A stretch of DNA of 62,520 nt, taken from contig JAUMWI010000005.1 in assembly GCA_030529725.1 (NCBI GenBank), positions 1 to 62,520 of the forward strand, in the 5' to 3' direction. The position numbers and the translations under genes are program-made. This DNA is from Eubacteriales bacterium. GTDB taxonomy: Bacteria > Bacillota > Clostridia > Oscillospirales > Oscillospiraceae. Of the stretch, positions 1 to 62,520 are shown piece by piece (position 1 is the stretch's first letter; every line of letters starts with the position of its first letter). Under the pieces are notes generated by a model, which saw only the letters and a program-made list of their open reading frames with translations, was not told the DNA's origin and did not search any database.

Positions 1-40
1 GCGCGTTGCCGCCGAGCGCGATGACAATTCTCTTGGACAT
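1..40 (-). CDS. arcC: Carbamate kinase, N-terminal fragment (cut by window edge)
   Basis: Only the first 13 codons lie in the window. They read MSKRIVIALGGNA, the start typical of carbamate kinases (the ALGGNA nucleotide-binding loop). The enzyme makes ATP from carbamoyl phosphate and ADP in the cytoplasm. It lies on the same strand as, and downstream of, the YgeW carbamoyltransferase gene, so it would use the carbamoyl phosphate that enzyme releases. A terminator-like hairpin separates the two genes, so it may have its own promoter or depend on readthrough. The call rests on the short N-terminus plus context. Confidence 0.8.
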   Translation of the reverse strand, partial: MSKRIVIALGGNA

Positions 41-93
41 GACTTTTTACCTCTTAAAATAGTATTGTATCTTGTAAAATTTGAATTTGATAC

Positions 94-123
94 AAAAAGG
101 GGGGTGTTATCCCCCCTTTTTTT
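94..123 (-). terminator. Rho-independent terminator after ygeW
   Basis: A G6/C6 stem with a six-base loop, flanked by an A-run and a T-run, lies just past the ygeW stop. It works on either strand but fits the minus-strand ygeY-ygeW operon. Confidence 0.8.
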
Positions 124-127
124 GATT

Positions 128-1321
128 TTAGAACATCTTGCGCTGCTTATCAGCGGAGTCCATTTCCATCAGAGCCTTGACAGGATCCTTGACCTTGGCC
201 AGGAAGATCATGGAGGCGATGATGTAGGGCTTGTAGGAAGCCTGCTTGTACAGAGGAACAATGTAACGGTCGAACACGCTGTTGTCGACTTCACCCTCGG
301 GGCAGCTGAGGCCGGTGATATCGGCGGGCAGGCAGTGCAGATACAGAGCCTTGCCGTCCTTGGTGAGCTTCATCATCTCTTCGGTGCAAGCCCAATCCTT
401 GTGCTCGGCGTTCTGAGCGAGGAGCTTCTTCTCCAGAGCATCGATGCCGGCCTTGTCGCCCTTCTGATAGAGCTTGGTGCGCTCTTCCATAGCGGCGAAC
501 GGAGCCCAGGACTTCGGATAAACGATGTCGGCATCCTTGAAGGCTTCCTTCATGTCGTTGCACTTGGTGAAGGAACCACCGGTAGCGGCAGCATTCTTCT
601 TGGCGATCTCTTCGATCTCGGGCATGACCTCATAGCCAACGGGGTGAGCGAGCGTGACGTTCATGCCGAAGCGAGTGAACAGACCGATGACGCCCTGAGG
701 AACGGACAGGGGCTTGCCGTAGGAGGGGCTGTAAGCCCAGGTCATAGCGACCTTCTTGCCCTTGAGGTTTTCCACACCGCCGAAGTAGTGGATGATGTGG
801 AGCATATCGGCCATGCACTGGGTGGGGTGGTCAACATCGCACTGGAGGTTGACGAGAGTGGGGCGCTGCTCAAGGATACCGTCACGGTAGCCCTCTTCCA
901 GAGCGTCGATGAAGGTCTTCTGATACTTGTGACCCTCGCCGATGAACATATCGTCGCGGATACCGATGACGTCGGCCATGAAGGAGACCATATTGGCGGT
1001 TTCACGGACGGTCTCACCGTGGGCGATCTGGCTCACCTTCTCATCGAGCACCTGCTCTTCCAGACCGAGCAGATTGCAGGCGGAAGCAAAGGAGAAACGG
1101 GTACGGGTGGAGTTGTCGCGGAAGATGGAGATACCGAGACCGGAATCGAAAATGCGGGTGCTCTTGTTGCGCTCACGCAGGTCGCGCAGAGCGTCAGCCA
1201 CGGTAAAGATAGCGTCAATTTCTTCGTCGGTCTTATCCCAAGTCCAATAGAAATCGTTCTTGTACATATTGTTGATGTGCAGGGTTTCGAGATGACGTGC
1301 CAGTTCAACAGTCTTGCTCAT
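128..1321 (-). CDS. ygeW: Knotted carbamoyltransferase YgeW
   Basis: A 397-residue member of the aspartate/ornithine carbamoyltransferase superfamily, of the YgeW type found in selenium/purine-linked gene clusters. The carbamoyl-phosphate loop STRTR is at residues 71-75, HPTQ at 165-168, and the C-terminal HCLPADI motif at 329-335. In gut bacteria this gene belongs to the set genetically tied to anaerobic uric-acid and purine breakdown. It is thought to act on a ureido intermediate and release carbamoyl phosphate for carbamate kinase, but its true substrate cannot be read from the sequence. The SD sequence AAGGAG lies upstream of the ATG. The gene sits 40 bp downstream of ygeY and is probably co-transcribed with it. 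Confidence 0.93.
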   Translation of the reverse strand: MSKTVELARHLETLHINNMYKNDFYWTWDKTDEEIDAIFTVADALRDLRERNKSTRIFDSGLGISIFRDNSTRTRFSFASACNLLGLEEQVLDEKVSQIAHGETVRETANMVSFMADVIGIRDDMFIGEGHKYQKTFIDALEEGYRDGILEQRPTLVNLQCDVDHPTQCMADMLHIIHYFGGVENLKGKKVAMTWAYSPSYGKPLSVPQGVIGLFTRFGMNVTLAHPVGYEVMPEIEEIAKKNAAATGGSFTKCNDMKEAFKDADIVYPKSWAPFAAMEERTKLYQKGDKAGIDALEKKLLAQNAEHKDWACTEEMMKLTKDGKALYLHCLPADITGLSCPEGEVDNSVFDRYIVPLYKQASYKPYIIASMIFLAKVKDPVKALMEMDSADKQRKMF

Positions 1322-1361
1322 TGTTGTGTTCTCCTTAATATATTATTGTCTTATCTGAAGT

Positions 1362-2756
1362 TTAGCGGATTTCGTTGCCGGTGAGTTCCTGACGGAAGGA
1401 GGTGGCGGAGCCATCCTTGTTCTCGGGCTTATAGAGACCGGGAACGGCGGCGTACAGAGCGGCGCAGACGACGAGGTCCTGCTTCCAGGTGATCTCGTTG
1501 GGAGCGTGAGCCTGGGACTCGGCACCGGGGCCGAAGCCGACGCAGGGGATACCGTAGCGACCCTGAATGGAGACGCCGTTGGTGGAGAAGGTCCACTTAT
1601 CGGTCAGAGGACGGCCGACGCGCTTTTCCTTGGCGGTCTCATCAGCATAAAGACGATCTTCGCCCCACAGAGCGTGGTGAGCGTCAACGAGAGCCTGAAC
1701 GTGAGGAGCGGATTCCTTGTTGATCCAGGTGGGGAAGAAGCACTCGGTCTCATAGACGTGGCCGTTCCATGCCGGACGGTCATACATATACATGGAGACC
1801 TTGACATCCTTAGCATACTTCTTGCAGGCGGGGAGATCTTCGATTTCCTTCAGGCAGGACTGATAGGTCTCGCCGGCGGTCATGCGGCGGTCAATGGAGA
1901 TCGCGCAGGAGTCAGCAACAGCGCAGCGGCTGGGGCTGGTGTAGAAGATCTGGGAAGTGGTGCAGGTGCCGCGGCCGAGGAAGTTGGCATCTTCATAGTG
2001 CTCGGGGTTGAACTTCTTGTCGAGCATCTTGGCAAGACCGTTGATCTCCTTGCCTTCGGCGGGATTTTCGTTGAGGTCACGGACGTTTTCGATGATCTCA
2101 GCCATCTTGTGAATGGCGTTGTCGCCGCGCTCGGGAGCGGAGCCGTGGCAGGAAACACCGTGGACATCCACGCGGATCTCCATACGGCCACGATGACCGC
2201 GATAGATACCGCCGTCGGTGGGCTCGGTGGAGATGACGAACTCGATCTGGTTACGTGCATCTTCGGGACCGTTGAAGTATTCATTGACGATGGACTGCCA
2301 GCACATACCGTCGCAGTCTTCTTCCTGAACGGAACCGACGACCATGATCTTGTAGCCTTCGGGAATGAGACCGAGGTCCTTCATGATCTTGGCACCGTAA
2401 GTAGCGGAGGCCATGCCGCCCTCCTGGTCGCTGCCGCCGCGGCCGTAGATGACCTTGTCATCTTCATAGCCCTTGTACGGATCGTGTTCCCAGTTGTTGA
2501 TGTTGCCGATGCCAACGGTGTCGATGTGGGAGTCGATGGCAATGATCTTGTCGCCCTTGCCCATCCAGCCGATGACGTTGCCGAGCTTGTCGAATTCGAC
2601 CTTGTCGTAGCCGAGCTTGTTCATTTCTTCGGCGATGCGCTTCACGACGCCCTCTTCCTCGCAGCTCTCACTGGGGATGGCAATCATGTCGCGCAGGAAC
2701 TTGGTCATGTCGGCCTGGTAGCCTTGTGCAGCTTTTTTAATCGCTTCAAAATCCAT
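1362..2756 (-). CDS. ygeY: YgeY family M20-type metallohydrolase
   Basis: A 464-residue cytoplasmic M20 peptidase/deacylase-fold protein. Metal-site motifs are visible: SHIDTV at residues 76-81, the [10 protein letters not shown] segment around D110, and the EE pair at about 145-146. A histidine-rich dimerisation segment ([14 protein letters not shown]) follows. This is the selenium-metabolism-linked YgeY family that accompanies ygeW, ygfK and ssnA. In purine degradation it is proposed to hydrolyse an amide or ureido intermediate. No selenocysteine is involved. It is the first gene of a two-gene minus-strand operon, with a good promoter (TTGACA-16-TATGAT) 68 bp upstream and divergent from the regulator gene, which probably controls it. 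Confidence 0.92.
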
Positions 2757-2823
2757 GTGTAAAACCTCCGTATGATAATTTGAAAAGTCAAAGAACTATA
2801 GAATTTCTTCCTCTCTGCTTCCT

Positions 2824-2851
2824 ATCATAGCATAAGTATTTCAGATGTCAA
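2824..2851 (-). promoter_or_regulatory. Sigma-A promoter of ygeY-ygeW
   Basis: Read on the minus strand: TTGACA (2851-2846), a 16-bp spacer, TATGAT (2829-2824). It lies back to back with the regulator promoter, leaving a short shared control region at about 2830-2915. Confidence 0.75.
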
Positions 2852-2892
2852 ACAAAAATTTAGAAAAGCTAAAATTCTTTTTGAAAAAATGA

Positions 2893-2920
2893 TTGCATTA
2901 TTTATAATTTGTGGTATGAT
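2893..2920 (+). promoter_or_regulatory. Sigma-A promoter of the YheO-type regulator operon
   Basis: TTGCAT (2893-2898), a 16-bp spacer, TATGAT (2915-2920). It gives a leader of about 95 nt before the regulator. That leader contains a seven-codon in-frame ORF (2994-3017) ending just before the regulator's apparent start. Confidence 0.7.
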
Positions 2921-3020
2921 GAATCCTGTAAGATGATAGGCTTATTCTGCAGTGTTGTTTTGCGACGTGAACGATCGGAAAGAGATACTGCCGATGAGAC
3001 TGCGAAGGAGGAGATAAGCT

Positions 3021-3662
3021 ATAGAAGCCGCTATTTTAAACGAACTCAAGCAGGTTGCCAAAGGAATTGTTGCTACGTTCGGAAGTAACTGTGAGGTTGT
3101 GATCCATGACGTTGGTGCCAAGCACCCGGAGCACTCCATTGTTGCCATCGAGAACGGACATGTCACCGGCCGAAAGGTGGGGGACGGTGCGTCCCATGTT
3201 GTAATGGAGCAGGTCCGCAAGGCGGATGCCCAGCCGGATGATCACCTCAGCTACCTTACAAAGACTCCCGACGGAAAGATTTTAAAGTCTTCCACAATGT
3301 ACGTCCGCGGTAAAAACGGCAAGGTCGTTGCGATACTCGGCATCAATTATGATATCTCTTCGTTGCTGATGGTGGAAAATGCGGTACGTGAGCTGACCGA
3401 CACACAGGATGCAGCACAGACCGAACCGGAAAAGATCACCAATGTCAATGACCTGCTCGATGAGCTGATCGAACAGTCGGTGGCACTTGTGGGCAAACCG
3501 GTCGTTCTGATGAACAAAGAGGATAAGATGCGTGCCATCGGTTTTCTGAACCAGAACGGGGCATTCCTTATCACCAAATCCGGCGACAAGGTCGCCAAGT
3601 ACTTCGGAATTTCCAAATACACACTATATTTTTATATTGACAAACAACAGGAGGATAAGTAA
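3021..3662 (+). CDS. YheO/DauR-type PAS-like and HTH transcriptional regulator, apparent ATA start
   Basis: A protein of about 213 residues with an N-terminal YheO-type sensory domain (VATFGSNCEVVIHD near residues 17-30) and a C-terminal HTH segment (about 181-213, with KVAKYFGISKYTLYFYIDK). This family regulates amino-acid and purine catabolism genes. Homology clearly extends upstream of the first standard start, a GTG at 3099. The reading frame stays open back to codon 3018, after an in-frame TAA at 3015. A perfect SD (AAGGAGGAG, 3005-3013) sits 7 nt before ATA-GAA-GCC-GCT at 3021, where ATG would be expected. Either ATA is the real initiator or ATG was lost by mutation or sequencing error. 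The gene is 2 bp from the PLP gene downstream. Confidence 0.82.
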   Translation: MEAAILNELKQVAKGIVATFGSNCEVVIHDVGAKHPEHSIVAIENGHVTGRKVGDGASHVVMEQVRKADAQPDDHLSYLTKTPDGKILKSSTMYVRGKNGKVVAILGINYDISSLLMVENAVRELTDTQDAAQTEPEKITNVNDLLDELIEQSVALVGKPVVLMNKEDKMRAIGFLNQNGAFLITKSGDKVAKYFGISKYTLYFYIDKQQEDK

Positions 3663-3664
3663 CT

Positions 3665-5143
3665 ATGGGTAAGATCAATCTTAGCATCAACAAGGAAGGC
3701 CTTCAGCACAATATCCAGAAGGCAAAGGAAAATAACATCATCATCCCGACCATCGCTCAGATGCAGAACCCGGATCTGATTCCGGAGGCCATCAAGGCAA
3801 AGCTGTCCAAGACCGGCCTGTGGGATGTTGACCCCGTCAACCTGTTCCGTATTAACTGGCACAACGAAGCCAAGGAGTCCGGCGGTCTGTATCAGAAGAC
3901 CCCCAACTATGTTGAGATTCCTTCCTCCGTTTCCGGCGTTCCCTGCCGCATCCTGGCTATGTCCGGCAAGTGGTTCCCCACCGGCTGCCACAAGGTCGGC
4001 GCATCCTTCGGCTGCCTCGCTCCGCGTCTGGTGACCGGTCAGTTCGATGCCACCTATCATCACGCCGTATGGCCCTCTACCGGTAACTATTGCCGCGGCG
4101 GTGCCTTCAACTCCAAGCTCCTTGCCTGCGACAGCGTTGCGATCCTCCCGCAGGATATGTCCAAGGAGCGTTTCGACTGGCTCAAGTCCATCGCCGGCCA
4201 GATCATCGCTACCCCGGGCTGCGAGTCCAACGTCAAGGAAATCTTCGACAAGACCTGGGAACTGAAGCAGGATCCCACCATGATGATCTTCAACCAGTTC
4301 GCTGAAATGGGCAATCCCCTGTGGCACTACAATGTCACCGGTTACGCCCTGTCCGACTTGTTTGAATCCGTTAAGAAGCCCGGCCAGCGCCTTGCCGGTG
4401 CCTGCTTCACCTCCGGTTCCGCCGGTACCATGTCTGCCGGTGACCTGCTCAAGGAGCGTTATCCCGGCATGAAGCTCGCCGTCGGCGAAGCTCTCCAGTG
4501 CCCGACCATCGTCAACAACGGCTTCGGCGGCCACCGCATCGAAGGCATTGGCGACAAGCATATCCCCTGGGTCCACAACGTCAAGAACACCGATATGGGA
4601 ATTGCCATTGACGACGAAGATTCCCAGCGCCTGCTCCGTCTGTTCAACTGCAAGGAAGGCCAGGAGTATCTCAAGACCCTCGGCATGACCGATGAGCAGA
4701 TTGAGAAGTTCACCTGGATGGGCATTTCCGGTATTGCCAACGTTCTGTGCTGCATCAAGTTCGCCAAGTACTATGAGCTCACCGAGAACGATGTCGTCGT
4801 CACCGTTCTGACCGACTCTGCCGTGATGTACAAGTCCCGCGTGGAAGAGCTCAACGAAGCCAACGGCGCTTACACCGTCGTCGAAGCCGCCAAGGATCAC
4901 GCTCTGCACATGCTCGGCCTCAAGACCGACAACCTCATCGAGCTGACCTACGAGCAGCGCAAGCGCGTTCACAACCTCAAGTACTACACTTGGGTGGAAC
5001 AGCAGGGCATGCAGACCGAGGACCTCAACGCTCAGTGGTACGACACCAAGAACACCTGGGATGCCGTTCACGCTCAGGCGAAGGAACTCGACGAGCTGAT
5101 CAACGAGTTCAACGATGCCACCGGCCTTCTCAAGAAGCTCTAA
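3665..5143 (+). CDS. Fold-type II PLP enzyme, TrpB/cysteate-synthase-like, of unknown substrate
   Basis: A 492-residue PLP-dependent lyase/synthase. The Schiff-base lysine is probably K110 in TGCHKVGAS (106-114), a tryptophan-synthase-beta-like arrangement. STGNY (138-142) is the substrate loop and SGSAGT (250-255) the probable phosphate-binding loop. At 492 residues it is longer than YgeX (about 400), and I do not recognise it as YgeX. It occupies the place in the purine cluster where diaminopropionate ammonia-lyase is normally found, so a role in deaminating the amino-acid end product is inferred. It is co-transcribed with the regulator (2-bp gap, SD AGGAGG overlapping the regulator's end). 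A terminator follows, then a second PLP enzyme. Confidence 0.75.
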   Translation: MGKINLSINKEGLQHNIQKAKENNIIIPTIAQMQNPDLIPEAIKAKLSKTGLWDVDPVNLFRINWHNEAKESGGLYQKTPNYVEIPSSVSGVPCRILAMSGKWFPTGCHKVGASFGCLAPRLVTGQFDATYHHAVWPSTGNYCRGGAFNSKLLACDSVAILPQDMSKERFDWLKSIAGQIIATPGCESNVKEIFDKTWELKQDPTMMIFNQFAEMGNPLWHYNVTGYALSDLFESVKKPGQRLAGACFTSGSAGTMSAGDLLKERYPGMKLAVGEALQCPTIVNNGFGGHRIEGIGDKHIPWVHNVKNTDMGIAIDDEDSQRLLRLFNCKEGQEYLKTLGMTDEQIEKFTWMGISGIANVLCCIKFAKYYELTENDVVVTVLTDSAVMYKSRVEELNEANGAYTVVEAAKDHALHMLGLKTDNLIELTYEQRKRVHNLKYYTWVEQQGMQTEDLNAQWYDTKNTWDAVHAQAKELDELINEFNDATGLLKKL

Positions 5144-5152
5144 GAAAAAAAG

Positions 5153-5178
5153 AAAAGGGGCAGGAAACTGCCCCTTTT
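5153..5178 (+). terminator. Terminator between the two PLP-enzyme genes
   Basis: An AAAAGGGGCAG stem with its complement CTGCCCCTTTT and a T-run. The SD of the next gene starts about 7 bp later, so partial readthrough is likely to feed the downstream gene. Confidence 0.75.
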
Positions 5179-5197
5179 TTCACAAGGAGAAAATACC

Positions 5198-6439
5198 ATG
5201 AAAAATGTGAAATACGCAAAATGCGTCAAATGCGGCAAGATCTACGAAGCCACAGCGAACCTCACCAACTGTGAGTGCGGCGGCATTCTCGATATTGTCT
5301 ACGATTACGATTATATCAAGGCCAACTTCACCAAGGATATGCTCAAGTCCCGCCCCAACACCATGTGGCGCTACCGCGAGCTGCTCCCCGTTGAGGAAAC
5401 CACGCCCGACACGCCGCTGCGCGTGGGCTGGAGCCCCCTGTATGAGGAAGACCGCCTTGCCAAGGTTCTCGGACTTAAGAAGCTTTGGGTGAAGGACGAT
5501 GGTCAGAACCCCACCGCATCTCTGAAGGATCGCGCCTCCGCCATGGCGGGTGCCAAGGCGATGGAAGCCGGCGCCAAGATCATTGCCTGCTCCTCCACCG
5601 GCAATGCCGCCTCCTCTCTCGCCGGCAACGCCGCTGCCGCCGGTCTCAAGACCTTCATTTTCGTTCCCGAGCGCGCCCCCAAGGGTAAGGTTGCCCAACT
5701 GATGACCTTCGGTGCGAATGTCATCTCCGTGCAGGGCAACTATGAGGAGACCTTTGAGCTTTCCAAGGCTGCAATCGAAAAGTGGGGCTGGTACAACCGC
5801 AACGCTGCCATCAACCCGTATCTCTCTGAGGGCAAGAAGACCGTCTCTCTCGAAATCGCCGAGCAGCTGGGATGGAAGATGCCGGACTACCTCGCCATTT
5901 CTGTCGGTGACGGCTGCACCATCGCCGGCGTGTGGAAGGGCCTCAAGGACCTCTACGCCATCGGCTTTATCGACAAGCTGCCGCGCCTCATTTCCGCACA
6001 GGCGGAGGGCTGCCACCCCATCAATCGCGCCATCGCGAACAACGAGGAGTGGTATCCCATGGAAGAAAATACCCTTGCCGACTCCATTGCGGTTGGTGTG
6101 CCCCGCAACGCTACCAAGGCGCTCAATGCGATCCGCGAGTCCAACGGCATCGTCGTCAATGTCACCGACGAGGAGATTATGGCGGCACAGAAGCTGCTGG
6201 GCATGACCTGCGGCGTGTTCGGTGAGCCTGCCGGTGTTACCGGTACCGCGGCCGTCAAGAAGCTCTGCGAGCAGGGTGTCCTCGGTGCGAACGACACCGT
6301 CGTTTCCGTCGTCACCGGTAACGGTCTTAAGGACGTTGCCAATGCCATCAAGTTCTGCGGCGACCCGATGAGTCTGCCGAACGACCTTGACCTGCTCGTC
6401 AAGGAATTCGACAAGCGCGGCATCAAGACCGAAGCATAA
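5198..6439 (+). CDS. Threonine synthase-like fold-type II PLP enzyme
   Basis: A 413-residue enzyme with an N-terminal zinc-ribbon-like cluster (C9, C12, C25, C27), then a threonine-synthase/dehydratase catalytic domain. K110 in NPTASLKDR is the PLP lysine, STGNAASS (133-140) the substrate loop, and SVGDGCT near 232 the phosphate-binding loop. Sequence resemblance is to ThrC, which converts O-phosphohomoserine to threonine. Its place in the purine-degradation locus, next to another PLP enzyme and away from thrB or hom, suggests an alternative substrate such as 2,3-diaminopropionate. It could still be the housekeeping threonine synthase. The SD AAGGAG is well placed. Confidence 0.78.
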   Translation: MKNVKYAKCVKCGKIYEATANLTNCECGGILDIVYDYDYIKANFTKDMLKSRPNTMWRYRELLPVEETTPDTPLRVGWSPLYEEDRLAKVLGLKKLWVKDDGQNPTASLKDRASAMAGAKAMEAGAKIIACSSTGNAASSLAGNAAAAGLKTFIFVPERAPKGKVAQLMTFGANVISVQGNYEETFELSKAAIEKWGWYNRNAAINPYLSEGKKTVSLEIAEQLGWKMPDYLAISVGDGCTIAGVWKGLKDLYAIGFIDKLPRLISAQAEGCHPINRAIANNEEWYPMEENTLADSIAVGVPRNATKALNAIRESNGIVVNVTDEEIMAAQKLLGMTCGVFGEPAGVTGTAAVKKLCEQGVLGANDTVVSVVTGNGLKDVANAIKFCGDPMSLPNDLDLLVKEFDKRGIKTEA

Positions 6440-6450
6440 AAGATTTAACA

Positions 6451-6482
6451 AAAAAATTCCGCCGATCCCGGCGGAATTTTTT
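6451..6482 (+). terminator. Terminator after the ThrC-like gene
   Basis: An AATTCCGCC/GGCGGAATT stem with A- and T-runs on its two sides. It is probably bidirectional and also ends the minus-strand islet genes. Confidence 0.85.
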
Positions 6483-6487
6483 ATAGA

Positions 6488-6568
6488 TCAAAATGGCCTT
6501 TTGGGCGGTTTAGTTTTGAATAAGGAACACCAGAAACTGAAGAACGCAAGCAAAAGCCAAGTAATCAT
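6488..6568 (-). CDS. 26-residue single-pass membrane peptide, coupled to the gene upstream
   Basis: A very short ORF. The first 17 residues (MITWLLLAFFSFWCSLF) are hydrophobic and aromatic and the tail is basic (KTKPPKRPF), so a single membrane segment with a positive tail is predicted. Three things support translation. Its ATG overlaps the stop of the 166-residue gene as TGATG. A perfect SD, AAGGAG, lies 8 nt upstream inside the last codons of that gene. The gene ends just before a terminator. The size and composition resemble small hydrophobic toxins or membrane-complex subunits, but no function is known. It belongs to the AT-rich islet. Confidence 0.55.
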   Translation of the reverse strand: MITWLLLAFFSFWCSLFKTKPPKRPF

Positions 6569-7068
6569 CACAGTTTCTCCTTGTACTCCTTGCAAATACG
6601 GCAAAGAGCGTGGACGGGGTAACCCATTGAGTGCATATAGCGAATATGTTGCTCTAGTGCAGAAATCGCATTTTGCAGACCGCTTTTGCCGAAATCCTGT
6701 TCAATTCGATCAAAGAAAAGCTGTGCAGCATTAGCACCCATGCTACGATTAAAATAATTTCCGTGGAGCATAGCATTAATATCGATAATATACATCTGAG
6801 CAGTACTTTGTGTCATTCCTGTCTCGCTGCTGACTTCTTCGGCAAGCTCTGCAAAATTGTTGCTGCCGAGTAAATAGGCCTTTTTGCCGCGATCATAACA
6901 GGCATTCAACATTTCTGCGTTAATTTTGATGTTTTTGTGCCCCATTTCCTTACCCTCCTTATCGCTTTTTTCTTCGTTTTCGAACATCTGCATTTCTATG
7001 TTAGAAACTTTTTGCTCTAAGGTCTGAATTCGGTTCATCAGCTCTAAAATGATAGATTCATAATTCAT
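6568..7068 (-). CDS. Unknown 166-residue coiled-coil and helical-domain protein in an AT-rich islet
   Basis: I do not recognise this gene with certainty. The N-terminal 30 residues form heptad-like helices (MNYESIILELMNRIQTLEQ) that are probably coiled coil, followed by a charged linker. The C-terminal part (about 45-166) is all-helical. Its pattern (INAMLHGNYFNRSMGANAA, then an IEQDFG...ALEQHIRYM run) faintly recalls a small helical module found in restriction-type proteins; this is from memory and weak. Base composition is clearly AT-richer than its neighbours, and it has its own strong promoter, both signs of transfer. It is translationally coupled to a 26-residue membrane peptide and lies next to a broken XRE regulator, suggesting an acquired defence or toxin-like module. 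Confidence 0.7.
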   Translation of the reverse strand: MNYESIILELMNRIQTLEQKVSNIEMQMFENEEKSDKEGKEMGHKNIKINAEMLNACYDRGKKAYLLGSNNFAELAEEVSSETGMTQSTAQMYIIDINAMLHGNYFNRSMGANAAQLFFDRIEQDFGKSGLQNAISALEQHIRYMHSMGYPVHALCRICKEYKEKL

Positions 7069-7117
7069 AAAATTCCATCTTCCTTAAATAAGTTATTGTG
7101 GAAAACTTTCAATTTTA

Positions 7118-7146
7118 TTTATAGCATATTTGAAATAAAAAGTCAA
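7118..7146 (-). promoter_or_regulatory. Promoter of the AT-rich islet operon
   Basis: Minus strand: TTGACT (7146-7141), a 17-bp spacer, TATAAA (7123-7118). It lies 50 bp before the 166-residue gene and next to the regulator remnant. Confidence 0.75.
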
Positions 7147-7179
7147 TAAATTATAAATAAAAAATTTATTTTGCAATAA

Positions 7180-7278
7180 AATAGAATTTCTTCGCGCTTT
7201 GTGCCGGACTATGAGCTGCCGCTTTACGCAAAGATTTTGAATGTGTCTGTTGAATGGCTGCTCGGTATGACAGAATAA
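7180..7278 (+). pseudogene. 3' remnant of an XRE-family HTH regulator
   Basis: About 32 codons in one frame, ending in TAA at 7276-7278, read as a typical XRE/Cro C-terminus: RFVPDYELPLYAKILNVSVE, then WLLGMTE. A stop codon lies immediately 5' (7177-7179) and no start or N-terminal HTH is present, so this is a truncated leftover. Its 5' end adjoins the AT-rich promoter of the divergent islet operon, which suggests that insertion of the islet or a deletion removed the rest. Confidence 0.65.
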
Positions 7279-7306
7279 TCCCCGACGAAACATCTCGTCG
7301 GGGATT
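7277..7306. terminator. Bidirectional hairpin at the end of the acyltransferase gene
   Basis: A perfect 12-bp stem AATCCCCGACGA/TCGTCGGGGATT with a 6-nt loop. It overlaps the remnant's stop and follows the acyltransferase stop within 3 bp. The T-tract is poor in both directions. Confidence 0.5.
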
Positions 7307-7308
7307 AT

Positions 7309-8364
7309 TTATACAAATCGTTTGAAAAACGGAATGCGGTTCAGCACTGCGGAGATCGCCAGCGAAACGACAAACACCAGAAGCGCGAGCAGCGGCACGG
7401 AGAAAAACGCATTGCACGAAAAGGTGTCGATCCCGAAGTACTGCAGCAGCTCAATGACCATGGGATGAACGAGATAGACGCCGAAGCTGTATTTAGAAAG
7501 CCTGCGAAGTACGCTGCGCGCCTGATCGCCCATGCGAGGGAAATTCAGGTGCTGCCTGGCAAAGACGAAGATCGCGGCAGACATAGACAGCACGTTGAAG
7601 GTATCGTGTCCGTAGAAAAGCGTTGTGGCAGCACCCTGCCCAGCGGACACTCCGGCGGAGGCAAACACGGTAAAGAGGAAGCCTGCAATGCCGGCAGAAT
7701 AAATGACAAGCTCCTCGCGTCCGGTGAACGAGCGCTTACTGAGATAGTATCCGCCAACGAAGTAGACGGAAAAGCCGAGCGGCAGCTGGAGGTGACTGTA
7801 TATGATGATCGTGTTGAGTACACTGCCGGCCTCCCATGAAACAAGGGATGAAAGTGCGGCAAGCTGCGGCAGAAGGAAGGTAAACACAAGTCCCAGCAGC
7901 AGAAAATAGCGGACGAGTGCTGTGTCACCGACAAACTTCTGCAGCAGCGGAATGATCAGATACAGCCCCACGATCATGAAGAGAAACCACATGTGATAGT
8001 GTCCCTGGAAAAACTGCATCAGCGCACCAACGGGCGTGTCACCGTATGCAACGAAATCGATCAGCGCATAGGCTGCCGACCAGAACACGAATGCCGTGGC
8101 AATACGCAGGATGTTTTTTCGCAGGATCGCGGAAAACGGAATGTCACGCGACAAAAACAGCGCACCGCTGATCATCGTAAATACCGGAACTGCCCAGCGC
8201 ACGGCGCTGTCATACAGGTTGAACGCAAACCATGCGCGCGAGGTGACATCGACATCGATCCAATGCTGCGCCGAGAGATGCAGCACAACGACCGCAAGCG
8301 TGGCAAGAACGCGCAGCACATCAAAGGACTCGATTCTCTCTGAGTATTTTTTATCAGAAGTCAT
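7309..8364 (-). CDS. Acyltransferase family 3 membrane protein
   Basis: About 351 residues with around ten membrane segments. It starts with the family's signature helix, RIESFDVLRVLATLAVVVLH, which carries the conserved catalytic-region His. Such proteins O-acetylate or succinylate cell-surface sugars. The C-terminal half has the usual YSFGVYLVHP motif. I chose the ATG at 8364, 4 bp after the previous gene's stop; an ATG at 8379 overlapping that gene is possible. The gene is co-oriented with a small membrane protein and the hydantoinase gene. Its link to purine breakdown is unclear, and it may simply be carried between cluster genes. Confidence 0.82.
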   Translation of the reverse strand: MTSDKKYSERIESFDVLRVLATLAVVVLHLSAQHWIDVDVTSRAWFAFNLYDSAVRWAVPVFTMISGALFLSRDIPFSAILRKNILRIATAFVFWSAAYALIDFVAYGDTPVGALMQFFQGHYHMWFLFMIVGLYLIIPLLQKFVGDTALVRYFLLLGLVFTFLLPQLAALSSLVSWEAGSVLNTIIIYSHLQLPLGFSVYFVGGYYLSKRSFTGREELVIYSAGIAGFLFTVFASAGVSAGQGAATTLFYGHDTFNVLSMSAAIFVFARQHLNFPRMGDQARSVLRRLSKYSFGVYLVHPMVIELLQYFGIDTFSCNAFFSVPLLALLVFVVSLAISAVLNRIPFFKRFV

Positions 8365-8368
8365 ATCG

Positions 8369-8857
8369 TCAGGTCGCATCCGTTGACGAATCGGGCGAAA
8401 CATCGGCGGAAGCTTCTTCAGCAGGCGACTCCTCAGCAGGGGGAACAACGGGAGCAGCTTCGCGCATGGCTTCCGCTTTGCCCTCCTCGCGCGCCTGCGC
8501 GACGGCGGCTTCCTTTTGCTTTTCTGCCTTCTTCAGCTCCTTTTCCATCACGTACTTTGCGTGCTTCTTTTCCGCACTGTGGACAAGGTGCAGGACGAGA
8601 AAGACAACGACCAGCGTGACACCGATCCAGCTCCACACAGAGAGCTTGAAGAGCGTTTTGATCGTCCAGAATTTTGCCTGAATGCCAAGGAAGCAGAACA
8701 AAATCGACACAGCCAGCATGATGCCGAACAGCAGTACCCACAAAACGGACTTCACAGCAGAGCGTTTGCGCACGATGAGATAATTGATCAGAAAAACAGC
8801 GGAAAGCAGGAAGAAGGCAGGAAACTGTGCAAGAAGCGCAAGACGAAGATTCAGCAT
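8369..8857 (-). CDS. Small membrane protein with charged C-terminal tail, unknown function
   Basis: 162 residues. Three hydrophobic segments (roughly 5-28, 37-60 and 70-92) are followed by a Lys/Glu/Ala-rich helix that may form a coiled coil (about 95-135), then an acidic, Pro/Ser-rich tail ending DSSTDAT. I recognise no family. It lies 12 bp downstream of the hydantoinase gene and next to the acyltransferase gene, so all three may be one transcription unit. A cytoplasmic scaffold or accessory role is only a guess. Confidence 0.65.
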   Translation of the reverse strand: MLNLRLALLAQFPAFFLLSAVFLINYLIVRKRSAVKSVLWVLLFGIMLAVSILFCFLGIQAKFWTIKTLFKLSVWSWIGVTLVVVFLVLHLVHSAEKKHAKYVMEKELKKAEKQKEAAVAQAREEGKAEAMREAAPVVPPAEESPAEEASADVSPDSSTDAT

Positions 8858-8869
8858 GAAAAGACCCCC

Positions 8870-10252
8870 TTACAGCTCACATTTGCCGCGCTTGAGGTAA
8901 ACGCCGTCCTTGCCGCCGATGACCTTGCCGCTGTCGACCTGCAGCATACCGCGCAGATAGACTTTGACGATCGAGCCCTCGGTGCGGAAACCCTCGAACG
9001 GGGTGTAGCCGGCATGGGAAACCATATCCTGCGCACGCAGAATGTGACTTGCCTTGGGATCATAAACCACGATATCGGCATCGCTGCCCTCGGCAAGAAC
9101 ACCCTTGCGCGGGTAGAGCCCGTAGAGCTTGGCGGGATTTTCCGAAAGGGCGCGGCACATACCGGCGAGACTCATCTTTTTGCCGGCGACGCCTGCAGTA
9201 TAAATGACCTCACCGCGCGTTTCCACGCCGGGAAGACCGCCGGGGATCTTGGTAAAATCATCAACGCCCATGTCCTTCTGCGCAAGCGTGAAGGAGCAAT
9301 GGTCGGTGGAGATGGTCTGAACTTCACCGCGGCGGAGAGCTTTCCACAGTGCGGCGCTGTCCTCCTGTGTGCGGATCGGGGGCGCACAGACGTAGCGTGC
9401 CGCCTGGGAGTAGTCGGGATCGTAATAGACGCTGTCATCCAGAGCGAGATACTGCGGACAGGTCTCAACATAGACCTTCTGTCCGCGGCGGCGCGCCGCT
9501 TCAATCTCGTCAAGTGCGGCTTTGTTCGTCGTGTGGACGATGACAACGGGACTTTCCGCCGCCTGCGCGATGCGAAGCAGACGCGCGACCGCCTCTGCTT
9601 CGCAGTAGTCGGGACGGGCAATCGGGTGGCTCGACACATCAGCGCCGCAGCCTTCTGCCTTGAGTTCGGCAATTCGTGCATCGATCACGCCGGCATTTTC
9701 GCAGTGGACGCCGGCAATGCCGCCGCGCTTGGTGAGGGCTTTGAGTGCGCTGTAAACCGCGCCGTCACCAATCATCATGGCGGGGTAGGTGAGGTACATT
9801 TTGAACGAGGTGATGCCCTCGTCAAACATATCATCGAGTTCTTTTTCAATGTCCTCGTTCCAGTCGTCGATGGTCATGTGGAAGCCGTAGTCGCAGTAGC
9901 AGCGGTCATCTGCCTTTTTGTGCCAAAGCTCCAGACCGTAGGCAAGCGTTTCCCCCTTGTTGGGGCAGGCAAAGTCAATGACCGTGGTGGTACCGCCGCG
10001 AATCGCCGATTTGGAGCCGGAGGTAAAATCGTCTGCAGTGGTCGTGTTGCATACATCAAGGTCGAAATGCGTATGCGCGTCGATAAAGCCGGGGAAAAGA
10101 TAGCAGCCGTCCACATTTACAATTTGCGCACCTTCGGAAAGCGCGTGGGAAATATGTCCGATTTTTTCCACGGTTTCGCCGTTAATAAGTACATCGGCGC
10201 GGCGGCAGCCCTTGCCGCTGACCACGTAGCCGCCCTTGAGCAGAGTTTTCAT
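8870..10252 (-). CDS. Dihydropyrimidinase/hydantoinase family amidohydrolase
   Basis: A 460-residue cyclic amidase. The two-metal site is complete: HTH at 60-62, carbamylated lysine K151 in SFKMYL, H183 (VHCEN), H240 (HTTNK) and D317 (STDHCS). Family members open hydantoin or dihydropyrimidine rings, and this type (hyuA/hydA) is a regular member of the ygeW-ygeY-ygfK-ssnA purine cluster. There it is expected to open a five-membered ring intermediate. The start is the ATG at 10252 with SD AAAGGAG; an in-frame start further upstream lacks an SD. It is transcribed away from the 5'-nucleotidase gene, leaving a shared 266-bp intergenic region. Confidence 0.9.
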   Translation of the reverse strand: MKTLLKGGYVVSGKGCRRADVLINGETVEKIGHISHALSEGAQIVNVDGCYLFPGFIDAHTHFDLDVCNTTTADDFTSGSKSAIRGGTTTVIDFACPNKGETLAYGLELWHKKADDRCYCDYGFHMTIDDWNEDIEKELDDMFDEGITSFKMYLTYPAMMIGDGAVYSALKALTKRGGIAGVHCENAGVIDARIAELKAEGCGADVSSHPIARPDYCEAEAVARLLRIAQAAESPVVIVHTTNKAALDEIEAARRRGQKVYVETCPQYLALDDSVYYDPDYSQAARYVCAPPIRTQEDSAALWKALRRGEVQTISTDHCSFTLAQKDMGVDDFTKIPGGLPGVETRGEVIYTAGVAGKKMSLAGMCRALSENPAKLYGLYPRKGVLAEGSDADIVVYDPKASHILRAQDMVSHAGYTPFEGFRTEGSIVKVYLRGMLQVDSGKVIGGKDGVYLKRGKCEL

Positions 10253-10398
10253 GAAGCAATCACTCCTTTTGTAATAGCGGTAACAACATTCTTCCAGAAT
10301 AAAAATAAGATAACACAAAACTTTTTAAAAATCCATATCTACTGGCGAAATTGTCAAAAGAGACAAGAAAAGTGAAAAAAATTCATAATATTGCCACC

Positions 10399-10427
10399 TT
10401 GTCTAAAACAGAAAAAACGTTTACAAT
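10399..10427 (+). promoter_or_regulatory. Candidate promoter of the 5'-nucleotidase gene
   Basis: TTGTCT (10399-10404), a 17-bp spacer, TACAAT (10422-10427), with about 85 nt of leader. The -35 box is only a partial match. Confidence 0.5.
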
Positions 10428-10518
10428 ATTACCATTATAACCGATGATGGGCACTCTTTGCGCTGCTTTCCAGAACAAAGTCGCTCTCCGTCGGAAAAAT
10501 AACAAGGAGGAATACAAT

Positions 10519-12606
10519 ATGCGCAAGTTCTTATCCCTGCTGCTCTCGCTGGCGATGGTGCTCTCCCTGAGCGTCACCACACTGGCGGCAGAAAACGATC
10601 TCGTAATTGCCCCCGCTCCGGCAGCCGAGGAAGACATCGTGATTTTACACACCAACGATGTCCACTGCGGCTACCTGGCCTACAGTAAGGTGGCGGCGCT
10701 TGCCAAGGATGCCGATCTGCTTGTTGACGCAGGCGATCATATCCAGGGCGATGTCATCGGTACGCTGTCTAAGGGCGAGTACATTGTCGCCATCATGAAC
10801 TACCTGAAATATGACATGGCAGTTCCCGGTAACCATGAGTTCGACTATGGCATGGATCAGTTCCTGAACATTGCCAACAAGCTTGCCAAGTACCCGTATG
10901 TCTCTGCCAACTTTACCGGCAAGGACGGAACACCCTACTTCGACGCCTATAAGATGTTTGAAGTTGACGGTAAGAAGGTCGCGATCGTCGGTCTTTGCAC
11001 GCCCGAAACCTTTACCAAGTCCACCCCGACCTACTTCCAGGATGGCAATGGCAACTATATCTACGGCTTCTGCGAAGGCAACAACGGTAAGGATCTGTAT
11101 GATGCCGCTCAGAAGGCAATTGACGCAGCCAAGGCTGCGGGTGCAGACTATGTGATCGGCCTGGGTCACCTCGGTATTGATGAGCAGTCCGAACCCTGGA
11201 CCTCCAAGAGCGTTATTGCCAACACCACGGGATTTGACGCTTTTATCGATGGTCACTCCCACTCCACCTTCTCCGAAGTCGTGAAGGACAAGGCCGGCAA
11301 CGATGTCGTGTTTGAACAGACCGGCACGAAGCTTGCCAATGTCGGTAAGCTCACCATCAAGGCTGATGGCACGATCCTCCACGAGAATGTCTCCCTTGAA
11401 AATGTGGAAGCGGATGCTGATGCCGAAGCATTTGTTGCCGGCATCACCGCAAAGTTCGACTCCCTGCAGAAGAAGGTCGTTGCCAAGACCAACGTGCTTC
11501 TGACCATTAAGGACGCAGACGGCAAGCGCGCGGTGCGCAACCAGGAAACCAACCTCGGTGACCTCTGCGCAGATGCATACCGCACTCTGCTGGGTGCTGA
11601 CATCGCCTTTGTTAACGGCGGCGGTGTCCGTGACGATATTGCCATCGGTGACATCACCTACGGTGACATTATCAAGGTTCATCCGTTTGGCAATGAGGCG
11701 TGCCTCGTTGAGGTGACCGGTCAGCAGATCAAGGATGCTCTGGAGCTCGGCGCTTCCGCTTATCCCGGTGAGAGCGGCGGCTTCCTGCAGGTTTCCGGTC
11801 TGAGCTATACCATCAATGCAGGCATTCCCTCTTCCGTTGTGAAAAATGACAAGTCTGAATTTGTCAAGGTGGACGGTGCTTACCGTGTTGAAGATATTGA
11901 GATCGGCGGTGTCGCTCTTGATGTCAACAAGACCTACACGCTCGCTTCCCACAATTACATGCTTAAGGATGGCGGCGACGGCTACGCTATGTTTGGCGAG
12001 AAGAACGTCAAGATCATTAAGGATTGCGTCTTGATCGACAACCAGGTTCTCATCAACTACATTGTTGACGAGCTTAACGGCGTTGTCGGTGAGCAGTATG
12101 CCGCTCCGCAGGGCCGCATTTCGGTCAATCCATTCAAGGATGTCAAGGCCGGTCAGTGGTATTATGACTATGTTCTCGACCTTTATTACGATGGTGTCAT
12201 CAACGGCATGACGACCAACACCTATGCCCCCGCCGGTACGCTGACCTGGGCGCAGGCTCTCAAGCTTCTGCTTGTTGCCAACGGTGATCTTGAAAATGTC
12301 ACCGGTGCTGGCTGGGATGCCACGACCATCGCCAAGGCAGCCGAGCTCGGTCTCGTTGCTGCCGATCTTGACGGTGCCAAGGCCATTTCCCGCCTTGAGT
12401 TCTGCCAGGTCGCTGCCAAGCTGAACAAGATTGCTGCGTCCACTTCCGCTTCTGTATTCACGGATTGCACGGACGGCTATGTCATGGCTCTGAATGAAGC
12501 CGGTGTGATCGATGGCATGGGTAACAACACGTTTGCTCCTGATCAGACGCTCACCCGTGCACAGATCGCCAAGATCATCTTCTGCCTCGACAACCTCGCA
12601 GCATAA
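10519..12606 (+). CDS. Secreted 5'-nucleotidase/metallophosphoesterase with SLH domains
   Basis: 695 residues. A signal peptide (about 1-24, MRKFLSLLLSLAMVLSLSVT) is followed by a calcineurin-like domain with HTNDVH (44-49), DAGDH (70-74), GNHEFDYG (104-111) and GHSHST near 250. Next is a 5'-nucleotidase C-terminal domain with FVNGGGVRDD, and finally SLH-type repeats over roughly the last 155 residues that bind the protein to the cell wall. It would hydrolyse nucleotides outside the cell to nucleosides and phosphate. Its place between the hydantoinase and ygfK genes suggests it supplies purines to the cluster. The ATG at 10519 follows a perfect AAGGAGG. Confidence 0.93.
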   Translation: MRKFLSLLLSLAMVLSLSVTTLAAENDLVIAPAPAAEEDIVILHTNDVHCGYLAYSKVAALAKDADLLVDAGDHIQGDVIGTLSKGEYIVAIMNYLKYDMAVPGNHEFDYGMDQFLNIANKLAKYPYVSANFTGKDGTPYFDAYKMFEVDGKKVAIVGLCTPETFTKSTPTYFQDGNGNYIYGFCEGNNGKDLYDAAQKAIDAAKAAGADYVIGLGHLGIDEQSEPWTSKSVIANTTGFDAFIDGHSHSTFSEVVKDKAGNDVVFEQTGTKLANVGKLTIKADGTILHENVSLENVEADADAEAFVAGITAKFDSLQKKVVAKTNVLLTIKDADGKRAVRNQETNLGDLCADAYRTLLGADIAFVNGGGVRDDIAIGDITYGDIIKVHPFGNEACLVEVTGQQIKDALELGASAYPGESGGFLQVSGLSYTINAGIPSSVVKNDKSEFVKVDGAYRVEDIEIGGVALDVNKTYTLASHNYMLKDGGDGYAMFGEKNVKIIKDCVLIDNQVLINYIVDELNGVVGEQYAAPQGRISVNPFKDVKAGQWYYDYVLDLYYDGVINGMTTNTYAPAGTLTWAQALKLLLVANGDLENVTGAGWDATTIAKAAELGLVAADLDGAKAISRLEFCQVAAKLNKIAASTSASVFTDCTDGYVMALNEAGVIDGMGNNTFAPDQTLTRAQIAKIIFCLDNLAA

Positions 12607-12627
12607 ACAATCGGTACGACTGAACAA

Positions 12628-12653
12628 TAAAAGCGCCGCATCGCGGCGCTTTT
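12628..12653 (+). terminator. Terminator of the 5'-nucleotidase gene
   Basis: An AAAAGCGCCGC/GCGGCGCTTTTA stem with a short loop, 22 bp after the stop codon. A second, duplicated hairpin pair and a repeat element follow. Confidence 0.85.
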
Positions 12654-12674
12654 ATTTTGCCCGAAAATATAAAA

Positions 12675-12890
12675 GAGAGACGGCAAAATCTGCCGTCTCT
12701 CAGACTGTCAAAAAAACTGCCTTTGCCGGATTTTCGGGAAGGAAGATAGTGTGAAAGAAACCCAGGAGGGGTGTCTTTCACGGTTTTGATCATAAGTTTT
12801 GCAACTTTTTTGTAAGTTGCAAAACTTGCTCAGTTTGTCGAAAAGACTTTTTCGACAAACTGAGAGAGACGGCAAAATCTGCCGTCTCTC
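12675..12890 (+). repeat. Terminator-nested repeat element, copy 1
   Basis: The element (12702-12863) lies between two identical 27-bp hairpins (12675-12701 and 12864-12890; stem GAGAGACGGCA/TGCCGTCTCTC). The left hairpin keeps an A-run on its outer side, which serves as the U-tract for the minus-strand ygfK gene. The right hairpin keeps the T-run on its outer side. This is as if one bidirectional terminator had been split and duplicated. Inside are three hairpins: GTGAAAGA/TCTTTCAC, AAGTTTTGCAACTT with its complement, and CAGTTTGTCGAAAAG with its complement. The ends form an imperfect inverted repeat (TCAGACTGTCAAAAAA against TCAGTTTGTCGAAAAA). The region 12607-12908 holds nothing else I can see. 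Confidence 0.85.
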
Positions 12891-12908
12891 TTTTGTAACT
12901 CAGGGAAA

Positions 12909-15860
12909 TTATTCCTCGAACAGGTAGCTGTACTTGTCGCGGATGGTCAGGATCAGCGCCTCGATCTCAACGGGGAGATCATTGTCGCAGGAGCCGAGAT
13001 CGTATTCCTTGACCTCATCCAGACGGACGCGAACCTTGTCCTCGCCGAGGAAGAGAACACCGCGGTTGTTGCTCTCGTTCATGTCCTCAAGCGTCTGGAA
13101 GAGCGTGAACTTGTCATGGCAGGGCTCGGAGGCGTACGGGCAGAACTGCGTGCAGTTGCCGCACTCGTTGCACATCTTGTCAACGTGGACGATCTGGTGA
13201 GAGCCGTCTGCCATCTTGATGACGACGTTGGCACGGTTCGGACAGGAATCCACGCAGTTTTCGCACACGGTGGAGCACTGCAGGCAGCGCTCGCCCTCGC
13301 AGCAAGCCTGAGCAGCCATCTTCAGGATGCCCTTCTTGGCAACAGCATCGGCAACGGAAGCATCAGCCTCAACCGGGATGTCATAGACATGGGCGTGACC
13401 GGTGACGACCTGAGCGAAGCGTGCAGCATCAGCGATGCCCTCAACGACGGTCGCGGGGCCGCGATGTGCGTCACCTGCACAGTAGACGCCGGCAACATTG
13501 GTCTCAAATGCGGGACCCTTCTTCTCCATCTCGATGCCGTTGGCAGCCATGAGATCGGAGTCGACCTGCTCGCCGACGGCGGAGATCACGAGATCGCAGG
13601 GGATAGAGAACTGTTCACCGCTCTTGACGGGGCTGCGGCGGCCGGAAGCATCGGGCTCACCGAGAACCATCTTGTCGCAAAGGAGCATGCCCTTGGCCTG
13701 CTTGACGGGAGCGGCGAGCTCGACGAACTCGACACCCTCGTCGATGGCAAGCTGGAGCTCGTGCTCATCGGCGGGCATGAACTTCTTGGTGCGGCGGTAG
13801 AGGATGGTGGAATGTGCGCCCATGCGCTTGGCAACGCGGGCGGCGTCCATTGCAGTGTTGCCTGCGCCGACAACAACAACATTGCCCTTCAGGCAGGGCT
13901 TGACCTGCTTCTTCATCTTCTTCATCCACTCGATGACACCCTGGACATTGCCTTCGATGTCGAGCTTGCCGGGCTTCCATGCACCGGTCGCCATCAGAAT
14001 GTGGGTGTAACCCATCTTCTTGAGCTCTTCCACGGAGGGAGCGGGCTTGCCGAGCTTGACTTCAACATCGTACTTCATCATCAGAGCGATATCCTTGTCA
14101 ATCGCCTCGTCCGTGATACGGAAAGCGGGAATGACGTGACGGGGCACACCGCCGAGCTTGCGCTCACGCTCAAAGATCGTGACGTCGATGCCCTCGCGAC
14201 CGAGGAAGTAAGCAGCAGCAATACCGGTCGGGCCGCCGCCGATGATGGCGACCTTCTTACCCTCGACCTTCTCGGGCTTCTTGATGGAAGCCATGAGAGC
14301 GTTGTAGCCGTTCTCGGCGGCAACGAGCTTGGTGTCGCGGATATGGACAGATTCTTCATAGAAGTTACGGGAGCACTTGCCCTGGCAGCGATGTGCGCAG
14401 ATGGTGCCGGTGATGAACGGCAGGGCGTTCTTCTCGGTGATGAGCTTGAGGGCGGGGCCGTACAGACCCTTGCGGCACAGCTCGATATACTCGGGAATGT
14501 CCTGCTCAATGGGGCAGCCGCCTTTGCAGGGTGCGGTGAAGCAGTCAATCAGAGGCACCTGCTCGTTGGACTTGCGGGAGGGCATGGGCTTGATGGGCTT
14601 GAGATGGTGATAATCGCTGCGGGCAGCGGTGGCGAGATCGGAAATGGCAGCGGGATCGTTGCCGGCGAATGCCTTGTAAGGCATATCCTCGACCTTCTTG
14701 ACCATCTGATAAAGACGGTTGTAGCCGCCGGGCTTAAGGATCGTGGTGGCGCAGGTGATCGGCCAGATACCGGCTGCGAAGAGCTTGTCGCAGTTGAAGT
14801 ATTCGGCGCCGCCGGCGAAGGAAATGCGCATTTTGCCGTTAAACTGGCGGGCAATGCGGTTGCACATCTCGATGGTCAGCGGGAAGAGGCTGCGGCCGGA
14901 CATGTACATCTCTTCGTTGGGCAGCTCACCGCGGGTGGTGTCAACGGGGAAAGTATTGGAGAGCTTGAGACCGAACTCAAGACCGAGCTTGTCGGCAAGC
15001 TTCTGCAGACGCTCGAACATGGGGACGGCATCCTCCCACTGGAGATCCTCGTTGAAGTGATGCTCATCGAAAACGATGTAGTCATAGCCCATACCGTCAA
15101 GAATGGTGCGGGCGGTCTTGTAACCGAGGATGGTCGGGTTGCACTTGACAAAGGCGTGCAGGTGCTTTTCCTGCAGCAGGTAGGAGGTGATGCGCTCGAT
15201 CTCCTGCGGCGGGCAGCCGTGGAGCGTGGAGACAGTCACGCTGCGGGAAACGTTGGGGGAGATGGCAGCGATGAAGTCCTTCTCGGCGGGGAAGAGCTCC
15301 GTGAGAACCTTCTTGCACTCCTTGAACTGAGCGGTCTTGCTGGCGTCCTTCATGTTCTCGATATAGGTGTTGACCTTCTTGCCCTTGATGCCGTCAAGAT
15401 CGTAACCGACGGACATGTTGAACACGAAGCCGTCGGGATCGCCGAGACCGTAGACCTTGCTCATGACCTTCAGTGCGCACCAGGCCTTGATGTATTCGTT
15501 CTGCGCCTGTTCCACGGTCAGCTCCGTGGACCACTCCTGGTTGTAGCCCTCATCAGCGGCGAGAATGCAGGGACGGGGAACGCAGGCGGCGAGATCGGCA
15601 CCGTCCATCTTCTGAACGGTCTTGACCTCAAAGAAACGGGCGCCGGCAACATAGGAGGCAATGATGTTCTGCGCGAGCTGGCTGTTCGGGCCGGCTGCGG
15701 GGCCAAACGGGGTCTCGATGCGCTCACCGAAGATGGGGAGGCTCTTGCCGTTAGCCTTGTACTGCTTGTGGATCCCGAAGATATCGCCGCTCTGGACGTA
15801 TTCGGTGACCACCCAGTTCATTAAGGACTTAAAGGGAATGGGATACATTTTCTCAGACAT
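12909..15860 (-). CDS. ygfK: YgfK: large flavin/Fe-S oxidoreductase of the purine cluster
   Basis: 983 residues, annotated in relatives as a putative selenate reductase subunit. The N-terminal half (to about 450) is a dihydroorotate-dehydrogenase-like barrel. A GltD-like region follows with two dinucleotide folds: AIIGGGPTGIAAAYFLGREG near 535 (FAD) and VVVGAGNTAMDAARVAKRMG near 655 (NAD(P)H). The C-terminus has two ferredoxin-like Cys clusters, CSTVCENCVDSC (about 860) and CNECGNCTQFC (about 895). It is likely cytoplasmic and moves electrons in xanthine/urate reduction or a later reductive step; the real reaction is not settled. It lies 39 bp downstream of ssnA in the same operon. Its terminator hosts repeat copy 1. 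Confidence 0.93.
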   Translation of the reverse strand: MSEKMYPIPFKSLMNWVVTEYVQSGDIFGIHKQYKANGKSLPIFGERIETPFGPAAGPNSQLAQNIIASYVAGARFFEVKTVQKMDGADLAACVPRPCILAADEGYNQEWSTELTVEQAQNEYIKAWCALKVMSKVYGLGDPDGFVFNMSVGYDLDGIKGKKVNTYIENMKDASKTAQFKECKKVLTELFPAEKDFIAAISPNVSRSVTVSTLHGCPPQEIERITSYLLQEKHLHAFVKCNPTILGYKTARTILDGMGYDYIVFDEHHFNEDLQWEDAVPMFERLQKLADKLGLEFGLKLSNTFPVDTTRGELPNEEMYMSGRSLFPLTIEMCNRIARQFNGKMRISFAGGAEYFNCDKLFAAGIWPITCATTILKPGGYNRLYQMVKKVEDMPYKAFAGNDPAAISDLATAARSDYHHLKPIKPMPSRKSNEQVPLIDCFTAPCKGGCPIEQDIPEYIELCRKGLYGPALKLITEKNALPFITGTICAHRCQGKCSRNFYEESVHIRDTKLVAAENGYNALMASIKKPEKVEGKKVAIIGGGPTGIAAAYFLGREGIDVTIFERERKLGGVPRHVIPAFRITDEAIDKDIALMMKYDVEVKLGKPAPSVEELKKMGYTHILMATGAWKPGKLDIEGNVQGVIEWMKKMKKQVKPCLKGNVVVVGAGNTAMDAARVAKRMGAHSTILYRRTKKFMPADEHELQLAIDEGVEFVELAAPVKQAKGMLLCDKMVLGEPDASGRRSPVKSGEQFSIPCDLVISAVGEQVDSDLMAANGIEMEKKGPAFETNVAGVYCAGDAHRGPATVVEGIADAARFAQVVTGHAHVYDIPVEADASVADAVAKKGILKMAAQACCEGERCLQCSTVCENCVDSCPNRANVVIKMADGSHQIVHVDKMCNECGNCTQFCPYASEPCHDKFTLFQTLEDMNESNNRGVLFLGEDKVRVRLDEVKEYDLGSCDNDLPVEIEALILTIRDKYSYLFEE

Positions 15861-15899
15861 GGGGAAGTTCTCCTTTCTGTGTTGTAGGACTTGTTCAGC

Positions 15900-17243
15900 T
15901 TAATACTGTCTGTTGTTGAGGGAGCCCCAAAGCTTCTTGGCGGCTTCGAGGATGTGGGCGTTTTCAGCCTCTTCATCGATACCGACGAGCACGCGATCCT
16001 TCATCAGGAGCTTGCCGTTGGCGATGGTGGTCTGGCACTGGCGGCCGGTCATACCGAAGATCATGTGGCCGTCGATGTTCTCGTCGGAGAACGGGGTGAA
16101 CGGCTTATAATCCATGACGATGATATCGGCGGCGGCACCGGCCTTGAGCACGCCGAGGGTGGCGGGGAAGTACTTCTCGCCGATCTTGGCGTTGTTCTTA
16201 AAGAGCATATCGGTCACTTCGCACCAGCCAACGTTGGGCAGACAGTTCTGGCTACGCTGAGAGCAGAGGGCGACCTTGAGGGACTCGAGCATATCGTTGG
16301 TGTAGGCATCGGTGCCCATGCCGAGCAGGATACCGCGCTTGTAGAGCTGCAGCACCGGGCAGATGCCGATGGCGTTGCCCATATTGGACTCGGGGTTGTT
16401 GACGACCATCGTGCCGGTCTCCTTGATGATCTCCATCTCGGCGGTGTTGACGTGGATGCAGTGACCGAGGATGGTCTTGGGGCCGAGAATGCCGTGATCC
16501 TGCAGTCTCTGCACGGGACGGCGGCCGTAGTTCTGGAGGGAGTCATAGACATCGTTCATACCCTCGGAAACATGGATGTGATAACCGGTGCGGCCGTTGT
16601 TGGCTTCCACCATGCGGTCAAAGGTCTTGTCGCTGATGGTGAACAGAGCGTGTCCGCCGAACATGGCAGCGAGCATGGGATCCTTGTTCTTTTCGCATTC
16701 GGTGATAAAGTCGGCGTTTTCCTGGATGCCCTGCAGGCACTTTTCCTCGCCGTCACGGTCGGAGACCTCGTAGCACAGGCAGGAACGAAGACCCAGACGC
16801 TTGGATTCCTCTGCGATGGTGTGGAGCGTGCCGGGAATCTCACCGTAAGAGGCGTGGTGGTCAAACACGGTGGTGACGCCCTGCTTGATGGAGTCGATGT
16901 ACAGCGCGGTGGCGGAAGCCTTGGTGCCGTCCATCATCAGCTTGCGGTCGATGGCCCACCAGGTGCCGTCAAGCACTTCATAGAAGTTGGTGGGATTGTT
17001 GCCGACGATCGAAAGACCGCGGGCGAGGGCGGAATAGATGTGGGTGTGAGCGTTGATAAGCGCGGGCATGATCACGCCGCCTTTGGCGTCGATGATCTCA
17101 GCCTGGGGATACTTTGCGCGAAGCGCGGTCTCTTCGCCGACTTCGACGATCTTCGTGCCCTCGTAGGCAACAGCACCGTGTTCGTAGTAGCCTTTTCCCT
17201 CGCTGTCGCGGGTGATGAGTCTGCCGTTGGTGATAAGATTCAT
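15900..17243 (-). CDS. ssnA: Putative aminohydrolase SsnA
   Basis: 447-residue amidohydrolase of the TRZ/ATZ (guanine/cytosine-deaminase-like) group. The metal-site motif NAHTH is at residues 64-68. Other motifs are HHASYGE, GYHIHVSEG, LGHCIHV and MGTDAY (metal Asp). Family members remove amino groups from purine-like rings. SsnA is a fixed member of the uric-acid cluster and is needed with ygfK in genetic studies of gut bacteria. The start is the ATG at 17243 with SD GAGGAGG; the ORF runs further upstream but without an SD. It is the first gene of the ssnA-ygfK operon, preceded by a leader of about 160 nt with a long structured hairpin. Confidence 0.93.
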   Translation of the reverse strand: MNLITNGRLITRDSEGKGYYEHGAVAYEGTKIVEVGEETALRAKYPQAEIIDAKGGVIMPALINAHTHIYSALARGLSIVGNNPTNFYEVLDGTWWAIDRKLMMDGTKASATALYIDSIKQGVTTVFDHHASYGEIPGTLHTIAEESKRLGLRSCLCYEVSDRDGEEKCLQGIQENADFITECEKNKDPMLAAMFGGHALFTISDKTFDRMVEANNGRTGYHIHVSEGMNDVYDSLQNYGRRPVQRLQDHGILGPKTILGHCIHVNTAEMEIIKETGTMVVNNPESNMGNAIGICPVLQLYKRGILLGMGTDAYTNDMLESLKVALCSQRSQNCLPNVGWCEVTDMLFKNNAKIGEKYFPATLGVLKAGAAADIIVMDYKPFTPFSDENIDGHMIFGMTGRQCQTTIANGKLLMKDRVLVGIDEEAENAHILEAAKKLWGSLNNRQY

Positions 17244-17296
17244 AACAATACCTCCTCTGGATTTTTGGGATTGATTACCTGTCCTGACAAAAAGAA

Positions 17297-17374
17297 AAGT
17301 GCTTCCGACCACACGGACACAAACACTCTCTTTCAACGCGAGAGTGATCGTTACAGCCCGTGCGCGGAGCACTT
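17297..17374 (-). ncRNA. Structured leader RNA of ssnA-ygfK (candidate riboswitch or attenuator)
   Basis: Read on the minus strand, 78 nt fold into one long interrupted helix. P1 is AAGTGCTCCG with CGGAAGCACTT. P2 is CGCACGG with CCGTGTG (one mismatch). P3 is CACTCTC with GAGAGTG, closing a 9-nt loop. Between P2 and P3 lies an asymmetric internal loop, GCTGTAACGAT opposite TTTGTGT. A U-rich tract (TTTTCTTTTTG) follows P1 directly, as in an intrinsic terminator. It ends 53 nt before the ssnA ATG. I cannot match it to a named riboswitch; ligand control by a purine is inferred from the genes it precedes. Confidence 0.5.
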
Positions 17375-17406
17375 CGTTGCAGCCATCAATCTGAATTTAC
17401 AACATT

Positions 17407-17435
17407 ATTTTACATGAAGGGAGAACAAATCGCAA
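17407..17435 (-). promoter_or_regulatory. Promoter of ssnA-ygfK
   Basis: Minus strand: TTGCGA (17435-17430), a 17-bp spacer, TAAAAT (17412-17407). Transcription would start near 17400 and include the structured leader. Confidence 0.65.
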
Positions 17436-17516
17436 ACTTTTTTCGTCAAATAGCGTGTAGAAAAACAAAAAATATTTTTGTGCAACATGACAAAAAGTTT
17501 GTCTTTCGGAAATCCA

Positions 17517-17712
17517 ATACCCCGCGTTGGCCGTGTAGACCCCGTCAAACCTGCACATGAATTGCAGGTGGGTTGCCTCTGTCCGGTTTTACTGCTTCCA
17601 ACATCCAACCGCAAAATGCAGTCGGGAGGCCTGCAAACCACCGGAGCGTACCGGCATCCCGTATGACGAAATGTGGGTTTATATAGAGCCTATCACGCAC
17701 CACGCAGGGTAT
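17517..17712 (-). ncRNA. ssrS: 6S RNA
   Basis: A 196-nt non-coding segment on the minus strand whose ends form a 13-bp closing stem with one bulge (ATACCCTGCGTGG with CCAACGCGGGGTAT). Inside are a large central bubble region, a terminal stem (GCCTC/GAGGC and ACTGC/GCAGT) and a small hairpin in the 3' bubble (ACCTGCA/TGCAGGT). This is the order of elements known for 6S RNAs, which mimic an open promoter and bind sigma-A RNA polymerase. A -10 box TAGAAT lies 8 nt before the 5' end (the -35 is weak). AT-rich hairpins at about 17465-17503 are likely terminators. The region 17244-17755 otherwise holds only the ssnA leader and promoter. Confidence 0.8.
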
Positions 17713-17755
17713 CTTTTTCTATTCTACCGTGGCAAGAGAAAAAAATCTGTCAGAA

Positions 17756-18049
17756 TTACTGCTCCTCGTCATCGAGAATCTGCTCCATGAACTTTTCGTA
17801 CACGGTGCCCAGTTCCTCTTCGTCCATGATGGTCACGAGCATCTCTTCGCCGTTTTCCATCTCGGACTTGAGAATCACGAGACCGTATTCTTCTTCGTCT
17901 TCCTTATCCTCCTCGCCCTCTTCGATCACGGGGAAGAACGCCATATAGGTCGTGCCGTTATACTCCAAGGCATCAACGTATTCCAGTTCAATGTCGTTGC
18001 CGTCCTCGTCGGTCAGGGTAATGAAATTGGGGCCAAATTCCTCACTCAT
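17756..18049 (-). CDS. DUF1292 family protein
   Basis: 97 residues, strongly acidic and cytoplasmic. The pattern ITLTDEDGNDIELEYVDALE, then the acidic central stretch EEGEEDKEDEEEYG and the helical C-terminus, matches DUF1292, a small widely conserved Firmicutes family with no settled function. It is often found near ruvX and alaS, but here it stands alone upstream of 6S RNA on the same strand. The ATG has SD AGGAGG. No clear terminator separates it from the 6S gene, so readthrough into 6S is possible. Confidence 0.88.
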   Translation of the reverse strand: MSEEFGPNFITLTDEDGNDIELEYVDALEYNGTTYMAFFPVIEEGEEDKEDEEEYGLVILKSEMENGEEMLVTIMDEEELGTVYEKFMEQILDDEEQ

Positions 18050-18306
18050 AGGAGTACCTCCTGTTTAATAGTGTTATCAGTATACATTAGTTTGTCTGCA
18101 AATGCAAGGAAATGCAAACAGGGAAAAACAGGGGAAAAGACAGCCTGACCGATGGAAAAACAGCGGGAAAAGGGTAACAGCAGGAAAATCACAACTTTTT
18201 TGGACAAAATGCAAGTGGATTTTTCCTTGACAGCCATGTTACAATATACTCGTAATAATATGGTCTGTTATGTAAATTTTTCAGTTTAGCAAAGGAGGTG
18301 GCCGCA

Positions 18307-20892
18307 ATGAGTGAATATCGTGAGCAGCGTACCCCACGAAGAAGCGAGCGAAGAAGCGGCGCCGCAAAGAAAACCAGACTTACCATGATTATCGGAACGA
18401 TCCTTGCGATCGGACTTGCAACAAGCCTGATGTTTTTCGGCATTTTCATGATCTACGTCCACACGGCGCTTGCACCCGAACTGGACGTGGACGCATCGGG
18501 CTATACGCTCAAGCAGAGCTCCACGGTCTATTATCAGGACAGAGCAACGGGGGAGTGGAAAGAGCTGACGAAGATCCACGGCACGGAAAACCGCACGCTG
18601 GTAGATTTTGAGGATATTCCCGACCACGTCTGGCAGGCACTGGTTTCGATTGAGGATCAGCGTTTCTTTGAGCACCACGGCGTGGACTGGAAGAGCACGG
18701 CGCGTTCTGTTTTCGATATGCTGCGCGGCAGTGACTCCACGCGCGGCGGCTCGACCATTACACAGCAGGTCATCAAGAACCTGACGGACGACAACGAAGT
18801 GACGATCAAGCGAAAGGTGACGGAGATCTTCCGCGCGCTGCGTTTTGCCAAGAACTATTCGCGTGAAGAGGTTTTGGAGCTGTATCTCAACCTTGTCTAC
18901 TTCGGACACGGCGCAAACGGCATCCAGGCGGCAGCCGAGGAATACTTTGGAAAAGATGTCAGCGATCTGACCGTTGCAGAGGCGGCAAGTATTGTCGGCA
19001 TTACGCAATACCCCTCGCTGTATGATCCGTCCCGCGAGGGTACACTCAACAGCGGAAAGACCTACCGTGAGAAAAACAAGGAACGTCAGGAAACGGTTCT
19101 CTACAAAATGAACGAGCAGGGCTACCTGAGCGATGAGGAGTATCAGGCCGCGCTGAATGAAAAACTTGTGTTCGTCTGGGATGAGGATTATGTTCCTGCC
19201 GGGAGGGACGTGGAGGTCAGTGCGGCAAACACAACGTACGACTCGTTTTTTGTTGAGCAGCTGTTTAATGATGTCGTCAGTGACATGGTGGAGCAGAACG
19301 GCTACGGCAAAAAAGTTGCCCAGGATATGCTCTACACCGGCGGCTACGAGATCTACTGCACGGTCGATCCGAAGGTTCAGGAAATTGTGGAGCGTGTCTA
19401 CGCCGACCGCAGCAATCTGAATTACACCTCCGCCAAGGGCGAGCAGCTCCAGTCCGGCATGACGATTATTGACAACACCACGGGCAATGTGGTGGCGATC
19501 GCCGGCCGTATGGGTGAACGCGGCGGTGCGTTTGAGTGGAGCTACGCGGTCAATCCGCGTCCCTGCGGATCCGCGATCAAGCCGCTTGCCGTCTATGCTC
19601 CCGCCATTGATGCCGGCGTGATTACACCGGCATCTGTGATCGACGATTATCCTGTGGCGATGATGGGCAATGCCGGGGCGGAATCCATCTGGCCGGTCAA
19701 CGCTTACTCCGGCTATAAGGGCATCATTACCCTGCAGGACGCGGTTCGTTTTTCTGCCAACCCCACGGCAGTGCGTGTGCTGCAGGCACTGACACCGTCG
19801 GCATCCTACGCATTCATGACGGACAAGCTCAATTTCACGACGCTGACCGGTGACGACATTACCGCAGCCGGCGCTTTGGCACTGGGCGGCCTGAGCCGTG
19901 GTGTGACGACGCTGGAAATGGCGGCGGGTTATGCCTCCTTTGCCAATAACGGTATCTATACCACGCCGCGTACCTACACGGAGGTCAAGAACCACAACGG
20001 AAAGACCGTGCTTGAAAACAAGAGCGAATCTCACGTTGCGATGAAGGAAAGCACCGCTTATGCGATGATCGATCTTTTGAAGGGTGTTGTCAACTCTGCC
20101 GGCGGTACCGGTACGGGAGCGGCGTTCTCCGGCATGACGATCGCCGGTAAGACCGGTTCGACCAACAGCAACTGTGACCGTTACTTTGTCGGTCTTACGC
20201 CGTACTATACCGGTGCGGTCTGGGTCGGTTACGATACGCCCACGCGAATCGTAGCGTCCGGCAACCCGGCGGCAACCCTGTGGAAGAAGGTCATGAGCGA
20301 GGTTCATGCGAATCTTCCCAACAAAAACTTCAATGTGAGCGGAGGCGACATGGTGAGCGTTACGGTCTGTGCGCAAACAGGACTTCTGGCAGGACCGTCC
20401 TGTGCGTCAACGCACACAGTCGAGGTGGCAAACGGCTCTGCCCCTGTGCTTACCTGTGATGCGCACATTACCGCAACGGTCTGCCCCGAGTCCGGTCTTC
20501 TTGCGTCGGAGCATTGTCCCGGTGCATCGACAGTGTCCGTGCTTGACTTAAGTCAGTCGAACGTGTCGGAGGCGTGGGGCTATCAACGCACCATGATGTA
20601 TCAGCCGCTTACCGCTGCAGAATCGGCAACCTACGCGGCACAGCTGGAGGACGGCACGATCGCGGAAATGCCGCATGGGGCTCCCGTTACAGCGAATGAC
20701 GGCAGCGTGCGGCTGTACAGTGACCTGATGGGGCGCGGTATGTGTACCGTGCATAAGAGCGGATCTCCGACCCTGCCGTCTAATGATCCCGACACAGATA
20801 GTCAGACAGACGGGGGCGATGTGGCGAGCGAAGAAAATCAAAACGGAACTTTTCTCGACTGGCTGCTCAATACAGGCAATACGAATCATTAA
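18307..20892 (+). CDS. Class A penicillin-binding protein (PBP1A type)
   Basis: 861 residues. A basic cytoplasmic tail is followed by one membrane anchor (about 27-50). The GT51 glycosyltransferase domain has the catalytic Glu in SIEDQRFFEHH (E116), then RGGSTITQQ (147-155) and the EVLELYLNLVYFG segment. The transpeptidase domain has SAIK near 421, SAN in RFSANPT near 480, and KTG near 615. The C-terminal tail has two Cys-containing repeats (VCAQTGLLAGPSC and VCPESGLLASEHC) and a Ser/Asp-rich end. It polymerises and cross-links peptidoglycan at the outer membrane face. The ATG at 18307 was chosen because AAGGAGG lies 8-9 nt upstream. Its terminator region holds repeat copy 2. Confidence 0.95.
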   Translation: MSEYREQRTPRRSERRSGAAKKTRLTMIIGTILAIGLATSLMFFGIFMIYVHTALAPELDVDASGYTLKQSSTVYYQDRATGEWKELTKIHGTENRTLVDFEDIPDHVWQALVSIEDQRFFEHHGVDWKSTARSVFDMLRGSDSTRGGSTITQQVIKNLTDDNEVTIKRKVTEIFRALRFAKNYSREEVLELYLNLVYFGHGANGIQAAAEEYFGKDVSDLTVAEAASIVGITQYPSLYDPSREGTLNSGKTYREKNKERQETVLYKMNEQGYLSDEEYQAALNEKLVFVWDEDYVPAGRDVEVSAANTTYDSFFVEQLFNDVVSDMVEQNGYGKKVAQDMLYTGGYEIYCTVDPKVQEIVERVYADRSNLNYTSAKGEQLQSGMTIIDNTTGNVVAIAGRMGERGGAFEWSYAVNPRPCGSAIKPLAVYAPAIDAGVITPASVIDDYPVAMMGNAGAESIWPVNAYSGYKGIITLQDAVRFSANPTAVRVLQALTPSASYAFMTDKLNFTTLTGDDITAAGALALGGLSRGVTTLEMAAGYASFANNGIYTTPRTYTEVKNHNGKTVLENKSESHVAMKESTAYAMIDLLKGVVNSAGGTGTGAAFSGMTIAGKTGSTNSNCDRYFVGLTPYYTGAVWVGYDTPTRIVASGNPAATLWKKVMSEVHANLPNKNFNVSGGDMVSVTVCAQTGLLAGPSCASTHTVEVANGSAPVLTCDAHITATVCPESGLLASEHCPGASTVSVLDLSQSNVSEAWGYQRTMMYQPLTAAESATYAAQLEDGTIAEMPHGAPVTANDGSVRLYSDLMGRGMCTVHKSGSPTLPSNDPDTDSQTDGGDVASEENQNGTFLDWLLNTGNTNH

Positions 20893-20895
20893 GAC

Positions 20896-21116
20896 AAAAA
20901 GGGCGTTCAAGCGAACGCCCTTTTTGCAGATTGTCAAAAAACCTGCCTTTGCCGGATTTTCGGGAAGGAAGATAGTGTGAAAGAAACCCAGGGGGGTGTC
21001 TTTCGCGGTTTTAATCATAAGTTTTGCAACTTTTTTGAAAGTTGCAAAACTTGCTCAGCTTGTCGAAAAGACTTTTTCGACAAGCTGAAAAAGGGCGTTC
21101 AAGCGAACGCCCTTTT
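20896..21116 (+). repeat. Terminator-nested repeat element, copy 2
   Basis: The PBP gene's terminator hairpin (GGGCGTTC/GAACGCCC, 20901-20920, in A- and T-runs) is repeated exactly at 21093-21112, including the flanking A- and T-runs. The element between (about 20926-21088) has the same three hairpins as copy 1. Changes conserve pairing: the third stem is CAGCTTGTCG/CGACAAGCTG here against CAGTTTGTCG/CGACAAACTG in copy 1. It is oriented with the upstream gene and fills the gap before the convergent YtvI-like gene. Confidence 0.85.
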
Positions 21117-21117
21117 G

Positions 21118-22182
21118 TTATGCCTTCTGTGAGCTGAGACGGTAGGTTTGCGCGGCGAGCAGAAGCAAAAAAGGAAACGAGATCATGCCCGCTACGCCAA
21201 AAGTACAAAAACCGAGATACATGGCAAATAGTGATGCCACCGGCGGCAGTCCCGCCTGGGAGGCAAGCAGCTTCGGCTCAAGCACGTTGCGTACAAGCAG
21301 CGTGCAAAGGTAGAGCGCGAGCAGGACGATGGCTTTGGGAACGGAGGAAAACAGGAGTGTGAGCAGCGCCCATGGGACGAGTGCCGTTCCCGTTCCGAAA
21401 ACCGGCAGTGCATCAAGCAGCGTGATGAGGAAGGCAAGCAGCAGCGCGTACTCCTGACGCATGAGGAAAAAACCGAGCAGAAGCTGCAGGAAGGTCAGAA
21501 GACTGATGGTAAGCTCTGCGCGAAAATAGCGGGACAGAGACTGCGTGACGCCGCTGCGAAAGAGACGGAGTGAGCGCACGGCCCTGCCCGAGAGCCTGCT
21601 TTTGATGGCAAGACAGAGCGTGGGGTATGATGTGATCGTGAAGTAGACAGCAAGTACGGCAGTCGCACAGCTGAGGATCCTCCTCGGCAGCGCTGCGGCA
21701 AAGGAGGCAAGAAACGAGAGAATCCGCCCGGCGAGATCGGAGAGAAAGGACTCTGCATTGGATAGCGCCTGCATAACAACGGCGTAAAGAGAATCGCGCA
21801 GCCATTGCGGAAAAGTTGCGCTGTACCCGTCCAGACGCGCAAAAAAACCATCCAGGATCTCAGGCGTCCGTGCAAGAAGAGAGGGTGCCTTTTCCAGCAG
21901 CGCGTATGCCTGATTGGCGAGTGTCGTTCCCAGCAGTGAGAGCAGTCCGCCCAGAAGGAACAGCAGCACCAGCGTCAGCAGCAGCGCGGAAAAGCTGCGG
22001 CGAAAGTGCAGACGGGACCTGAGAAATACGACCACCGGCTCCACTGCGGCCGCAACGCCAAGCGCGAGCAGGAACGGCAGTACCCACCAGAAAAGATACC
22101 GGAACACAAGGTAGAAAAGACCGCACGCACCGGCGGCGGAGAATAGGTACAGCAGGAATTTCTTGCAGGATTGCTCGGACAA
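21118..22182 (-). CDS. AI-2E/YtvI-like integral membrane protein
   Basis: 354 residues with about eight membrane helices in the AI-2E transporter family pattern: N-terminal hairpins (FRYLFWWVLPFLLALGVAAA), a central amphipathic region, then LLDALPVFGTGTALVPWAL and the C-terminal LFAMYLGFCTFGVAGM. Among family branches it most resembles the sporulation membrane protein YtvI; transport of AI-2 should not be assumed. It starts at a TTG (22182) with GAGGAG upstream. Its terminator is shared with repeat copy 2. It is divergent from the ACT-domain gene. Confidence 0.82.
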   Translation of the reverse strand: MSEQSCKKFLLYLFSAAGACGLFYLVFRYLFWWVLPFLLALGVAAAVEPVVVFLRSRLHFRRSFSALLLTLVLLFLLGGLLSLLGTTLANQAYALLEKAPSLLARTPEILDGFFARLDGYSATFPQWLRDSLYAVVMQALSNAESFLSDLAGRILSFLASFAAALPRRILSCATAVLAVYFTITSYPTLCLAIKSRLSGRAVRSLRLFRSGVTQSLSRYFRAELTISLLTFLQLLLGFFLMRQEYALLLAFLITLLDALPVFGTGTALVPWALLTLLFSSVPKAIVLLALYLCTLLVRNVLEPKLLASQAGLPPVASLFAMYLGFCTFGVAGMISFPFLLLLAAQTYRLSSQKA

Positions 22183-22281
22183 AGGCTTCCTCTCCTCTCT
22201 GAAAAATTTACTTGCAACAAGCGCAAATTTGTGATACGCTTATCCGGAATAAGGACAAATGACCGTGTGAGGCGAACAATA

Positions 22282-22722
22282 ATGATGAAAGCAGCAAAGT
22301 ATTATATTGTTTCCGCGCAGGCGCTTCCTGAGATTTTTATCCAGGTCGCGGAGGCGAAACGGATGCTCCAGTCCGGCGAGGTGAAAACTGCCGGAGATGC
22401 GGCGAAGGCGGTGGGGATCAGCCGCAGCGCATTTTATAAGTATCGTGATGCAGTGCAGCCATTCAACGACATGAAGACAGGACGCATCATCACGTTCTAT
22501 GCAATGCTGAAAAATAACCCGGGCGTTCTTTCCAATGTACTGTCTATTTTTGCCGTTTCCGGCGCGAATATACTGACGATCAACCAGAGTATCCCGACCA
22601 ACGGATGCGCGGCAGTGACGATTTCCGCGGAGACCTCGGAGATGGAGGAGACGCTTGAGGAGCTGATGGCGCGTGCCGTGTCGCTCGACGGCGTTGTCAA
22701 GTTTGAGATTCTTGCCGGCTGA
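22282..22722 (+). CDS. PheB-type ACT domain protein
   Basis: 146 residues. The N-terminal half has a short helix-turn-helix-like segment (AGDAAKAVGISRSAFYKYRD, about 36-55). The C-terminal half (about 65-146) is an ACT domain (GRIITFYAMLKNNPGVLSNV). This is the PheB/UPF0735 family, usually found next to homoserine dehydrogenase or aspartokinase genes and thought to sense an amino acid. Two adjacent ATGs (22282 and 22285) are possible with only a weak SD. The aspartokinase gene follows 89 bp later, beyond a strong terminator, consistent with a role in aspartate-family amino-acid control. Confidence 0.88.
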   Translation: MMKAAKYYIVSAQALPEIFIQVAEAKRMLQSGEVKTAGDAAKAVGISRSAFYKYRDAVQPFNDMKTGRIITFYAMLKNNPGVLSNVLSIFAVSGANILTINQSIPTNGCAAVTISAETSEMEETLEELMARAVSLDGVVKFEILAG

Positions 22723-22750
22723 GGAACCGGGGAAGGCGAAAAGGCATAAC

Positions 22751-22796
22751 ATGGATTGGCAAACTGCTTAAGGCAGATTGCCAATCCATCTTTTTT
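22751..22796 (+). terminator. Terminator between the ACT gene and aspartokinase
   Basis: A perfect 12-bp stem ATGGATTGGCAA/TTGCCAATCCAT with a T6 tract. It lies only about 16 bp before the aspartokinase start, so that gene may depend on readthrough or on attenuation at this hairpin. Confidence 0.85.
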
Positions 22797-22811
22797 GCGA
22801 GAGGGGTCTTA

Positions 22812-23789
22812 ATGAGCCTGTATGTGCAGAAATTTGGCGGCAGCTCAGTTGCGAATACTGAAAAGATGCTGCACGCTGCCTATATAATCAAGAATACCTA
22901 TGAGGAGGGCAACGATGTTATCGTTGTCCTCTCGGCACAGGGAGATACCACAGATCACCTTCTCAGCGCGGCAAGGGAGATCAGCAGTGAGCCGTCTTTG
23001 CGTGAGCTGGACGCGCTGCTCTCCACCGGGGAGCAGACGTCTGTTGCCCTTTGCGCGATGGCACTGCACACGCTCGGCGTTCCCGCCGTATCGCTTTGCG
23101 CATGGCAGGTGCCGATTTTAACTGTCGGGGAGCATGGCGGCGCCGAGGTTTCCATTATCGGACGCGATCGCGTGGAGCGCGAGCTGCGCGAGCACCGTGT
23201 GGTACTCATCGCGGGATTTCAAGGTGTAAACGAAAATGGGGACGTGACCACACTTGGCCGCGGCGGAAGTGACCTGAGTGCGGTAGCGATGTCGGAGGCA
23301 TTTCACGCAGACCGCTGCCAAATCTATACGGACGTTGCTGGAATTTATACCACGGATCCGCGCATCTGCCCGGAGGCAAAGCATCTGGATCGTATCTCCT
23401 ACGATGAGATGTTATTGCTTTCCCAAAAAGGAGCGCAGGTGCTTCACGATAAAAGTGTTGCGCTTGCAAAACGCTGCAGTGTGCTGTTGGAGGTGCGCTC
23501 GTGTGAGGCGGAAGGCGACGGCAGTATCGTTACTGCGCAGGGCAGCGGGGATGCTGTGACCGGTGTGACGAAGAAAATCTGCGGCGGCAGTGAGCTTGCC
23601 GGCATAACTGCGGTGGGACAGGGTCTCCCGAGCGCTGAGACGGTGCGTGTCTGTATCGAAGCGCTCGAACGGCAGGGGATCACCGTGTACGGCGTGGAGG
23701 AAGGAAAAGCGTACCTGACGATCTTCGTGCAGCGCAGCAATGCCGATGAGGCACTTTGCATCGTGCATCATGCGCTCCTGTCATGCTGA
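22812..23789 (+). CDS. Aspartate kinase, short form
   Basis: 325 residues, where the usual monofunctional aspartokinase has 400 or more. The kinase domain is complete: KFGGSSVAN at 7-15, the TGEQTS segment, TTLGRGGSDLSAVA near 155, and YTDVAGIYTTDPR near 177. Only about 75 residues follow it (about 250-325), enough for one ACT domain (VTKKICGGSELAGITAVGQG onwards) rather than two. It phosphorylates aspartate in the first step to lysine, methionine and threonine. Feedback control is probably reduced or altered, or supplied by the separate ACT protein upstream. It stands before its own terminator. Confidence 0.88.
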   Translation: MSLYVQKFGGSSVANTEKMLHAAYIIKNTYEEGNDVIVVLSAQGDTTDHLLSAAREISSEPSLRELDALLSTGEQTSVALCAMALHTLGVPAVSLCAWQVPILTVGEHGGAEVSIIGRDRVERELREHRVVLIAGFQGVNENGDVTTLGRGGSDLSAVAMSEAFHADRCQIYTDVAGIYTTDPRICPEAKHLDRISYDEMLLLSQKGAQVLHDKSVALAKRCSVLLEVRSCEAEGDGSIVTAQGSGDAVTGVTKKICGGSELAGITAVGQGLPSAETVRVCIEALERQGITVYGVEEGKAYLTIFVQRSNADEALCIVHHALLSC

Positions 23790-23812
23790 ACGGTAACGGT
23801 AGGTATATGACG

Positions 23813-23838
23813 AAAAAGGCGGGAAATCCCGCCTTTTT
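23813..23838 (+). terminator. Terminator of the aspartokinase gene
   Basis: An AAAAAGGCGGG/CCCGCCTTTTT stem with a 4-nt loop, immediately before the cooC promoter. Confidence 0.9.
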
Positions 23839-23840
23839 CA

Positions 23841-23869
23841 TTGCAAAACATGACCAGTCATGATAAAAT
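23841..23869 (+). promoter_or_regulatory. cooC promoter with palindromic operator in the spacer
   Basis: TTGCAA (23841-23846), a 17-bp spacer, TAAAAT (23864-23869). The spacer carries the inverted repeat CATGAC-CA-GTCATG (23849-23862). A repressor, possibly metal-responsive, bound there would block RNA polymerase. Confidence 0.6.
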
Positions 23870-23897
23870 TACAACACAGAGAAACGGAGGAAACGCG

Positions 23898-24665
23898 ATG
23901 GAACAGTCTTTTGCAAAAATATTGGCTGTCGCCGGCAAGGGCGGCGTCGGAAAGACGTCGGTTTCGGCGGCAATGGTGCGCCTTCTGGTCGAAGCGTATC
24001 CGGATAAGCGTATCCTCGCGATCGATGCGGACCCTGCCGTCGGACTTTCCACCGCGCTCGGCATTGAGGTGGGGGAAACGCTGGACGATATCCGCCGCGA
24101 GGTGGCAGACGAGGTCACAGACCGTCAGGGCGGCGGCGTGAGCGATATTCTTCAGAGTGTTAAGGGAAGACTCCTTGCCGCAATGGACAAGCGGGACGGT
24201 TACGATTTCTTTGCCATCGGCAGACCGGAGACAGCGGGCTGCTACTGCGCGGTCAATACCTACCTGCGTCAAGTCATTAGCCTGCTCATAGGGGAGTACG
24301 ACTATGTTGTGATCGACAGCGAAGCCGGCATTGAGCAGATCAACCGCCGGGTGCTTGAAAAGGTGACGCATCTTTTGCTGGTGTCTGATGCGAGCAGGAA
24401 GGGCATCGAGGTCATCAGAACGGTACGGCGCGTTGCAGACGAGCTGGTGATGTACGAAAGGTGCGGCGCGATCCTCAACCGCGTTCTTGACAAAGAGATG
24501 CTTGCCTCTGTTGATACGGGGAATATTCCCGTGCTTGCTGCCATTGGAGAGGATGCGGCGCAGACGGAATTTGACATTTTGGGAAAGACCGTCTTTGACC
24601 TGCCGGAGAGTGCCGGCGTGATCGAAGGAACCAGAAAGGCACTTACCGCGCTTGACATACTATGA
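23898..24665 (+). CDS. cooC: CooC-type P-loop ATPase for nickel insertion
   Basis: 255 residues. The deviant Walker A motif GKGGVGKT (13-20) and a MinD/NifH-like fold are visible, with DADPAVGLSTALG near 46 and VIDSEAGIEQINRR near 137. CooC-type ATPases dimerise and deliver Ni to carbon monoxide dehydrogenase. The typical CooC CxC metal motif is not obvious in this copy, so a general MinD-like ATPase remains possible. The next two genes, a His-rich protein and a CooT-like protein, support the nickel role. The start is the ATG at 23898 with SD GGAGG. The stop is 13 bp before the next gene. Confidence 0.85.
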   Translation: MEQSFAKILAVAGKGGVGKTSVSAAMVRLLVEAYPDKRILAIDADPAVGLSTALGIEVGETLDDIRREVADEVTDRQGGGVSDILQSVKGRLLAAMDKRDGYDFFAIGRPETAGCYCAVNTYLRQVISLLIGEYDYVVIDSEAGIEQINRRVLEKVTHLLLVSDASRKGIEVIRTVRRVADELVMYERCGAILNRVLDKEMLASVDTGNIPVLAAIGEDAAQTEFDILGKTVFDLPESAGVIEGTRKALTALDIL

Positions 24666-24678
24666 GGAGGATACCGAT

Positions 24679-24954
24679 ATGGAACACAATCATGAGCACA
24701 CGCATGAGTATACCCATAGCCATGAGCACACGCACGAACATAACCACCATCACGAACACGAAGCTTGCGGAAATGACCGCACCAAGGCACTGCTTGCTTA
24801 TATGATCGACCACAACGATCATCACGCGGAGGAGCTTGCCGGACTGCTCGAAAGCGTGGACGGTGCAGCGAAAAAGAAGCTGACCGAGGCCATTGGAAGC
24901 TTTGAGGTTGCAAATGTCCAGCTTCGTGAGGTGCTGGAGCTTCTGGAGGAATAA
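24679..24954 (+). CDS. His-rich nickel-binding protein (CooJ/HypB-tail-like)
   Basis: 91 residues. The first 27 contain 13 histidines in HxH/HxHxH patterns mixed with Glu and Thr, followed by a lone Cys and more His (DHNDHH near 49). The remaining half is two amphipathic helices (AIGSFEVANVQLREVLELLE). Such tracts store or shuttle Ni(II). Its position between cooC and cooT suggests a CooJ-like role, although CooJ carries its His tract at the C-terminus. The start is the ATG at 24679 with GAGGAGG; a start inside cooC's end is less likely. Confidence 0.75.
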   Translation: MEHNHEHTHEYTHSHEHTHEHNHHHEHEACGNDRTKALLAYMIDHNDHHAEELAGLLESVDGAAKKKLTEAIGSFEVANVQLREVLELLEE

Positions 24955-24956
24955 CC

Positions 24957-25148
24957 ATGTGTCTGTCGAATGTATATCAAAACGAAAAAACAAAAGAAAA
25001 TCTCCTCTGCTCCGATGTGACCACCATCGAAACGGATGGTAGCACCGTGACGCTTACGGACCTTTTCGGTCGCAAGCTGACGGTCGAGGGAACGCTCAAA
25101 CGTGCTGATCTGACCGGCGGCACGGTGATTTTAAACGTTGCGGAATAA
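24957..25148 (+). CDS. cooT: CooT-like small nickel-binding protein
   Basis: 63 residues starting Met-Cys. Cys2 is the nickel-site residue known for CooT, and the rest is a small beta-barrel pattern (VTTIETDGSTVTLTDLFG, then LKRADLTGGTVILNVAE). CooT takes part in nickel delivery to CODH. It begins 2 bp after the His-rich gene and ends before a bidirectional terminator. No CODH structural gene lies in this window, so the cluster probably serves one elsewhere. Confidence 0.82.
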   Translation: MCLSNVYQNEKTKENLLCSDVTTIETDGSTVTLTDLFGRKLTVEGTLKRADLTGGTVILNVAE

Positions 25149-25161
25149 TAGACAGCAAGTA

Positions 25162-25192
25162 AAAAAGCTGACCAATTCGGTCAGCTTTTTTC
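25162..25192. terminator. Bidirectional terminator between cooT and plsY
   Basis: An AAAAAAGCTGACC/GGTCAGCTTTTTT stem with a short loop. It serves the + strand coo genes and the minus-strand queH-plsY pair. Confidence 0.9.
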
Positions 25193-25193
25193 T

Positions 25194-25805
25194 TTACTTA
25201 TGTACGCGGTGATCGCCTCTGTTCGCACTGCGAAGTCCGATCTCTGTGCCGCGGCAGATGCGCACAAGATTGTCGCGGTGCCTGTAAACAATCACAAGTG
25301 AGGCGGTGCACAGAATCAGCGCGGCAAGTATATTCTGTGTTATGGCGCAGTAGATGGGCAGCGAAATCACTGTTGTCATCGTACCGAGCACGATGTAGTC
25401 CGTCACGAGCGTAATGACGGCAACGGCGAGCAACAGAACCAGCGCAAATTTCCAGTGCAGGGCAAGTGCCATGCCGAGATAAGATGCAAATCCCTTGCCG
25501 CCGCGGAACCTGAGATAGAACGGGAACATATGCCCAAACACGCAGGCAACACCCGCAACCACGCCGGCAAGCACCGTTTCGGGGAAAAGATACTTGGCAA
25601 GCAGCACCGCGGCAGCAGCCTTGCCGATGTCGTGCAGACCGACAAGAACGCCGGCCTTCCAACCCATGAGGATCATCGCATTCGAGGCGCCCGGGTTTCC
25701 GCTTCCGCCTGCGCGCAGGTCAACCCTCTTCAGCGCGGCAAGGTAGGTCGCCATATTGGATGTGCCGATGAGATAGCCGATGAGAATGATGATGAAATAG
25801 GTCAT
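25194..25805 (-). CDS. plsY: Acyl-phosphate:glycerol-3-phosphate acyltransferase PlsY
   Basis: 203 residues with five membrane helices and the three PlsY motifs: GGSGNPGASNAMI near 32-44 (acyltransferase motif), RFRGGKGFASYLG near 97, and VYRHRDNLVRI near 172. It makes lysophosphatidic acid from acyl phosphate in the first step of membrane lipid synthesis. It starts 3 bp after queH stops, on the same strand, so the two are co-transcribed. Confidence 0.93.
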   Translation of the reverse strand: MTYFIIILIGYLIGTSNMATYLAALKRVDLRAGGSGNPGASNAMILMGWKAGVLVGLHDIGKAAAAVLLAKYLFPETVLAGVVAGVACVFGHMFPFYLRFRGGKGFASYLGMALALHWKFALVLLLAVAVITLVTDYIVLGTMTTVISLPIYCAITQNILAALILCTASLVIVYRHRDNLVRICRGTEIGLRSANRGDHRVHK

Positions 25806-25808
25806 AAA

Positions 25809-26372
25809 CTATTCTCCGAATTTCAACTTGTCTTTCGCGATCTGCTTTGCATAGCGATCCTCTTCCGAGAAGATGCAGCCGCAATACTTCTGCATATAAA
25901 GGCCGAGCTCGCGTGCTTTGGCCTGTCCCTCCCGAAAGCCGGGACGGAAATCGCGGTACAGGAACTCCACACCGTACCGCTCTCCCATCTTTTCCCCCAC
26001 AGCCTTGAGAAGCTCGTGGTTCTGGTACGGGGAAATCAGAAGAGAGGAGGTGAACGCTTCAAAGCCGTGCTCACTTGCGTATTTTGCCGCTGTGCCGAGA
26101 CGAATGGTATAGCAGTGTGCGCAGCGGTGGTCGATGTCAGCGGAAACGGCCTTGACAAATTCACGCAGACCGTAGTCCTCCAACACCTTGACCGTTACGC
26201 CGATACTCTCACCGTAGGATAGGAGTGTGTCGCGGCGCATCTTGTATTCCTGATAGGGGTGAATGTTGGGGTTAAACCAGAGCGATGTCGGTTCGATCCC
26301 CTCGCTGCGCAAAGTGTCGATGCAGTACACCGAGCAGGGCGCGCAGCAGCTGTGCAGCAGGATCTTATCCAT
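25809..26372 (-). CDS. queH: Epoxyqueuosine reductase QueH
   Basis: 187 residues. An N-terminal LLHSCCAPCS (C9, C10, C13) and later CAHCYTIRL and CGCIFS supply the cysteines that bind the Fe-S cluster and metal. QueH is the cobalamin-independent enzyme that reduces epoxyqueuosine to queuosine in tRNA, the last step of this wobble-base modification. It is the first gene of a queH-plsY pair and divergent from the methyltransferase gene. Confidence 0.92.
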   Translation of the reverse strand: MDKILLHSCCAPCSVYCIDTLRSEGIEPTSLWFNPNIHPYQEYKMRRDTLLSYGESIGVTVKVLEDYGLREFVKAVSADIDHRCAHCYTIRLGTAAKYASEHGFEAFTSSLLISPYQNHELLKAVGEKMGERYGVEFLYRDFRPGFREGQAKARELGLYMQKYCGCIFSEEDRYAKQIAKDKLKFGE

Positions 26373-26446
26373 GGACTTCTCCTCAGTGCGTTCTTTTTAC
26401 TCAGTTTAGCACAGTTTTTCTGCACTGACAACCGCAACTTTTTGGA

Positions 26447-26476
26447 TTGACTACAGAGGTGTCTTTGGGGTATAAT
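26447..26476 (+). promoter_or_regulatory. Promoter of the methyltransferase-ecf gene run
   Basis: TTGACT (26447-26452), an 18-bp spacer, TATAAT (26471-26476), followed by about 80 nt of leader before the ATG at 26563. Confidence 0.75.
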
Positions 26477-26562
26477 ACATTGATTTATTATGTAGTATTG
26501 CGCCCTTCGCATAGAAAACGGCGCTGACGGGCGGCAAAAGCCGCTATACAGGAGGATACGAT

Positions 26563-27426
26563 ATGTGGATTGCGGACGGCTGGAACGATTACGAATTGCT
26601 TGACTGCGGCAACGGCGAAAAGCTGGAACGATGGGACAAGCAGATTTTGGTGCGCCCTGACCCACAGGCAATTTGGGAAACGCCGCACGAAAACCGCGGA
26701 TGGAAGAGTGCGCAGGGACGCTACTATCGCTCGTCCTCCGGCGGCGGTCACTGGGACAAGGACAAACTGCCGGAATCCTGGCAGGTAAAATACAGAGACC
26801 TTACCTTCCAGGTCAAGCCCATGAATTTTAAGCACACCGGCCTGTTCCCCGAGCAGGCAGTCAACTGGGACTTTGCCCGGGAAAAGATCGAACAGGCGGG
26901 CCGTCCCATCAGGGTGCTGAATCTCTTTGCCTATACCGGCGGTGCAACGGTTGCGTGTGCCGCCTCGGGCGCACAGGTGTGTCACTGCGATGCGGCGAAG
27001 GGTATGGTCAGCTGGGCAAAGGAAAACGCGCGCGTGAGCGGCCTTTCCGATGCTCCGATCCGCTGGATCATTGACGACTGTGCCAAGTTCGTTGAGCGTG
27101 AGATCCGCCGCGGCAAGACATATGACGCCATTATCATGGATCCGCCGAGCTACGGCCGCGGTCCGGGCGGCGAAGTATGGAAACTGGAGGATAATCTGTT
27201 TCCGTTTGTCAAGCTCTGCACGCAGGTGCTTTCCGACAAGCCGTTATTTGTCATCATCAATTCTTATACGACCGGACTTGCCCCCTCCGTGCTTGGCTAT
27301 ATGCTCAGTGTTCTGGTCAAGGAGAAATTCGGCGGCAAGGTGACGTGGGATGAGCTTGGCCTTCCTGTGACGGAGACCGGCCTTGCTCTGCCCTGCGGCG
27401 CAACGGGCCGCTGGTGCAGCGAATAA
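26563..27426 (+). CDS. Class I SAM-dependent RNA methyltransferase (RlmI/RlmL C-terminal-like)
   Basis: 287 residues. The SAM-binding motif is VLNLFAYTGGATVACA near 126, and IIMDPPSYGRGPGGE near 197 is the catalytic DPPSxG motif of rRNA m5C/m7G-type methyltransferases. The N-terminal region (to about 110) is not a PUA domain as in RlmI but a short RlmL-like lead-in. The target is probably 23S rRNA, but this is inferred. It opens a run of closely spaced + strand genes, 31 bp before ecfA1. Confidence 0.85.
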   Translation: MWIADGWNDYELLDCGNGEKLERWDKQILVRPDPQAIWETPHENRGWKSAQGRYYRSSSGGGHWDKDKLPESWQVKYRDLTFQVKPMNFKHTGLFPEQAVNWDFAREKIEQAGRPIRVLNLFAYTGGATVACAASGAQVCHCDAAKGMVSWAKENARVSGLSDAPIRWIIDDCAKFVEREIRRGKTYDAIIMDPPSYGRGPGGEVWKLEDNLFPFVKLCTQVLSDKPLFVIINSYTTGLAPSVLGYMLSVLVKEKFGGKVTWDELGLPVTETGLALPCGATGRWCSE

Positions 27427-27457
27427 ATAGAGCGGTACAGACCGCAAAGGATATATT

Positions 27458-28300
27458 ATGTCAACTATGATTGAAACGAAAAACCTGACGTTTTCCTATC
27501 CGGCCGCAGAGGGCGAGCGTGGCACACTTGCGCTTGACGGCGTGAGCCTTTCTATTGAGGAAGGCAGTTTTGTCGTGATCCTCGGTCACAACGGGAGCGG
27601 AAAGTCCACACTTGCCAAGACATTCAACGCGGTGCTTCTGCCGTCCGGCGGAACGGTGTATGTGGACGGGATGGATACGACCGATGAGGAGATTCTGCTT
27701 GAGATCCGCCGCCGTGTAGGTATGGTGTTCCAAAATCCGGACAACCAGATCGTGGCGAATGTTGTGGAAGAGGATGTTGCGTTTGCACCGGAGAATCTCG
27801 GCGTGCCGAGTGAAGAGATCCGTCTGCGCGTCGATCAGGCGCTTGCTGCCGTCGGGATGGAGAAGTTCGTGCAGCACGCGCCGCACCTGCTCTCCGGCGG
27901 ACAGAAGCAGCGCATCGCCATTGCGGGCGTGCTTGCGATGAAGCCGAAGTGCATCGTACTCGACGAGGCGACTGCGATGCTTGATCCCATCGGACGCAGC
28001 GAGGTGCTCTCCACGGTCGAGCGTCTGCACGAGCAGGACGGTATCACCGTCGTGCTCATCACGCATCACATGAATGAAGCGGAGCATGCGGACCGCGTGA
28101 TCGTTATGAACAACGGTCATCTGACAATGGACGGTACGCCGCGTGAGGTGTTCTCGCGCAAGGCGGAGCTCGAGCAGATCGGGCTGACCGTGCCGGACAC
28201 GGTGACACTTCTTCATTCACTGCGGCAGAGCGGTATGGAGGTACCGCTCGATGCCGTTACGGTGGAGGAATGTGCCGCCGCGATCATGAAAAATTTTTGA
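27458..28300 (+). CDS. ecfA1: ECF transporter ATPase EcfA1
   Basis: 280 residues. Walker A GHNGSGKST (43-51), Q-loop VFQNPDNQIV, signature LSGGQKQR (about 145-152), and Walker B CIVLDEATAMLDP. This is one of the two ATPases of the energy-coupling-factor module for vitamin and metal uptake at the membrane. It is followed 17 bp later by ecfA2, then ecfT. Confidence 0.95.
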   Translation: MSTMIETKNLTFSYPAAEGERGTLALDGVSLSIEEGSFVVILGHNGSGKSTLAKTFNAVLLPSGGTVYVDGMDTTDEEILLEIRRRVGMVFQNPDNQIVANVVEEDVAFAPENLGVPSEEIRLRVDQALAAVGMEKFVQHAPHLLSGGQKQRIAIAGVLAMKPKCIVLDEATAMLDPIGRSEVLSTVERLHEQDGITVVLITHHMNEAEHADRVIVMNNGHLTMDGTPREVFSRKAELEQIGLTVPDTVTLLHSLRQSGMEVPLDAVTVEECAAAIMKNF

Positions 28301-28317
28301 TATAAGGGGACCGCACC

Positions 28318-29187
28318 TTGGAAGAGATTATTCGCGTTGAAAACTTAACACACACCTATGGTGAGGGGACTCCGTTTCGCCGCAGTGCCGTGGAGGATAT
28401 GTCGCTGTCCGTCTACCGCGGCGAGTTTCTGGGCATTATCGGACATACCGGCAGCGGTAAATCAACGATGATCCAGCATCTCAACGGCTTGCTCAAGCCG
28501 ACAGAAGGGCACATCTATCTGGACGGAAAGGATATCTGGGAGGAACCGAAAAAGATCCGTGACGTGCGGTTCCGTGTGGGGCTTGTGTTCCAGTATCCGG
28601 AGTACCAGCTGTTTGAGGATACCGTCTATCGCGATATTGCATTCGGCCCGACCAACATGGGCTTGGAGAAAGACGAAGTGGACAGGCGCGTCCGCGCTGC
28701 CGTCCGCTTTGCGGGACTGAGCGAGGAGGTTTTGGACAAATCTCCGTTCGCGCTTTCCGGCGGTCAGAAACGCCGTGTCGCCATTGCGGGCGTCATCGCC
28801 ATGGAGCCGGAGGTGCTCGTGCTCGATGAGCCGACCGCCGGCCTCGATCCGAAGGGCAGAAGGGAACTTCTTGCCAACATTCAGATGTATCACAAGGAGC
28901 GTGGAACGACCATCGTACTGGTCAGCCACTCCATGGAAGAGATCGCTCAGAACGCAGACCGCATTGTCGTTCTCTCCGATGCCCATGTATTGATGAGCGG
29001 CACGCCGCGTGAGGTGTTTTCCCACGGGGACGAGCTGCTTCGTGCCGGTCTCGATGTGCCGCAGATCACGCGCGTTGCCATGGCGCTGAAGGAGCAGGGC
29101 CTTGCCATTGATCCGGCTGTCTACACAGTGGAGGAGCTCAGCCGTGCCATCCTTTCACTCGGGAAGGGAGGCGCTGTATCATGCTGA
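28318..29187 (+). CDS. ecfA2: ECF transporter ATPase EcfA2
   Basis: 289 residues. Walker A GHTGSGKST (41-49), Q-loop VFQYPEYQLF, signature LSGGQKRR (about 142-149), and Walker B VLVLDEPTAGLDP. It pairs with EcfA1. It starts at a TTG (28318) behind AAGGGG, and the alignment with EcfA1's start supports this. Its stop overlaps the ecfT start by 7 nt (ATGCTGA), so the two are translationally coupled. Confidence 0.95.
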   Translation: MEEIIRVENLTHTYGEGTPFRRSAVEDMSLSVYRGEFLGIIGHTGSGKSTMIQHLNGLLKPTEGHIYLDGKDIWEEPKKIRDVRFRVGLVFQYPEYQLFEDTVYRDIAFGPTNMGLEKDEVDRRVRAAVRFAGLSEEVLDKSPFALSGGQKRRVAIAGVIAMEPEVLVLDEPTAGLDPKGRRELLANIQMYHKERGTTIVLVSHSMEEIAQNADRIVVLSDAHVLMSGTPREVFSHGDELLRAGLDVPQITRVAMALKEQGLAIDPAVYTVEELSRAILSLGKGGAVSC

Positions 29188-29972
29188 AGGATATTACGCT
29201 CGGTCAGTATTTCCCCGGCAATACGCTGGCACATCGCCTTGACCCACGCACGAAGCTGATGATCACGATCCTCTATATCGTGGCGCTGTTTTCGGCGCAC
29301 TCAATTTATGCTTATGTCGCTTTGATCGTGACACTGCTCATATCCGTCAAGGTCTCCGGGGTGGGGGCGAAGGCGCTGCTGCGCGGACTGAAGCCGGTGC
29401 TGTTCATCATCGCTTTTACGGCAATTTTGAATCTATTCTATACCCCCGGCACGGAACTGGTGCATTTTTGGATCTTCCGCATTACAAAGGAGGGTGTACG
29501 CACTGCCGTGACGATGATGGCGCGTATTACGCTGCTCATCATGGGAACGTTCCTCCTGACCTACACGACCTCACCGATTCATCTTACCGACGGATTGGAG
29601 AGCCTATTAAGTCCGCTCAAGAGGCTCAAGCTTCCTGTGCATGAGCTTGCAATGATGATGTCCATTGCGCTGCGCTTTATTCCCACGCTCATCGAGGAGA
29701 CGGATAAGATCATGTCCGCGCAGAAGGCGCGCGGCGCCGATTTTGAAAGCGGCAGCATTTTCCAGCGTGCCAAGGCACTGATTCCGCTGCTGGTGCCTCT
29801 GTTTGTCAGTGCATTCCGCCGTGCCGATGAGCTGGCGACCGCGATGGAATGCCGTTGCTACCACGGCGGCGAGGGGCGTACCAAGCTCCACGTCCTCCGC
29901 TATGCGGCAAAGGACTACGCGGTGCTCGCGTTCTATCTTATGCTGGCGGTGGGTATCATCATTTTTGACTAA
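29181..29972 (+). CDS. ecfT: ECF transporter transmembrane subunit EcfT
   Basis: 263 residues with about five membrane helices. Near the C-terminal cytoplasmic part are the coupling motifs KARGADFESG (about 182) and ECRCYHGGEGR (about 229), the A-R-G type signatures that contact EcfA1/A2. No substrate-binding S subunit is encoded nearby, so the module is group II and is shared by S components elsewhere in the genome. It is 23 bp from truA. Confidence 0.93.
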   Translation: MLKDITLGQYFPGNTLAHRLDPRTKLMITILYIVALFSAHSIYAYVALIVTLLISVKVSGVGAKALLRGLKPVLFIIAFTAILNLFYTPGTELVHFWIFRITKEGVRTAVTMMARITLLIMGTFLLTYTTSPIHLTDGLESLLSPLKRLKLPVHELAMMMSIALRFIPTLIEETDKIMSAQKARGADFESGSIFQRAKALIPLLVPLFVSAFRRADELATAMECRCYHGGEGRTKLHVLRYAAKDYAVLAFYLMLAVGIIIFD

Positions 29973-29995
29973 AGTTCAGAAAAAGGACACCAATT

Positions 29996-30763
29996 ATGCG
30001 AAATATCGCCTTAAAATTGATGTATAACGGTTCGGCATATCACGGCTGGCAGGTGCAGAAAAATGCCGTCACCGTATGTGAGACCATGGAGCGTGCGCTC
30101 TCTATGGTCTGCGGTGAGCCGATCAAGCTGGTCGGCTGCGGTAGGACAGATGCAGGCGTCCATGCCGAATACTATATCGCCAATTTTCGCACGAATTCCC
30201 GTATTCCTGTTGACCGTCTGCCGTTTGCCGTCAACACGCACACGCCGGAAGATATTGTCGTGCGTGAGGCGCTGGAGGTGGCGGACGATTTTAACGCGAT
30301 CCTCTCCTGCCGGAAGAAGGAATACACCTATCGCATTTACAACTCACGCATCAAGAACCCGTTTTATGTTAACCGCGCATATTTTTACCCCAAGCATCTT
30401 GATGAAGAGCTAATGGATCGCGCAGCGCGTGCATTTGAGGGAACGCACGATTTTCGCGCGGTCCGCTCTGTCGGGACGGAGACGAAGACCACAGTGCGCA
30501 CGATCTACTACTGCCGCGTGACGAGAAACGGCGAGCTTCTGGAGCTTAAGGTCTGCGCAAACGGTTTTTTGTATAACATGGTACGGGCAATTACCGGAAC
30601 GGTTTTGTACGCAGCGGAAGGGAAGCTCACACCCGAAGATATTCCGAAGATTCTGGAGTCGGGTGACCGCACGCTTGCCGGTCCCACGGTACCGCCCGGC
30701 GGCCTGTATATGACAAAAGTCTGGTATGAGGATGAACGACTCAATGCGGAAACGGAAATCTGA
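29996..30763 (+). CDS. truA: tRNA pseudouridine(38-40) synthase TruA
   Basis: 255 residues. The catalytic Asp is D52 in GCGRTDAGVH (47-56). Other family motifs are YHGWQVQKN and NGFLYNMVRAI. It converts uridines at 38-40 of the tRNA anticodon arm. The ecfA1-ecfA2-ecfT-truA order is the classic Firmicutes one, here without the neighbouring ribosomal genes. Its end overlaps the start of the next gene. Confidence 0.95.
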   Translation: MRNIALKLMYNGSAYHGWQVQKNAVTVCETMERALSMVCGEPIKLVGCGRTDAGVHAEYYIANFRTNSRIPVDRLPFAVNTHTPEDIVVREALEVADDFNAILSCRKKEYTYRIYNSRIKNPFYVNRAYFYPKHLDEELMDRAARAFEGTHDFRAVRSVGTETKTTVRTIYYCRVTRNGELLELKVCANGFLYNMVRAITGTVLYAAEGKLTPEDIPKILESGDRTLAGPTVPPGGLYMTKVWYEDERLNAETEI

Positions 30764-31943
30764 CAATTTATCGCGTGACGATTTTCAGCGTGAGCAGGCG
30801 CCCCCCCGCCGGCACGGATCCCTGCGCCGTGCGGGAAAGCTCATCGTGGTGCTTGCGCTGGTGCTTGCCGTTGTTCTCGTCGCGGCCTATCGGGACTTGA
30901 GCAGCTTTGACAGTGTGCGCAGACTCTTTTCCTACAACAAGGTCACGCAGGACGAACAGGGCAAGGCAGAGCTATACAGCTTTGACAATGACCGCACGAA
31001 TGTATATGCCATGCTGGGCGAGCGGCTGATTGTGGCATCTACGACCGGCGTTTCGGTTTTGGCAAACGACGGTACGCAGGTATACGCACAAAGCGTGCAT
31101 ATGACGCACCCTGCCGTTATCGTCGGCAGGCAGACGGCACTTGCCTATGACATCGGCGGACAGACGGCGATTCTCCTCGGGGAAAAGGGGTTGATCCGCG
31201 ATTGCGGAGACATCAGTGATGCGGGAATTCTTTCTGCGTCACTCAATTCCTCGGACTATCTGACACTGACAACGGAAAAGAGCGGTTATAAGTCGGTGGT
31301 TTCGGCGTATGATCCCTCGGGAAACGCCATTTTTGCGTTCAACTCGTCCGACCACTATGTGATCGATGCCTGCGTTTTGCGCGACTGCAAGCATCTTGCG
31401 GCGGTGACGCTTGGCGAGGCAGACGGAGCGTTTGCCAGTACACTCAATTTTTATTCACTCTCAAGTGAAACGGCGGAGTCCAAAAACATTCTCAACGGCT
31501 CTCTGGTGCTCTCACTCGGAAGAGTCGGCGGAAAGCTCGCAACGATCGCAGATGACCGATTCACTGTGTTCGGCGCGGACGGATCGCTCTGCGGCAGCTA
31601 TCGCTATGACTATCCGTATCTGCGCGCACACAGCACGGGGGGAACGGACTTTGTGACGCTGCTGCTCAGCCGTTATAAAAGCGGCAGCACACTCAAGCTG
31701 GTCACAGTGTCCGCCAATGGGGAAAAGAACGGTGAGACCGATATCAGCAAGGAGGTCCTCGGGATCTCGGCGGCAGGCAAATATGTTGCCGTGCTGTGCA
31801 GTGACAGCCTGACGATCTACACTTCGGATCTGAATGAATATGCGACGCTGAGCAATACGGCGTACGCCAGATCCGTCATCATGCGCGAGGACGGCACAGC
31901 ACTGCTGCTGGGTGCTTCAAGCGCGTGGCTATTTATTCCGTAA
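30744..31943 (+). CDS. DUF5711 family membrane-anchored protein
   Basis: About 399 residues. A basic N-terminus and one membrane anchor (AGKLIVVLALVLAVVLVAAY, about 32-51) are followed by an outer domain of repeated beta strands of the propeller kind. This matches the DUF5711 family of Clostridia; function is unknown. Starts at 30726, 30732 or 30744 are possible. The last was chosen because GAGGA lies about 11 nt upstream. All overlap the end of truA by 20-38 bp. It sits before cvpA in the same run. Confidence 0.75.
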   Translation: MRKRKSDNLSRDDFQREQAPPRRHGSLRRAGKLIVVLALVLAVVLVAAYRDLSSFDSVRRLFSYNKVTQDEQGKAELYSFDNDRTNVYAMLGERLIVASTTGVSVLANDGTQVYAQSVHMTHPAVIVGRQTALAYDIGGQTAILLGEKGLIRDCGDISDAGILSASLNSSDYLTLTTEKSGYKSVVSAYDPSGNAIFAFNSSDHYVIDACVLRDCKHLAAVTLGEADGAFASTLNFYSLSSETAESKNILNGSLVLSLGRVGGKLATIADDRFTVFGADGSLCGSYRYDYPYLRAHSTGGTDFVTLLLSRYKSGSTLKLVTVSANGEKNGETDISKEVLGISAAGKYVAVLCSDSLTIYTSDLNEYATLSNTAYARSVIMREDGTALLLGASSAWLFIP

Positions 31944-31980
31944 ATGACAGCATTTTTCACTTGAAAGAGAGGAGAAAGAC

Positions 31981-32691
31981 ATGAATAATGGACTTATCAT
32001 TGACGGCATGTTTGTCTTGATCCTGCTCGTGAGCTTTCTTATCGGGGCAAAACGCGGCCTGTTCAAGAGCTTGATGGGGCTTGTCGTGGTGATCGCGGCA
32101 ATCCTTGGGGCGGCAATAATCGCCGGAAAGTTTACAGAGCCGGTGACGGAATTTGTGCTGCCCAGGGTTGAGGAGAAGGTGTCCTCATGGCTCGGTGTGC
32201 CGGAAAATCTGACGATGCAGGATTTTGCTGCCGGCAGCACTTCTTCAGACAGCTCGGTGAATCCAATAATGAGCGGGTGGTTTGAAAAGCTGGAACGGTG
32301 GGAAGGCGGCGACCGCTTTTTCGGACATATCGGGGAGAGTGCGGCAAATGCCGCGCAGACAGCGGTTCGTTCCCTGGTGGAGAGTGCTGTTCATGCGGTG
32401 CTGCTGTTGCTCAGCTTTGTGCTTTTGCTGATTTTGCTTAAGCTGCTGACAAGACTGATGGATCATGTTTTTGACCTTCCCGGACTCCATGCGCTCAATA
32501 CGCTTGGGGGTGGCGTCTTCGGATTGCTTGAAGCGGTGGTTTTGATCTATCTTGTTCTGTGGCTTACGCCGAAGCTCGGCATCACGTTTTTCCGTGATCA
32601 TGCAGACACTACATACCTTTTGAAATTTTTTATGACACATACCCCTTTTACAGTCATTTCGATGATTGCATCCCTGAATGGAGGAAACTAA
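31981..32691 (+). CDS. CvpA family membrane protein
   Basis: 236 residues with four predicted membrane helices: two near the N-terminus (GMFVLILLVSFLIGAKRGLF and the GLVVVIAAILGAAIIAG helix) and two late (VLLLLSFVLLLILLKLL and FGLLEAVVLIYLVLWL). The G-x-KRGL turn after the first helix is typical of CvpA. A soluble segment of about 80 residues lies between the halves. The family is linked to colicin V production in E. coli and to envelope homeostasis elsewhere. It is 3 bp before the Clp ATPase gene. Confidence 0.85.
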   Translation: MNNGLIIDGMFVLILLVSFLIGAKRGLFKSLMGLVVVIAAILGAAIIAGKFTEPVTEFVLPRVEEKVSSWLGVPENLTMQDFAAGSTSSDSSVNPIMSGWFEKLERWEGGDRFFGHIGESAANAAQTAVRSLVESAVHAVLLLLSFVLLLILLKLLTRLMDHVFDLPGLHALNTLGGGVFGLLEAVVLIYLVLWLTPKLGITFFRDHADTTYLLKFFMTHTPFTVISMIASLNGGN

Positions 32692-32694
32692 CGA

Positions 32695-35013
32695 ATGCAG
32701 CCACAACTTTGTTCCAAATGTAAAAAGAATCTTGCCGTCGTGTTCATTACCCGGCAGGAAAACGGACAGAACATCAACGAGGGACTCTGCCTCAAATGCG
32801 CGAAAAATCTGGGACTTCCGCAGGTCGATGAGATGATGCGCCGTATGGGCATTACTGATGAAGACCTTGACAACATTTCCAACGAGATGATGGGCGCGTT
32901 CGGCGGCGCGGAAAATCTGGAAGGACTTGCCGACGCGGACAATATGGACGATGAGGAGGACGATGGCAAGACCGCCACCTTCCCGTTCCTCAGCCGTTTC
33001 TTCGGCGGTTCGCCGAACAATAACGACAGTGCTGACAACGGCGGTGCCGACACACAGCCGCGCCGCGGTGATAAAAAGGTGGAAAAAGGCAGCAAGCACA
33101 AATTCCTTGACAATTACTGCATCAACCTTTCCCAGCGTGCCCGCGAGGGAAAACTGGACGCAGTGATCGGCAGGGCGGAGGAGATCGAGCGCGTGGTGCA
33201 GATTTTGAACCGCCGTCAAAAGAACAATCCCTGCCTGATCGGTGAGCCGGGTGTCGGTAAGACCGCCATCGCCGAGGGGCTTGCCCAGCGCATCGTCAAC
33301 GGCGATGTCCCGTTCAAGCTGCACGCCAAGGAAGTGTATCTGCTCGACCTGACGGCACTTGTTGCCGGTACGCAGTTCCGCGGCCAGTTTGAAAGCCGCA
33401 TGAAGGGACTCATTGAAGAAATTCGCAAGATGGGCAACGTCATTCTCGTCATTGACGAGGTGCATAACATCGTCGGTGCGGGTGATGCCGAGGGCAGCAT
33501 GAACGCCGCCAATATTCTGAAGCCCGCTCTCTCCCGCGGCGAGATCCAGGTGATCGGTGCGACGACCTTCACCGAATACCGAAAGCACATTGAGAAGGAC
33601 ACCGCGCTCGAGCGCCGCTTCCAGCCCGTCACGGTCAACGAGCCGAACATGGAGGACACACTTAAGATCCTCAAGGGCATTGCCCACTATTACGAGGCGT
33701 TCCACGGCGTGAAGATCCCCGAGGGCATCCTGCGTCAGGCGGTGCTGCTTTCCGAGCGCTATATCACCGACCGCTTCCTGCCCGATAAGGCCATCGACCT
33801 CATCGATGAAGCCTGCTCCGACATGAATCTCCACGATAAGGTCATCAATCGCCGCATGGAGATCGAACAGGCCGTTGCAGATTTTGAGAAGGAAAAGACA
33901 ATGCTCGAGGAAAAGGCAGCACAGGACGGTGCCGAAGCGGACTACGAGCGTATTGCCGAGCTGCGCAGCCGCATTATGCAGAGCAGGGCAGAACTTGATG
34001 CGCTTGGCACCGAGGCACCTACGCTGACGATGGATAACCTTGCCCGCGTCATCGAGCTGTGGACGAAGATCCCGGCAAGCCGCATCCGCGAGGACGAGTT
34101 CAAGCGTCTTTCCGAGCTGGATCAGCGTCTCAGGACGCATATCATCGGGCAGGACGAGGCGATTGCCTCCGTTTCCGCTGCGATCCGCCGCAACCGCGTG
34201 GGTATTTCGCCCAAGCACAAGCCGGTCAGCTTCATCTTTGTCGGCCCCACCGGCGTCGGCAAGACGGAGCTTGTCAAGCAGCTTGCACAGGATCTGTTCA
34301 ACTCCCCCGATTCTCTGATTCGCTTGGATATGTCGGAGTTTATGGAAAAGCATTCCGTCTCCCGTATTGTCGGCTCGCCTCCCGGTTATGTCGGCTATGA
34401 TGAGGCAGGACAGCTCACCGAGAAGATTCGCCGCAAGCCATATGCTGTGATCCTCTTCGATGAGATCGAAAAGGCGCATCCCGATGTCATGAACGTCCTG
34501 CTGCAGATCCTCGATGACGGTGAGATCACCGATTCCCACGGACGTAAGGTGAACTTTGAAAACACCGTCATCGTGATGACCTCCAACGCCGGATCTGACC
34601 GCAAGGAGGGCACTGTCGGCTTCGGCCATACGATGAACGAGCAGAACCGCGACCGTGCGCTCAAGGCGCTTGGTGAGTTCCTGCGCCCCGAGTTTATTAA
34701 CCGCGTGGACGAGATCATCTGCTTCAACCGTCTGGATGAGCAGAACTTTGAGGGGATTGCCCGCATCATGCTCGACGATCTTAAAACGAGCCTGGAAGAA
34801 AAGGGCCTGCACTTCAGCTATGACGATGCGGTGGTCAAGTACCTTACGCATAAGTCGTTTTCCACGACCTACGGTGCGCGCAATCTGCGCCGCACGATCC
34901 AGAAGGAGCTGGAGGACGTCATGGCAAGCCGCATTATCGATTCGTACGAGCATCCCGTCACACAGCTGCGTGCTGTGATGGAGGGTGACAAGCTTGTGAT
35001 CCAAAGCCTGTAA
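32695..35013 (+). CDS. ClpE-like AAA+ ATPase with N-terminal zinc finger
   Basis: 772 residues. Instead of the usual Clp-N repeats the protein starts with a zinc finger (C6, C9, C32, C35), then a flexible acidic, Asn-rich linker (about 80-130). The first AAA+ module has Walker A GEPGVGKT (183-190) and Walker [12 protein letters not shown] short coiled-coil middle domain (about 395-430) follows, then the second AAA+ module with GPTGVGKT (517-524) and [12 protein letters not shown]. This layout is that of ClpE, which unfolds proteins for ClpP. No CtsR-type operator was recognised. It is 3 bp from cvpA and 12 bp from the small Cys protein gene. Confidence 0.9.
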
Positions 35014-35025
35014 GGAGGGGAGACC

Positions 35026-35241
35026 GTGTTCCGCTTTTTCCGCAAGGACATTGAAAAACGATGCGCCTACTGTGAGTGCGGCAGCGTCATCAGCGATACG
35101 GAGGTGGTCTGCTCCCGCAAGGGTGTCGTGAGTGCTGCCGATCACTGCCGCCGTTTTCGCTACGATCCGCTCAAACGTGTTCCGCCCCGTCCTGCGGTAC
35201 TGGACGAGGGAAAACACAGCGCAGAGGAGTTTTCGCTGTAA
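35026..35241 (+). CDS. Small Cys-rich protein, probably zinc-binding
   Basis: 71 residues with C13, C16, C18, C29 and C41 arranged as a possible zinc site (CAYCECGS, then VCSRKG, then DHCRRFRYD), followed by a Pro/Arg segment. It begins with GTG at 35026 behind AAGGAGGGG, 12 bp after the Clp ATPase gene. I recognise no named family. The zinc motifs of both neighbours hint at a shared role, but this is speculation. Confidence 0.7.
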   Translation: MFRFFRKDIEKRCAYCECGSVISDTEVVCSRKGVVSAADHCRRFRYDPLKRVPPRPAVLDEGKHSAEEFSL

Positions 35242-35281
35242 CATTGGGCTGTGAGCCCGGAAAATAGAAAGAAGGCTTATT

Positions 35282-36106
35282 ATGGAGATCAAAAACGTCT
35301 ACGCAGTCTATTTCAGTGCCACCGGCAATACCCGCAAAATTGTCACTACTCTTGCCAACGCCCTTGCAGAGAGCTTTGAAGTCCCTCTGGAGCTTGTGGA
35401 CTTTACGCGCCCCTTTGCAAGAGAGGAGAGCTATTCCTTTACCGAAAAGGATCTTGTTGTGTTCGGTACCCCGACCTATGCCGGCAAGATCCCCAATAAG
35501 CTCCTTGACTATGTTAAGACCGGCTTTGTCGGAAATGATGCACTTGCCGTCCCTGTTGTGACCTTCGGCAACCGCAGCTTCGACAACTCTCTTGCCGAGC
35601 TTTGCGCCTGCCTCGAGGCAGACGGCTTCCACACGATCGCCGGCGGCGCGTTTGCCTGCCAGCACGCTTTTTCCGATACCCTCGCCGCCGGCCGCCCCGA
35701 CAGCGACGATATGACGATCCTTGCCAAGCTCGGATCCGCTGTGGTCGGCAAGGTCGGTAAGATGACGGAGATTCCCACCCCCGTCAAGGTCGATGGTGAC
35801 GCAGACGCGCCGTACTATGTCCCCAAGGGACTCGACGGTGAGCCAAAGAAGTTCCTCAAGGCAACGCCCAAGACGGATTTGAATAAGTGCACCAACTGCG
35901 GCGTGTGTGCCTCTCTCTGCCCGATGGGCAGTATCAACCCCGAAAACGCTGCTGAGGTCATCGGTATTTGCATCAAGTGTCATTCCTGTGTGAAGAACTG
36001 CCCCGAGAGAGCAAAGTTCTTCGATGACGAGGCGTTCCTTTCCCATAAGGCGATGCTTGAACGCGATTATACCCGCCGCGCTGAGGATAAGATCTTTACC
36101 GAGTAA
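35282..36106 (+). CDS. EFR1 family flavodoxin-ferredoxin fusion protein
   Basis: 274 residues. The N-terminal flavodoxin-like domain has the FMN phosphate loop FSATGNTRK (11-19) and FGTPTYAGKIP near 61. At the C-terminus are two [4Fe-4S] motifs, CTNCGVCASLCPMGS near 203 and CIKCHSCVKNCPERA near 229. This fusion (EFR1) is common in anaerobic Firmicutes and is a soluble low-potential electron carrier. Its partner is not evident from the neighbours. Confidence 0.9.
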   Translation: MEIKNVYAVYFSATGNTRKIVTTLANALAESFEVPLELVDFTRPFAREESYSFTEKDLVVFGTPTYAGKIPNKLLDYVKTGFVGNDALAVPVVTFGNRSFDNSLAELCACLEADGFHTIAGGAFACQHAFSDTLAAGRPDSDDMTILAKLGSAVVGKVGKMTEIPTPVKVDGDADAPYYVPKGLDGEPKKFLKATPKTDLNKCTNCGVCASLCPMGSINPENAAEVIGICIKCHSCVKNCPERAKFFDDEAFLSHKAMLERDYTRRAEDKIFTE

Positions 36107-36147
36107 GGAAACTGCGGCGAAAAGGAACTGAAAAAAACAATACATAA

Positions 36148-36183
36148 GGGGCAAGACCGCACGGATGCCGGTCTTGCCCCTTT
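36148..36183 (+). terminator. Terminator after the EFR1 gene
   Basis: A GGGGCAAGACCG/CGGTCTTGCCCC stem with a 9-nt loop and a short T-run. It also lies just past the end of the convergent trmB gene. Confidence 0.85.
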
Positions 36184-36241
36184 GAGTATTTTTTTTGTGG
36201 GGTTTTTCGATTTCCCCGGCGCAAAGAAAACCTCTGCCTGC

Positions 36242-36910
36242 TCAGTTTTCGTCCTTTTCCTCCGGTTCCGTCCAATCCACCATGGTGGCAACACAGCGGT
36301 GAATGGGCGTGCCCAGCTCGTGAAACTTCGCTTCATAGTCGGTCATGACGCCGCAGATCCCGTTTGCATGGAGGTCATCCGTCACTTCGGAAAGAACAAA
36401 GCCGTATTGAGGAATTTCCTCAATCGACCATGCGAACAGCTTGGTGTTGTCCGTCTTAAAGTGGATCTGACCGCCGTCCTTGAGAATCTGGCGATAGAGC
36501 TTGAGGAAAACACCGTGCGTCAGCCGACGCTTTGCCTGACCTTTGGGCGGCCACGGATCGCAGAAGTTGATGTAGATGCGGTCCACCTCGTCCTTTTCAA
36601 AAAATTCCGGTAGCTGATTGGCGTCTGCCACGACAAAAAAGACATTTTTGAGGTTTGCCGCCGCGGCGCGTTCCATCGCAACAACAAGTGCGTCCGGCAC
36701 TTTCTCCACCGCGATAAAGAGAACGTCCGGCTCGTTTGCCGCAGTTTCGACGGTGAAACGTCCCTTGCCGCAGCCGAGCTCGATCCGCAGCTCACGGGAG
36801 TAGGGCATCAATTCGTGCCAATGTCCCTTGCGCTCATAGGGATCCTTGATCTGGTAGGATTCGCACCGCTCCATGCGGGGAATCAGGTTTTTCTTTTTAC
36901 GCATACGCAT
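36242..36910 (-). CDS. trmB: tRNA (guanine-N7-)-methyltransferase TrmB
   Basis: 222 residues. SAM-binding motif IELGCGKGRF (43-52), INFCDPWPPKGQAKRRL near 117-133 (the TrmB signature), and FKTDN near 153. It forms m7G46 in tRNA. The start is set at the ATG at 36910, beginning MRMRKKKNL; a second ATG follows at 36904. A much longer upstream reading frame is only the shadow of crt on the other strand. It is divergent from the butyrate genes. Confidence 0.93.
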   Translation of the reverse strand: MRMRKKKNLIPRMERCESYQIKDPYERKGHWHELMPYSRELRIELGCGKGRFTVETAANEPDVLFIAVEKVPDALVVAMERAAAANLKNVFFVVADANQLPEFFEKDEVDRIYINFCDPWPPKGQAKRRLTHGVFLKLYRQILKDGGQIHFKTDNTKLFAWSIEEIPQYGFVLSEVTDDLHANGICGVMTDYEAKFHELGTPIHRCVATMVDWTEPEEKDEN

Positions 36911-37102
36911 GAGGGAGACCTCGCTTTTTTTTTGATTCGCCTCTATCATAACGAAAAGAAGGGCAAAATGCAAGACGAGGCAATGAAAAATGCCGATTAC
37001 GGCAATTTCATGCAAGGATTGCAGCAGATTGTTAAAAATGAAACGTTTCTTGCAAAAATACAACAAATAGCCGAAATTTTTTTGCGAAAAGTGATATTTC
37101 TC

Positions 37103-37131
37103 TTGCAAATCTGAAACGGATTGCATATAAT
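37103..37131 (+). promoter_or_regulatory. Promoter of crt-hbd
   Basis: TTGCAA (37103-37108), a 17-bp spacer, consensus TATAAT (37126-37131), about 30 bp before the ATG. Confidence 0.85.
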
Positions 37132-37162
37132 AAACACAAATTATAAAAGAGGAGAATTTGCC

Positions 37163-37939
37163 ATGTCCTTTGTGAAATATGAACCCATGGGCGATATTGC
37201 CTATCTGACAATTGACCGCCCATCGGCACTGAATGCACTCAATGCACAGGTGCTCTCCGACCTGAGCGATGCGCTTGATCAGATCGATCTCGATGCGATC
37301 CGCTGCGTGATCGTGCGCGGTGCAGGGGAGAAGTCCTTTGTTGCCGGCGCGGACATTGCACAGATGAAGGAGCTCAATGCTGTGGAAGGCGAAAGCTTCG
37401 GCAAGAAGGGCAACGATGTGATGCTCAAGCTGGAAAAGCTCCCGATCCCGACGATTGCTGCTGTTGGCGGCTACGCACTCGGCGGCGGCTGCGAGCTTGC
37501 CATGGCATGCGACATTCGCATCTGCTCGGATACGGCCGTGTTCGGTCAGCCGGAAGTGGGTCTGGGTATTACGCCGGGCTTTGGCGGAACGCAGCGTCTG
37601 GTGCGTCTTGTCGGAGCGGGCATGGCGAAGCAGATGATCTATACCGCGCGCAACATTAAGGCGGAGGAAGCCTGCCGCATCGGTCTTGTGAATGCGGTTT
37701 ATCCCCTTGATGAGCTGTATAGCGCGGCGGAGAAAATGGCCAGGCAGATCGCTGCTAACGCACCCATTGCCGTGCGTGCCTCCAAAAAGGCGATCAACGA
37801 AGGTCTGCAGGTCGATATCGACCGCGCTGTTGTGATTGAAGAGGAAAGCTTCGGCTCCTGCTTCGGAACGGCAGACCAGCGAGAGGGCATGGGGGCATTT
37901 CTTGAAAAGCGCAAGCACGAACCGTTCACGAATTGCTGA
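37163..37939 (+). CDS. crt: Crotonase (3-hydroxybutyryl-CoA dehydratase)
   Basis: 258 residues of the enoyl-CoA hydratase family. The oxyanion-hole segments are AGADIAQM (61-68) and GYALGGGCE (103-111), and the two catalytic glutamates are E111 and E131 (QPEVGLG). It dehydrates 3-hydroxybutyryl-CoA to crotonyl-CoA in butyrate synthesis. hbd follows 48 bp later on the same transcript. The start is the ATG at 37163 with SD GAGGAG. Confidence 0.92.
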   Translation: MSFVKYEPMGDIAYLTIDRPSALNALNAQVLSDLSDALDQIDLDAIRCVIVRGAGEKSFVAGADIAQMKELNAVEGESFGKKGNDVMLKLEKLPIPTIAAVGGYALGGGCELAMACDIRICSDTAVFGQPEVGLGITPGFGGTQRLVRLVGAGMAKQMIYTARNIKAEEACRIGLVNAVYPLDELYSAAEKMARQIAANAPIAVRASKKAINEGLQVDIDRAVVIEEESFGSCFGTADQREGMGAFLEKRKHEPFTNC

Positions 37940-37987
37940 ATGCAGTTTTTGATAAAAAAGACATTATTTATATAGGAGGAACATATT

Positions 37988-38824
37988 ATGAAAGTAGCAG
38001 TTTTTGGTGCCGGCACGATGGGCAGCGGCATCGCACAGGTTTTCGCAGCACACGGTCACACCACGCTGATGTACGCTTCCAGCGTTGCATCTGCACAGCG
38101 CCACAAGGATAAGCTCGATGCTTCCCTGCAGAAGCGCGTGGAAAAAGGCAAGATGACGCAGGAAGCCAAGGACGCCCTCATGGCCAATATTCTCGTCGAG
38201 GAGAAGTCCGCCGCCGCTGACGCCGATCTCATTATCGAGTGCGCCAAGGAAGAAATGGCTTACAAGCGCGCCATGCTCAGCGAACTGGACGAGATCTGCA
38301 AGGAAAACACTGTCTTTGCTACCAACACTTCCTCTCTGTCCGTTACGGAAATGGGCCTCGGTCTCAAGCACCCCGTCATCGGTATGCACTTCTTCAACCC
38401 TGTGCCCAGTATGAAGCTCGTTGAAGTCATCCGCGGTGCCAACACCACGCAGGAGACCTTCGATTTCATCTACAACCTTTCCAAGGAAATCGGCAAGGAA
38501 CCGGTTGAGGTTGCCGAAGCTCCCGGCTTCGTCGTCAACAAGGTCCTTATCCCGATGATCAATGAGGCCATCGGTCTTGTTGAGACCGGCGTTGCCTCCG
38601 TTGAGGACATTGACAAGGCCATGATGCTCGGTGCCAATCACCCGATGGGACCCCTCGCTCTCGGCGATTTCATCGGCCTGGACGTCTGCCTTGCCATCAT
38701 GAATGTTCTTCTCGAGGAGACCGGCGATCCCAAGTATCGCCCTGCACTTCTCCTTAAGAAGATGGTTCGCGGCGGTCAGCTTGGCCGCAAGTCCGGCAAG
38801 GGCTTCTATGATTACAGCAAATAA
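37988..38824 (+). CDS. hbd: 3-Hydroxybutyryl-CoA dehydrogenase
   Basis: 278 residues. The N-terminal NAD-binding loop GAGTMGSG (7-14) is followed by the catalytic His region ([20 protein letters not shown]) and the C-terminal 3HCDH domain ([19 protein letters not shown]). It reduces acetoacetyl-CoA to 3-hydroxybutyryl-CoA. SD AGGAGG. A terminator ends the crt-hbd unit, so bcd has a separate promoter. Confidence 0.95.
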
Positions 38825-38838
38825 ATAAAAATGCAGGC

Positions 38839-38865
38839 AAAAGGCAGGTTTATCACCTGCCTTTT
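38839..38865 (+). terminator. Terminator of crt-hbd
   Basis: AAAGGCAGGT/ACCTGCCTTTT stem with a 5-nt loop. Confidence 0.85.
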
Positions 38866-38992
38866 GTGATATCTATCCACAAATCCCTTGGAAAATGACG
38901 GAATTCTGTCATGTGAAATGAGCAAAAGCAACAAAACATGCAATCGAAATTTGTCAAAAAAGTTAAATTCCAAAATGGAATGCAACTTTGCC

Positions 38993-39021
38993 TTGCATAT
39001 TTAAGGGTCGACGCTTATAAT
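38993..39021 (+). promoter_or_regulatory. Promoter of bcd-etfB-etfA
   Basis: TTGCAT (38993-38998), a 17-bp spacer, consensus TATAAT (39016-39021), about 70 bp before bcd. Confidence 0.85.
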
Positions 39022-39093
39022 ATTTTCATACGGAACTGATTTGTGAAAAATTAGACAATCCAAATAACATTATTAGTGAAGGAGCAAAAGACT

Positions 39094-40236
39094 ATGGATT
39101 TTCATCTGACCAAAGAGCATCTGCTGGTCCGGAAAATGTACCGTGACTTTGCAGAGACCGAAGTCAAGCCCCTGGCTGAGGAAATCGATGAGGAAGAGCG
39201 CTTCCCCATGGAGACCGTCGAAAAGATGGCCAAACTCGGCATGATGGGCATTTACTTCCCCAAGCAGTACGGCGGTGCCGGCGGTGACGTCCTTTCCTAT
39301 GCCATGTGCGTGGAAGAACTGGCAAAGGTTTGCGGCACGACTGCTGTTATCGTTTCTGCACACACTTCTCTTTGCTGCGCCCCCATTTTCGAAAATGGTA
39401 CTGAGGAGCAGAAGATGAAGTATCTGCCTGACCTGCTCTCCGGCAAGAAGATCGGCGCTTTCGGTCTGACCGAGCCCAACGCCGGTACCGATGCTTCCGG
39501 TCAGCAGACCACTGCTGTCCTTGACGGCGACCACTATGTTCTCAATGGCTCCAAGTGCTTCATCACCAACGGCACTGTTGCCGAGACGTTCGTTGTTTTT
39601 GCCATGACCGACAAGGCCAAGGGCAACCACGGCATTTCCGCTTTCATCGTGGAAAAGAGCTTCCCCGGCTTCTCCGTCGGTAAGCATGAGAAGAAGATGG
39701 GTATCCGCGGATCCTCCACCTGTGACCTCGTTTTTGAAGACTGCATCGTCCCGAAGGAAAATCTCCTCGGCAAGGAAGGCGATGGCTTCAAGATCGCTAT
39801 GAAGACCCTCGATGGCGGCCGTATCGGTATCGCTTCCCAGGCTCTCGGCCTTGGCGAAGGCGCTATCCTCGAAGCCATCAAGTACACCAAGGAGCGCATT
39901 CAGTTCAAGCGTCGCCTGTCCCAGTTCCAGAACACCCAGTTCCAGCTCGCTGACATGCACTGCAAGATGCAGGCTGCGCAGTATCTGGTCTATGCCGCTG
40001 CCATGAAGAAGCAGAACCACGAAGATTACTCCATGGACGCTTCCATGGCCAAGCTCTTTGCTGCTGAAGCTGCCTCCGATGTCACCCGCCGCGCTGTCCA
40101 GCTCTTCGGTGGTTACGGCTACACCCGTGAGTATCCCGTTGAGCGCATGATGCGCGATGCGAAGATCACCGAAATCTACGAAGGTACTTCCGAAGTCCAG
40201 CGTATGGTCATCGCCAAGTATCTTGGTGTGAACTAA
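39094..40236 (+). CDS. bcd: Butyryl-CoA dehydrogenase
   Basis: 380 residues of the acyl-CoA dehydrogenase family, the usual length. FAD-site segments are GAFGLTEPNAGTDASG (about 127-142) and FITNGTVAE. The catalytic Glu is in the EIYEGTSEVQRM segment near the C-terminus. With EtfAB it reduces crotonyl-CoA to butyryl-CoA, in clostridia by electron bifurcation that also reduces ferredoxin. The ATG at 39094 was chosen for its AAGGAG 11 nt upstream. It is 19 bp from etfB. Confidence 0.93.
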   Translation: MDFHLTKEHLLVRKMYRDFAETEVKPLAEEIDEEERFPMETVEKMAKLGMMGIYFPKQYGGAGGDVLSYAMCVEELAKVCGTTAVIVSAHTSLCCAPIFENGTEEQKMKYLPDLLSGKKIGAFGLTEPNAGTDASGQQTTAVLDGDHYVLNGSKCFITNGTVAETFVVFAMTDKAKGNHGISAFIVEKSFPGFSVGKHEKKMGIRGSSTCDLVFEDCIVPKENLLGKEGDGFKIAMKTLDGGRIGIASQALGLGEGAILEAIKYTKERIQFKRRLSQFQNTQFQLADMHCKMQAAQYLVYAAAMKKQNHEDYSMDASMAKLFAAEAASDVTRRAVQLFGGYGYTREYPVERMMRDAKITEIYEGTSEVQRMVIAKYLGVN

Positions 40237-40255
40237 ATAAGGAGGTAACAAAAAA

Positions 40256-41056
40256 ATGAAGATTCTTGTTTGCGTTAAGCAGGTCCCCGATACCTCCGGT
40301 AAGGTCGCCGTCAATCCCGACGGTACCCTGAACCGCGCTTCCATGCAGACCATCATCAACCCCGATGATATGAACGCCGTTGAGGCCGCTCTCAAGCTCA
40401 AGGACGAGCTGGGCTGCAAGGTCACGGTCGTCACCATGGGTCCTCCTCCCGCAGAAGGTATGCTGCGTGAGCTGATGGCCATGGGCGCTGATGACGGTTA
40501 TCTGGTTTCCGCCCGCGAATTCGGCGGCTCCGATACTTATGCCACTTCTCAGATCCTCGCTGCTGCTCTCGACACCATCGGCATTGATGCTGACGATATC
40601 GTCTTCTGCGGCCGTCAGGCTATCGATGGCGACACCGCTCAGGTCGGTCCCCAGATCGCTGAAAAGCTGCATCTGCCCCAGATCACCTATGCTGCCGACA
40701 TCAAGAAGGATGGCAACACCATCACGGTTAAGCGTATCCTTGAGGATGGCTACATGACCATCAAGACCCAGACCCCGTGCCTGGTCACCTGCATCAAGGA
40801 GCTCAACACCCCGCGTTACATGTCCGTTTCCGGTGTGTTCGAAGCCTACTCCAAGCCCATGACCGTTCTGGACTACAACGCCCTGAAGGATCACCCTCTC
40901 ATCGACGCCACCACCATCGGCCTCAAGGGCTCTCCCACCAACATCCTGACCTCTTTCACGCCTCCTCAGAAGGGCGCCGGCCAGATGCTGGAAGGCAACG
41001 ACATGGCTACCTGCGAAAAGCTCGCCGGTATCCTGCTCGACAAGCACATCATTTAA
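40256..41056 (+). CDS. etfB: Electron transfer flavoprotein beta subunit
   Basis: 266 residues. The N-terminus MKILVCVKQVPDTSGKVAV is typical of EtfB, as is VFCGRQAIDGDTAQVGP near 117. Together with EtfA it carries FAD and moves electrons between NADH, ferredoxin and Bcd. SD AAGGAGG. It is 18 bp before etfA in the bcd operon. Confidence 0.95.
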   Translation: MKILVCVKQVPDTSGKVAVNPDGTLNRASMQTIINPDDMNAVEAALKLKDELGCKVTVVTMGPPPAEGMLRELMAMGADDGYLVSAREFGGSDTYATSQILAAALDTIGIDADDIVFCGRQAIDGDTAQVGPQIAEKLHLPQITYAADIKKDGNTITVKRILEDGYMTIKTQTPCLVTCIKELNTPRYMSVSGVFEAYSKPMTVLDYNALKDHPLIDATTIGLKGSPTNILTSFTPPQKGAGQMLEGNDMATCEKLAGILLDKHII

Positions 41057-41074
41057 GGAAAGGAGAACACTACA

Positions 41075-42214
41075 ATGGTTGAAAATTATAACAGCGCCGC
41101 AATCGCTGAATTCAAAAACGTTTGGGTTTTCTGCGAACAGCGTCAGGGCAAGATGATGCCCACCACGTTCGAACTGATCTCCGAAGGCCGCAAGCTCGCT
41201 GACGAGCTCGGTGTCAACCTCTGCGGTCTCCTCCTGGGCGACAACATTGAAGGCATCGCCAAGGAACTGGGCGGCTACGGTGCCGACGAAGTCATCGTCT
41301 GCGACCACCCCATGCTCAAGAACTACACCACCGACGCTTATGCCAAGGTTATCTGCGACGTCATCTCCGAGATGAAGCCCGAGGCATTCCTCATCGGTGC
41401 TACCAACATCGGTCGTGACCTCGGCCCCCGCTGCGCAGCCCGTCTGCACACCGGCCTTTGCGCTGACTGCACGCACCTCGATGTTGATATGCCCATCTAC
41501 AAGGACTTCCTGCGCGGCGCTTCCACGCTCCCCGAAGAGAAGATCGAGAAGATGAACACTGCCAAGGTCATGGGTGAGGATCACGATGTTTCCCGCGACC
41601 TCAAGATGACCCGTCCGGCATTCGGCGGTAACCTGATGGCTACCATCATCTGCCCGCGCTTCCGTCCCGCTATGGCTACTGTCCGTCCTGGCGTTATGAA
41701 GAAGGCCCCGTTCGATCAGAAGAAGGCTGACGCTGTCAAGCTCACCAAGTACGATGTCAAACTCGAAGCTGCTGATATGCAGACCGAGGTCGTCGAGGTC
41801 GTCAAGGCTGCCAAGAAGCTCGTTGACCTCATCGGCGCTGACTTCATCGTTTCCGTCGGCCGTGGTATCTCCAAGGACGTCGAAGGCGGCATCAAGCTGG
41901 CAGAAGAACTCGCTGACGTGCTCGGCGGCGTTGTCGGCGGCTCCCGTGTTGCCATCGACTCCGGCTGGCTCACGGCTGACCATCAGGTCGGTCAGACCGG
42001 CAAGACCGTTCACCCGAAGGTCTATGTCGCCCTCGGTATCTCCGGCTCCATCCAGCACAAGGCCGGTATGAGCGAGTCCGAGTGCATCATCGCCGTCAAC
42101 AAGAACGAGACCGCTCCGATCTTCGAGATCGCTGACTACGGTATCTGCGGCGACCTGTTCAAGGTCACCCCGATGCTCACCGAAGCGTTCAAGGCTGCAA
42201 AGGCCAGCAAGTAA
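41075..42214 (+). CDS. etfA: Electron transfer flavoprotein alpha subunit
   Basis: 379 residues. The C-terminal FAD-binding domain is clear (GGSRVAIDSGWLTADHQVGQ near 288, then VALGISGSIQHKAG). Its N-terminal domain matches EtfA. It lacks the extra N-terminal ferredoxin domain present in some bifurcating Etfs. It ends the bcd-etfB-etfA operon, and its terminator hosts repeat copy 3. Confidence 0.95.
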   Translation: MVENYNSAAIAEFKNVWVFCEQRQGKMMPTTFELISEGRKLADELGVNLCGLLLGDNIEGIAKELGGYGADEVIVCDHPMLKNYTTDAYAKVICDVISEMKPEAFLIGATNIGRDLGPRCAARLHTGLCADCTHLDVDMPIYKDFLRGASTLPEEKIEKMNTAKVMGEDHDVSRDLKMTRPAFGGNLMATIICPRFRPAMATVRPGVMKKAPFDQKKADAVKLTKYDVKLEAADMQTEVVEVVKAAKKLVDLIGADFIVSVGRGISKDVEGGIKLAEELADVLGGVVGGSRVAIDSGWLTADHQVGQTGKTVHPKVYVALGISGSIQHKAGMSESECIIAVNKNETAPIFEIADYGICGDLFKVTPMLTEAFKAAKASK

Positions 42215-42230
42215 GCTTTTTCATTGCATC

Positions 42231-42448
42231 AAAAAGAGGCAAGCATGTGCTTGCCTCTTTTTTTTGTCAAAAAAACTGTCTTTGTCGGATTTTCGGGAAG
42301 GAAGATAGTGTGAAAGAAACCCAGGAGGGGTGTCTTTCACGGTTTTGATCATAAGTTTTGCAGCTTTTTTGAAAGCTGCAAAACTTGCTCATCCTGCCGA
42401 AAAGACTTTTTCGACAGGATGAGGCAAGCATGTGCTTGCCTCTTTTTT
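42231..42448 (+). repeat. Terminator-nested repeat element, copy 3
   Basis: The etfA terminator hairpin (GAGGCAAGC/GCTTGCCTC, 42236-42257, T8) recurs exactly at 42421-42442 (T6). The element between is 42266-42420. Paired changes against copies 1 and 2 keep the second hairpin (GCAGCTT/AAGCTGC instead of GCAACTT/AAGTTGC) and the third (CATCCTG/CAGGATG). This explains most of the 340-bp gap 42215-42555; the rest is the lipoprotein's upstream region. Confidence 0.85.
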
Positions 42449-42555
42449 GCGCATTTTTGACATTATTTCCATAAAGTTTGCGCGGCATTTTCACCGTTTC
42501 CGTACATACTAAGCATCGGGTATTGCAGGAAAAAGAAGTGAGGAGAAATTCAAAA

Positions 42556-43098
42556 ATGAAGAAAACCCTTGCCATTTTATCCGCTATGCTGCTTCTGGTG
42601 TTCTCGCTCACCGCTTGCGGTGAGAAGACCGGCAACAATAGCGGTACGGACAATCAGAATACCGCGCAGAATCAGGAGAATGGTCAGAATACCGGCAATA
42701 CCGGCACAACCGGCAACGGCAATATGACCGGAGACACCGGCACGGCCGGGAACAATACGGCCGGAAGCATTATCGGCGGTATTGCCGGTGCAGGCAGAGA
42801 CGCAGCCAACGGTATGATGGGCGGTAAGAACAACGGCGCAGGCGTTACGGACAATAGTATGGCAAGTCCGAGCGGCCGCAATACCGTCAACGGTAAGACA
42901 AGTGCTTACGGAAACACCAACGCAACTGCCAATGCCCAGCTTCGCGGCAACAGCAGAAGTGTTACCGGTACGCAGGCAAGCGCCGGTACTATGCTTTCCG
43001 GCGATGAGCAGTATGAGCGCATGCTGGCAAATGCCCGTGTCCATGATACCGACGGATTTCTGCTCGACGGAGAAAATCCGCACTACACCACTTGGTAA
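42556..43098 (+). CDS. Low-complexity Asn/Gly/Thr-rich lipoprotein
   Basis: 180 residues. A signal peptide with lipobox LTAC (18-21) is followed by a long Asn/Gly/Thr/Gln tract (about 22-150). A more ordinary C-terminal piece (GDEQYERMLANARVHDTDGF onwards) is probably the functional part. It would be attached to the outer face of the membrane. I recognise no family. The ATG follows GAGGAG. A flexible spacer bearing a small C-terminal module is a reasonable reading. The next gene is a ModE-like regulator, with no evident link. Confidence 0.75.
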   Translation: MKKTLAILSAMLLLVFSLTACGEKTGNNSGTDNQNTAQNQENGQNTGNTGTTGNGNMTGDTGTAGNNTAGSIIGGIAGAGRDAANGMMGGKNNGAGVTDNSMASPSGRNTVNGKTSAYGNTNATANAQLRGNSRSVTGTQASAGTMLSGDEQYERMLANARVHDTDGFLLDGENPHYTTW

Positions 43099-43220
43099 AA
43101 ACTCCGCTCCCGATTTCTTTTGCCGGAAAACGGGGGCGGAACATTTATGGGCGAAAAACGCAGAGGTTGACGAAACGAGGCGAAAACAGTATAATTTTAG
43201 TGAGAAGGGAAGTGCCTGTT

Positions 43221-43592
43221 ATGAAAGAAGAAATCCACGCCAATTTATCCGTCCGTATTTTTACCGATCAAAAGTGTTTTGGCCCGGGTGTCGCGCAGCT
43301 GCTGCGCTATGTGGACGAGTTGCACTCCCTGCGTGCGGCGGCACTTGCCATGTCGATGGCGTACTCAAAGGCGTGGACGGTGATCCACAATGCCGAAACC
43401 GGACTCGGATTCAAGCTGCTTTGCAGTGTGACCGGCGGGAAAAACGGCGGCGGGGCGGTTCTGACGGAGGAAGCGCGGAAGATGATCTCCGCCTATGAGG
43501 AGTATTGCGAAAAGCTCCATGCATTTGGGGATACCCTGTTTGAAGAAACCTTCGCTTTTTACCATGATTTGGTCAAGGAGAACAATGCTTGA
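43221..43592 (+). CDS. ModE-type winged-helix regulator (HTH domain only)
   Basis: 123 residues. The fold is that of the LysR/ModE N-terminal DNA-binding domain: helices around YVDELHSLRAAALAMSMAYS (about 31-50) and the AWTVIHNAETGLGF wing, then a GGKNGGGAVLTEEARKM stretch typical of ModE HTH proteins. There is no molybdate-binding (MOP) domain, so the ligand, if any, is unclear. The start is the ATG at 43221 (SD GAAGGGAAG). Its stop overlaps the -35 box of the thrS T-box promoter. Confidence 0.82.
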   Translation: MKEEIHANLSVRIFTDQKCFGPGVAQLLRYVDELHSLRAAALAMSMAYSKAWTVIHNAETGLGFKLLCSVTGGKNGGGAVLTEEARKMISAYEEYCEKLHAFGDTLFEETFAFYHDLVKENNA

Positions 43593-43617
43593 CAAACGTT
43601 TTTGTGCGTGATACACT
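43589..43617 (+). promoter_or_regulatory. Promoter of the thrS T-box transcript
   Basis: Consensus TTGACA (43589-43594), a 17-bp spacer, TACACT (43612-43617). It overlaps the stop codon of the preceding gene. Confidence 0.85.
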
Positions 43618-43622
43618 ACGAA

Positions 43623-43857
43623 ACGTCAAATGGCTTTGACGGGGAAGAAACCGAGAGGCACTGCTCAGAGAGGGACGCGTTTGGTGTGAGCGTCCTGCAA
43701 AATGCTTCGGCTGTACCACCCCTGAGCCGCCCACGAAACAAGTGGGACGGGACCTCCCGTTACAGAGGACACGAGCGACGGCGCAAGCCGTAAGCAGGGT
43801 GGAACCGTGGAATACTTAGTATCCCACCCCTGATTGATCTCAGGGGTGGGATTTTTC
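43623..43857 (+). promoter_or_regulatory. T-box leader of thrS, Thr specifier ACC
   Basis: The leader shows the stem I AG-bulge region (AGAGAGGGA, 43668-43676). A probable specifier codon ACC (43715-43717, Thr) is followed by the conserved purine. The T-box itself is AGGGTGGAACCGTGG (43796-43810), in which TGGA would pair with a tRNA ending UCCA. A terminator hairpin follows (TCCCACCCCTGA/TCAGGGGTGGGA plus T5). Uncharged tRNA-Thr would stabilise the antiterminator and turn thrS on. Confidence 0.93.
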
Positions 43858-43887
43858 TTGCCCCGAAAACGAAAAGGAGAATGAACC

Positions 43888-45681
43888 ATGTCTGAAGAAA
43901 ATCTGTACAGCTTTGAAAACGAACAGTATCGCCGCACCTACTGGCATACCTGTTCCCACGTTCTGGCACAGGCCGTTAAGCGCCTGTACCCCGATGTCAA
44001 GCTCGCCATCGGCCCGAGCATTGACACCGGCTTCTATTATGACTTCGACGCACCGTTCAACTTTACGCAGGAGCATCTCGATGCGCTCGAAGCCGAGATG
44101 CGCAAGATCTGCAAGGAAAAGCTCAAGCTCGAACGCTTCGAGCTGCCCCGCGCCGAAGCGATCAAGTTCATGGAAGAGAAGGAAGAACCCTACAAGGTAG
44201 AGCTCATCAACGACCTGCCACAAGATGCCGTCATCAGCTTCTATAAGCAGGGCGAATTTACCGATCTTTGCGCCGGCCCGCACCTGGACTCCACCGGACG
44301 CATCAAGGGCAACGCCATCAAGCTCACGCAGTGCTGCGGCGCTTACTGGCGCGGCGATTCCAACCGCAAGATGCTCCAGCGTATCTATGCCGTTGCCTTC
44401 CCCAACAAGGACGAGCTGGACGAGTATGTCAAGCAGCGTGAAGAGGCGCTCAAGCGCGACCACAACAAGCTCGGCCGCGAGCTGGAGTACTTCACCACCG
44501 TTGACGCCATCGGACAGGGCCTGCCCATCATGCTGCCCAAGGGTGCGCGTGTGATCCAGCTGCTCCAGCGCTGGGTCGAGGATACCGAACAGAAGCGCGG
44601 ATACCTCCTCACCAAGACGCCGCTGATGGCCAAGCGCGACCTGTACCGTATTTCCGGCCACTGGGATCACTATCTGGATGGTATGTTTATTCTCGGGGAT
44701 CCGTATGACGAGGAAAAGGAGTGCTTCGCTCTGCGTCCCATGACCTGCCCGTTCCAGTATCAGGTCTATCTCAATCGCCAGCGTTCTTACCGTGATCTCC
44801 CCATGCGGCTGGGCGAGACCTCGACGCTTTTCCGCAACGAGGACTCCGGAGAAATGCACGGCCTCATTCGCGTTCGTCAGTTCACCATTTCCGAGGGTCA
44901 CCTGGTGCTGCGTCCCGATCAGCTTGAAGAAGAATTCAAGGGCTGCCTTGACCTTGCCAAGTACTGCCTTGACACGGTCGGTATGCTCGATAAGTGCACT
45001 TTCCGTTTCTCCCAGTGGGATCCTGCCAACCCCAACAACAAGTATGAGGGTACCAAGGAGCAGTGGGAAGAGGCTCAGCGTGTCATGGGCCAGATCCTTG
45101 ACGATCTGGGCGTTAAGTATGAGATCGGCATCGACGAGGCTGCGTTCTACGGCCCCAAGCTCGATATCCAGTATAAGAACGTCTATGGCAAGGAGGATAC
45201 CCTTGTCACCATTCAGATCGACATGCTGCTTGCCCAGCGTTTCGGCATGTATTACATTGACGAAAACGGCGAAAAGGCGCTGCCTTATATCATCCACCGC
45301 ACCTCTCTCGGCTGCTATGAGCGCACGCTTGCCTATCTCATTGAGGAGTATGCCGGTGCTCTGCCGACCTGGATGGCGCCCGAGCAGGTTCGCTTCCTGC
45401 CGGTCACTGACCGCGCCGGTGATTACTGCGCGGAAGCCGCAAAGAAGCTTGAGAGCCTCGGTTATCGTGTCGAGGTCGACTACCGCAACGAGAAGATCGG
45501 CAAGAAGATCCGTGAGGCACAGATCGACAAGGTGCCGTACATGGTTATTGTCGGTGACCGCGATATCGAGAACAGCACCGTTTCTCCGCGCCACCGTGCG
45601 GATGGCGATCTCGGTGCGATGAGCATGGACGAATTCACCGCGATCCTAAAGGAAGTCGTCGATTCCAAGGCAAAGAAGTAA
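43888..45681 (+). CDS. thrS: Threonyl-tRNA synthetase lacking the TGS domain
   Basis: 597 residues against about 640 usually. The protein begins directly with the editing domain: HTCSH near residue 20 and CAGPH near 131 are its metal/editing residues. The class II core follows (motif 2 FRNEDSGEMHGLIRVRQF, motif 3 LGCYERTLAYLIEEY) and the C-terminal anticodon-binding domain (VRFLPVTDRAGDYCAEAA). The usual N-terminal TGS (ubiquitin-like) domain is missing. No upstream in-frame sequence encodes it, because the T-box terminator sits just before. It is expressed from the T-box leader. Confidence 0.93.
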   Translation: MSEENLYSFENEQYRRTYWHTCSHVLAQAVKRLYPDVKLAIGPSIDTGFYYDFDAPFNFTQEHLDALEAEMRKICKEKLKLERFELPRAEAIKFMEEKEEPYKVELINDLPQDAVISFYKQGEFTDLCAGPHLDSTGRIKGNAIKLTQCCGAYWRGDSNRKMLQRIYAVAFPNKDELDEYVKQREEALKRDHNKLGRELEYFTTVDAIGQGLPIMLPKGARVIQLLQRWVEDTEQKRGYLLTKTPLMAKRDLYRISGHWDHYLDGMFILGDPYDEEKECFALRPMTCPFQYQVYLNRQRSYRDLPMRLGETSTLFRNEDSGEMHGLIRVRQFTISEGHLVLRPDQLEEEFKGCLDLAKYCLDTVGMLDKCTFRFSQWDPANPNNKYEGTKEQWEEAQRVMGQILDDLGVKYEIGIDEAAFYGPKLDIQYKNVYGKEDTLVTIQIDMLLAQRFGMYYIDENGEKALPYIIHRTSLGCYERTLAYLIEEYAGALPTWMAPEQVRFLPVTDRAGDYCAEAAKKLESLGYRVEVDYRNEKIGKKIREAQIDKVPYMVIVGDRDIENSTVSPRHRADGDLGAMSMDEFTAILKEVVDSKAKK

Positions 45682-45689
45682 AAAGGATA

Positions 45690-45731
45690 AAAAGATGCTC
45701 CCTGAAGATGAGATTTCGGGAGCATCTTTTT
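45690..45731 (+). terminator. Terminator of thrS
   Basis: AAAAGATGCTCCC/GGGAGCATCTTTT stem around a 14-nt loop, then T5. Confidence 0.85.
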
Positions 45732-45864
45732 GCCTTATCAGGAACAATGGAATTCAAATTCTTCTAATGTTCTTAAAGGTCTTGATGATAATTGTTAATA
45801 AAAACAAATTATACAAAAAGAAATGAGCACGTTTGTAAAGAACGACAAAAATACGCAAGACATC

Positions 45865-45985
45865 TTGCAAGTTTCAAGAAAATACGATAGAATACAGTTG
45901 CCTTGAAAGGGGCAACAACGTCATTTTGATGTATTTTGTTCATGGCGTCCGAACCTTACTTTGGTTACATAATAAGGGAGGACGC
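45865..45985 (+). promoter_or_regulatory. Promoter and structured leader of the TAXI-TRAP operon
   Basis: TTGCAA (45865-45870), a 17-bp spacer, TAGAAT (45888-45893). The leader forms a small hairpin, GTTGCC/GGCAAC (45897-45916). A larger one follows, with GCGTCC/GGACGC (45945-45950 and 45980-45985) and, inside it, CCTTA/TAAGG. I cannot assign it to a known regulatory RNA. The rest of 45682-46032 is AT-rich spacer. Confidence 0.5.
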
Positions 45986-46032
45986 TGTGCGCGAAATCAG
46001 TCAAAGGACAAAAATCAAAAAGGAGATTGAGT

Positions 46033-47019
46033 ATGAAAAAGTTTTTAGCTCTCGTCCTGTCTGTTCTCATGGTTCTCTCCCTCGTCGCTTGCGGCGGTGA
46101 AAAGACCACCGACACGGACACCACCCCCGACACCACCACTACTGAGCCTGTTGACGTCGTTCTGGCTACCGGCGGTACCTCCGGCACCTACTATGCTGTT
46201 GGCGGCGTTCTTCAGACCGTCCTCGGCGACAAGCTCACCCTCTGCAACCTGACTGTTGAATCCACCGGCGCTTCCAAGGCCAACGTCAACATGATGACCG
46301 ACGGCGAAGCTCAGATGGCTATTCTTCAGTCCGACGTTCTCAACTATGCTCACGAAGGCACCTTCACCTTCGCTGAGACCGGTGCTGAGACCTCCGCTCT
46401 GTGGGTCATGGGCATCTACAACGAGACCGTTCAGATCCTTGCCAAGCCCGGCATCAACACCGTTTCCGACCTCAAGGGCAAGACCGTCTGCGTCGGTGAC
46501 GTCGGTTCCGGTACCGAAGTCAACGCATGGCAGGTTCTCGGCGCTGTCGGCCTGACCAAGGACGACGTCAATGCTGTGAACGGCTCCTTCCAGGATGGCG
46601 TTGACCAGCTCAAGGACGGCAAGATCGATGCCGCCTTCACCGTCGCCGGTGCTCCCACCACTGCTATCGTCGACTATGCTACCACCAACGAGCTCAACCT
46701 CGTCTCCCTCTCTGCTGACGAGCTTGCCAAGGTTACCGCTGAGTATCCGTTCCTCGTTGAGGACAACCTCGCTGCCGGTACCTACACCGGTCAGGATGCT
46801 GAAGTCTGCTGCGTCGCCGTCCAGGCCGCTCTCGTTGCTGACGAGACCGTTTCCGAGGATGTCGTTTATGAGCTGGTTAAGGCTATCTATGACAATCAGG
46901 CTGATCTGACCGCTGGCCATGCCAAGTGGGGCCTGCTCTCCCTCGAGACCGCTCTTGACAACACCGCTCCCATGCATCCCGGTGCTGAGAAGTACTACAA
47001 GGAAGTCGGTGCGCTGTAA
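46033..47019 (+). CDS. TAXI family TRAP transporter solute-binding lipoprotein
   Basis: 328 residues. Signal peptide with lipobox LVAC (17-20), a Thr/Asp linker, then the TAXI domain starting VVLATGGTSGTYYAVGGVLQ. Other typical parts are GKTVCVGDVGSGTEVNA and the C-terminal NTAPMHPGAEKYYKEVGAL. It captures a carboxylate, often glutamate or aromatic acids in relatives, outside the cell for the fused permease two genes downstream. The substrate is unknown. It starts at ATG 46033 with AAGGAG. Confidence 0.93.
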   Translation: MKKFLALVLSVLMVLSLVACGGEKTTDTDTTPDTTTTEPVDVVLATGGTSGTYYAVGGVLQTVLGDKLTLCNLTVESTGASKANVNMMTDGEAQMAILQSDVLNYAHEGTFTFAETGAETSALWVMGIYNETVQILAKPGINTVSDLKGKTVCVGDVGSGTEVNAWQVLGAVGLTKDDVNAVNGSFQDGVDQLKDGKIDAAFTVAGAPTTAIVDYATTNELNLVSLSADELAKVTAEYPFLVEDNLAAGTYTGQDAEVCCVAVQAALVADETVSEDVVYELVKAIYDNQADLTAGHAKWGLLSLETALDNTAPMHPGAEKYYKEVGAL

Positions 47020-47046
47020 GACGCCCACTGAAGGTAGTGTGTTAGC

Positions 47047-47553
47047 GTGAAACCGCGTAAACGCATAACTGCAGCCGCTGCAATAATATTGATTATTGCA
47101 GCGGCTGTCCTCTTGATTCCCCGTACAGGCTACTATCTCACGCTTCGCAATCGCGATACCGGTGAGATTTATGCACGGTATCGCATGGGAGAGGGAGACC
47201 GTTTTTCCGTAACATTTACCCACTCTGTGAATAAGTATCCGTTGACGGACACTTATGAAATAGAAAACAAAACCATTTATGTGGAAGAAACCACATACTG
47301 TTCCTTTGGCGCCGGCGTCCAGACCGAGCTGAATCCCGGTGAGACTCTTACCGAGGTCTATGTTGATCGCGCGGATTATCACGGTCGGGCAATGGTGATT
47401 GGGAATATCCATCAGGATAGGACCAATGTGGGCTACATCGTCGGCACGGTCTATGATCATGTGCTGAATGTAAACGGCGAGGATGTAAGCCTGCGTGATT
47501 TGTGTGGAAGAAATTCGCCCGTCCGCTTTCATTATGAGTTCTGGCTCTTTTAA
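47047..47553 (+). CDS. DUF1850 family protein of the TRAP operon
   Basis: 168 residues. One N-terminal membrane helix (AAAAIILIIAAAVLLIP) is followed by an outer domain with TFTHSVNKYPLTDTYEIENK, the DUF1850 hallmark. These small proteins are often placed between TAXI-type binding proteins and their fused permeases, with no known role. It starts with GTG (47047), which is in frame and supported by the upstream AAGG. Confidence 0.88.
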   Translation: MKPRKRITAAAAIILIIAAAVLLIPRTGYYLTLRNRDTGEIYARYRMGEGDRFSVTFTHSVNKYPLTDTYEIENKTIYVEETTYCSFGAGVQTELNPGETLTEVYVDRADYHGRAMVIGNIHQDRTNVGYIVGTVYDHVLNVNGEDVSLRDLCGRNSPVRFHYEFWLF

Positions 47554-47595
47554 ACGGACAGGCGCTCAAAAATAAAAATAGGAGGAGACTTAAGT

Positions 47596-49737
47596 ATGGC
47601 TGAAAATGAGAACCTCAACCAGACTCCGGTTGCTGACGCTGATGTCGGCACGGCTGCTGACGTTGAGGCAATAATGAAAAAGTACGACCGTGAGTCCAAC
47701 ACCCGTTATTGGGAAGGCGTCCCCAAGACCATCCTGCGTGTGCTCACGGCAGCCTTCGGCATTTACCTGATCATTGCAAACATGTTCCTCAAGATGGACG
47801 AGCGTGCCCGCCGTCCGATCTTCCTGGGCATTGTTATCCTGCTGGTCTTTGCTTACTATCCCATAAAGAAGGGCTCCACGAAGGTTAACCACATTCCCTG
47901 GTATGATGTGGTGCTGGCGCTTGTCGGCTCCTTCTGCTACTTCTTCTATCCGATGAATCTTGAAAAGATCGTCAATGCCGGTACCCGTATCAATAAGATC
48001 TTTGCGCCCGGCGGTGTACCCCTGCTGATCGTCTTTGCCATTATCGGCACGCTGATCCTTGTTGAGTGCTGCCGCCGCGTCGTGGGTATTCCTATTATCT
48101 GCGTGTCCGGCGTGTTTGTGCTCTACGCCTTCTTCGGCGCAGGCAAGGACCTCAAGACGGTCATGTACAACCTGTTCTATACCACCACCGGCATCCTCGG
48201 CACCCCGATCGGCGTCTGCTCGACCTACATCGCGCTGTTCGTCATTTTCGGTGCGTTCCTGGAAGCCACCGGTGTTGCCAACTTCTTCATTGACTGCGCC
48301 AACGCGCTGGTCGGCTGGGCCTCCGGCGGTCCTGCGAAGGTCGCTGTCGTTTCTTCCGCTCTTTGCGGCATGGTCTCCGGTTCCTCCGTCGGTAACACCG
48401 TTACCACCGGTTCCGTCACCATTCCCATGATGAAGAAGACCGGCTATCCCCCCGAATTTGCCGGCGCCGTTGAGGCTGCTTCCTCTACCGGCGGTCAGAT
48501 CATGCCCCCGATCATGGGCGCTGCTGCGTTCCTGATGGCGGAAATGGTCGGCGTTCCTTACGGCAAGATCATTGTCCGTGCCATTCTCCCTGCCTTCCTG
48601 TACTTCCTCGGTATCTTCCTGGAAGTCCATCTCAAGGCGAAGAAGCTCGGACTCAAGGGTCTGCCCAAGGAAAATCTCCCCAAGTGGAAGATGCTCCTGC
48701 CCGAGATGTATCTCATTCTCCCGCTGGTCGTCCTGGTTTACATGATCATGGTCGGCTTCACCATGGCTACTGCTGCAGTCTATGCAACGCTGTACTGCAT
48801 TGTTGCTTCCATGGTCAGCCGTGAAGAGGGCAAGAAAAAGCTCGTTATGGCGATCCCGTTCATTCCGCTGCTGATCATGACATTCACCAGCAGAAGCTTT
48901 GATGCCGGCACGTTTATGGGTGACTATGGCTCTTTGATGTTTGTTGGTATCGCATTTGTGATCATGATCGTCAACTATGCCATCAGCAAGATCAACCGCA
49001 AGAGTCTGCCCACTGTGATCGATGCCTTTGAAAACGGCGGCAAGAACTGCCTGTCCGTCGGTATCGCCTGCGGTATGGCCGGTATTATCGCCGGTGTCGT
49101 CACGATGACCGGTCTTGGCCAGATTCTGATCGGCGCGATCGTTCGCCTTGCCAACGGCCGCCTGATCATTGCTCTCGTTCTCACCATGCTCTGCTGCATC
49201 GTTCTCGGCATGGGCGTTCCCACCACCGCGAACTACATCATCATGGCCACCACCTGCGCGCCGATCCTGGCGTCCGGTATGCACATGGAGCTGATGGCGG
49301 CACATATGTTCTGCTTCTACTTCGGCATCGTTGCGGACATCACGCCTCCCGTTGCCCTCGCTGCCTACGCAGGCTCTGCCATTGCCAAGGCACCTCCGAT
49401 GAAGACTGCGGTGAACGCGACCAAGCTTGCCATTGCGGCATTCCTTGTTCCGTACATCTTTGCGTTTAACAATGCCATGCTCTTTATCAACACCAAGCCG
49501 CTCGACGTGGTTCTGGTTATCGTGACCTCTACGATCGGTATGCTGCTCATCGCAATCAGCATGGTCGGCTACTTCATGCGTGACACGAACATGATCCTGC
49601 GTCTTGTCTGTGCTGCCGGCGGTCTGCTGCTGATCATTCCGGGCACTGTCACCGACCTGGTCGGTCTTGCCGTTCTGGTTGCGGTCTTCCTGCTCCAGAA
49701 GGCAGAGAATGCCCACGACAAGAAGGCACTTTCCTGA
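47596..49737 (+). CDS. TRAP transporter fused permease (DctQM type)
   Basis: 713 residues with about 17-18 membrane helices. The small (Q) and large (M) TRAP subunits are fused, as in TAXI systems. Characteristic parts are CGMVSGSSVGNTVTTGSVTI and SSTGGQIMPPIMGAAAFLMA in the first half, and GMGVPTTANYIIMATTCAPI and FGIVADITPPVALAAYAG in the second. It drives sodium- or proton-coupled uptake of the solute bound by the upstream lipoprotein. A strong terminator follows. Confidence 0.95.
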   Translation: MAENENLNQTPVADADVGTAADVEAIMKKYDRESNTRYWEGVPKTILRVLTAAFGIYLIIANMFLKMDERARRPIFLGIVILLVFAYYPIKKGSTKVNHIPWYDVVLALVGSFCYFFYPMNLEKIVNAGTRINKIFAPGGVPLLIVFAIIGTLILVECCRRVVGIPIICVSGVFVLYAFFGAGKDLKTVMYNLFYTTTGILGTPIGVCSTYIALFVIFGAFLEATGVANFFIDCANALVGWASGGPAKVAVVSSALCGMVSGSSVGNTVTTGSVTIPMMKKTGYPPEFAGAVEAASSTGGQIMPPIMGAAAFLMAEMVGVPYGKIIVRAILPAFLYFLGIFLEVHLKAKKLGLKGLPKENLPKWKMLLPEMYLILPLVVLVYMIMVGFTMATAAVYATLYCIVASMVSREEGKKKLVMAIPFIPLLIMTFTSRSFDAGTFMGDYGSLMFVGIAFVIMIVNYAISKINRKSLPTVIDAFENGGKNCLSVGIACGMAGIIAGVVTMTGLGQILIGAIVRLANGRLIIALVLTMLCCIVLGMGVPTTANYIIMATTCAPILASGMHMELMAAHMFCFYFGIVADITPPVALAAYAGSAIAKAPPMKTAVNATKLAIAAFLVPYIFAFNNAMLFINTKPLDVVLVIVTSTIGMLLIAISMVGYFMRDTNMILRLVCAAGGLLLIIPGTVTDLVGLAVLVAVFLLQKAENAHDKKALS

Positions 49738-49749
49738 CCGTATCTATTC

Positions 49750-49787
49750 AAAAAAGAACGCTTCCTTCGGGAAGCGTTCTTTTTTTG
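49750..49787 (+). terminator. Terminator of the TRAP operon
   Basis: GAACGCTTCC/GGAAGCGTTC stem flanked by an A6-run and a T7-run. Confidence 0.9.
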
Positions 49788-49827
49788 CGTTTCTTTCGAT
49801 AGGATAGGGGAGAAGGAGCGTGTTATT

Positions 49828-50571
49828 ATGCCGAAAATATACCTTTCTCCCTCCACACAGGAGTCAAATCCTTACATTACCGGCAGCGGCAGTGAGGAGT
49901 ATAATATGAATCTGCTGGCAGACGAGTTGGAGCCGTACCTTTTCTCCAATGCTATTTCCTTTGTCCGCAACACACCGGACATGACGGCGGCGTCCTCCAT
50001 TGCCCAGGCGAACAGCATTGGCGGCTTTGACTTCTACCTTGCCCTCCACTCCAATGCAGCAGGGGCAGGAAATGAGGGAAACGTCCGCGGAGTGATTGCA
50101 TTTTATTATCCCACAAGCGCCAATGGCAAGCGCGCCGCGGAGTTGTTTGCCGCACGGCTGCGCGAGGTCTACCCACTGCCGAATCTCGTGACTACAGTAT
50201 CCACAACATCGCTCGGCGAGGTGCGCCGTCCCAATTTTCCGGCAAATTTGATTGAGATCGGCTACCATGATAACTACGAGGATGCTCTTTGGATCGAAAA
50301 CAACCGCGATGCCATCGCGCAGGCGCTGGCACGAGGATTGACAGACTATTTCGGCCTGCCGTTTATCTATCCGACGACGCAGCGCATCGGGGTGGTGCAG
50401 ACCAGCGGCTCGCCGCTTCTTTTGCGTGACTATCCGGGTACAAACGGGGCCGTCCTTGCGCAGATACCAAACGGGGCGAGTGTTATGATCTACGGCGAGT
50501 GGCAGGGGTGGTACACCGTGCGCTATGAAGGGCAGCTCGGCTATGCAGCGCAGGCGTATATCCAAGCGTGA
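49828..50571 (+). CDS. N-acetylmuramoyl-L-alanine amidase with SH3-like domain
   Basis: 247 residues. An Amidase_3 domain (about 1-180) has the ALHSN motif near 70 and IEIGYHDN near 147. A C-terminal SH3b domain follows (LLRDYPGTNGAVLAQIPNGA, about 192-247). No signal peptide is present, as in phage-type or mother-cell-released amidases. The first zinc-binding position reads LSPSTQESN where a histidine would be expected in classic amidases, so activity needs care. It would cut the amide bond between MurNAc and L-Ala. It is a single-gene unit. Confidence 0.85.
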   Translation: MPKIYLSPSTQESNPYITGSGSEEYNMNLLADELEPYLFSNAISFVRNTPDMTAASSIAQANSIGGFDFYLALHSNAAGAGNEGNVRGVIAFYYPTSANGKRAAELFAARLREVYPLPNLVTTVSTTSLGEVRRPNFPANLIEIGYHDNYEDALWIENNRDAIAQALARGLTDYFGLPFIYPTTQRIGVVQTSGSPLLLRDYPGTNGAVLAQIPNGASVMIYGEWQGWYTVRYEGQLGYAAQAYIQA

Positions 50572-50617
50572 TTCCGCCCTCTATCTTTCCATTTTGCTCG
50601 GAACCCCCCATTTTCCC

Positions 50618-50647
50618 TTGACAGTTGACCATAAAATGGGGTAATAT
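50618..50647 (+). promoter_or_regulatory. Promoter of rny
   Basis: TTGACA (50618-50623), an 18-bp spacer, TAATAT (50642-50647). Confidence 0.65.
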
Positions 50648-50745
50648 AAACAATGGATTTATGGAGGGGAGAAAAAGGGGTTCTCCCGTTTGTGATTCAA
50701 AATACCCATTATATAGATACAAAACATACGAAATAGGAGGAATCC

Positions 50746-52290
50746 ATGCTCAAAACTATCATCATTGCTGTGGTAGCGTTGGGAATTGGTATTCTTCTCG
50801 GTATTGTCCTGCAAAAGAGCAAAGAAAAAAAGGCTGAAATGACGATCGCTGACGCCGAGGCCAAGGCACTGCAGATCGAAAATGATGCACATAAGCGCGC
50901 GGAAAGCAAGACGAAGGAAATGCTTTTGGAGGCAAAAGAGGAAATTTTGCGCTCCAGAAATGAATACGAGAAGGAAGCCAAGGAACGCCGCATCGAACAG
51001 CAAAAGCAGGAGCGCCGTCTGCAGCAGAAGGAAGAAAACATCGACCGCAAGACGGAAACGCTTGAAAAGCGCGAAGAGGCGCTGAACCAGAAGCATGCAG
51101 CTCTGGACAAAGAGAACGAAGAAATCAAGATCATCAAGCGCAGCCAGACCGAAATGCTGGAGCGGATCTCCGGTTTTACGGCGGAAGAAGCAAAGAAATA
51201 CCTGATCGACCAGGTCGAGATGGAAGTGACGCATGAAACCGCGCTTAAGATTAAGGAGATCGAACAGCGTGCGAAGGAGGAGTCCGATCAGCGTGCACGC
51301 GAGATCGTTGCCTCTGCCATTCAGCGCTGTGCTGCTGATCATGTCGCGGAAATCACCGTCAGTGTGGTACCCCTGCCCAATGACGAGATGAAAGGCCGCA
51401 TCATTGGCCGCGAAGGCCGCAATATCCGTACCATCGAAACGATGACCGGTGTCGATCTTATTATCGACGATACCCCTGAAGCGATCACCGTTTCCTGCTT
51501 TGAGCCGGTTCGCCGCGAAGTGGCGAGACTTGCGCTGGAAAAGCTGATTGCTGACGGACGCATTCACCCCACCCACATCGAAGAGATGGTGGCGAAGGCT
51601 CGCCGCGAGGTGGATGCTGTCATTAAGTCTGAGGGTGAACGTGCCATTCTGGAAACCGGTGTGCGCGGCATTCACCCGGAGCTTGTTAAGCTTCTCGGCC
51701 GTCTGCATTATCGCACGAGCTACGGTCAGAATGTCCTGCAGCATTCCATTGAAGTGTCCCACCTTGCCGGCATGATGGCAGCGGATCTCGGTGCCGATGT
51801 CCAGGCTGCCAAGCGTGCAGGTCTGCTGCACGATATCGGCAAGTCGATCGACCATGAGATGGAAGGCACCCATGTTGCACTCGGTGTCGAGTTCCTGCGA
51901 AAGTATCACGAGAAGGACGACATTATCCATGCCGTTCAGGCACATCATAACGATGTGGAGCCGCAGACTATCGTTGCCTGTATCGTGCAGGCTGCTGATG
52001 CGATCTCTGCCGCCCGCCCCGGTGCCCGCCGCGAAAATCTTGAGAACTACATCAAGCGTCTTGAGCAGCTCGAAGAGATTACCGGCAGTTATCCCGGCGT
52101 CGACAAGGCTTACGCGATTCAGGCCGGCCGTGAAGTACGCGTCATGGTCAAGCCTGAGCAGGTCAGTGAAGACCAGATGGTCATCCTCGCCCGCGAGCTT
52201 GCCAAAAAGATCGAGGCAGAGATGGAATATCCCGGCCAGATCAAGGTTCATGTTCTGCGTGAGACCACCGCAGTTGAATATGCGAAGTAA
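50746..52290 (+). CDS. rny: Ribonuclease Y
   Basis: 514 residues, close to the standard 520. N-terminal membrane anchor ([18 protein letters not shown]), a long coiled coil (about 25-150), a KH domain with [13 protein letters not shown] near 218, and an HD domain with [10 protein letters not shown] near 360. This membrane-bound endonuclease starts mRNA turnover in Firmicutes. The neighbouring ymdB gene is the usual partner. Its terminator holds repeat copy 4. Confidence 0.96.
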
Positions 52291-52300
52291 ACAAGTAATA

Positions 52301-52499
52301 AAAAAGAACCGCTTCGGCGGTTCTTTTTTGCTGTCAGTTAAAATTTCGGGAAGGAAGATAGTGTGAAAAAAACCCAGGAGGGGTGTCTTTCACGATTTTG
52401 AACATAAGTTTTGCAGCTTTCCCAAAAGCTGCAAAACTTGCTCAGCTTGCCGAAAAAGCTTTTTCGACAAGCTGAGAACCGCTTCGGCGGTTCTTTTTT
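52301..52499 (+). repeat. Terminator-nested repeat element, copy 4 (left end degenerate)
   Basis: The rny terminator hairpin (GAACCGC/GCGGTTC, 52306-52323, T6) is repeated exactly at 52476-52493 (T6). The element between is 52330-52475 and lacks part of the left end seen in the other copies. It still carries the GTGAAAAAAACCCAGGAGGG segment and the two large hairpins, with altered loops (GCAGCTTTCCCAAAAGCTGC). The region 52291-52594 holds only this element and the ymdB promoter. Confidence 0.8.
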
Positions 52500-52531
52500 A
52501 CCTGTGCGGGCAAAATACCATAGGGTGCAAC

Positions 52532-52560
52532 TTGCGTTTTTTTTGCATCCTTGCTATACT
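52532..52560 (+). promoter_or_regulatory. Promoter of ymdB
   Basis: TTGCGT (52532-52537), a 17-bp spacer, TATACT (52555-52560), 34 bp before the ATG. Confidence 0.75.
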
Positions 52561-52594
52561 GAATAAAACTTTACTTGGAAACGGGGAATACCCT

Positions 52595-53371
52595 ATGATC
52601 TATCGTGTGTTAGCCATTGGCGATGTGGTGGGTGCGTGCGGCGTGAAGCATCTTTGCAAAAACCTGCGCGGTGTCAAAAAGCTCAAGGACGTTCATTTTA
52701 CCGTTGTCAACGGCGAAAACGCCGCAATGGTCGGGCTTACTCGAGATGACGCGGAGCAGATGTTTGCTGCCGGTGCAGATGTCATCACGCTTGGCAACCA
52801 TACGTTCGGCAAAATGCAGATCAAAGACTATCTGGACGACTGCCCGTATATTCTTCGCCCGGCAAACCTCGGCTCACGCGTACCCGGCAGGGGATACGGT
52901 ATATTTGACTGCGGCCATGTGCGTATCGGCGTGATGAATCTCATCGGCCGCTGCGATCTTGCCTGGAAAGCAGACGATCCCTTTCGCACGGCGGATGAGC
53001 TGCTGAAAAATGGCGAAAAACCCACCTTTACCCTTGTGGATTTTCATGCCGAGGCAACGAGCGAAAAGCTTGCCATGGGGTACTATCTGGATGGCCGCGT
53101 GAGCGCTCTTTGGGGCACGCACACCCATGTCCCGACTGCGGACGAAGAGGTTTTCCCGAAGGGAACGGGCTATCTTTCCGACCTCGGCATGACAGGAGCT
53201 GTCAGAAGTGTACTCGGCATCAAGGTGGAGCAGTCTATCGAGGGCTTTCTCGGCGGATTACCCGGAAGATACCAGGAGCCGGGCGGCGCGTGCAAGATGC
53301 AGGGTGCGGTCTTCAGTTTAGACAGCGACACCGGCCTGTGTGTCGGCGTTGAGCGAATCGACATCAGATAA
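52595..53371 (+). CDS. ymdB: YmdB-type metallophosphoesterase
   Basis: 258 residues of the TIGR00282 family. Metal motifs: GDVVGACG (9-16), NGENAAM (40-46), GNHTFG near 68, and THTHVPTADE near 173. In Bacillus YmdB hydrolyses 2',3'-cAMP and affects motility and biofilm choice. The rny-ymdB order is conserved in Firmicutes. The start is the ATG at 52595, consistent with the family's N-terminus. Confidence 0.92.
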   Translation: MIYRVLAIGDVVGACGVKHLCKNLRGVKKLKDVHFTVVNGENAAMVGLTRDDAEQMFAAGADVITLGNHTFGKMQIKDYLDDCPYILRPANLGSRVPGRGYGIFDCGHVRIGVMNLIGRCDLAWKADDPFRTADELLKNGEKPTFTLVDFHAEATSEKLAMGYYLDGRVSALWGTHTHVPTADEEVFPKGTGYLSDLGMTGAVRSVLGIKVEQSIEGFLGGLPGRYQEPGGACKMQGAVFSLDSDTGLCVGVERIDIR

Positions 53372-53382
53372 AGGAGAAAAGT

Positions 53383-53859
53383 ATGTCCATCGAAAAGGTA
53401 AGAGCGTATTTTGAACAATTCGGTATCGCGGATCGCATCCGTGAGTTTGATGTGTCCAGCGCCACGGTTGACCTTGCGGCGATCGCCGTGGGCGTGGAGG
53501 GTGCGCGCATCGCCAAGTCCATGAGCTTCAAACTCTCGGACACCGAACCGATCATCATTGTCACGGCGGGCGATATGAAAATTGACAACGCCAAGTATAA
53601 GGCTCATTTCCACGTTAAGGCGAAGATGCTCACCTTTGAGGAAGCCTGCGACTTTACCGGCCACGCGCCCGGCGGCGTGTGCTCCTTTGCCCTGCCGGAA
53701 AACGTCAAGACCTATCTCGATGTTTCCATGAAGCGTTTTGATACTGTTTTTCCTGCTGCAGGCAGTTCCAACAGTGCCATCGAAATGACTTGCGAGGAGC
53801 TGGAGAGGTATTCTTCTAACTTTGTTGAATGGGTGGACGTTTGCAAAAGCAAGGAATGA
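53383..53859 (+). CDS. YbaK/EbsC-type aminoacyl-tRNA deacylase
   Basis: 158 residues of the YbaK/ProX (prolyl-tRNA-editing) family. The domain runs over nearly the whole length, with AKSMSFKLSDTEPIIIVTAG near 45 and the GHAPGGVCSFAL loop near 92. These free-standing editors clear wrongly charged Ala- or Cys-tRNA-Pro. It is 11 bp after ymdB and two genes before proS, which fits because this ProRS form lacks an internal editing domain. Confidence 0.88.
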   Translation: MSIEKVRAYFEQFGIADRIREFDVSSATVDLAAIAVGVEGARIAKSMSFKLSDTEPIIIVTAGDMKIDNAKYKAHFHVKAKMLTFEEACDFTGHAPGGVCSFALPENVKTYLDVSMKRFDTVFPAAGSSNSAIEMTCEELERYSSNFVEWVDVCKSKE

Positions 53860-53879
53860 GGCAGGAGGGGGAAGAAGCG

Positions 53880-54974
53880 ATGTCCGTCAAAATCATACAC
53901 GCGGCGGACCTCCATCTGGACTCCGCCTTCGGCGCGTTGAGCCGCGAGCAGGCGAAGCTGCGCCGCCGCGAAGGACGCGAGCTGATGGAGCGTCTTTCAA
54001 ATTATGTAAACCAGCAGCGTGCTGATCTTGTCCTGCTTGCCGGCGACCTGTTTGACGGCGAGGTGACCTACCGCGAAACGATCGAGCAGCTGCGCGATGC
54101 ACTGGAGAGCATGTCTGCGCGTGTGTTTATCGCGCCCGGAAACCACGACTTTTACAGCGCCAGAAGTCCGTATGCAACGCTTGCCTGGCCGGAAAATGTA
54201 CATATTTTCAAAAGAGCGGAAATTGAGCGTGTTGAGCTGCCGGAGCTTTCCTGCGCTGTCTACGGTGCAGCGTTTACGAATACCGCGCAGGAGCAGAGCC
54301 TTTTGGACGGCTTCACGGCGCCGGACGACGGCCTGATACACCTGATGGTGCTCCACGGCGATTTGAACGCGGCGGAAGCGCGCTATTCTCCGCTGACAAA
54401 AGAGCAGATCGCGCAGTCAAAGGTCGACTATCTTGCGCTGGGGCACACCCATCTGCACGATGGATTCCATCGGGCAGGGAAAACGGTGTATGCCTATTCT
54501 GGTTGTCCGGAGGGGCGAGGCTTTGATGAGCTGGGGGATAAGGGGATCCTGTGCGGCACGGTGGATAAAGGGAAAGCGGAGCTGCAATTCGTCCCGTTTG
54601 CCCGCCGCCGGTATGAGATCGTATCTGTCGATGTGACAGACAAAACTCCTGCCGATGCGCTGTCGGCTGAACTCCCGGAGAGTACAGCGCGAGATCTCTA
54701 CCGTGTGATCTTTACGGGGGAGACGGACGAGCGCGGCGTTGATCTCAGAGCACTGGAAGAGCGGTTTGCACCGGACTTTTTTCACCTTGAGCTGCGGGAT
54801 GAGACGCATATCAAACAGGACATCTGGGCGCGCAGCGGAGAGGATTCGCTGCGAGGCCTGTTTCTGCGCGAGCTTCGCATGAAATACGAGGCAGCATCAG
54901 ACGAGGATGAGAAAGCAAAAATTGAGAAGGCGGTGCGCTTCGGGCTTGCCGCGCTCGATGGGCGCGACCTGTGA
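53880..54974 (+). CDS. YhaO/SbcD-like DNA repair metallophosphoesterase
   Basis: 364 residues. The N-terminal nuclease-type phosphoesterase has HAADLHLDS (7-15), LAGDLFDGE near 47, and APGNHDFYS near 83. ALGHTHLHDG near 186 completes the metal site. YhaO proteins normally pair with the SMC-like ATPase YhaN, whose gene usually follows directly; here proS follows instead. The start is the ATG at 53880 behind AGGAGGGGG. Confidence 0.85.
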   Translation: MSVKIIHAADLHLDSAFGALSREQAKLRRREGRELMERLSNYVNQQRADLVLLAGDLFDGEVTYRETIEQLRDALESMSARVFIAPGNHDFYSARSPYATLAWPENVHIFKRAEIERVELPELSCAVYGAAFTNTAQEQSLLDGFTAPDDGLIHLMVLHGDLNAAEARYSPLTKEQIAQSKVDYLALGHTHLHDGFHRAGKTVYAYSGCPEGRGFDELGDKGILCGTVDKGKAELQFVPFARRRYEIVSVDVTDKTPADALSAELPESTARDLYRVIFTGETDERGVDLRALEERFAPDFFHLELRDETHIKQDIWARSGEDSLRGLFLRELRMKYEAASDEDEKAKIEKAVRFGLAALDGRDL

Positions 54975-55007
54975 GCGGAAAGAACGCCGCTGCCGCCGGC
55001 CAAAACC

Positions 55008-55036
55008 TTGACAAGAAAGCAAAAAAACAATACAAT
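55008..55036 (+). promoter_or_regulatory. Promoter of proS
   Basis: Consensus TTGACA (55008-55013), a 17-bp spacer, TACAAT (55031-55036). Confidence 0.85.
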
Positions 55037-55075
55037 ATAAATTTAGAAATCTAACCTGAGAGGGAGAAAATAACA

Positions 55076-56512
55076 ATGGCACAGGACAAGAGAGTGGAAC
55101 AAATCACCGATATGGAGGTCGATTTTGCGCAGTGGTATACGGATATTTGCCGTAAGGCAGAGCTGGTGGAGTACGCCTCCGTCAAGGGCTTTACCATTCT
55201 GCGCCCCTATGGCTATGCTATTTGGGAAAACATTCAGAATATTATGGACGGTATGTTCAAAAAGACCGGTCATGTCAACGTGGCGATGCCTGTTCTGATT
55301 CCGGAGAGTCTTTTGAAAAAAGAGGGCGAGCTGGTCAACGGCTTCGCTCCTGAGGTTGCATGGGTCACGATGGGCGGCAGCGAAAAGCTGGAGGAGCGTC
55401 TTGCTTTCCGGCCCACCTCCGAAACCATGTTCTGCGACCACTGGCACAGCGTGCTGCACTCCTACCGTGAGCTGCCGATGCTCTATAACCAGTGGTGCTC
55501 CGTCATTCGCTGGGAAAAGACCACGCGCCCGTTCCTGCGCTCCCGCGAGTTCTGGTGGCAGGAAGGTCACACCATTCACGAGACTGCTGAGGAGGCTCAG
55601 AAGGAAACCGAGCAGCAGCTCAACTGCTACGCTGACTTCTTTGAAAATGTTCTTGCCATTCCCGTTGTCCGCGGCCGCAAGACAGAGAAGGAAAAATTTG
55701 CCGGTGCCGAGGCGACCTATACCGTTGAGTGCATGATGAAGGACCGCAAGTCCCTTCAGGGCGCGACCTCCCACTATTTCGGCGACAAGTTCTCCCGTGC
55801 CTATGACGTGACCTTCACCGGCCGCGACAATAAGCTTCAGTACCCGTTCCAGACCTCCTGGGGCTCCACTACCCGTATGATCGGCGCCGTCATCATGACG
55901 CATGGCGACAACAACGGACTTGTTCTGCCGCCGCAGATCGCACCGATTCAGGTCATCGTTCTGCCCATCGCGCAGCACAAGCCCGGCGTTCTTGAAAACG
56001 CCGAAAAGCTTCGTGCGCGCCTGGAAGAAGCAGGGATGCGCGTCAAACTGGATGACAGTGACAACTCCATGGGTTGGAAGTGCGCACAGTATGAGATGAA
56101 GGGCGTTCCGCTGCGTGTTGAGTGCGGTCCGCGCGATCTCGAAGCCGGTCAGTGCGTACTCGTTCGCCGCAACGACAGCGAGAAGATCACGGTCAAGCTC
56201 GAAGACCTCGAGGCCGCAGTTAAGGAGCAGCTTGGCGTCATTCACAAGATGATGTACGAAAAGGCACTCAAAAACATGACCGACAATACCTACGAGGCAA
56301 ACACCATCGAGGAAGCCGACAAGCTGCAAAAGGAGCACGGCGGCTTCATCAAGACCAAGTGGTGCGGTGAGCTTGACTGCGAGCTTGCCATGAAGGAAAA
56401 GGCCGGTATGTCCAGCCGCTGCATGCCGCTCAAGCAGTCCGGCACCAAGGGCAAATGCGTTTGCTGCGGCAGGGAATGCACGACTGACATCTACTGGGGT
56501 ATCTCCTACTGA
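55076..56512 (+). CDS. proS: Prolyl-tRNA synthetase, archaeal/eukaryote-like short form
   Basis: 478 residues. Class II core with PVLIPESLLKKEGE and FRPTSETMF near the front and the WEKTTRPFLRSREFWWQEGH segment. A C-terminal zinc-like domain (VCCGRECTTDIYWGISY) ends in tyrosine, which is typical of the archaeal/eukaryotic type. It lacks the INS editing insert of standard bacterial ProRS (about 570 residues). It charges tRNA-Pro. It has its own promoter and terminator. Confidence 0.95.
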   Translation: MAQDKRVEQITDMEVDFAQWYTDICRKAELVEYASVKGFTILRPYGYAIWENIQNIMDGMFKKTGHVNVAMPVLIPESLLKKEGELVNGFAPEVAWVTMGGSEKLEERLAFRPTSETMFCDHWHSVLHSYRELPMLYNQWCSVIRWEKTTRPFLRSREFWWQEGHTIHETAEEAQKETEQQLNCYADFFENVLAIPVVRGRKTEKEKFAGAEATYTVECMMKDRKSLQGATSHYFGDKFSRAYDVTFTGRDNKLQYPFQTSWGSTTRMIGAVIMTHGDNNGLVLPPQIAPIQVIVLPIAQHKPGVLENAEKLRARLEEAGMRVKLDDSDNSMGWKCAQYEMKGVPLRVECGPRDLEAGQCVLVRRNDSEKITVKLEDLEAAVKEQLGVIHKMMYEKALKNMTDNTYEANTIEEADKLQKEHGGFIKTKWCGELDCELAMKEKAGMSSRCMPLKQSGTKGKCVCCGRECTTDIYWGISY

Positions 56513-56521
56513 TATGTTTGC

Positions 56522-56558
56522 AAAAAGGTTCTCCGATTTTTTCTCGGGGAACCTTTTT
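56522..56558 (+). terminator. Terminator of proS
   Basis: AAAAAGGTTC/GAACCTTTTT outer stem with an inner TCCGA/TCGGG helix and a T-rich end. It lies before the serpin gene's SD. Confidence 0.8.
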
Positions 56559-56607
56559 GTGCTTTCTGCGTCTAAAGGAGCAGAAACCGGAAGGAGAGGT
56601 GGATCCC

Positions 56608-58080
56608 ATGAAAAGAGTCCTTTGCCTGCTGCTTATGGCAGTGATGCTGTTATCTTTTGCCGCCTGCGGTGCGGAGCAGCAGAATCCACAGCCAAATCAC
56701 GCTGAAGCACCTGCTGACCCTTTGGCGGCGCAGTATCTGGCAGATTACGCGCTCGTGACTGCCCACCTTCCCGAGCTTCCCACGATGCCGAGCGAAGAGG
56801 AACTGATGGCGGCATTCGAAAAGATCGACTATGACAAGATGGGCGCAGAGGCCTATCAGCAGGCGCAGGAGAAAATCTGGAACGACTGGGACACCCGCTC
56901 CCGTGCCTATGCCAACGCTGTCAGAGAGTTTCGCGGCGAGGGTGTGGATGTGCGGTTTACCGATGGATTTATTGACTACACCAAAGACACTGCGCTGCAG
57001 CTTTTTAAGGTGCACAGCGGCGACAATGTGATCTATTCGCCGGCGAATCTCTACCTTGCCCTCGCGATGCTGTCCGAGACCGTGGATGGCGGCAGCCGCA
57101 CGCAGCTCTTTGACCTGCTCAATCTTGACAGCATCGAGGACGCCCGAAAGTGTGCCGACAGCCTGTGGCGTAATCTTTACAGTGAGACAGCAAGCGGAAA
57201 GTGTCTGCTTGCCAACTCCCTTTGGAGCAACGAACAGTATCAGATGAAGCTCGATGCGCTCAAGCCGCTGGGCGAAACCTATCACGCTTCCGTCTACCGC
57301 GCCCCAATGGGGGACAAAAAGACCGATGCTGCCATCGGCGAGTGGGTGAACGGGAACACGAATGGGCTTTTACGGGAAGCGGCGCAGTTTGAAACAAAGC
57401 CGGAGACGCTCTTTATGCTCCTCTCCACACTCTACTTCAAGGATCAGTGGAGTGACGATTTCAATGTGGGCGCGACAAGCAAAGACACGTTCACCAATGC
57501 ATCCGGTGAAAAAGAAGAGATCGACTTTATGCACAAGACCGATGACCATATGGGCTTTTTCCGCGACGAGGAAAACGGCTATACGGTCGCTCAGCTCTAT
57601 TTCAAAAGCGGCGCGGCGATGAGATTTCTCCTGCCTGATGAGGGCGTGGCGCTGCAAGGCCTCATCGAAAACGGCGCTGCCATCGGCGGCTTGCAAATTT
57701 ACGACATGGGCGTGAATATCCCGGTCGGCGAGATTCATTGGAGCGTACCAAAGTTCGACGTTTCCTCGAATTTGCAGCTCATCGAGGATCTCAAGGCGCT
57801 CGGCGTGACCGATGTGTTTGACGATGCGAAAGCGGACTTCTCTCCGCTCGTCGATCTCGACGAGGCTGCCGCCGTGACCTCCGTGCAGCACGCCGCGCGT
57901 GTGCTGGTGGACGAAAACGGTTGCGAGGCGGCAGCATTCACCGCCATTACGACAGACGCTACCGCCGCTTTGCCGGAGGAGCTGCCGCAGATCGAGATGA
58001 ATTTGAACCGCCCATTTACCTTTATGATCACAGGCGTGGACGGCTTGCCGCTGTTTGTCGGCGTGGTCAATACGCTGTAG
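56608..58080 (+). CDS. Serpin family lipoprotein (protease inhibitor)
   Basis: 490 residues. Lipobox FAAC (17-20) gives a membrane-anchored outer protein. A roughly 110-residue helical linker precedes the serpin fold (IYSPANLYLALAMLSETVDG near 150, ALGVTDVFDDAKADFSPL near 400). The reactive-loop region near the C-terminus has a hinge-like VDENGCEAAAFTAITTDATA stretch, followed by LNRPFTFMITG. Serpins trap serine or cysteine proteases. The hinge has Ala-rich residues needed for loop insertion, so it may be inhibitory; the target is unknown. The ATG at 56608 has SD AAGGAGAGG. Confidence 0.9.
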   Translation: MKRVLCLLLMAVMLLSFAACGAEQQNPQPNHAEAPADPLAAQYLADYALVTAHLPELPTMPSEEELMAAFEKIDYDKMGAEAYQQAQEKIWNDWDTRSRAYANAVREFRGEGVDVRFTDGFIDYTKDTALQLFKVHSGDNVIYSPANLYLALAMLSETVDGGSRTQLFDLLNLDSIEDARKCADSLWRNLYSETASGKCLLANSLWSNEQYQMKLDALKPLGETYHASVYRAPMGDKKTDAAIGEWVNGNTNGLLREAAQFETKPETLFMLLSTLYFKDQWSDDFNVGATSKDTFTNASGEKEEIDFMHKTDDHMGFFRDEENGYTVAQLYFKSGAAMRFLLPDEGVALQGLIENGAAIGGLQIYDMGVNIPVGEIHWSVPKFDVSSNLQLIEDLKALGVTDVFDDAKADFSPLVDLDEAAAVTSVQHAARVLVDENGCEAAAFTAITTDATAALPEELPQIEMNLNRPFTFMITGVDGLPLFVGVVNTL

Positions 58081-58165
58081 TCGGATCAGCAGGCGTATTG
58101 TTTCAGACAGTCTGCTGTGTTTCTAACACCAAAATGTTTTTCAGATAGAACGAATTATTTTCAGC

Positions 58166-58194
58166 TTGACAGGATATCATGCAAATGTTACTAT
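58166..58194 (+). promoter_or_regulatory. Promoter of the gcv operon
   Basis: Consensus TTGACA (58166-58171), a 17-bp spacer, TACTAT (58189-58194). The transcript would begin near 58201 and include the glycine riboswitch. Confidence 0.8.
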
Positions 58195-58269
58195 CCATTT
58201 AAGATGTTAAGCGATTTGGCTCGTTTTCCTTGAAAAGTTTAGAAAAATTGAATAATTTCTTTCGAATGA

Positions 58270-58385
58270 AAAGCTCAGAAGACGGTGACCGTTGACTGGA
58301 CTTGGACGAAACTTCGGAAAGCATGGCTTCATGCACCGACGGGGCAAGCACTGCGTGGCGGTGCGAATCTCTCAGGTAATCATAC
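58270..58385 (+). promoter_or_regulatory. Glycine riboswitch
   Basis: The aptamer core is recognisable from GCACCGACGGGGCAAGC (58333-58349) and GCGAATCTCTCAGG (58363-58376), followed by CATACGGAGAC. Only one clear aptamer is present; upstream sequence may be a degenerate second one. Its 3' end overlaps the 5' arm of the following terminator stem, so glycine binding would prevent termination and turn the gcv operon on. The whole of 58081-58492 is explained by promoter, riboswitch and terminator. Confidence 0.88.
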
Positions 58386-58386
58386 G

Positions 58387-58430
58387 GAGACGCAATTTAT
58401 CCATTAGGGGTAATTTGCGTCTCTTTTTGT
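58387..58430 (+). terminator. Riboswitch-controlled terminator of the gcv operon
   Basis: GAGACGCAA stem with a weak middle and its complement TTGCGTCTC, then T5. It overlaps the riboswitch 3' end. Confidence 0.85.
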
Positions 58431-58492
58431 TTTGTCAGCCAAATAGTTTCATATACTCAACTATCACGAAATCATTACAGGAGGAAGCAAGC

Positions 58493-59587
58493 ATGGAAAA
58501 GAAAACACCCTTGTACCAGACGCATGTGGATATGGGCGCAAAGATCGTTGAATTCGGCGGTTTTCTGATGCCGGTCCAGTATCCCACCGGCGTCATCGCA
58601 GAGCACATGGCGGTGCGTAAGGCTGCCGGCCTTTTTGATGTTTCCCACATGGGTGAGCTGCGGCTTAAAGGCCCCGATGCGGTTGCCAATGTCCAAAAAC
58701 TCATCACGGCTGATATTTCCGGTATGGTGGACGGACAGGTCAAGTATGCCATGTTCTGCAACGACCGCGGCGGTATCATCGACGATTTTGTCATCTGCCG
58801 CTACGCTGCGGACGACTATCTGCTTGTCGTCAATGCGGGCAACCGCGAAAAGGACGCCGCATGGGTCGAATCCCATTTGTTCGGCAACGTAGACTACAAG
58901 GACGAAGGCAACGATTTTGGTCAGCTTGCTTTGCAGGGGCCGAAGTCCCATGAGATCCTCTGCAAGCTCTGCGCGGAAAGCGATATTCCTGCCAAATACT
59001 ATACCTTTATTGACGGCGTCACGCTGCATTTGCCCAGCCGCGACATTAAGGTCATGGTTTCCCAGACAGGCTACACCGGTGAACACGGCTATGAGATCTA
59101 CTGCAAAACGGAGGATACGGCAGAGCTTTGGAATGCCGTTCTTGCTGCCGGTAAGGACGAGGGGCTGATTGCCTGCGGTCTCGGCGCACGCGATACCCTG
59201 CGCCTGGAAGCCTCCATGCCGCTTTACGGACATGAGATGACCGATGAGATCACGCCGAAGATGGCAGGCCTTCCGTGCAAGCTTGACGGCAAGGACTTTA
59301 TCGGCCGCGATGCAATCGCCGCCCTCGGAGCGCCGAAGATGAAGCGCATCGGCATGGAGGTTGTCGGCCGCGGTATTCCGCGTGAACACTGCGACCTTTA
59401 CACGATGGATGGACGAATGATCGGCTTCGTCTCCTCCGGCACGCACTGCCCGTATATCGGCAAGGGCGTTGCGATGGGCTACATTCCCGTTGAGGAGATC
59501 GAGATCGGCAAGCACCTCAACGCCGATGTGCGCGGCCGCATGGTTGAGGTCGAAATCGTCAAGATGCCGTTTTACAAGGCTCAGTAA
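58493..59587 (+). CDS. gcvT: Glycine cleavage system T protein (aminomethyltransferase)
   Basis: 364 residues. Start MEKKTPLYQTHVDMGAKIVE, DVSHMGELRLKGPDA near 42, and the GARDTLRLEASMPLYGHEM segment near 226 fit the GcvT family. It transfers the methylene group from the H-protein to tetrahydrofolate and releases ammonia. It starts at ATG 58493 with AGGAGG. It is first in the gcvT-gcvH-gcvPA-gcvPB operon under the glycine riboswitch. Confidence 0.96.
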   Translation: MEKKTPLYQTHVDMGAKIVEFGGFLMPVQYPTGVIAEHMAVRKAAGLFDVSHMGELRLKGPDAVANVQKLITADISGMVDGQVKYAMFCNDRGGIIDDFVICRYAADDYLLVVNAGNREKDAAWVESHLFGNVDYKDEGNDFGQLALQGPKSHEILCKLCAESDIPAKYYTFIDGVTLHLPSRDIKVMVSQTGYTGEHGYEIYCKTEDTAELWNAVLAAGKDEGLIACGLGARDTLRLEASMPLYGHEMTDEITPKMAGLPCKLDGKDFIGRDAIAALGAPKMKRIGMEVVGRGIPREHCDLYTMDGRMIGFVSSGTHCPYIGKGVAMGYIPVEEIEIGKHLNADVRGRMVEVEIVKMPFYKAQ

Positions 59588-59626
59588 GTAACTTCACATA
59601 TCACAAAATTTAAGGAGGACAACACA

Positions 59627-60001
59627 ATGACATTTCCCGAAGAACTGAAGTATTCCAGAGACGATGAATGGGTCAAGATGCTTGACGACACCACCGCACT
59701 TGTCGGTATCACTGACTATGCCCAGAGCGAGATGGGCGATCTCGTTTTCATTAATCTTCCCGTTGCCGGCGATGCCTGCGAAAAGGGCGTTGCCCTTTGC
59801 GACATCGAATCCGTCAAGGCGGTTTCCGATGTGGTCTGTCCCGTGACCGGAGAGGTCGCAGAGGTCAATGAGGGACTTGCCGATGCGCCCGAAACGCTTA
59901 ACAGCGATCCGTACGGCGCGTGGATCGCCAAGATCGAAAACATCAGCGATTTTGAAGAGCTTCTCACTGCCGAAGAATACAAAGCCTACCGCAATTGCTG
60001 A
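59627..60001 (+). CDS. gcvH: Glycine cleavage system H protein
   Basis: 124 residues. The lipoylated lysine is K64 in ESVKAVSDV. It shuttles the aminomethyl group between P and T proteins. It is 39 bp after gcvT and 68 bp before gcvPA in the same operon. Confidence 0.97.
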   Translation: MTFPEELKYSRDDEWVKMLDDTTALVGITDYAQSEMGDLVFINLPVAGDACEKGVALCDIESVKAVSDVVCPVTGEVAEVNEGLADAPETLNSDPYGAWIAKIENISDFEELLTAEEYKAYRNC

Positions 60002-60069
60002 ATTACCCGTCTCATGCGCGACCGACAGGCTGCACATGAGATTACAAAAAGAAAGGAAAGGTACGGAAT

Positions 60070-61386
60070 ATGGGAACTTATATTCCCCATACCGCCGAGC
60101 AGCGCGAGCAGATGCTTGCGACCATCGGCGTAAAGACTCTTGACGATCTTTACAAGAGTGTTCCGCGCGATATGCTCATCGGCGAGAAGCTGGATCTCCC
60201 CGATGGTATGAGCGAGCTGGAGGTCCGCGAAAAGGTTACCGCCATGGCGGAGAAGAACAAGGTCTATAAGACGGTTCTGCGCGGTGCAGGTGCCTATCGT
60301 CATTTTATCCCCTCGGTTGTCAAGTCCATCACCTCCCGTGAGGAGCTGGTCACCTGCTATACGCCGTATCAGGCGGAAATATCACAGGGCGTCCTTCAGG
60401 GCGTGTTTGAGTTCCAGACGATGATCTGCGAACTGACCGGCATGGACGTTTCCAACGCCTCCCACTATGACGGTGCTACTGCCGCAGCGGAAACGATCCC
60501 CATGTGCAAGGATCGTAAGCGTACCAAGGCATATGTTTCCGCCACCGTGAATCCGCAGGTCATCGAAACGATGCAGACCTACTGCTTTGCCTCCAACACA
60601 GAGCTGATTATCATTCCCACAAAGGATGGCAAGACAGATGCGGAAGCTCTCAAAGAGGCACTTGGCGAAGATGCCGCCTGCTTCTACCTCCAGCAGCCGA
60701 ACTATTACGGCCTGATGGAAGATGCCGCCGCGCTCGGTGAAATCACCCATGAGGCGGGCGCGAAGTTCGTGATGAGCGTCAACCCCATTGCCTGCGCTGT
60801 CATGAAAACGCCGCGTGAATGCGGTGCGGACATCGTCGTTGCCGACGGCCAGCCGCTCGGACTGGACACCGCGTTCGGCGGCCCCTACCTCGGCATCATG
60901 GCAACGACCAACGCCATGACGAGAAAGCTTCCCGGACGTATTGTCGGTGAAACGCACGATGTCGACGGTGAGACAGGCTACGTCCTTACGCTCTCCGCGC
61001 GTGAGCAGCACATTCGCCGCGAAAAGGCGTCCTCCAATATCTGCTCCAACCAGGCACTGTGTGCCTTTACCGCCGGTGTCTACATGGCGGCAATGGGGGA
61101 GGACGGCATGAAGCAGTGCGCAAGACTTTGCCTCTCTAAAGCACATTATTTTGCCTCGGAGCTGGAGAAAATCGGCTGCAAGCTCAAATATAAGGGCGAG
61201 TTCTTCCATGAATTTGTCACCGAGGTTGCCTGCCCGAACTGCCAAAAGCGAATTCTTGACGCACTTGCGGCGGAAGGGATCCTTGGCGGTGCGCCGGTGG
61301 ACGGCGGCATTCTTTGGTGTGTGACCGAGCTTGTCAGTAAGGAAACGCTTGACAAAGTGGTATCCATCGTGAAGGAGGTGCTGTGA
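60070..61386 (+). CDS. gcvPA: Glycine dehydrogenase (decarboxylating) subunit 1
   Basis: 438 residues, the N-terminal half of the split P-protein. Typical starting region MGTYIPHTAEQREQMLATIG, then GAYRHFIPSVVKSI and CELTGMDVSNASHYDGATA. The PLP lysine is on the partner subunit. Together they decarboxylate glycine and load the H protein. Its stop is 2 bp before the gcvPB start. Confidence 0.96.
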   Translation: MGTYIPHTAEQREQMLATIGVKTLDDLYKSVPRDMLIGEKLDLPDGMSELEVREKVTAMAEKNKVYKTVLRGAGAYRHFIPSVVKSITSREELVTCYTPYQAEISQGVLQGVFEFQTMICELTGMDVSNASHYDGATAAAETIPMCKDRKRTKAYVSATVNPQVIETMQTYCFASNTELIIIPTKDGKTDAEALKEALGEDAACFYLQQPNYYGLMEDAAALGEITHEAGAKFVMSVNPIACAVMKTPRECGADIVVADGQPLGLDTAFGGPYLGIMATTNAMTRKLPGRIVGETHDVDGETGYVLTLSAREQHIRREKASSNICSNQALCAFTAGVYMAAMGEDGMKQCARLCLSKAHYFASELEKIGCKLKYKGEFFHEFVTEVACPNCQKRILDALAAEGILGGAPVDGGILWCVTELVSKETLDKVVSIVKEVL

Positions 61387-61388
61387 AT

Positions 61389-62520
61389 ATGAAGCTTATT
61401 TTTGAGTTGGGCGCGGAAGGCCGCGGTCTGAGCCTCATGCCAAAGTGCGATGTTCCGGAAGTCAGACTTTCCGAGGAGCGTGAAGCCCCCCTGCATTTGC
61501 CGCACGTCTCCGAAAACGAGCTGACGCGCCACTACAGCGCGCTTTGCAAGCGCGTCCACGGCGTGAACGACGGCTTCTATCCGCTTGGCTCCTGCACGAT
61601 GAAGTATAACCCGAAGATCGACGAGGATATGGCGGCACTGTCCGGTTTTACTCAGCTCCACCCCCTGCAGGACGAAGAGACCGTACAGGGTGCGCTGGAA
61701 GCCTATCACATTCTCGGCACCGAGCTTTCCGAGATTTTCGGCATGGATGCCGTCACGTTCCAGCCGGCTGCCGGCGCACACGGTGAGTTTACCGGTGTCA
61801 TGCTTATCAAGGCGTATCACATGGATCGCGGCGATACCGCACGCACAAAAATTATCGTTCCGGACTCTGCTCATGGCACCAACCCTGCCACGGCAGCCAT
61901 GTGCGGCTTTCAGGTCGTGAACATTCCTTCCGGCAGCGACGGCTGTGTCGACCTTGACGCGCTGCGTGCCGCTGTCGGCCCCGACACGGCAGGCTTGATG
62001 CTTACCAACCCCAACACGGTCGGTATTTTCGACAAGAACATTCTGGAGATCACCAAAATCGTCCACGACGCCGGCGGCCTGTGCTATTACGACGGCGCCA
62101 ACCTCAACGCCGTGATGGGCGTTGTCCGTCCCGGCGATATGGGTTTTGACTGCATCCACTCCAACCTTCACAAGACCTTTGCTACCCCGCACGGCGGCGG
62201 CGGCCCAGGTGCCGGTGCTGTCGGCTGCAAGGAGTTCCTGCGTAAGTTTATGCCCGGTCCGCTGGTCGTGGAGAAGGACGGCAAGCTTGCCTTTGACTAT
62301 CCCGAAAAGTCCATCGGCCGCGTGAAGATGTTCTACGGCAACTTCGATGTTGTCATCAAGGCGCTGACCTATGTGCTGTCTCTCGGCAAGCAGGGGATCC
62401 CCGATGCCGCCAAGTGCGCCGTGCTCAACGCCAACTATATGATGGCGCGTCTGAAGACAAAGTTTGACATGGCCTACGATGAGATCTGTATGCATGAATT
62501 TGTCATGTCTCTTGTCAGAC
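61389..62520 (+). CDS. gcvPB: Glycine dehydrogenase subunit 2, 3' end beyond window
   Basis: At least 377 residues are visible. The PLP-binding segment HSNLHKTFATPHGGGGPG (lysine at about residue 262) and the GSCTMKYNPK region near 67 mark the catalytic half of the split P-protein. It starts at ATG 61389, just after gcvPA. The gene is open at the right edge. No L-protein gene (lpd) is seen in the window. Confidence 0.96.
   Translation, partial: MKLIFELGAEGRGLSLMPKCDVPEVRLSEEREAPLHLPHVSENELTRHYSALCKRVHGVNDGFYPLGSCTMKYNPKIDEDMAALSGFTQLHPLQDEETVQGALEAYHILGTELSEIFGMDAVTFQPAAGAHGEFTGVMLIKAYHMDRGDTARTKIIVPDSAHGTNPATAAMCGFQVVNIPSGSDGCVDLDALRAAVGPDTAGLMLTNPNTVGIFDKNILEITKIVHDAGGLCYYDGANLNAVMGVVRPGDMGFDCIHSNLHKTFATPHGGGGPGAGAVGCKEFLRKFMPGPLVVEKDGKLAFDYPEKSIGRVKMFYGNFDVVIKALTYVLSLGKQGIPDAAKCAVLNANYMMARLKTKFDMAYDEICMHEFVMSLVR

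Follow-up and report, generated by a model that had tools for sequence, protein, structure and literature searches.

Short repeats nested between duplicated hairpins

The window considered here, i.e., the whole stretch of 62,520 nucleotides that was analysed, contains four copies of a short repeat, whose components are listed in Table 1. The copies are defined by the core ATTTTCGGGAAGGAAGATAG, which occurs on the + strand exactly at 12730, 20956 and 42289 and with one mismatch at 52342, while 100 shuffles used as control gave 0 matches. They are non-autonomous elements of 145-163 bp with the ends CAGnCTGTC(A/G)A(A/T)AAA, the left end being degenerate in copies 3 and 4, and copy 1 (12702..12862) has a strong predicted RNA fold (z -6.6). 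All four copies are bracketed by two exact duplicates of the local hairpin, of 25-29 bp, and the four target hairpins are, by eye, unrelated in sequence to one another. At the site equivalent to copy 4 in a congener (L280), there is a single hairpin of another sequence and no element. A first-pass annotation of this DNA had described a four-copy family with a common core, each member lying between two copies of a local hairpin peculiar to its locus; all of this is confirmed, and the full duplication of the hairpin that it pointed out is real and behaves as a target-site duplication.

Table 1. Position of the four elements and of their duplicated target hairpins in the window
Feature	Position	Strand	Remarks
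Copy 1, left target hairpin, 28 bp	12674..12701	+	exact duplicate of 12863-12890
Copy 1, MITE	12702..12862	+	left end AGACTGTCAAAAA; right-end hairpin finishes with TTTTTCGACAAACTG
Copy 1, conserved core with covarying hairpin P2	12735..12781	+	cross-genus conservation and covariation
Copy 1, right target hairpin, 28 bp	12863..12890	+	exact duplicate of 12674-12701
Copy 2, left target hairpin, 29 bp	20896..20924	+	exact duplicate of 21088-21116
Copy 2, MITE	20925..21087	+	
Copy 2, right target hairpin, 29 bp	21088..21116	+	exact duplicate of 20896-20924
Copy 3, left target hairpin with T tract, 28 bp	42236..42263	+	exact duplicate of 42421-42448
Copy 3, MITE, degenerate left end	42264..42420	+	
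Copy 3, right target hairpin, 28 bp	42421..42448	+	exact duplicate; terminator-like at 42421-42442
Copy 4, left target hairpin, 25 bp	52305..52329	+	exact duplicate of 52475-52499; terminator-like on the - strand, 52329-52300
Copy 4, MITE, degenerate left end	52330..52474	+	
Copy 4, right target hairpin, 25 bp	52475..52499	+	exact duplicate; terminator-like at 52474-52495

Orientation, copy number and spread

The rule that every copy points the same way as its upstream gene holds, by eye, for the four window copies and fails elsewhere (for example at L088, also by eye). Around 33 hairpin copies, a script that assigned the gene direction correctly in 376 of 516 held-out pieces (73%) returned >E> in 9, >E< in 7, <E< in 2 and <E> in 1, with 14 unsure; a weak orientation bias relative to genes is possible, and a rule is not supported. 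As for abundance, the hundreds of copies per genome extrapolated from the window were an overestimate for its own genome, a draft of 1.60 Mb in which at least 19 insertions were recognised by eye; end-sequence counts suggest perhaps about 50-90 elements with these ends in related genomes.

Within the bacterial family, apparently the Oscillospiraceae, relatives of the element were matched in 46 of 300 genomes and its core in 26 genera. A class-wide search gave matches in 17 of 391 genomes, including that of the window. Among the 19 loci looked at (3 of them at an edge and unreadable), most weak matches have the end hairpin only, and one from another family of the same order (L198) has the core, the ends and the duplicated hairpin. 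Phage and plasmid collections yielded matches in two unannotated phage records and one plasmid record, and no transposase is annotated in the one such matching region that was read.

Duplication of the hairpin is a frequent, not a constant, feature of these elements. In the window's own genome it is seen at 8 of the 17 evaluable copies, hence not at most of them as the first-pass annotation had required of its reading, and it is lacking at the other 9, some of which have possible duplications of 6-10 bp. Considering own and related genomes together, a duplication score of at least 18 was reached in 35 of 75 rows, with no hairpin-sized duplication seen in the remainder, versus 1 of 397 random pairings; the count becomes 33 of 71 once 4 duplicate or compound rows are dropped and a stem is required. 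At least 9 stem pairs were found in 26 of 30 MITE duplications and in 0 of 189 control 28-mers. Moreover, one genome (G022) has about a dozen mostly near-identical copies, and duplicates were noted by eye at four contig-end pairs of these recent insertions. Also by eye, no duplication was seen around the Vescimonas fastidiosa copy L178, and L041, L116 and L122 have different hairpins on their two sides. The best explanation takes the non-duplicated copies as old, later altered, or inserted into other types of site.

Insertion sequences with the same ends and the same target habit

Full-length ISs with the MITE-type ends CAGnCTGTC... encode a transposase of the IS1182 family. The transposases of L156 and L160 match NF033551 with 393.8 and 385.9 bits (curated cut-off 270), together with PF13751, PF05598 and PF01609. 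The CAG-ended ISs form a single clade in the transposase tree (support 100/100) and occur in the same bacterial family as the MITE, L156 even in the same genus.

A scan of named genomes found the whole hairpin duplicated around 43 of 63 CAG-ended ISs, and in none of 500 random pairings; an earlier set, overlapping with this one at some places, had given 6 of 9 among the ISs with both flanks. In the complete chromosome of Chakrabartyella piscis, all nine copies examined are duplicated, at nine different hairpins. The 43 duplications measure 17-41 bp (median 29), and at least 9 stem pairs occur in 36 of them, as compared with 0 of 189 control 28-mers. The duplicated stretch ends at the stem ends or within a few bases of them: the median number of unpaired bases outside the stem is 0 on each side, and their total is at most 4 in 41 of 43. 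Furthermore, among the 20 non-duplicated ISs, a perfect stem (8 bp or longer, no more than 45 bp from one of the IS ends) was present at 16, versus 3 of 252 controls, so that a hairpin, the kind of target stated for some IS1182-family members, stands beside an end in 59 of the 63. Eight ISs have stems on both sides and no duplication, and L152 and L163 are flanked by different hairpins (by eye). In other IS1182 clades, hairpin duplication was found in 0 of 8 evaluable ISs, a control that leaves out L168, which has no right flank. A right flank is also missing at L247 and L272. Whole-hairpin duplication is thus the usual outcome in one branch of the IS1182 family.

The repeats show several features that mark a MITE: they are short, multicopy and devoid of a transposase gene, they share terminal inverted repeats with autonomous elements, the IS1182-family ISs (hardly ever in the same genome), and they have a target-site duplication of hairpin size. 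Altogether, the window repeats are very probably MITEs that transposases of the CAG-ended IS1182 clade mobilise in trans, with the hairpin setting the length of the duplication, a reading of sequence comparisons in which the latter part follows from the whole-hairpin copies around both ISs and MITEs and their absence from other IS1182 clades. Since these ends and this target habit belong to an IS clade of the same bacterial family, the new MITE-like or retro-type class proposed in the first-pass annotation stands as regards MITE-like, does not stand as a new class, and finds no support as a retro-type one. The repeats are IS-type MITEs, without the ordinary short target duplications that it had considered under that heading.

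The identity of the partner is inferred, because MITE-bearing and IS-bearing genomes hardly overlap and the window's own genome yielded no CAG-ended IS. CAG-ended ISs were found in ten genomes, eight of which, judging by their numbering, were included in the MITE search; of the ten, only G320 is one of the 46 MITE-positive genomes. An IS1182 of any kind (E <= 1e-20) is found in 12 of 37 of these 46 genomes, and in G022 there is none. CAG-ended ISs were looked for in the draft genome of the window and none was seen; draft genomes frequently lack repeats. The IS1182 element present there (L040) was rejected as partner: it has the ends GGAYCTGTTGACAAA and belongs to a clade in which no hairpin duplication is seen. 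The ISAs1 family, considered for its ends, which begin with CAG, was also rejected, its transposase occurring in 1 of 37 of the MITE-positive genomes. End-pairing in whole genomes, for which the matches listed were those of G255 and part of G136, revealed by eye no pair of 1-2 kb that would denote an autonomous copy among the G255 matches listed.

How a hairpin could set the length of the duplication

A DDE transposase would recognise the hairpin, often a terminator, in the form of an extruded cruciform, of an inverted repeat or of single-stranded DNA. It would join each 3′ end of the element to one of the hairpin's two 5′ feet, after which gap repair would copy the hairpin. The duplication would therefore be as long as the hairpin, without a fixed stagger, and the upstream gene would retain an intact terminator, the hairpin being copied whole. 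If this shape reading is true, the target duplication reads out the fold of the target, and a hairpin of any sequence serves.

That staggered cuts of variable length fall anywhere, selection retaining only the insertions that preserve a terminator, is unlikely. Many copies do lie at terminator-like hairpins, a broken terminator could be costly, and the IS duplications vary in length (17-41 bp); nevertheless, survival alone would permit over-long duplications with scattered ends, instead of the observed ends at the stem ends with hardly any unpaired base, and no such pattern is seen in IS1182 elements of other clades (0 of 8). Quite improbable is an insertion beside a terminator followed by the acquisition of the second hairpin through gene conversion or the recruitment of a new terminator. 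The MITEs and ISs flanked by unlike hairpins, including the eight with stems on both sides, would fit such a history, but they are also expected from recombination between copies, and duplicates at both ends of nine out of nine copies in one chromosome, and of the recent copies in G022, speak against it. A retro-element or group IIC-like element reaching terminators through RNA, which the strong RNA fold and the preference of group IIC introns for terminators could evoke, is hardly credible given the inverted terminal repeats common to ISs with a DDE transposase and the lack of any group II family among the four Rfam matches in the window. Group IIC introns are retro-elements without terminal inverted repeats and, to our knowledge, do not duplicate hairpins; the present elements resemble them in their preference for terminators and differ from them in both of these traits.

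A conserved core carried by the MITE

The core is the best-conserved interior stretch of the MITE between genera, and its hairpin P2 shows base-pair covariation. It is absent from the ISs: on 57 IS loci the best match of the core model (R1) reached 17.4 bits (E 0.0012), and the best matches sit at IS ends. None of the four Rfam matches in the window assigns the core to a family at its cut-off, and a search of L001 and L009 at a permissive threshold gave nothing credible on the element. It is thus a conserved hairpin motif recurring across many genera, outside the Rfam families matched in the window. There is about an even chance that a clade of DDE transposases chooses its targets by shape and carries along a MITE whose covarying core may be a structural signal or an RNA with a function of its own; in that case, the core may have spread from terminator to terminator, so that many transcripts would carry it at their 3′ ends.

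Comparison with known systems

Extragenic palindromes of the REP type are described as targets of ISs (PMC1525189); the target is there one repeat family, whereas the hairpins found here are of unrelated sequence. The IS1182-family element ISMac2 of Methanosarcina acetivorans likewise has short non-autonomous derivatives, reported as MITEs of 160 and 169 bp in 14 and 7 copies, with repeat sizes given as 26/4 and 25/0, if the columns are rightly understood (PMC3852290). Unlike the case described here, the passage around that table mentions no hairpin-sized duplication.

The closest parallel is IS1272 of staphylococci, which belongs to the same transposase family and, like TnSha1, has hairpin targets of unrelated sequence. 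The target structures of IS1272 measure 21-38 bp, and five of seven TnSha1 targets are confirmed terminators (PMC5678879, PMC4923244). IS1272 targets hairpins but deletes or replaces them, without target duplication, whereas the hairpin is kept and duplicated by the CAG-ended ISs. Duplication of the whole hairpin appears as a hypothetical branch of the IS1272 model (PMC5678879), and hairpin-dependent transposition was proposed from hairpin-losing insertions, the mechanism being left open in these accounts (PMC5678879, PMC4923244). Dozens of natural insertions in many hosts, nine of them in one complete chromosome, now present a target duplication that equals the hairpin, which makes structure-dependent target choice directly testable and shows a route by which mobile elements settle at terminators without destroying them.

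The MITE family and its insertion sites in the window

The four repeats of the window are a MITE family of IS1182 type, and the clade to which it belongs duplicates hairpins. Their positions in the first-pass annotation were correct and, as proposed there, each lies between identical copies of the hairpin of that locus (see table), the four hairpins being, by eye, mutually unrelated in sequence. The accompanying claim that the copies follow the direction of the upstream gene is right, by eye, for four of four in the window but fails as a rule elsewhere: at L088, for one, the MITE appears opposed to the gene whose terminator it shares, and an automatic orientation count was weak.

Coordinates of the MITE copies and other features in the window
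Feature	Position	Strand	Duplicated flanking hairpin (bp)	Score (cut-off)
MITE copy 1	12702-12862	+	28	
MITE copy 2	20925-21087	+	29	
MITE copy 3	42264-42420	+	28	
MITE copy 4	52330-52474	+	25	
Rfam match, Salmonella sRNA STnc40	5112-5180	+		46.4 (45)
T-box leader-like match	about 43627-43834 (L001:2882-3089)	+		82.4 bits (93)
Strong terminator-like hairpin	43821-43852			

Rfam gave four matches on the window, none over a repeat, and a permissive search of the own-genome loci L001 and L009 returned no credible match on the element. The STnc40 match, unexpected here, is probably a chance hairpin; the T-box leader-like match, under its cut-off, ends close to a strong terminator-like hairpin.

From their translations, we take the genes upstream and downstream of copy 4 to be RNase Y and a YmdB-like gene, and that upstream of copy 3 to be EtfA. 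Of 18 genomes of the genus, counting the own one, 17 have the gene upstream of copy 4. In its best match (L280) a single hairpin, differing in sequence from that of the window, separates it from the same downstream neighbour, with no element. This locus shows the arrangement without insertion, not an identical empty site.

Alignments define the MITE as a short element bounded by CAGnCTGTC(A/G)A(A/T)AAA ends, the left one degenerate in copies 3 and 4, and its right end is a hairpin whose outer arm is an inverted repeat of the left end. Mean column identity over 26 aligned elements is highest in the right-end hairpin (0.90), the core (0.86) and the left end (0.81), lower in a linker that contains a second hairpin (0.70) and lowest in a spacer (0.51); the RNA fold of copy 1 has a z of -6.6. 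A variant with the usual ends and a different core (CAGAGCAGCGGGGG... plus a GC-rich hairpin) was seen at L105, L114, L115 and L117, in genomes G203, G255 and G136.

Copies in the own genome and spread among relatives

The 1.60 Mb draft genome to which the window belongs, as contig 48, gave 26 alignments to copy 3, part of them reverse matches of the palindromes. By eye, 15 copies with two flanks, together with contig-end halves, give at least 19 insertions. Of 17 evaluable copies, 8 carry a hairpin duplication: the four of the window, L015 and L016 by the flank test, and, by eye, two copies split over contig ends (L021 with L023, L020 with L025; one mismatch each). Possible short duplications were seen by eye at L013 (6 bp), L017 (7 bp), L010 (at least 8 bp) and L019 (10 bp); L022 and L024 have a single flank each, and no duplication was seen by eye at L009, L011, L012, L014 and L018. 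The same genome holds a nest of insertion sequences (L040, G000:C39), where an IS1182 element with ends GGAYCTGTTGACAAA lies inside another transposase gene and beside an IS256-like neighbour, these last two being named by eye.

Among 60 relatives searched, four including the own genome had a match, that in G013 spanning 25 bases only. Of 300 genomes of the family, 46, own included, had one. These represent 26 genera out of 106, about 22 of them with matches at E <= 1e-8; the weakest matches are shorter than 30 bases. G022 holds about a dozen copies, with the same hairpin, by eye, on both ends in four contig-end pairs (24, 26, 28 and 34 bp). The end sequence, one mismatch allowed, was counted 185 times in G136, 104 times in G172 and 101 times in G255, where the reversed pattern gave 4, 3 and 5, respectively; the counts correspond to about 50-90 elements with these ends and any interior; G255 and G136 are two of the three hosts of the variant core.

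A near-exact stretch shared by both flanks (score >=18) was found in 35 of 75 MITE rows versus 1 of 397 random pairings, after exclusion of four repeat-place or edge loci, one with an N run, short or weak hits and contig-end elements; these 35 include two rows in which an element was hit again on its other strand (window copy 4, L125), two in one tandem array (L070) and one stretch that is barely a hairpin (L101). A Vescimonas fastidiosa copy (L178, plasmid record) has no duplication by eye. In the tandem arrays L070 (G164) and L062 (G317), neighbouring units have, by eye, hairpins in common, as if one element had inserted into the duplicated hairpin of another. L197 (G060) carries core-like repeats without the usual ends within a GC-rich repeat stretch. 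In other families of the class, L191 and L193 have unrelated interiors between comparable ends, with flanking hairpins that are duplicated or nearly so, and the habit of targeting hairpins may extend outside this bacterial family.

A proposed CAG-ended IS1182 partner

A search of 400 genomes of the family with the transposase model NF033551 gave 34 with a match at E <= 1e-90. Among the loci examined, a CAG-type end pair at IS distance was found at L132, L152, L154, L155, L156, L158, L160, L161, L163 and L165, and a variant of such ends at L173. Nine of the ten CAG-ended loci have two flanks, and the hairpin is duplicated in six (at L165 with mismatches), L152 and L163 having unlike hairpins left and right and L158 a hairpin on one side. 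L156, in the genus of the window, encodes a protein that also occurs, unchanged, in Oscillibacter sp. ER4 (L199); L156 and L160 belong to the IS1182 family by NF033551, with domains PF13751, PF05598 and PF01609. In a tree of 29 transposases, from which L152 and L155 are absent, the eight CAG-ended ones form one group (100/100) that includes L153, whose ends were not seen, and is separate from transposases with ends TTGACAAA and GCAAAA.

The two elements seldom share a genome. G320 is the only one of the ten CAG-ended-IS genomes among the 46 MITE-positive ones (eight of the ten were covered by the MITE search, judged by handle number), 12 of the 37 covered out of those 46 have an IS1182 of any kind at E <= 1e-20, and no CAG-ended IS was seen in the own genome or in G022. 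MITE and IS are thus linked through their ends and their choice of targets, not through presence in one genome.

Duplication of the target hairpin in a scan of named genomes

In a scan of named genomes, 72 of the best 80 of 206 relatives were examined, eight cut at contig ends being left out. By a loose test, 63 of the 72 have a CAG-type end pair (doubtful in L216, L233, L235 and L254) and nine do not; some of these places also belong to the ten-locus set (e.g., L199 is L156), so the counts are not additive. The hairpin is duplicated at both ends in 43 of the 63, versus 0 of 500 random pairings. In Chakrabartyella piscis, all nine copies examined have a duplicated hairpin, every one different; the perfect stem is shorter in L224 (4 bp) and L225 (5 bp) than in the other seven (8-13 bp).

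The 43 duplications measure 17-41 bp (median 29). ISfinder tables give long, variable direct repeats for the IS1182 family. In the 43, the unpaired bases outside the stem have a median of 0 per side and total at most four in 41, and at least nine stem pairs are present in 36 of 43 versus 0 of 189 control 28-mers. Of the 20 non-duplicated ISs, which include L247 and L272 without right flank, 16 have a perfect stem, 8 bp or longer, no further than 45 bp from an end (control, 3 of 252), on both sides in eight; such two-sided stems might be a product of recombination between copies. Nine IS1182 elements of other clades showed neither duplication nor a stem longer than 5 bp; as L168 lacks its right flank, their duplication count is 0 of 8.

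The hairpins of the two sides have diverged or differ at four MITEs (L041, L116, L122, L108) and five ISs (L152, L163, L200, L202, L203), some diverged pairs keeping base pairing in both copies. Unlike flanking hairpins could record recombination between copies or two terminators evolving separately.

The core hairpin

Covariation was assessed in 26 of 44 aligned elements, leaving out near-copies, the variant core group and some others. Pairing of the core hairpin holds in 98.4% of cells, and 6 of its 12 pairs have changed on both sides. Over the two hairpins counted, double changes number 49 versus 10.8 in shuffles, and at most six with partners slid; further pair types are not unusual (19 versus 17.0, a level reached by 44 of 500 shuffles). 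This covariation is no proof of RNA, since kin sequences can beat such shuffles without structure and the core hairpin is palindromic as DNA too, although one pair is G-U in 8 of the 26; there is a modest chance of an RNA role. The core was not found in the ISs. At L198, in another family of the order, it is accompanied by the usual ends and a hairpin duplication.

Mechanism and comparison with known elements

Beyond the observed ends, clade, hairpin targets and duplication stopping at the stem, the hairpin would receive two strand transfers at its 5' feet and then be copied by gap repair; recognition might depend on a cruciform, on single-stranded DNA or simply on the inverted repeat. Such transfers with gap-repair duplication correspond to pathway b as drawn in PMC5678879. 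The mostly open-access literature surveyed, with passages of PMC5678879, PMC4923244, PMC3852290 and PMC10969869, yielded no published report of whole-hairpin duplication by IS1182 or IS1272 or by MITEs at terminators or in Oscillospira-type hosts, and no description of the MITE core. IS1272, an IS1182-family element with hairpins as targets, is itself said in PMC5678879 to lose the hairpin, whereas CAG-ended ISs and MITEs keep and duplicate it. Palindromes as targets of some IS1182 members are already in print, in PMC5678879 and PMC4923244; hairpin duplication by the clade of these MITEs, and the MITE core, are apparently new.
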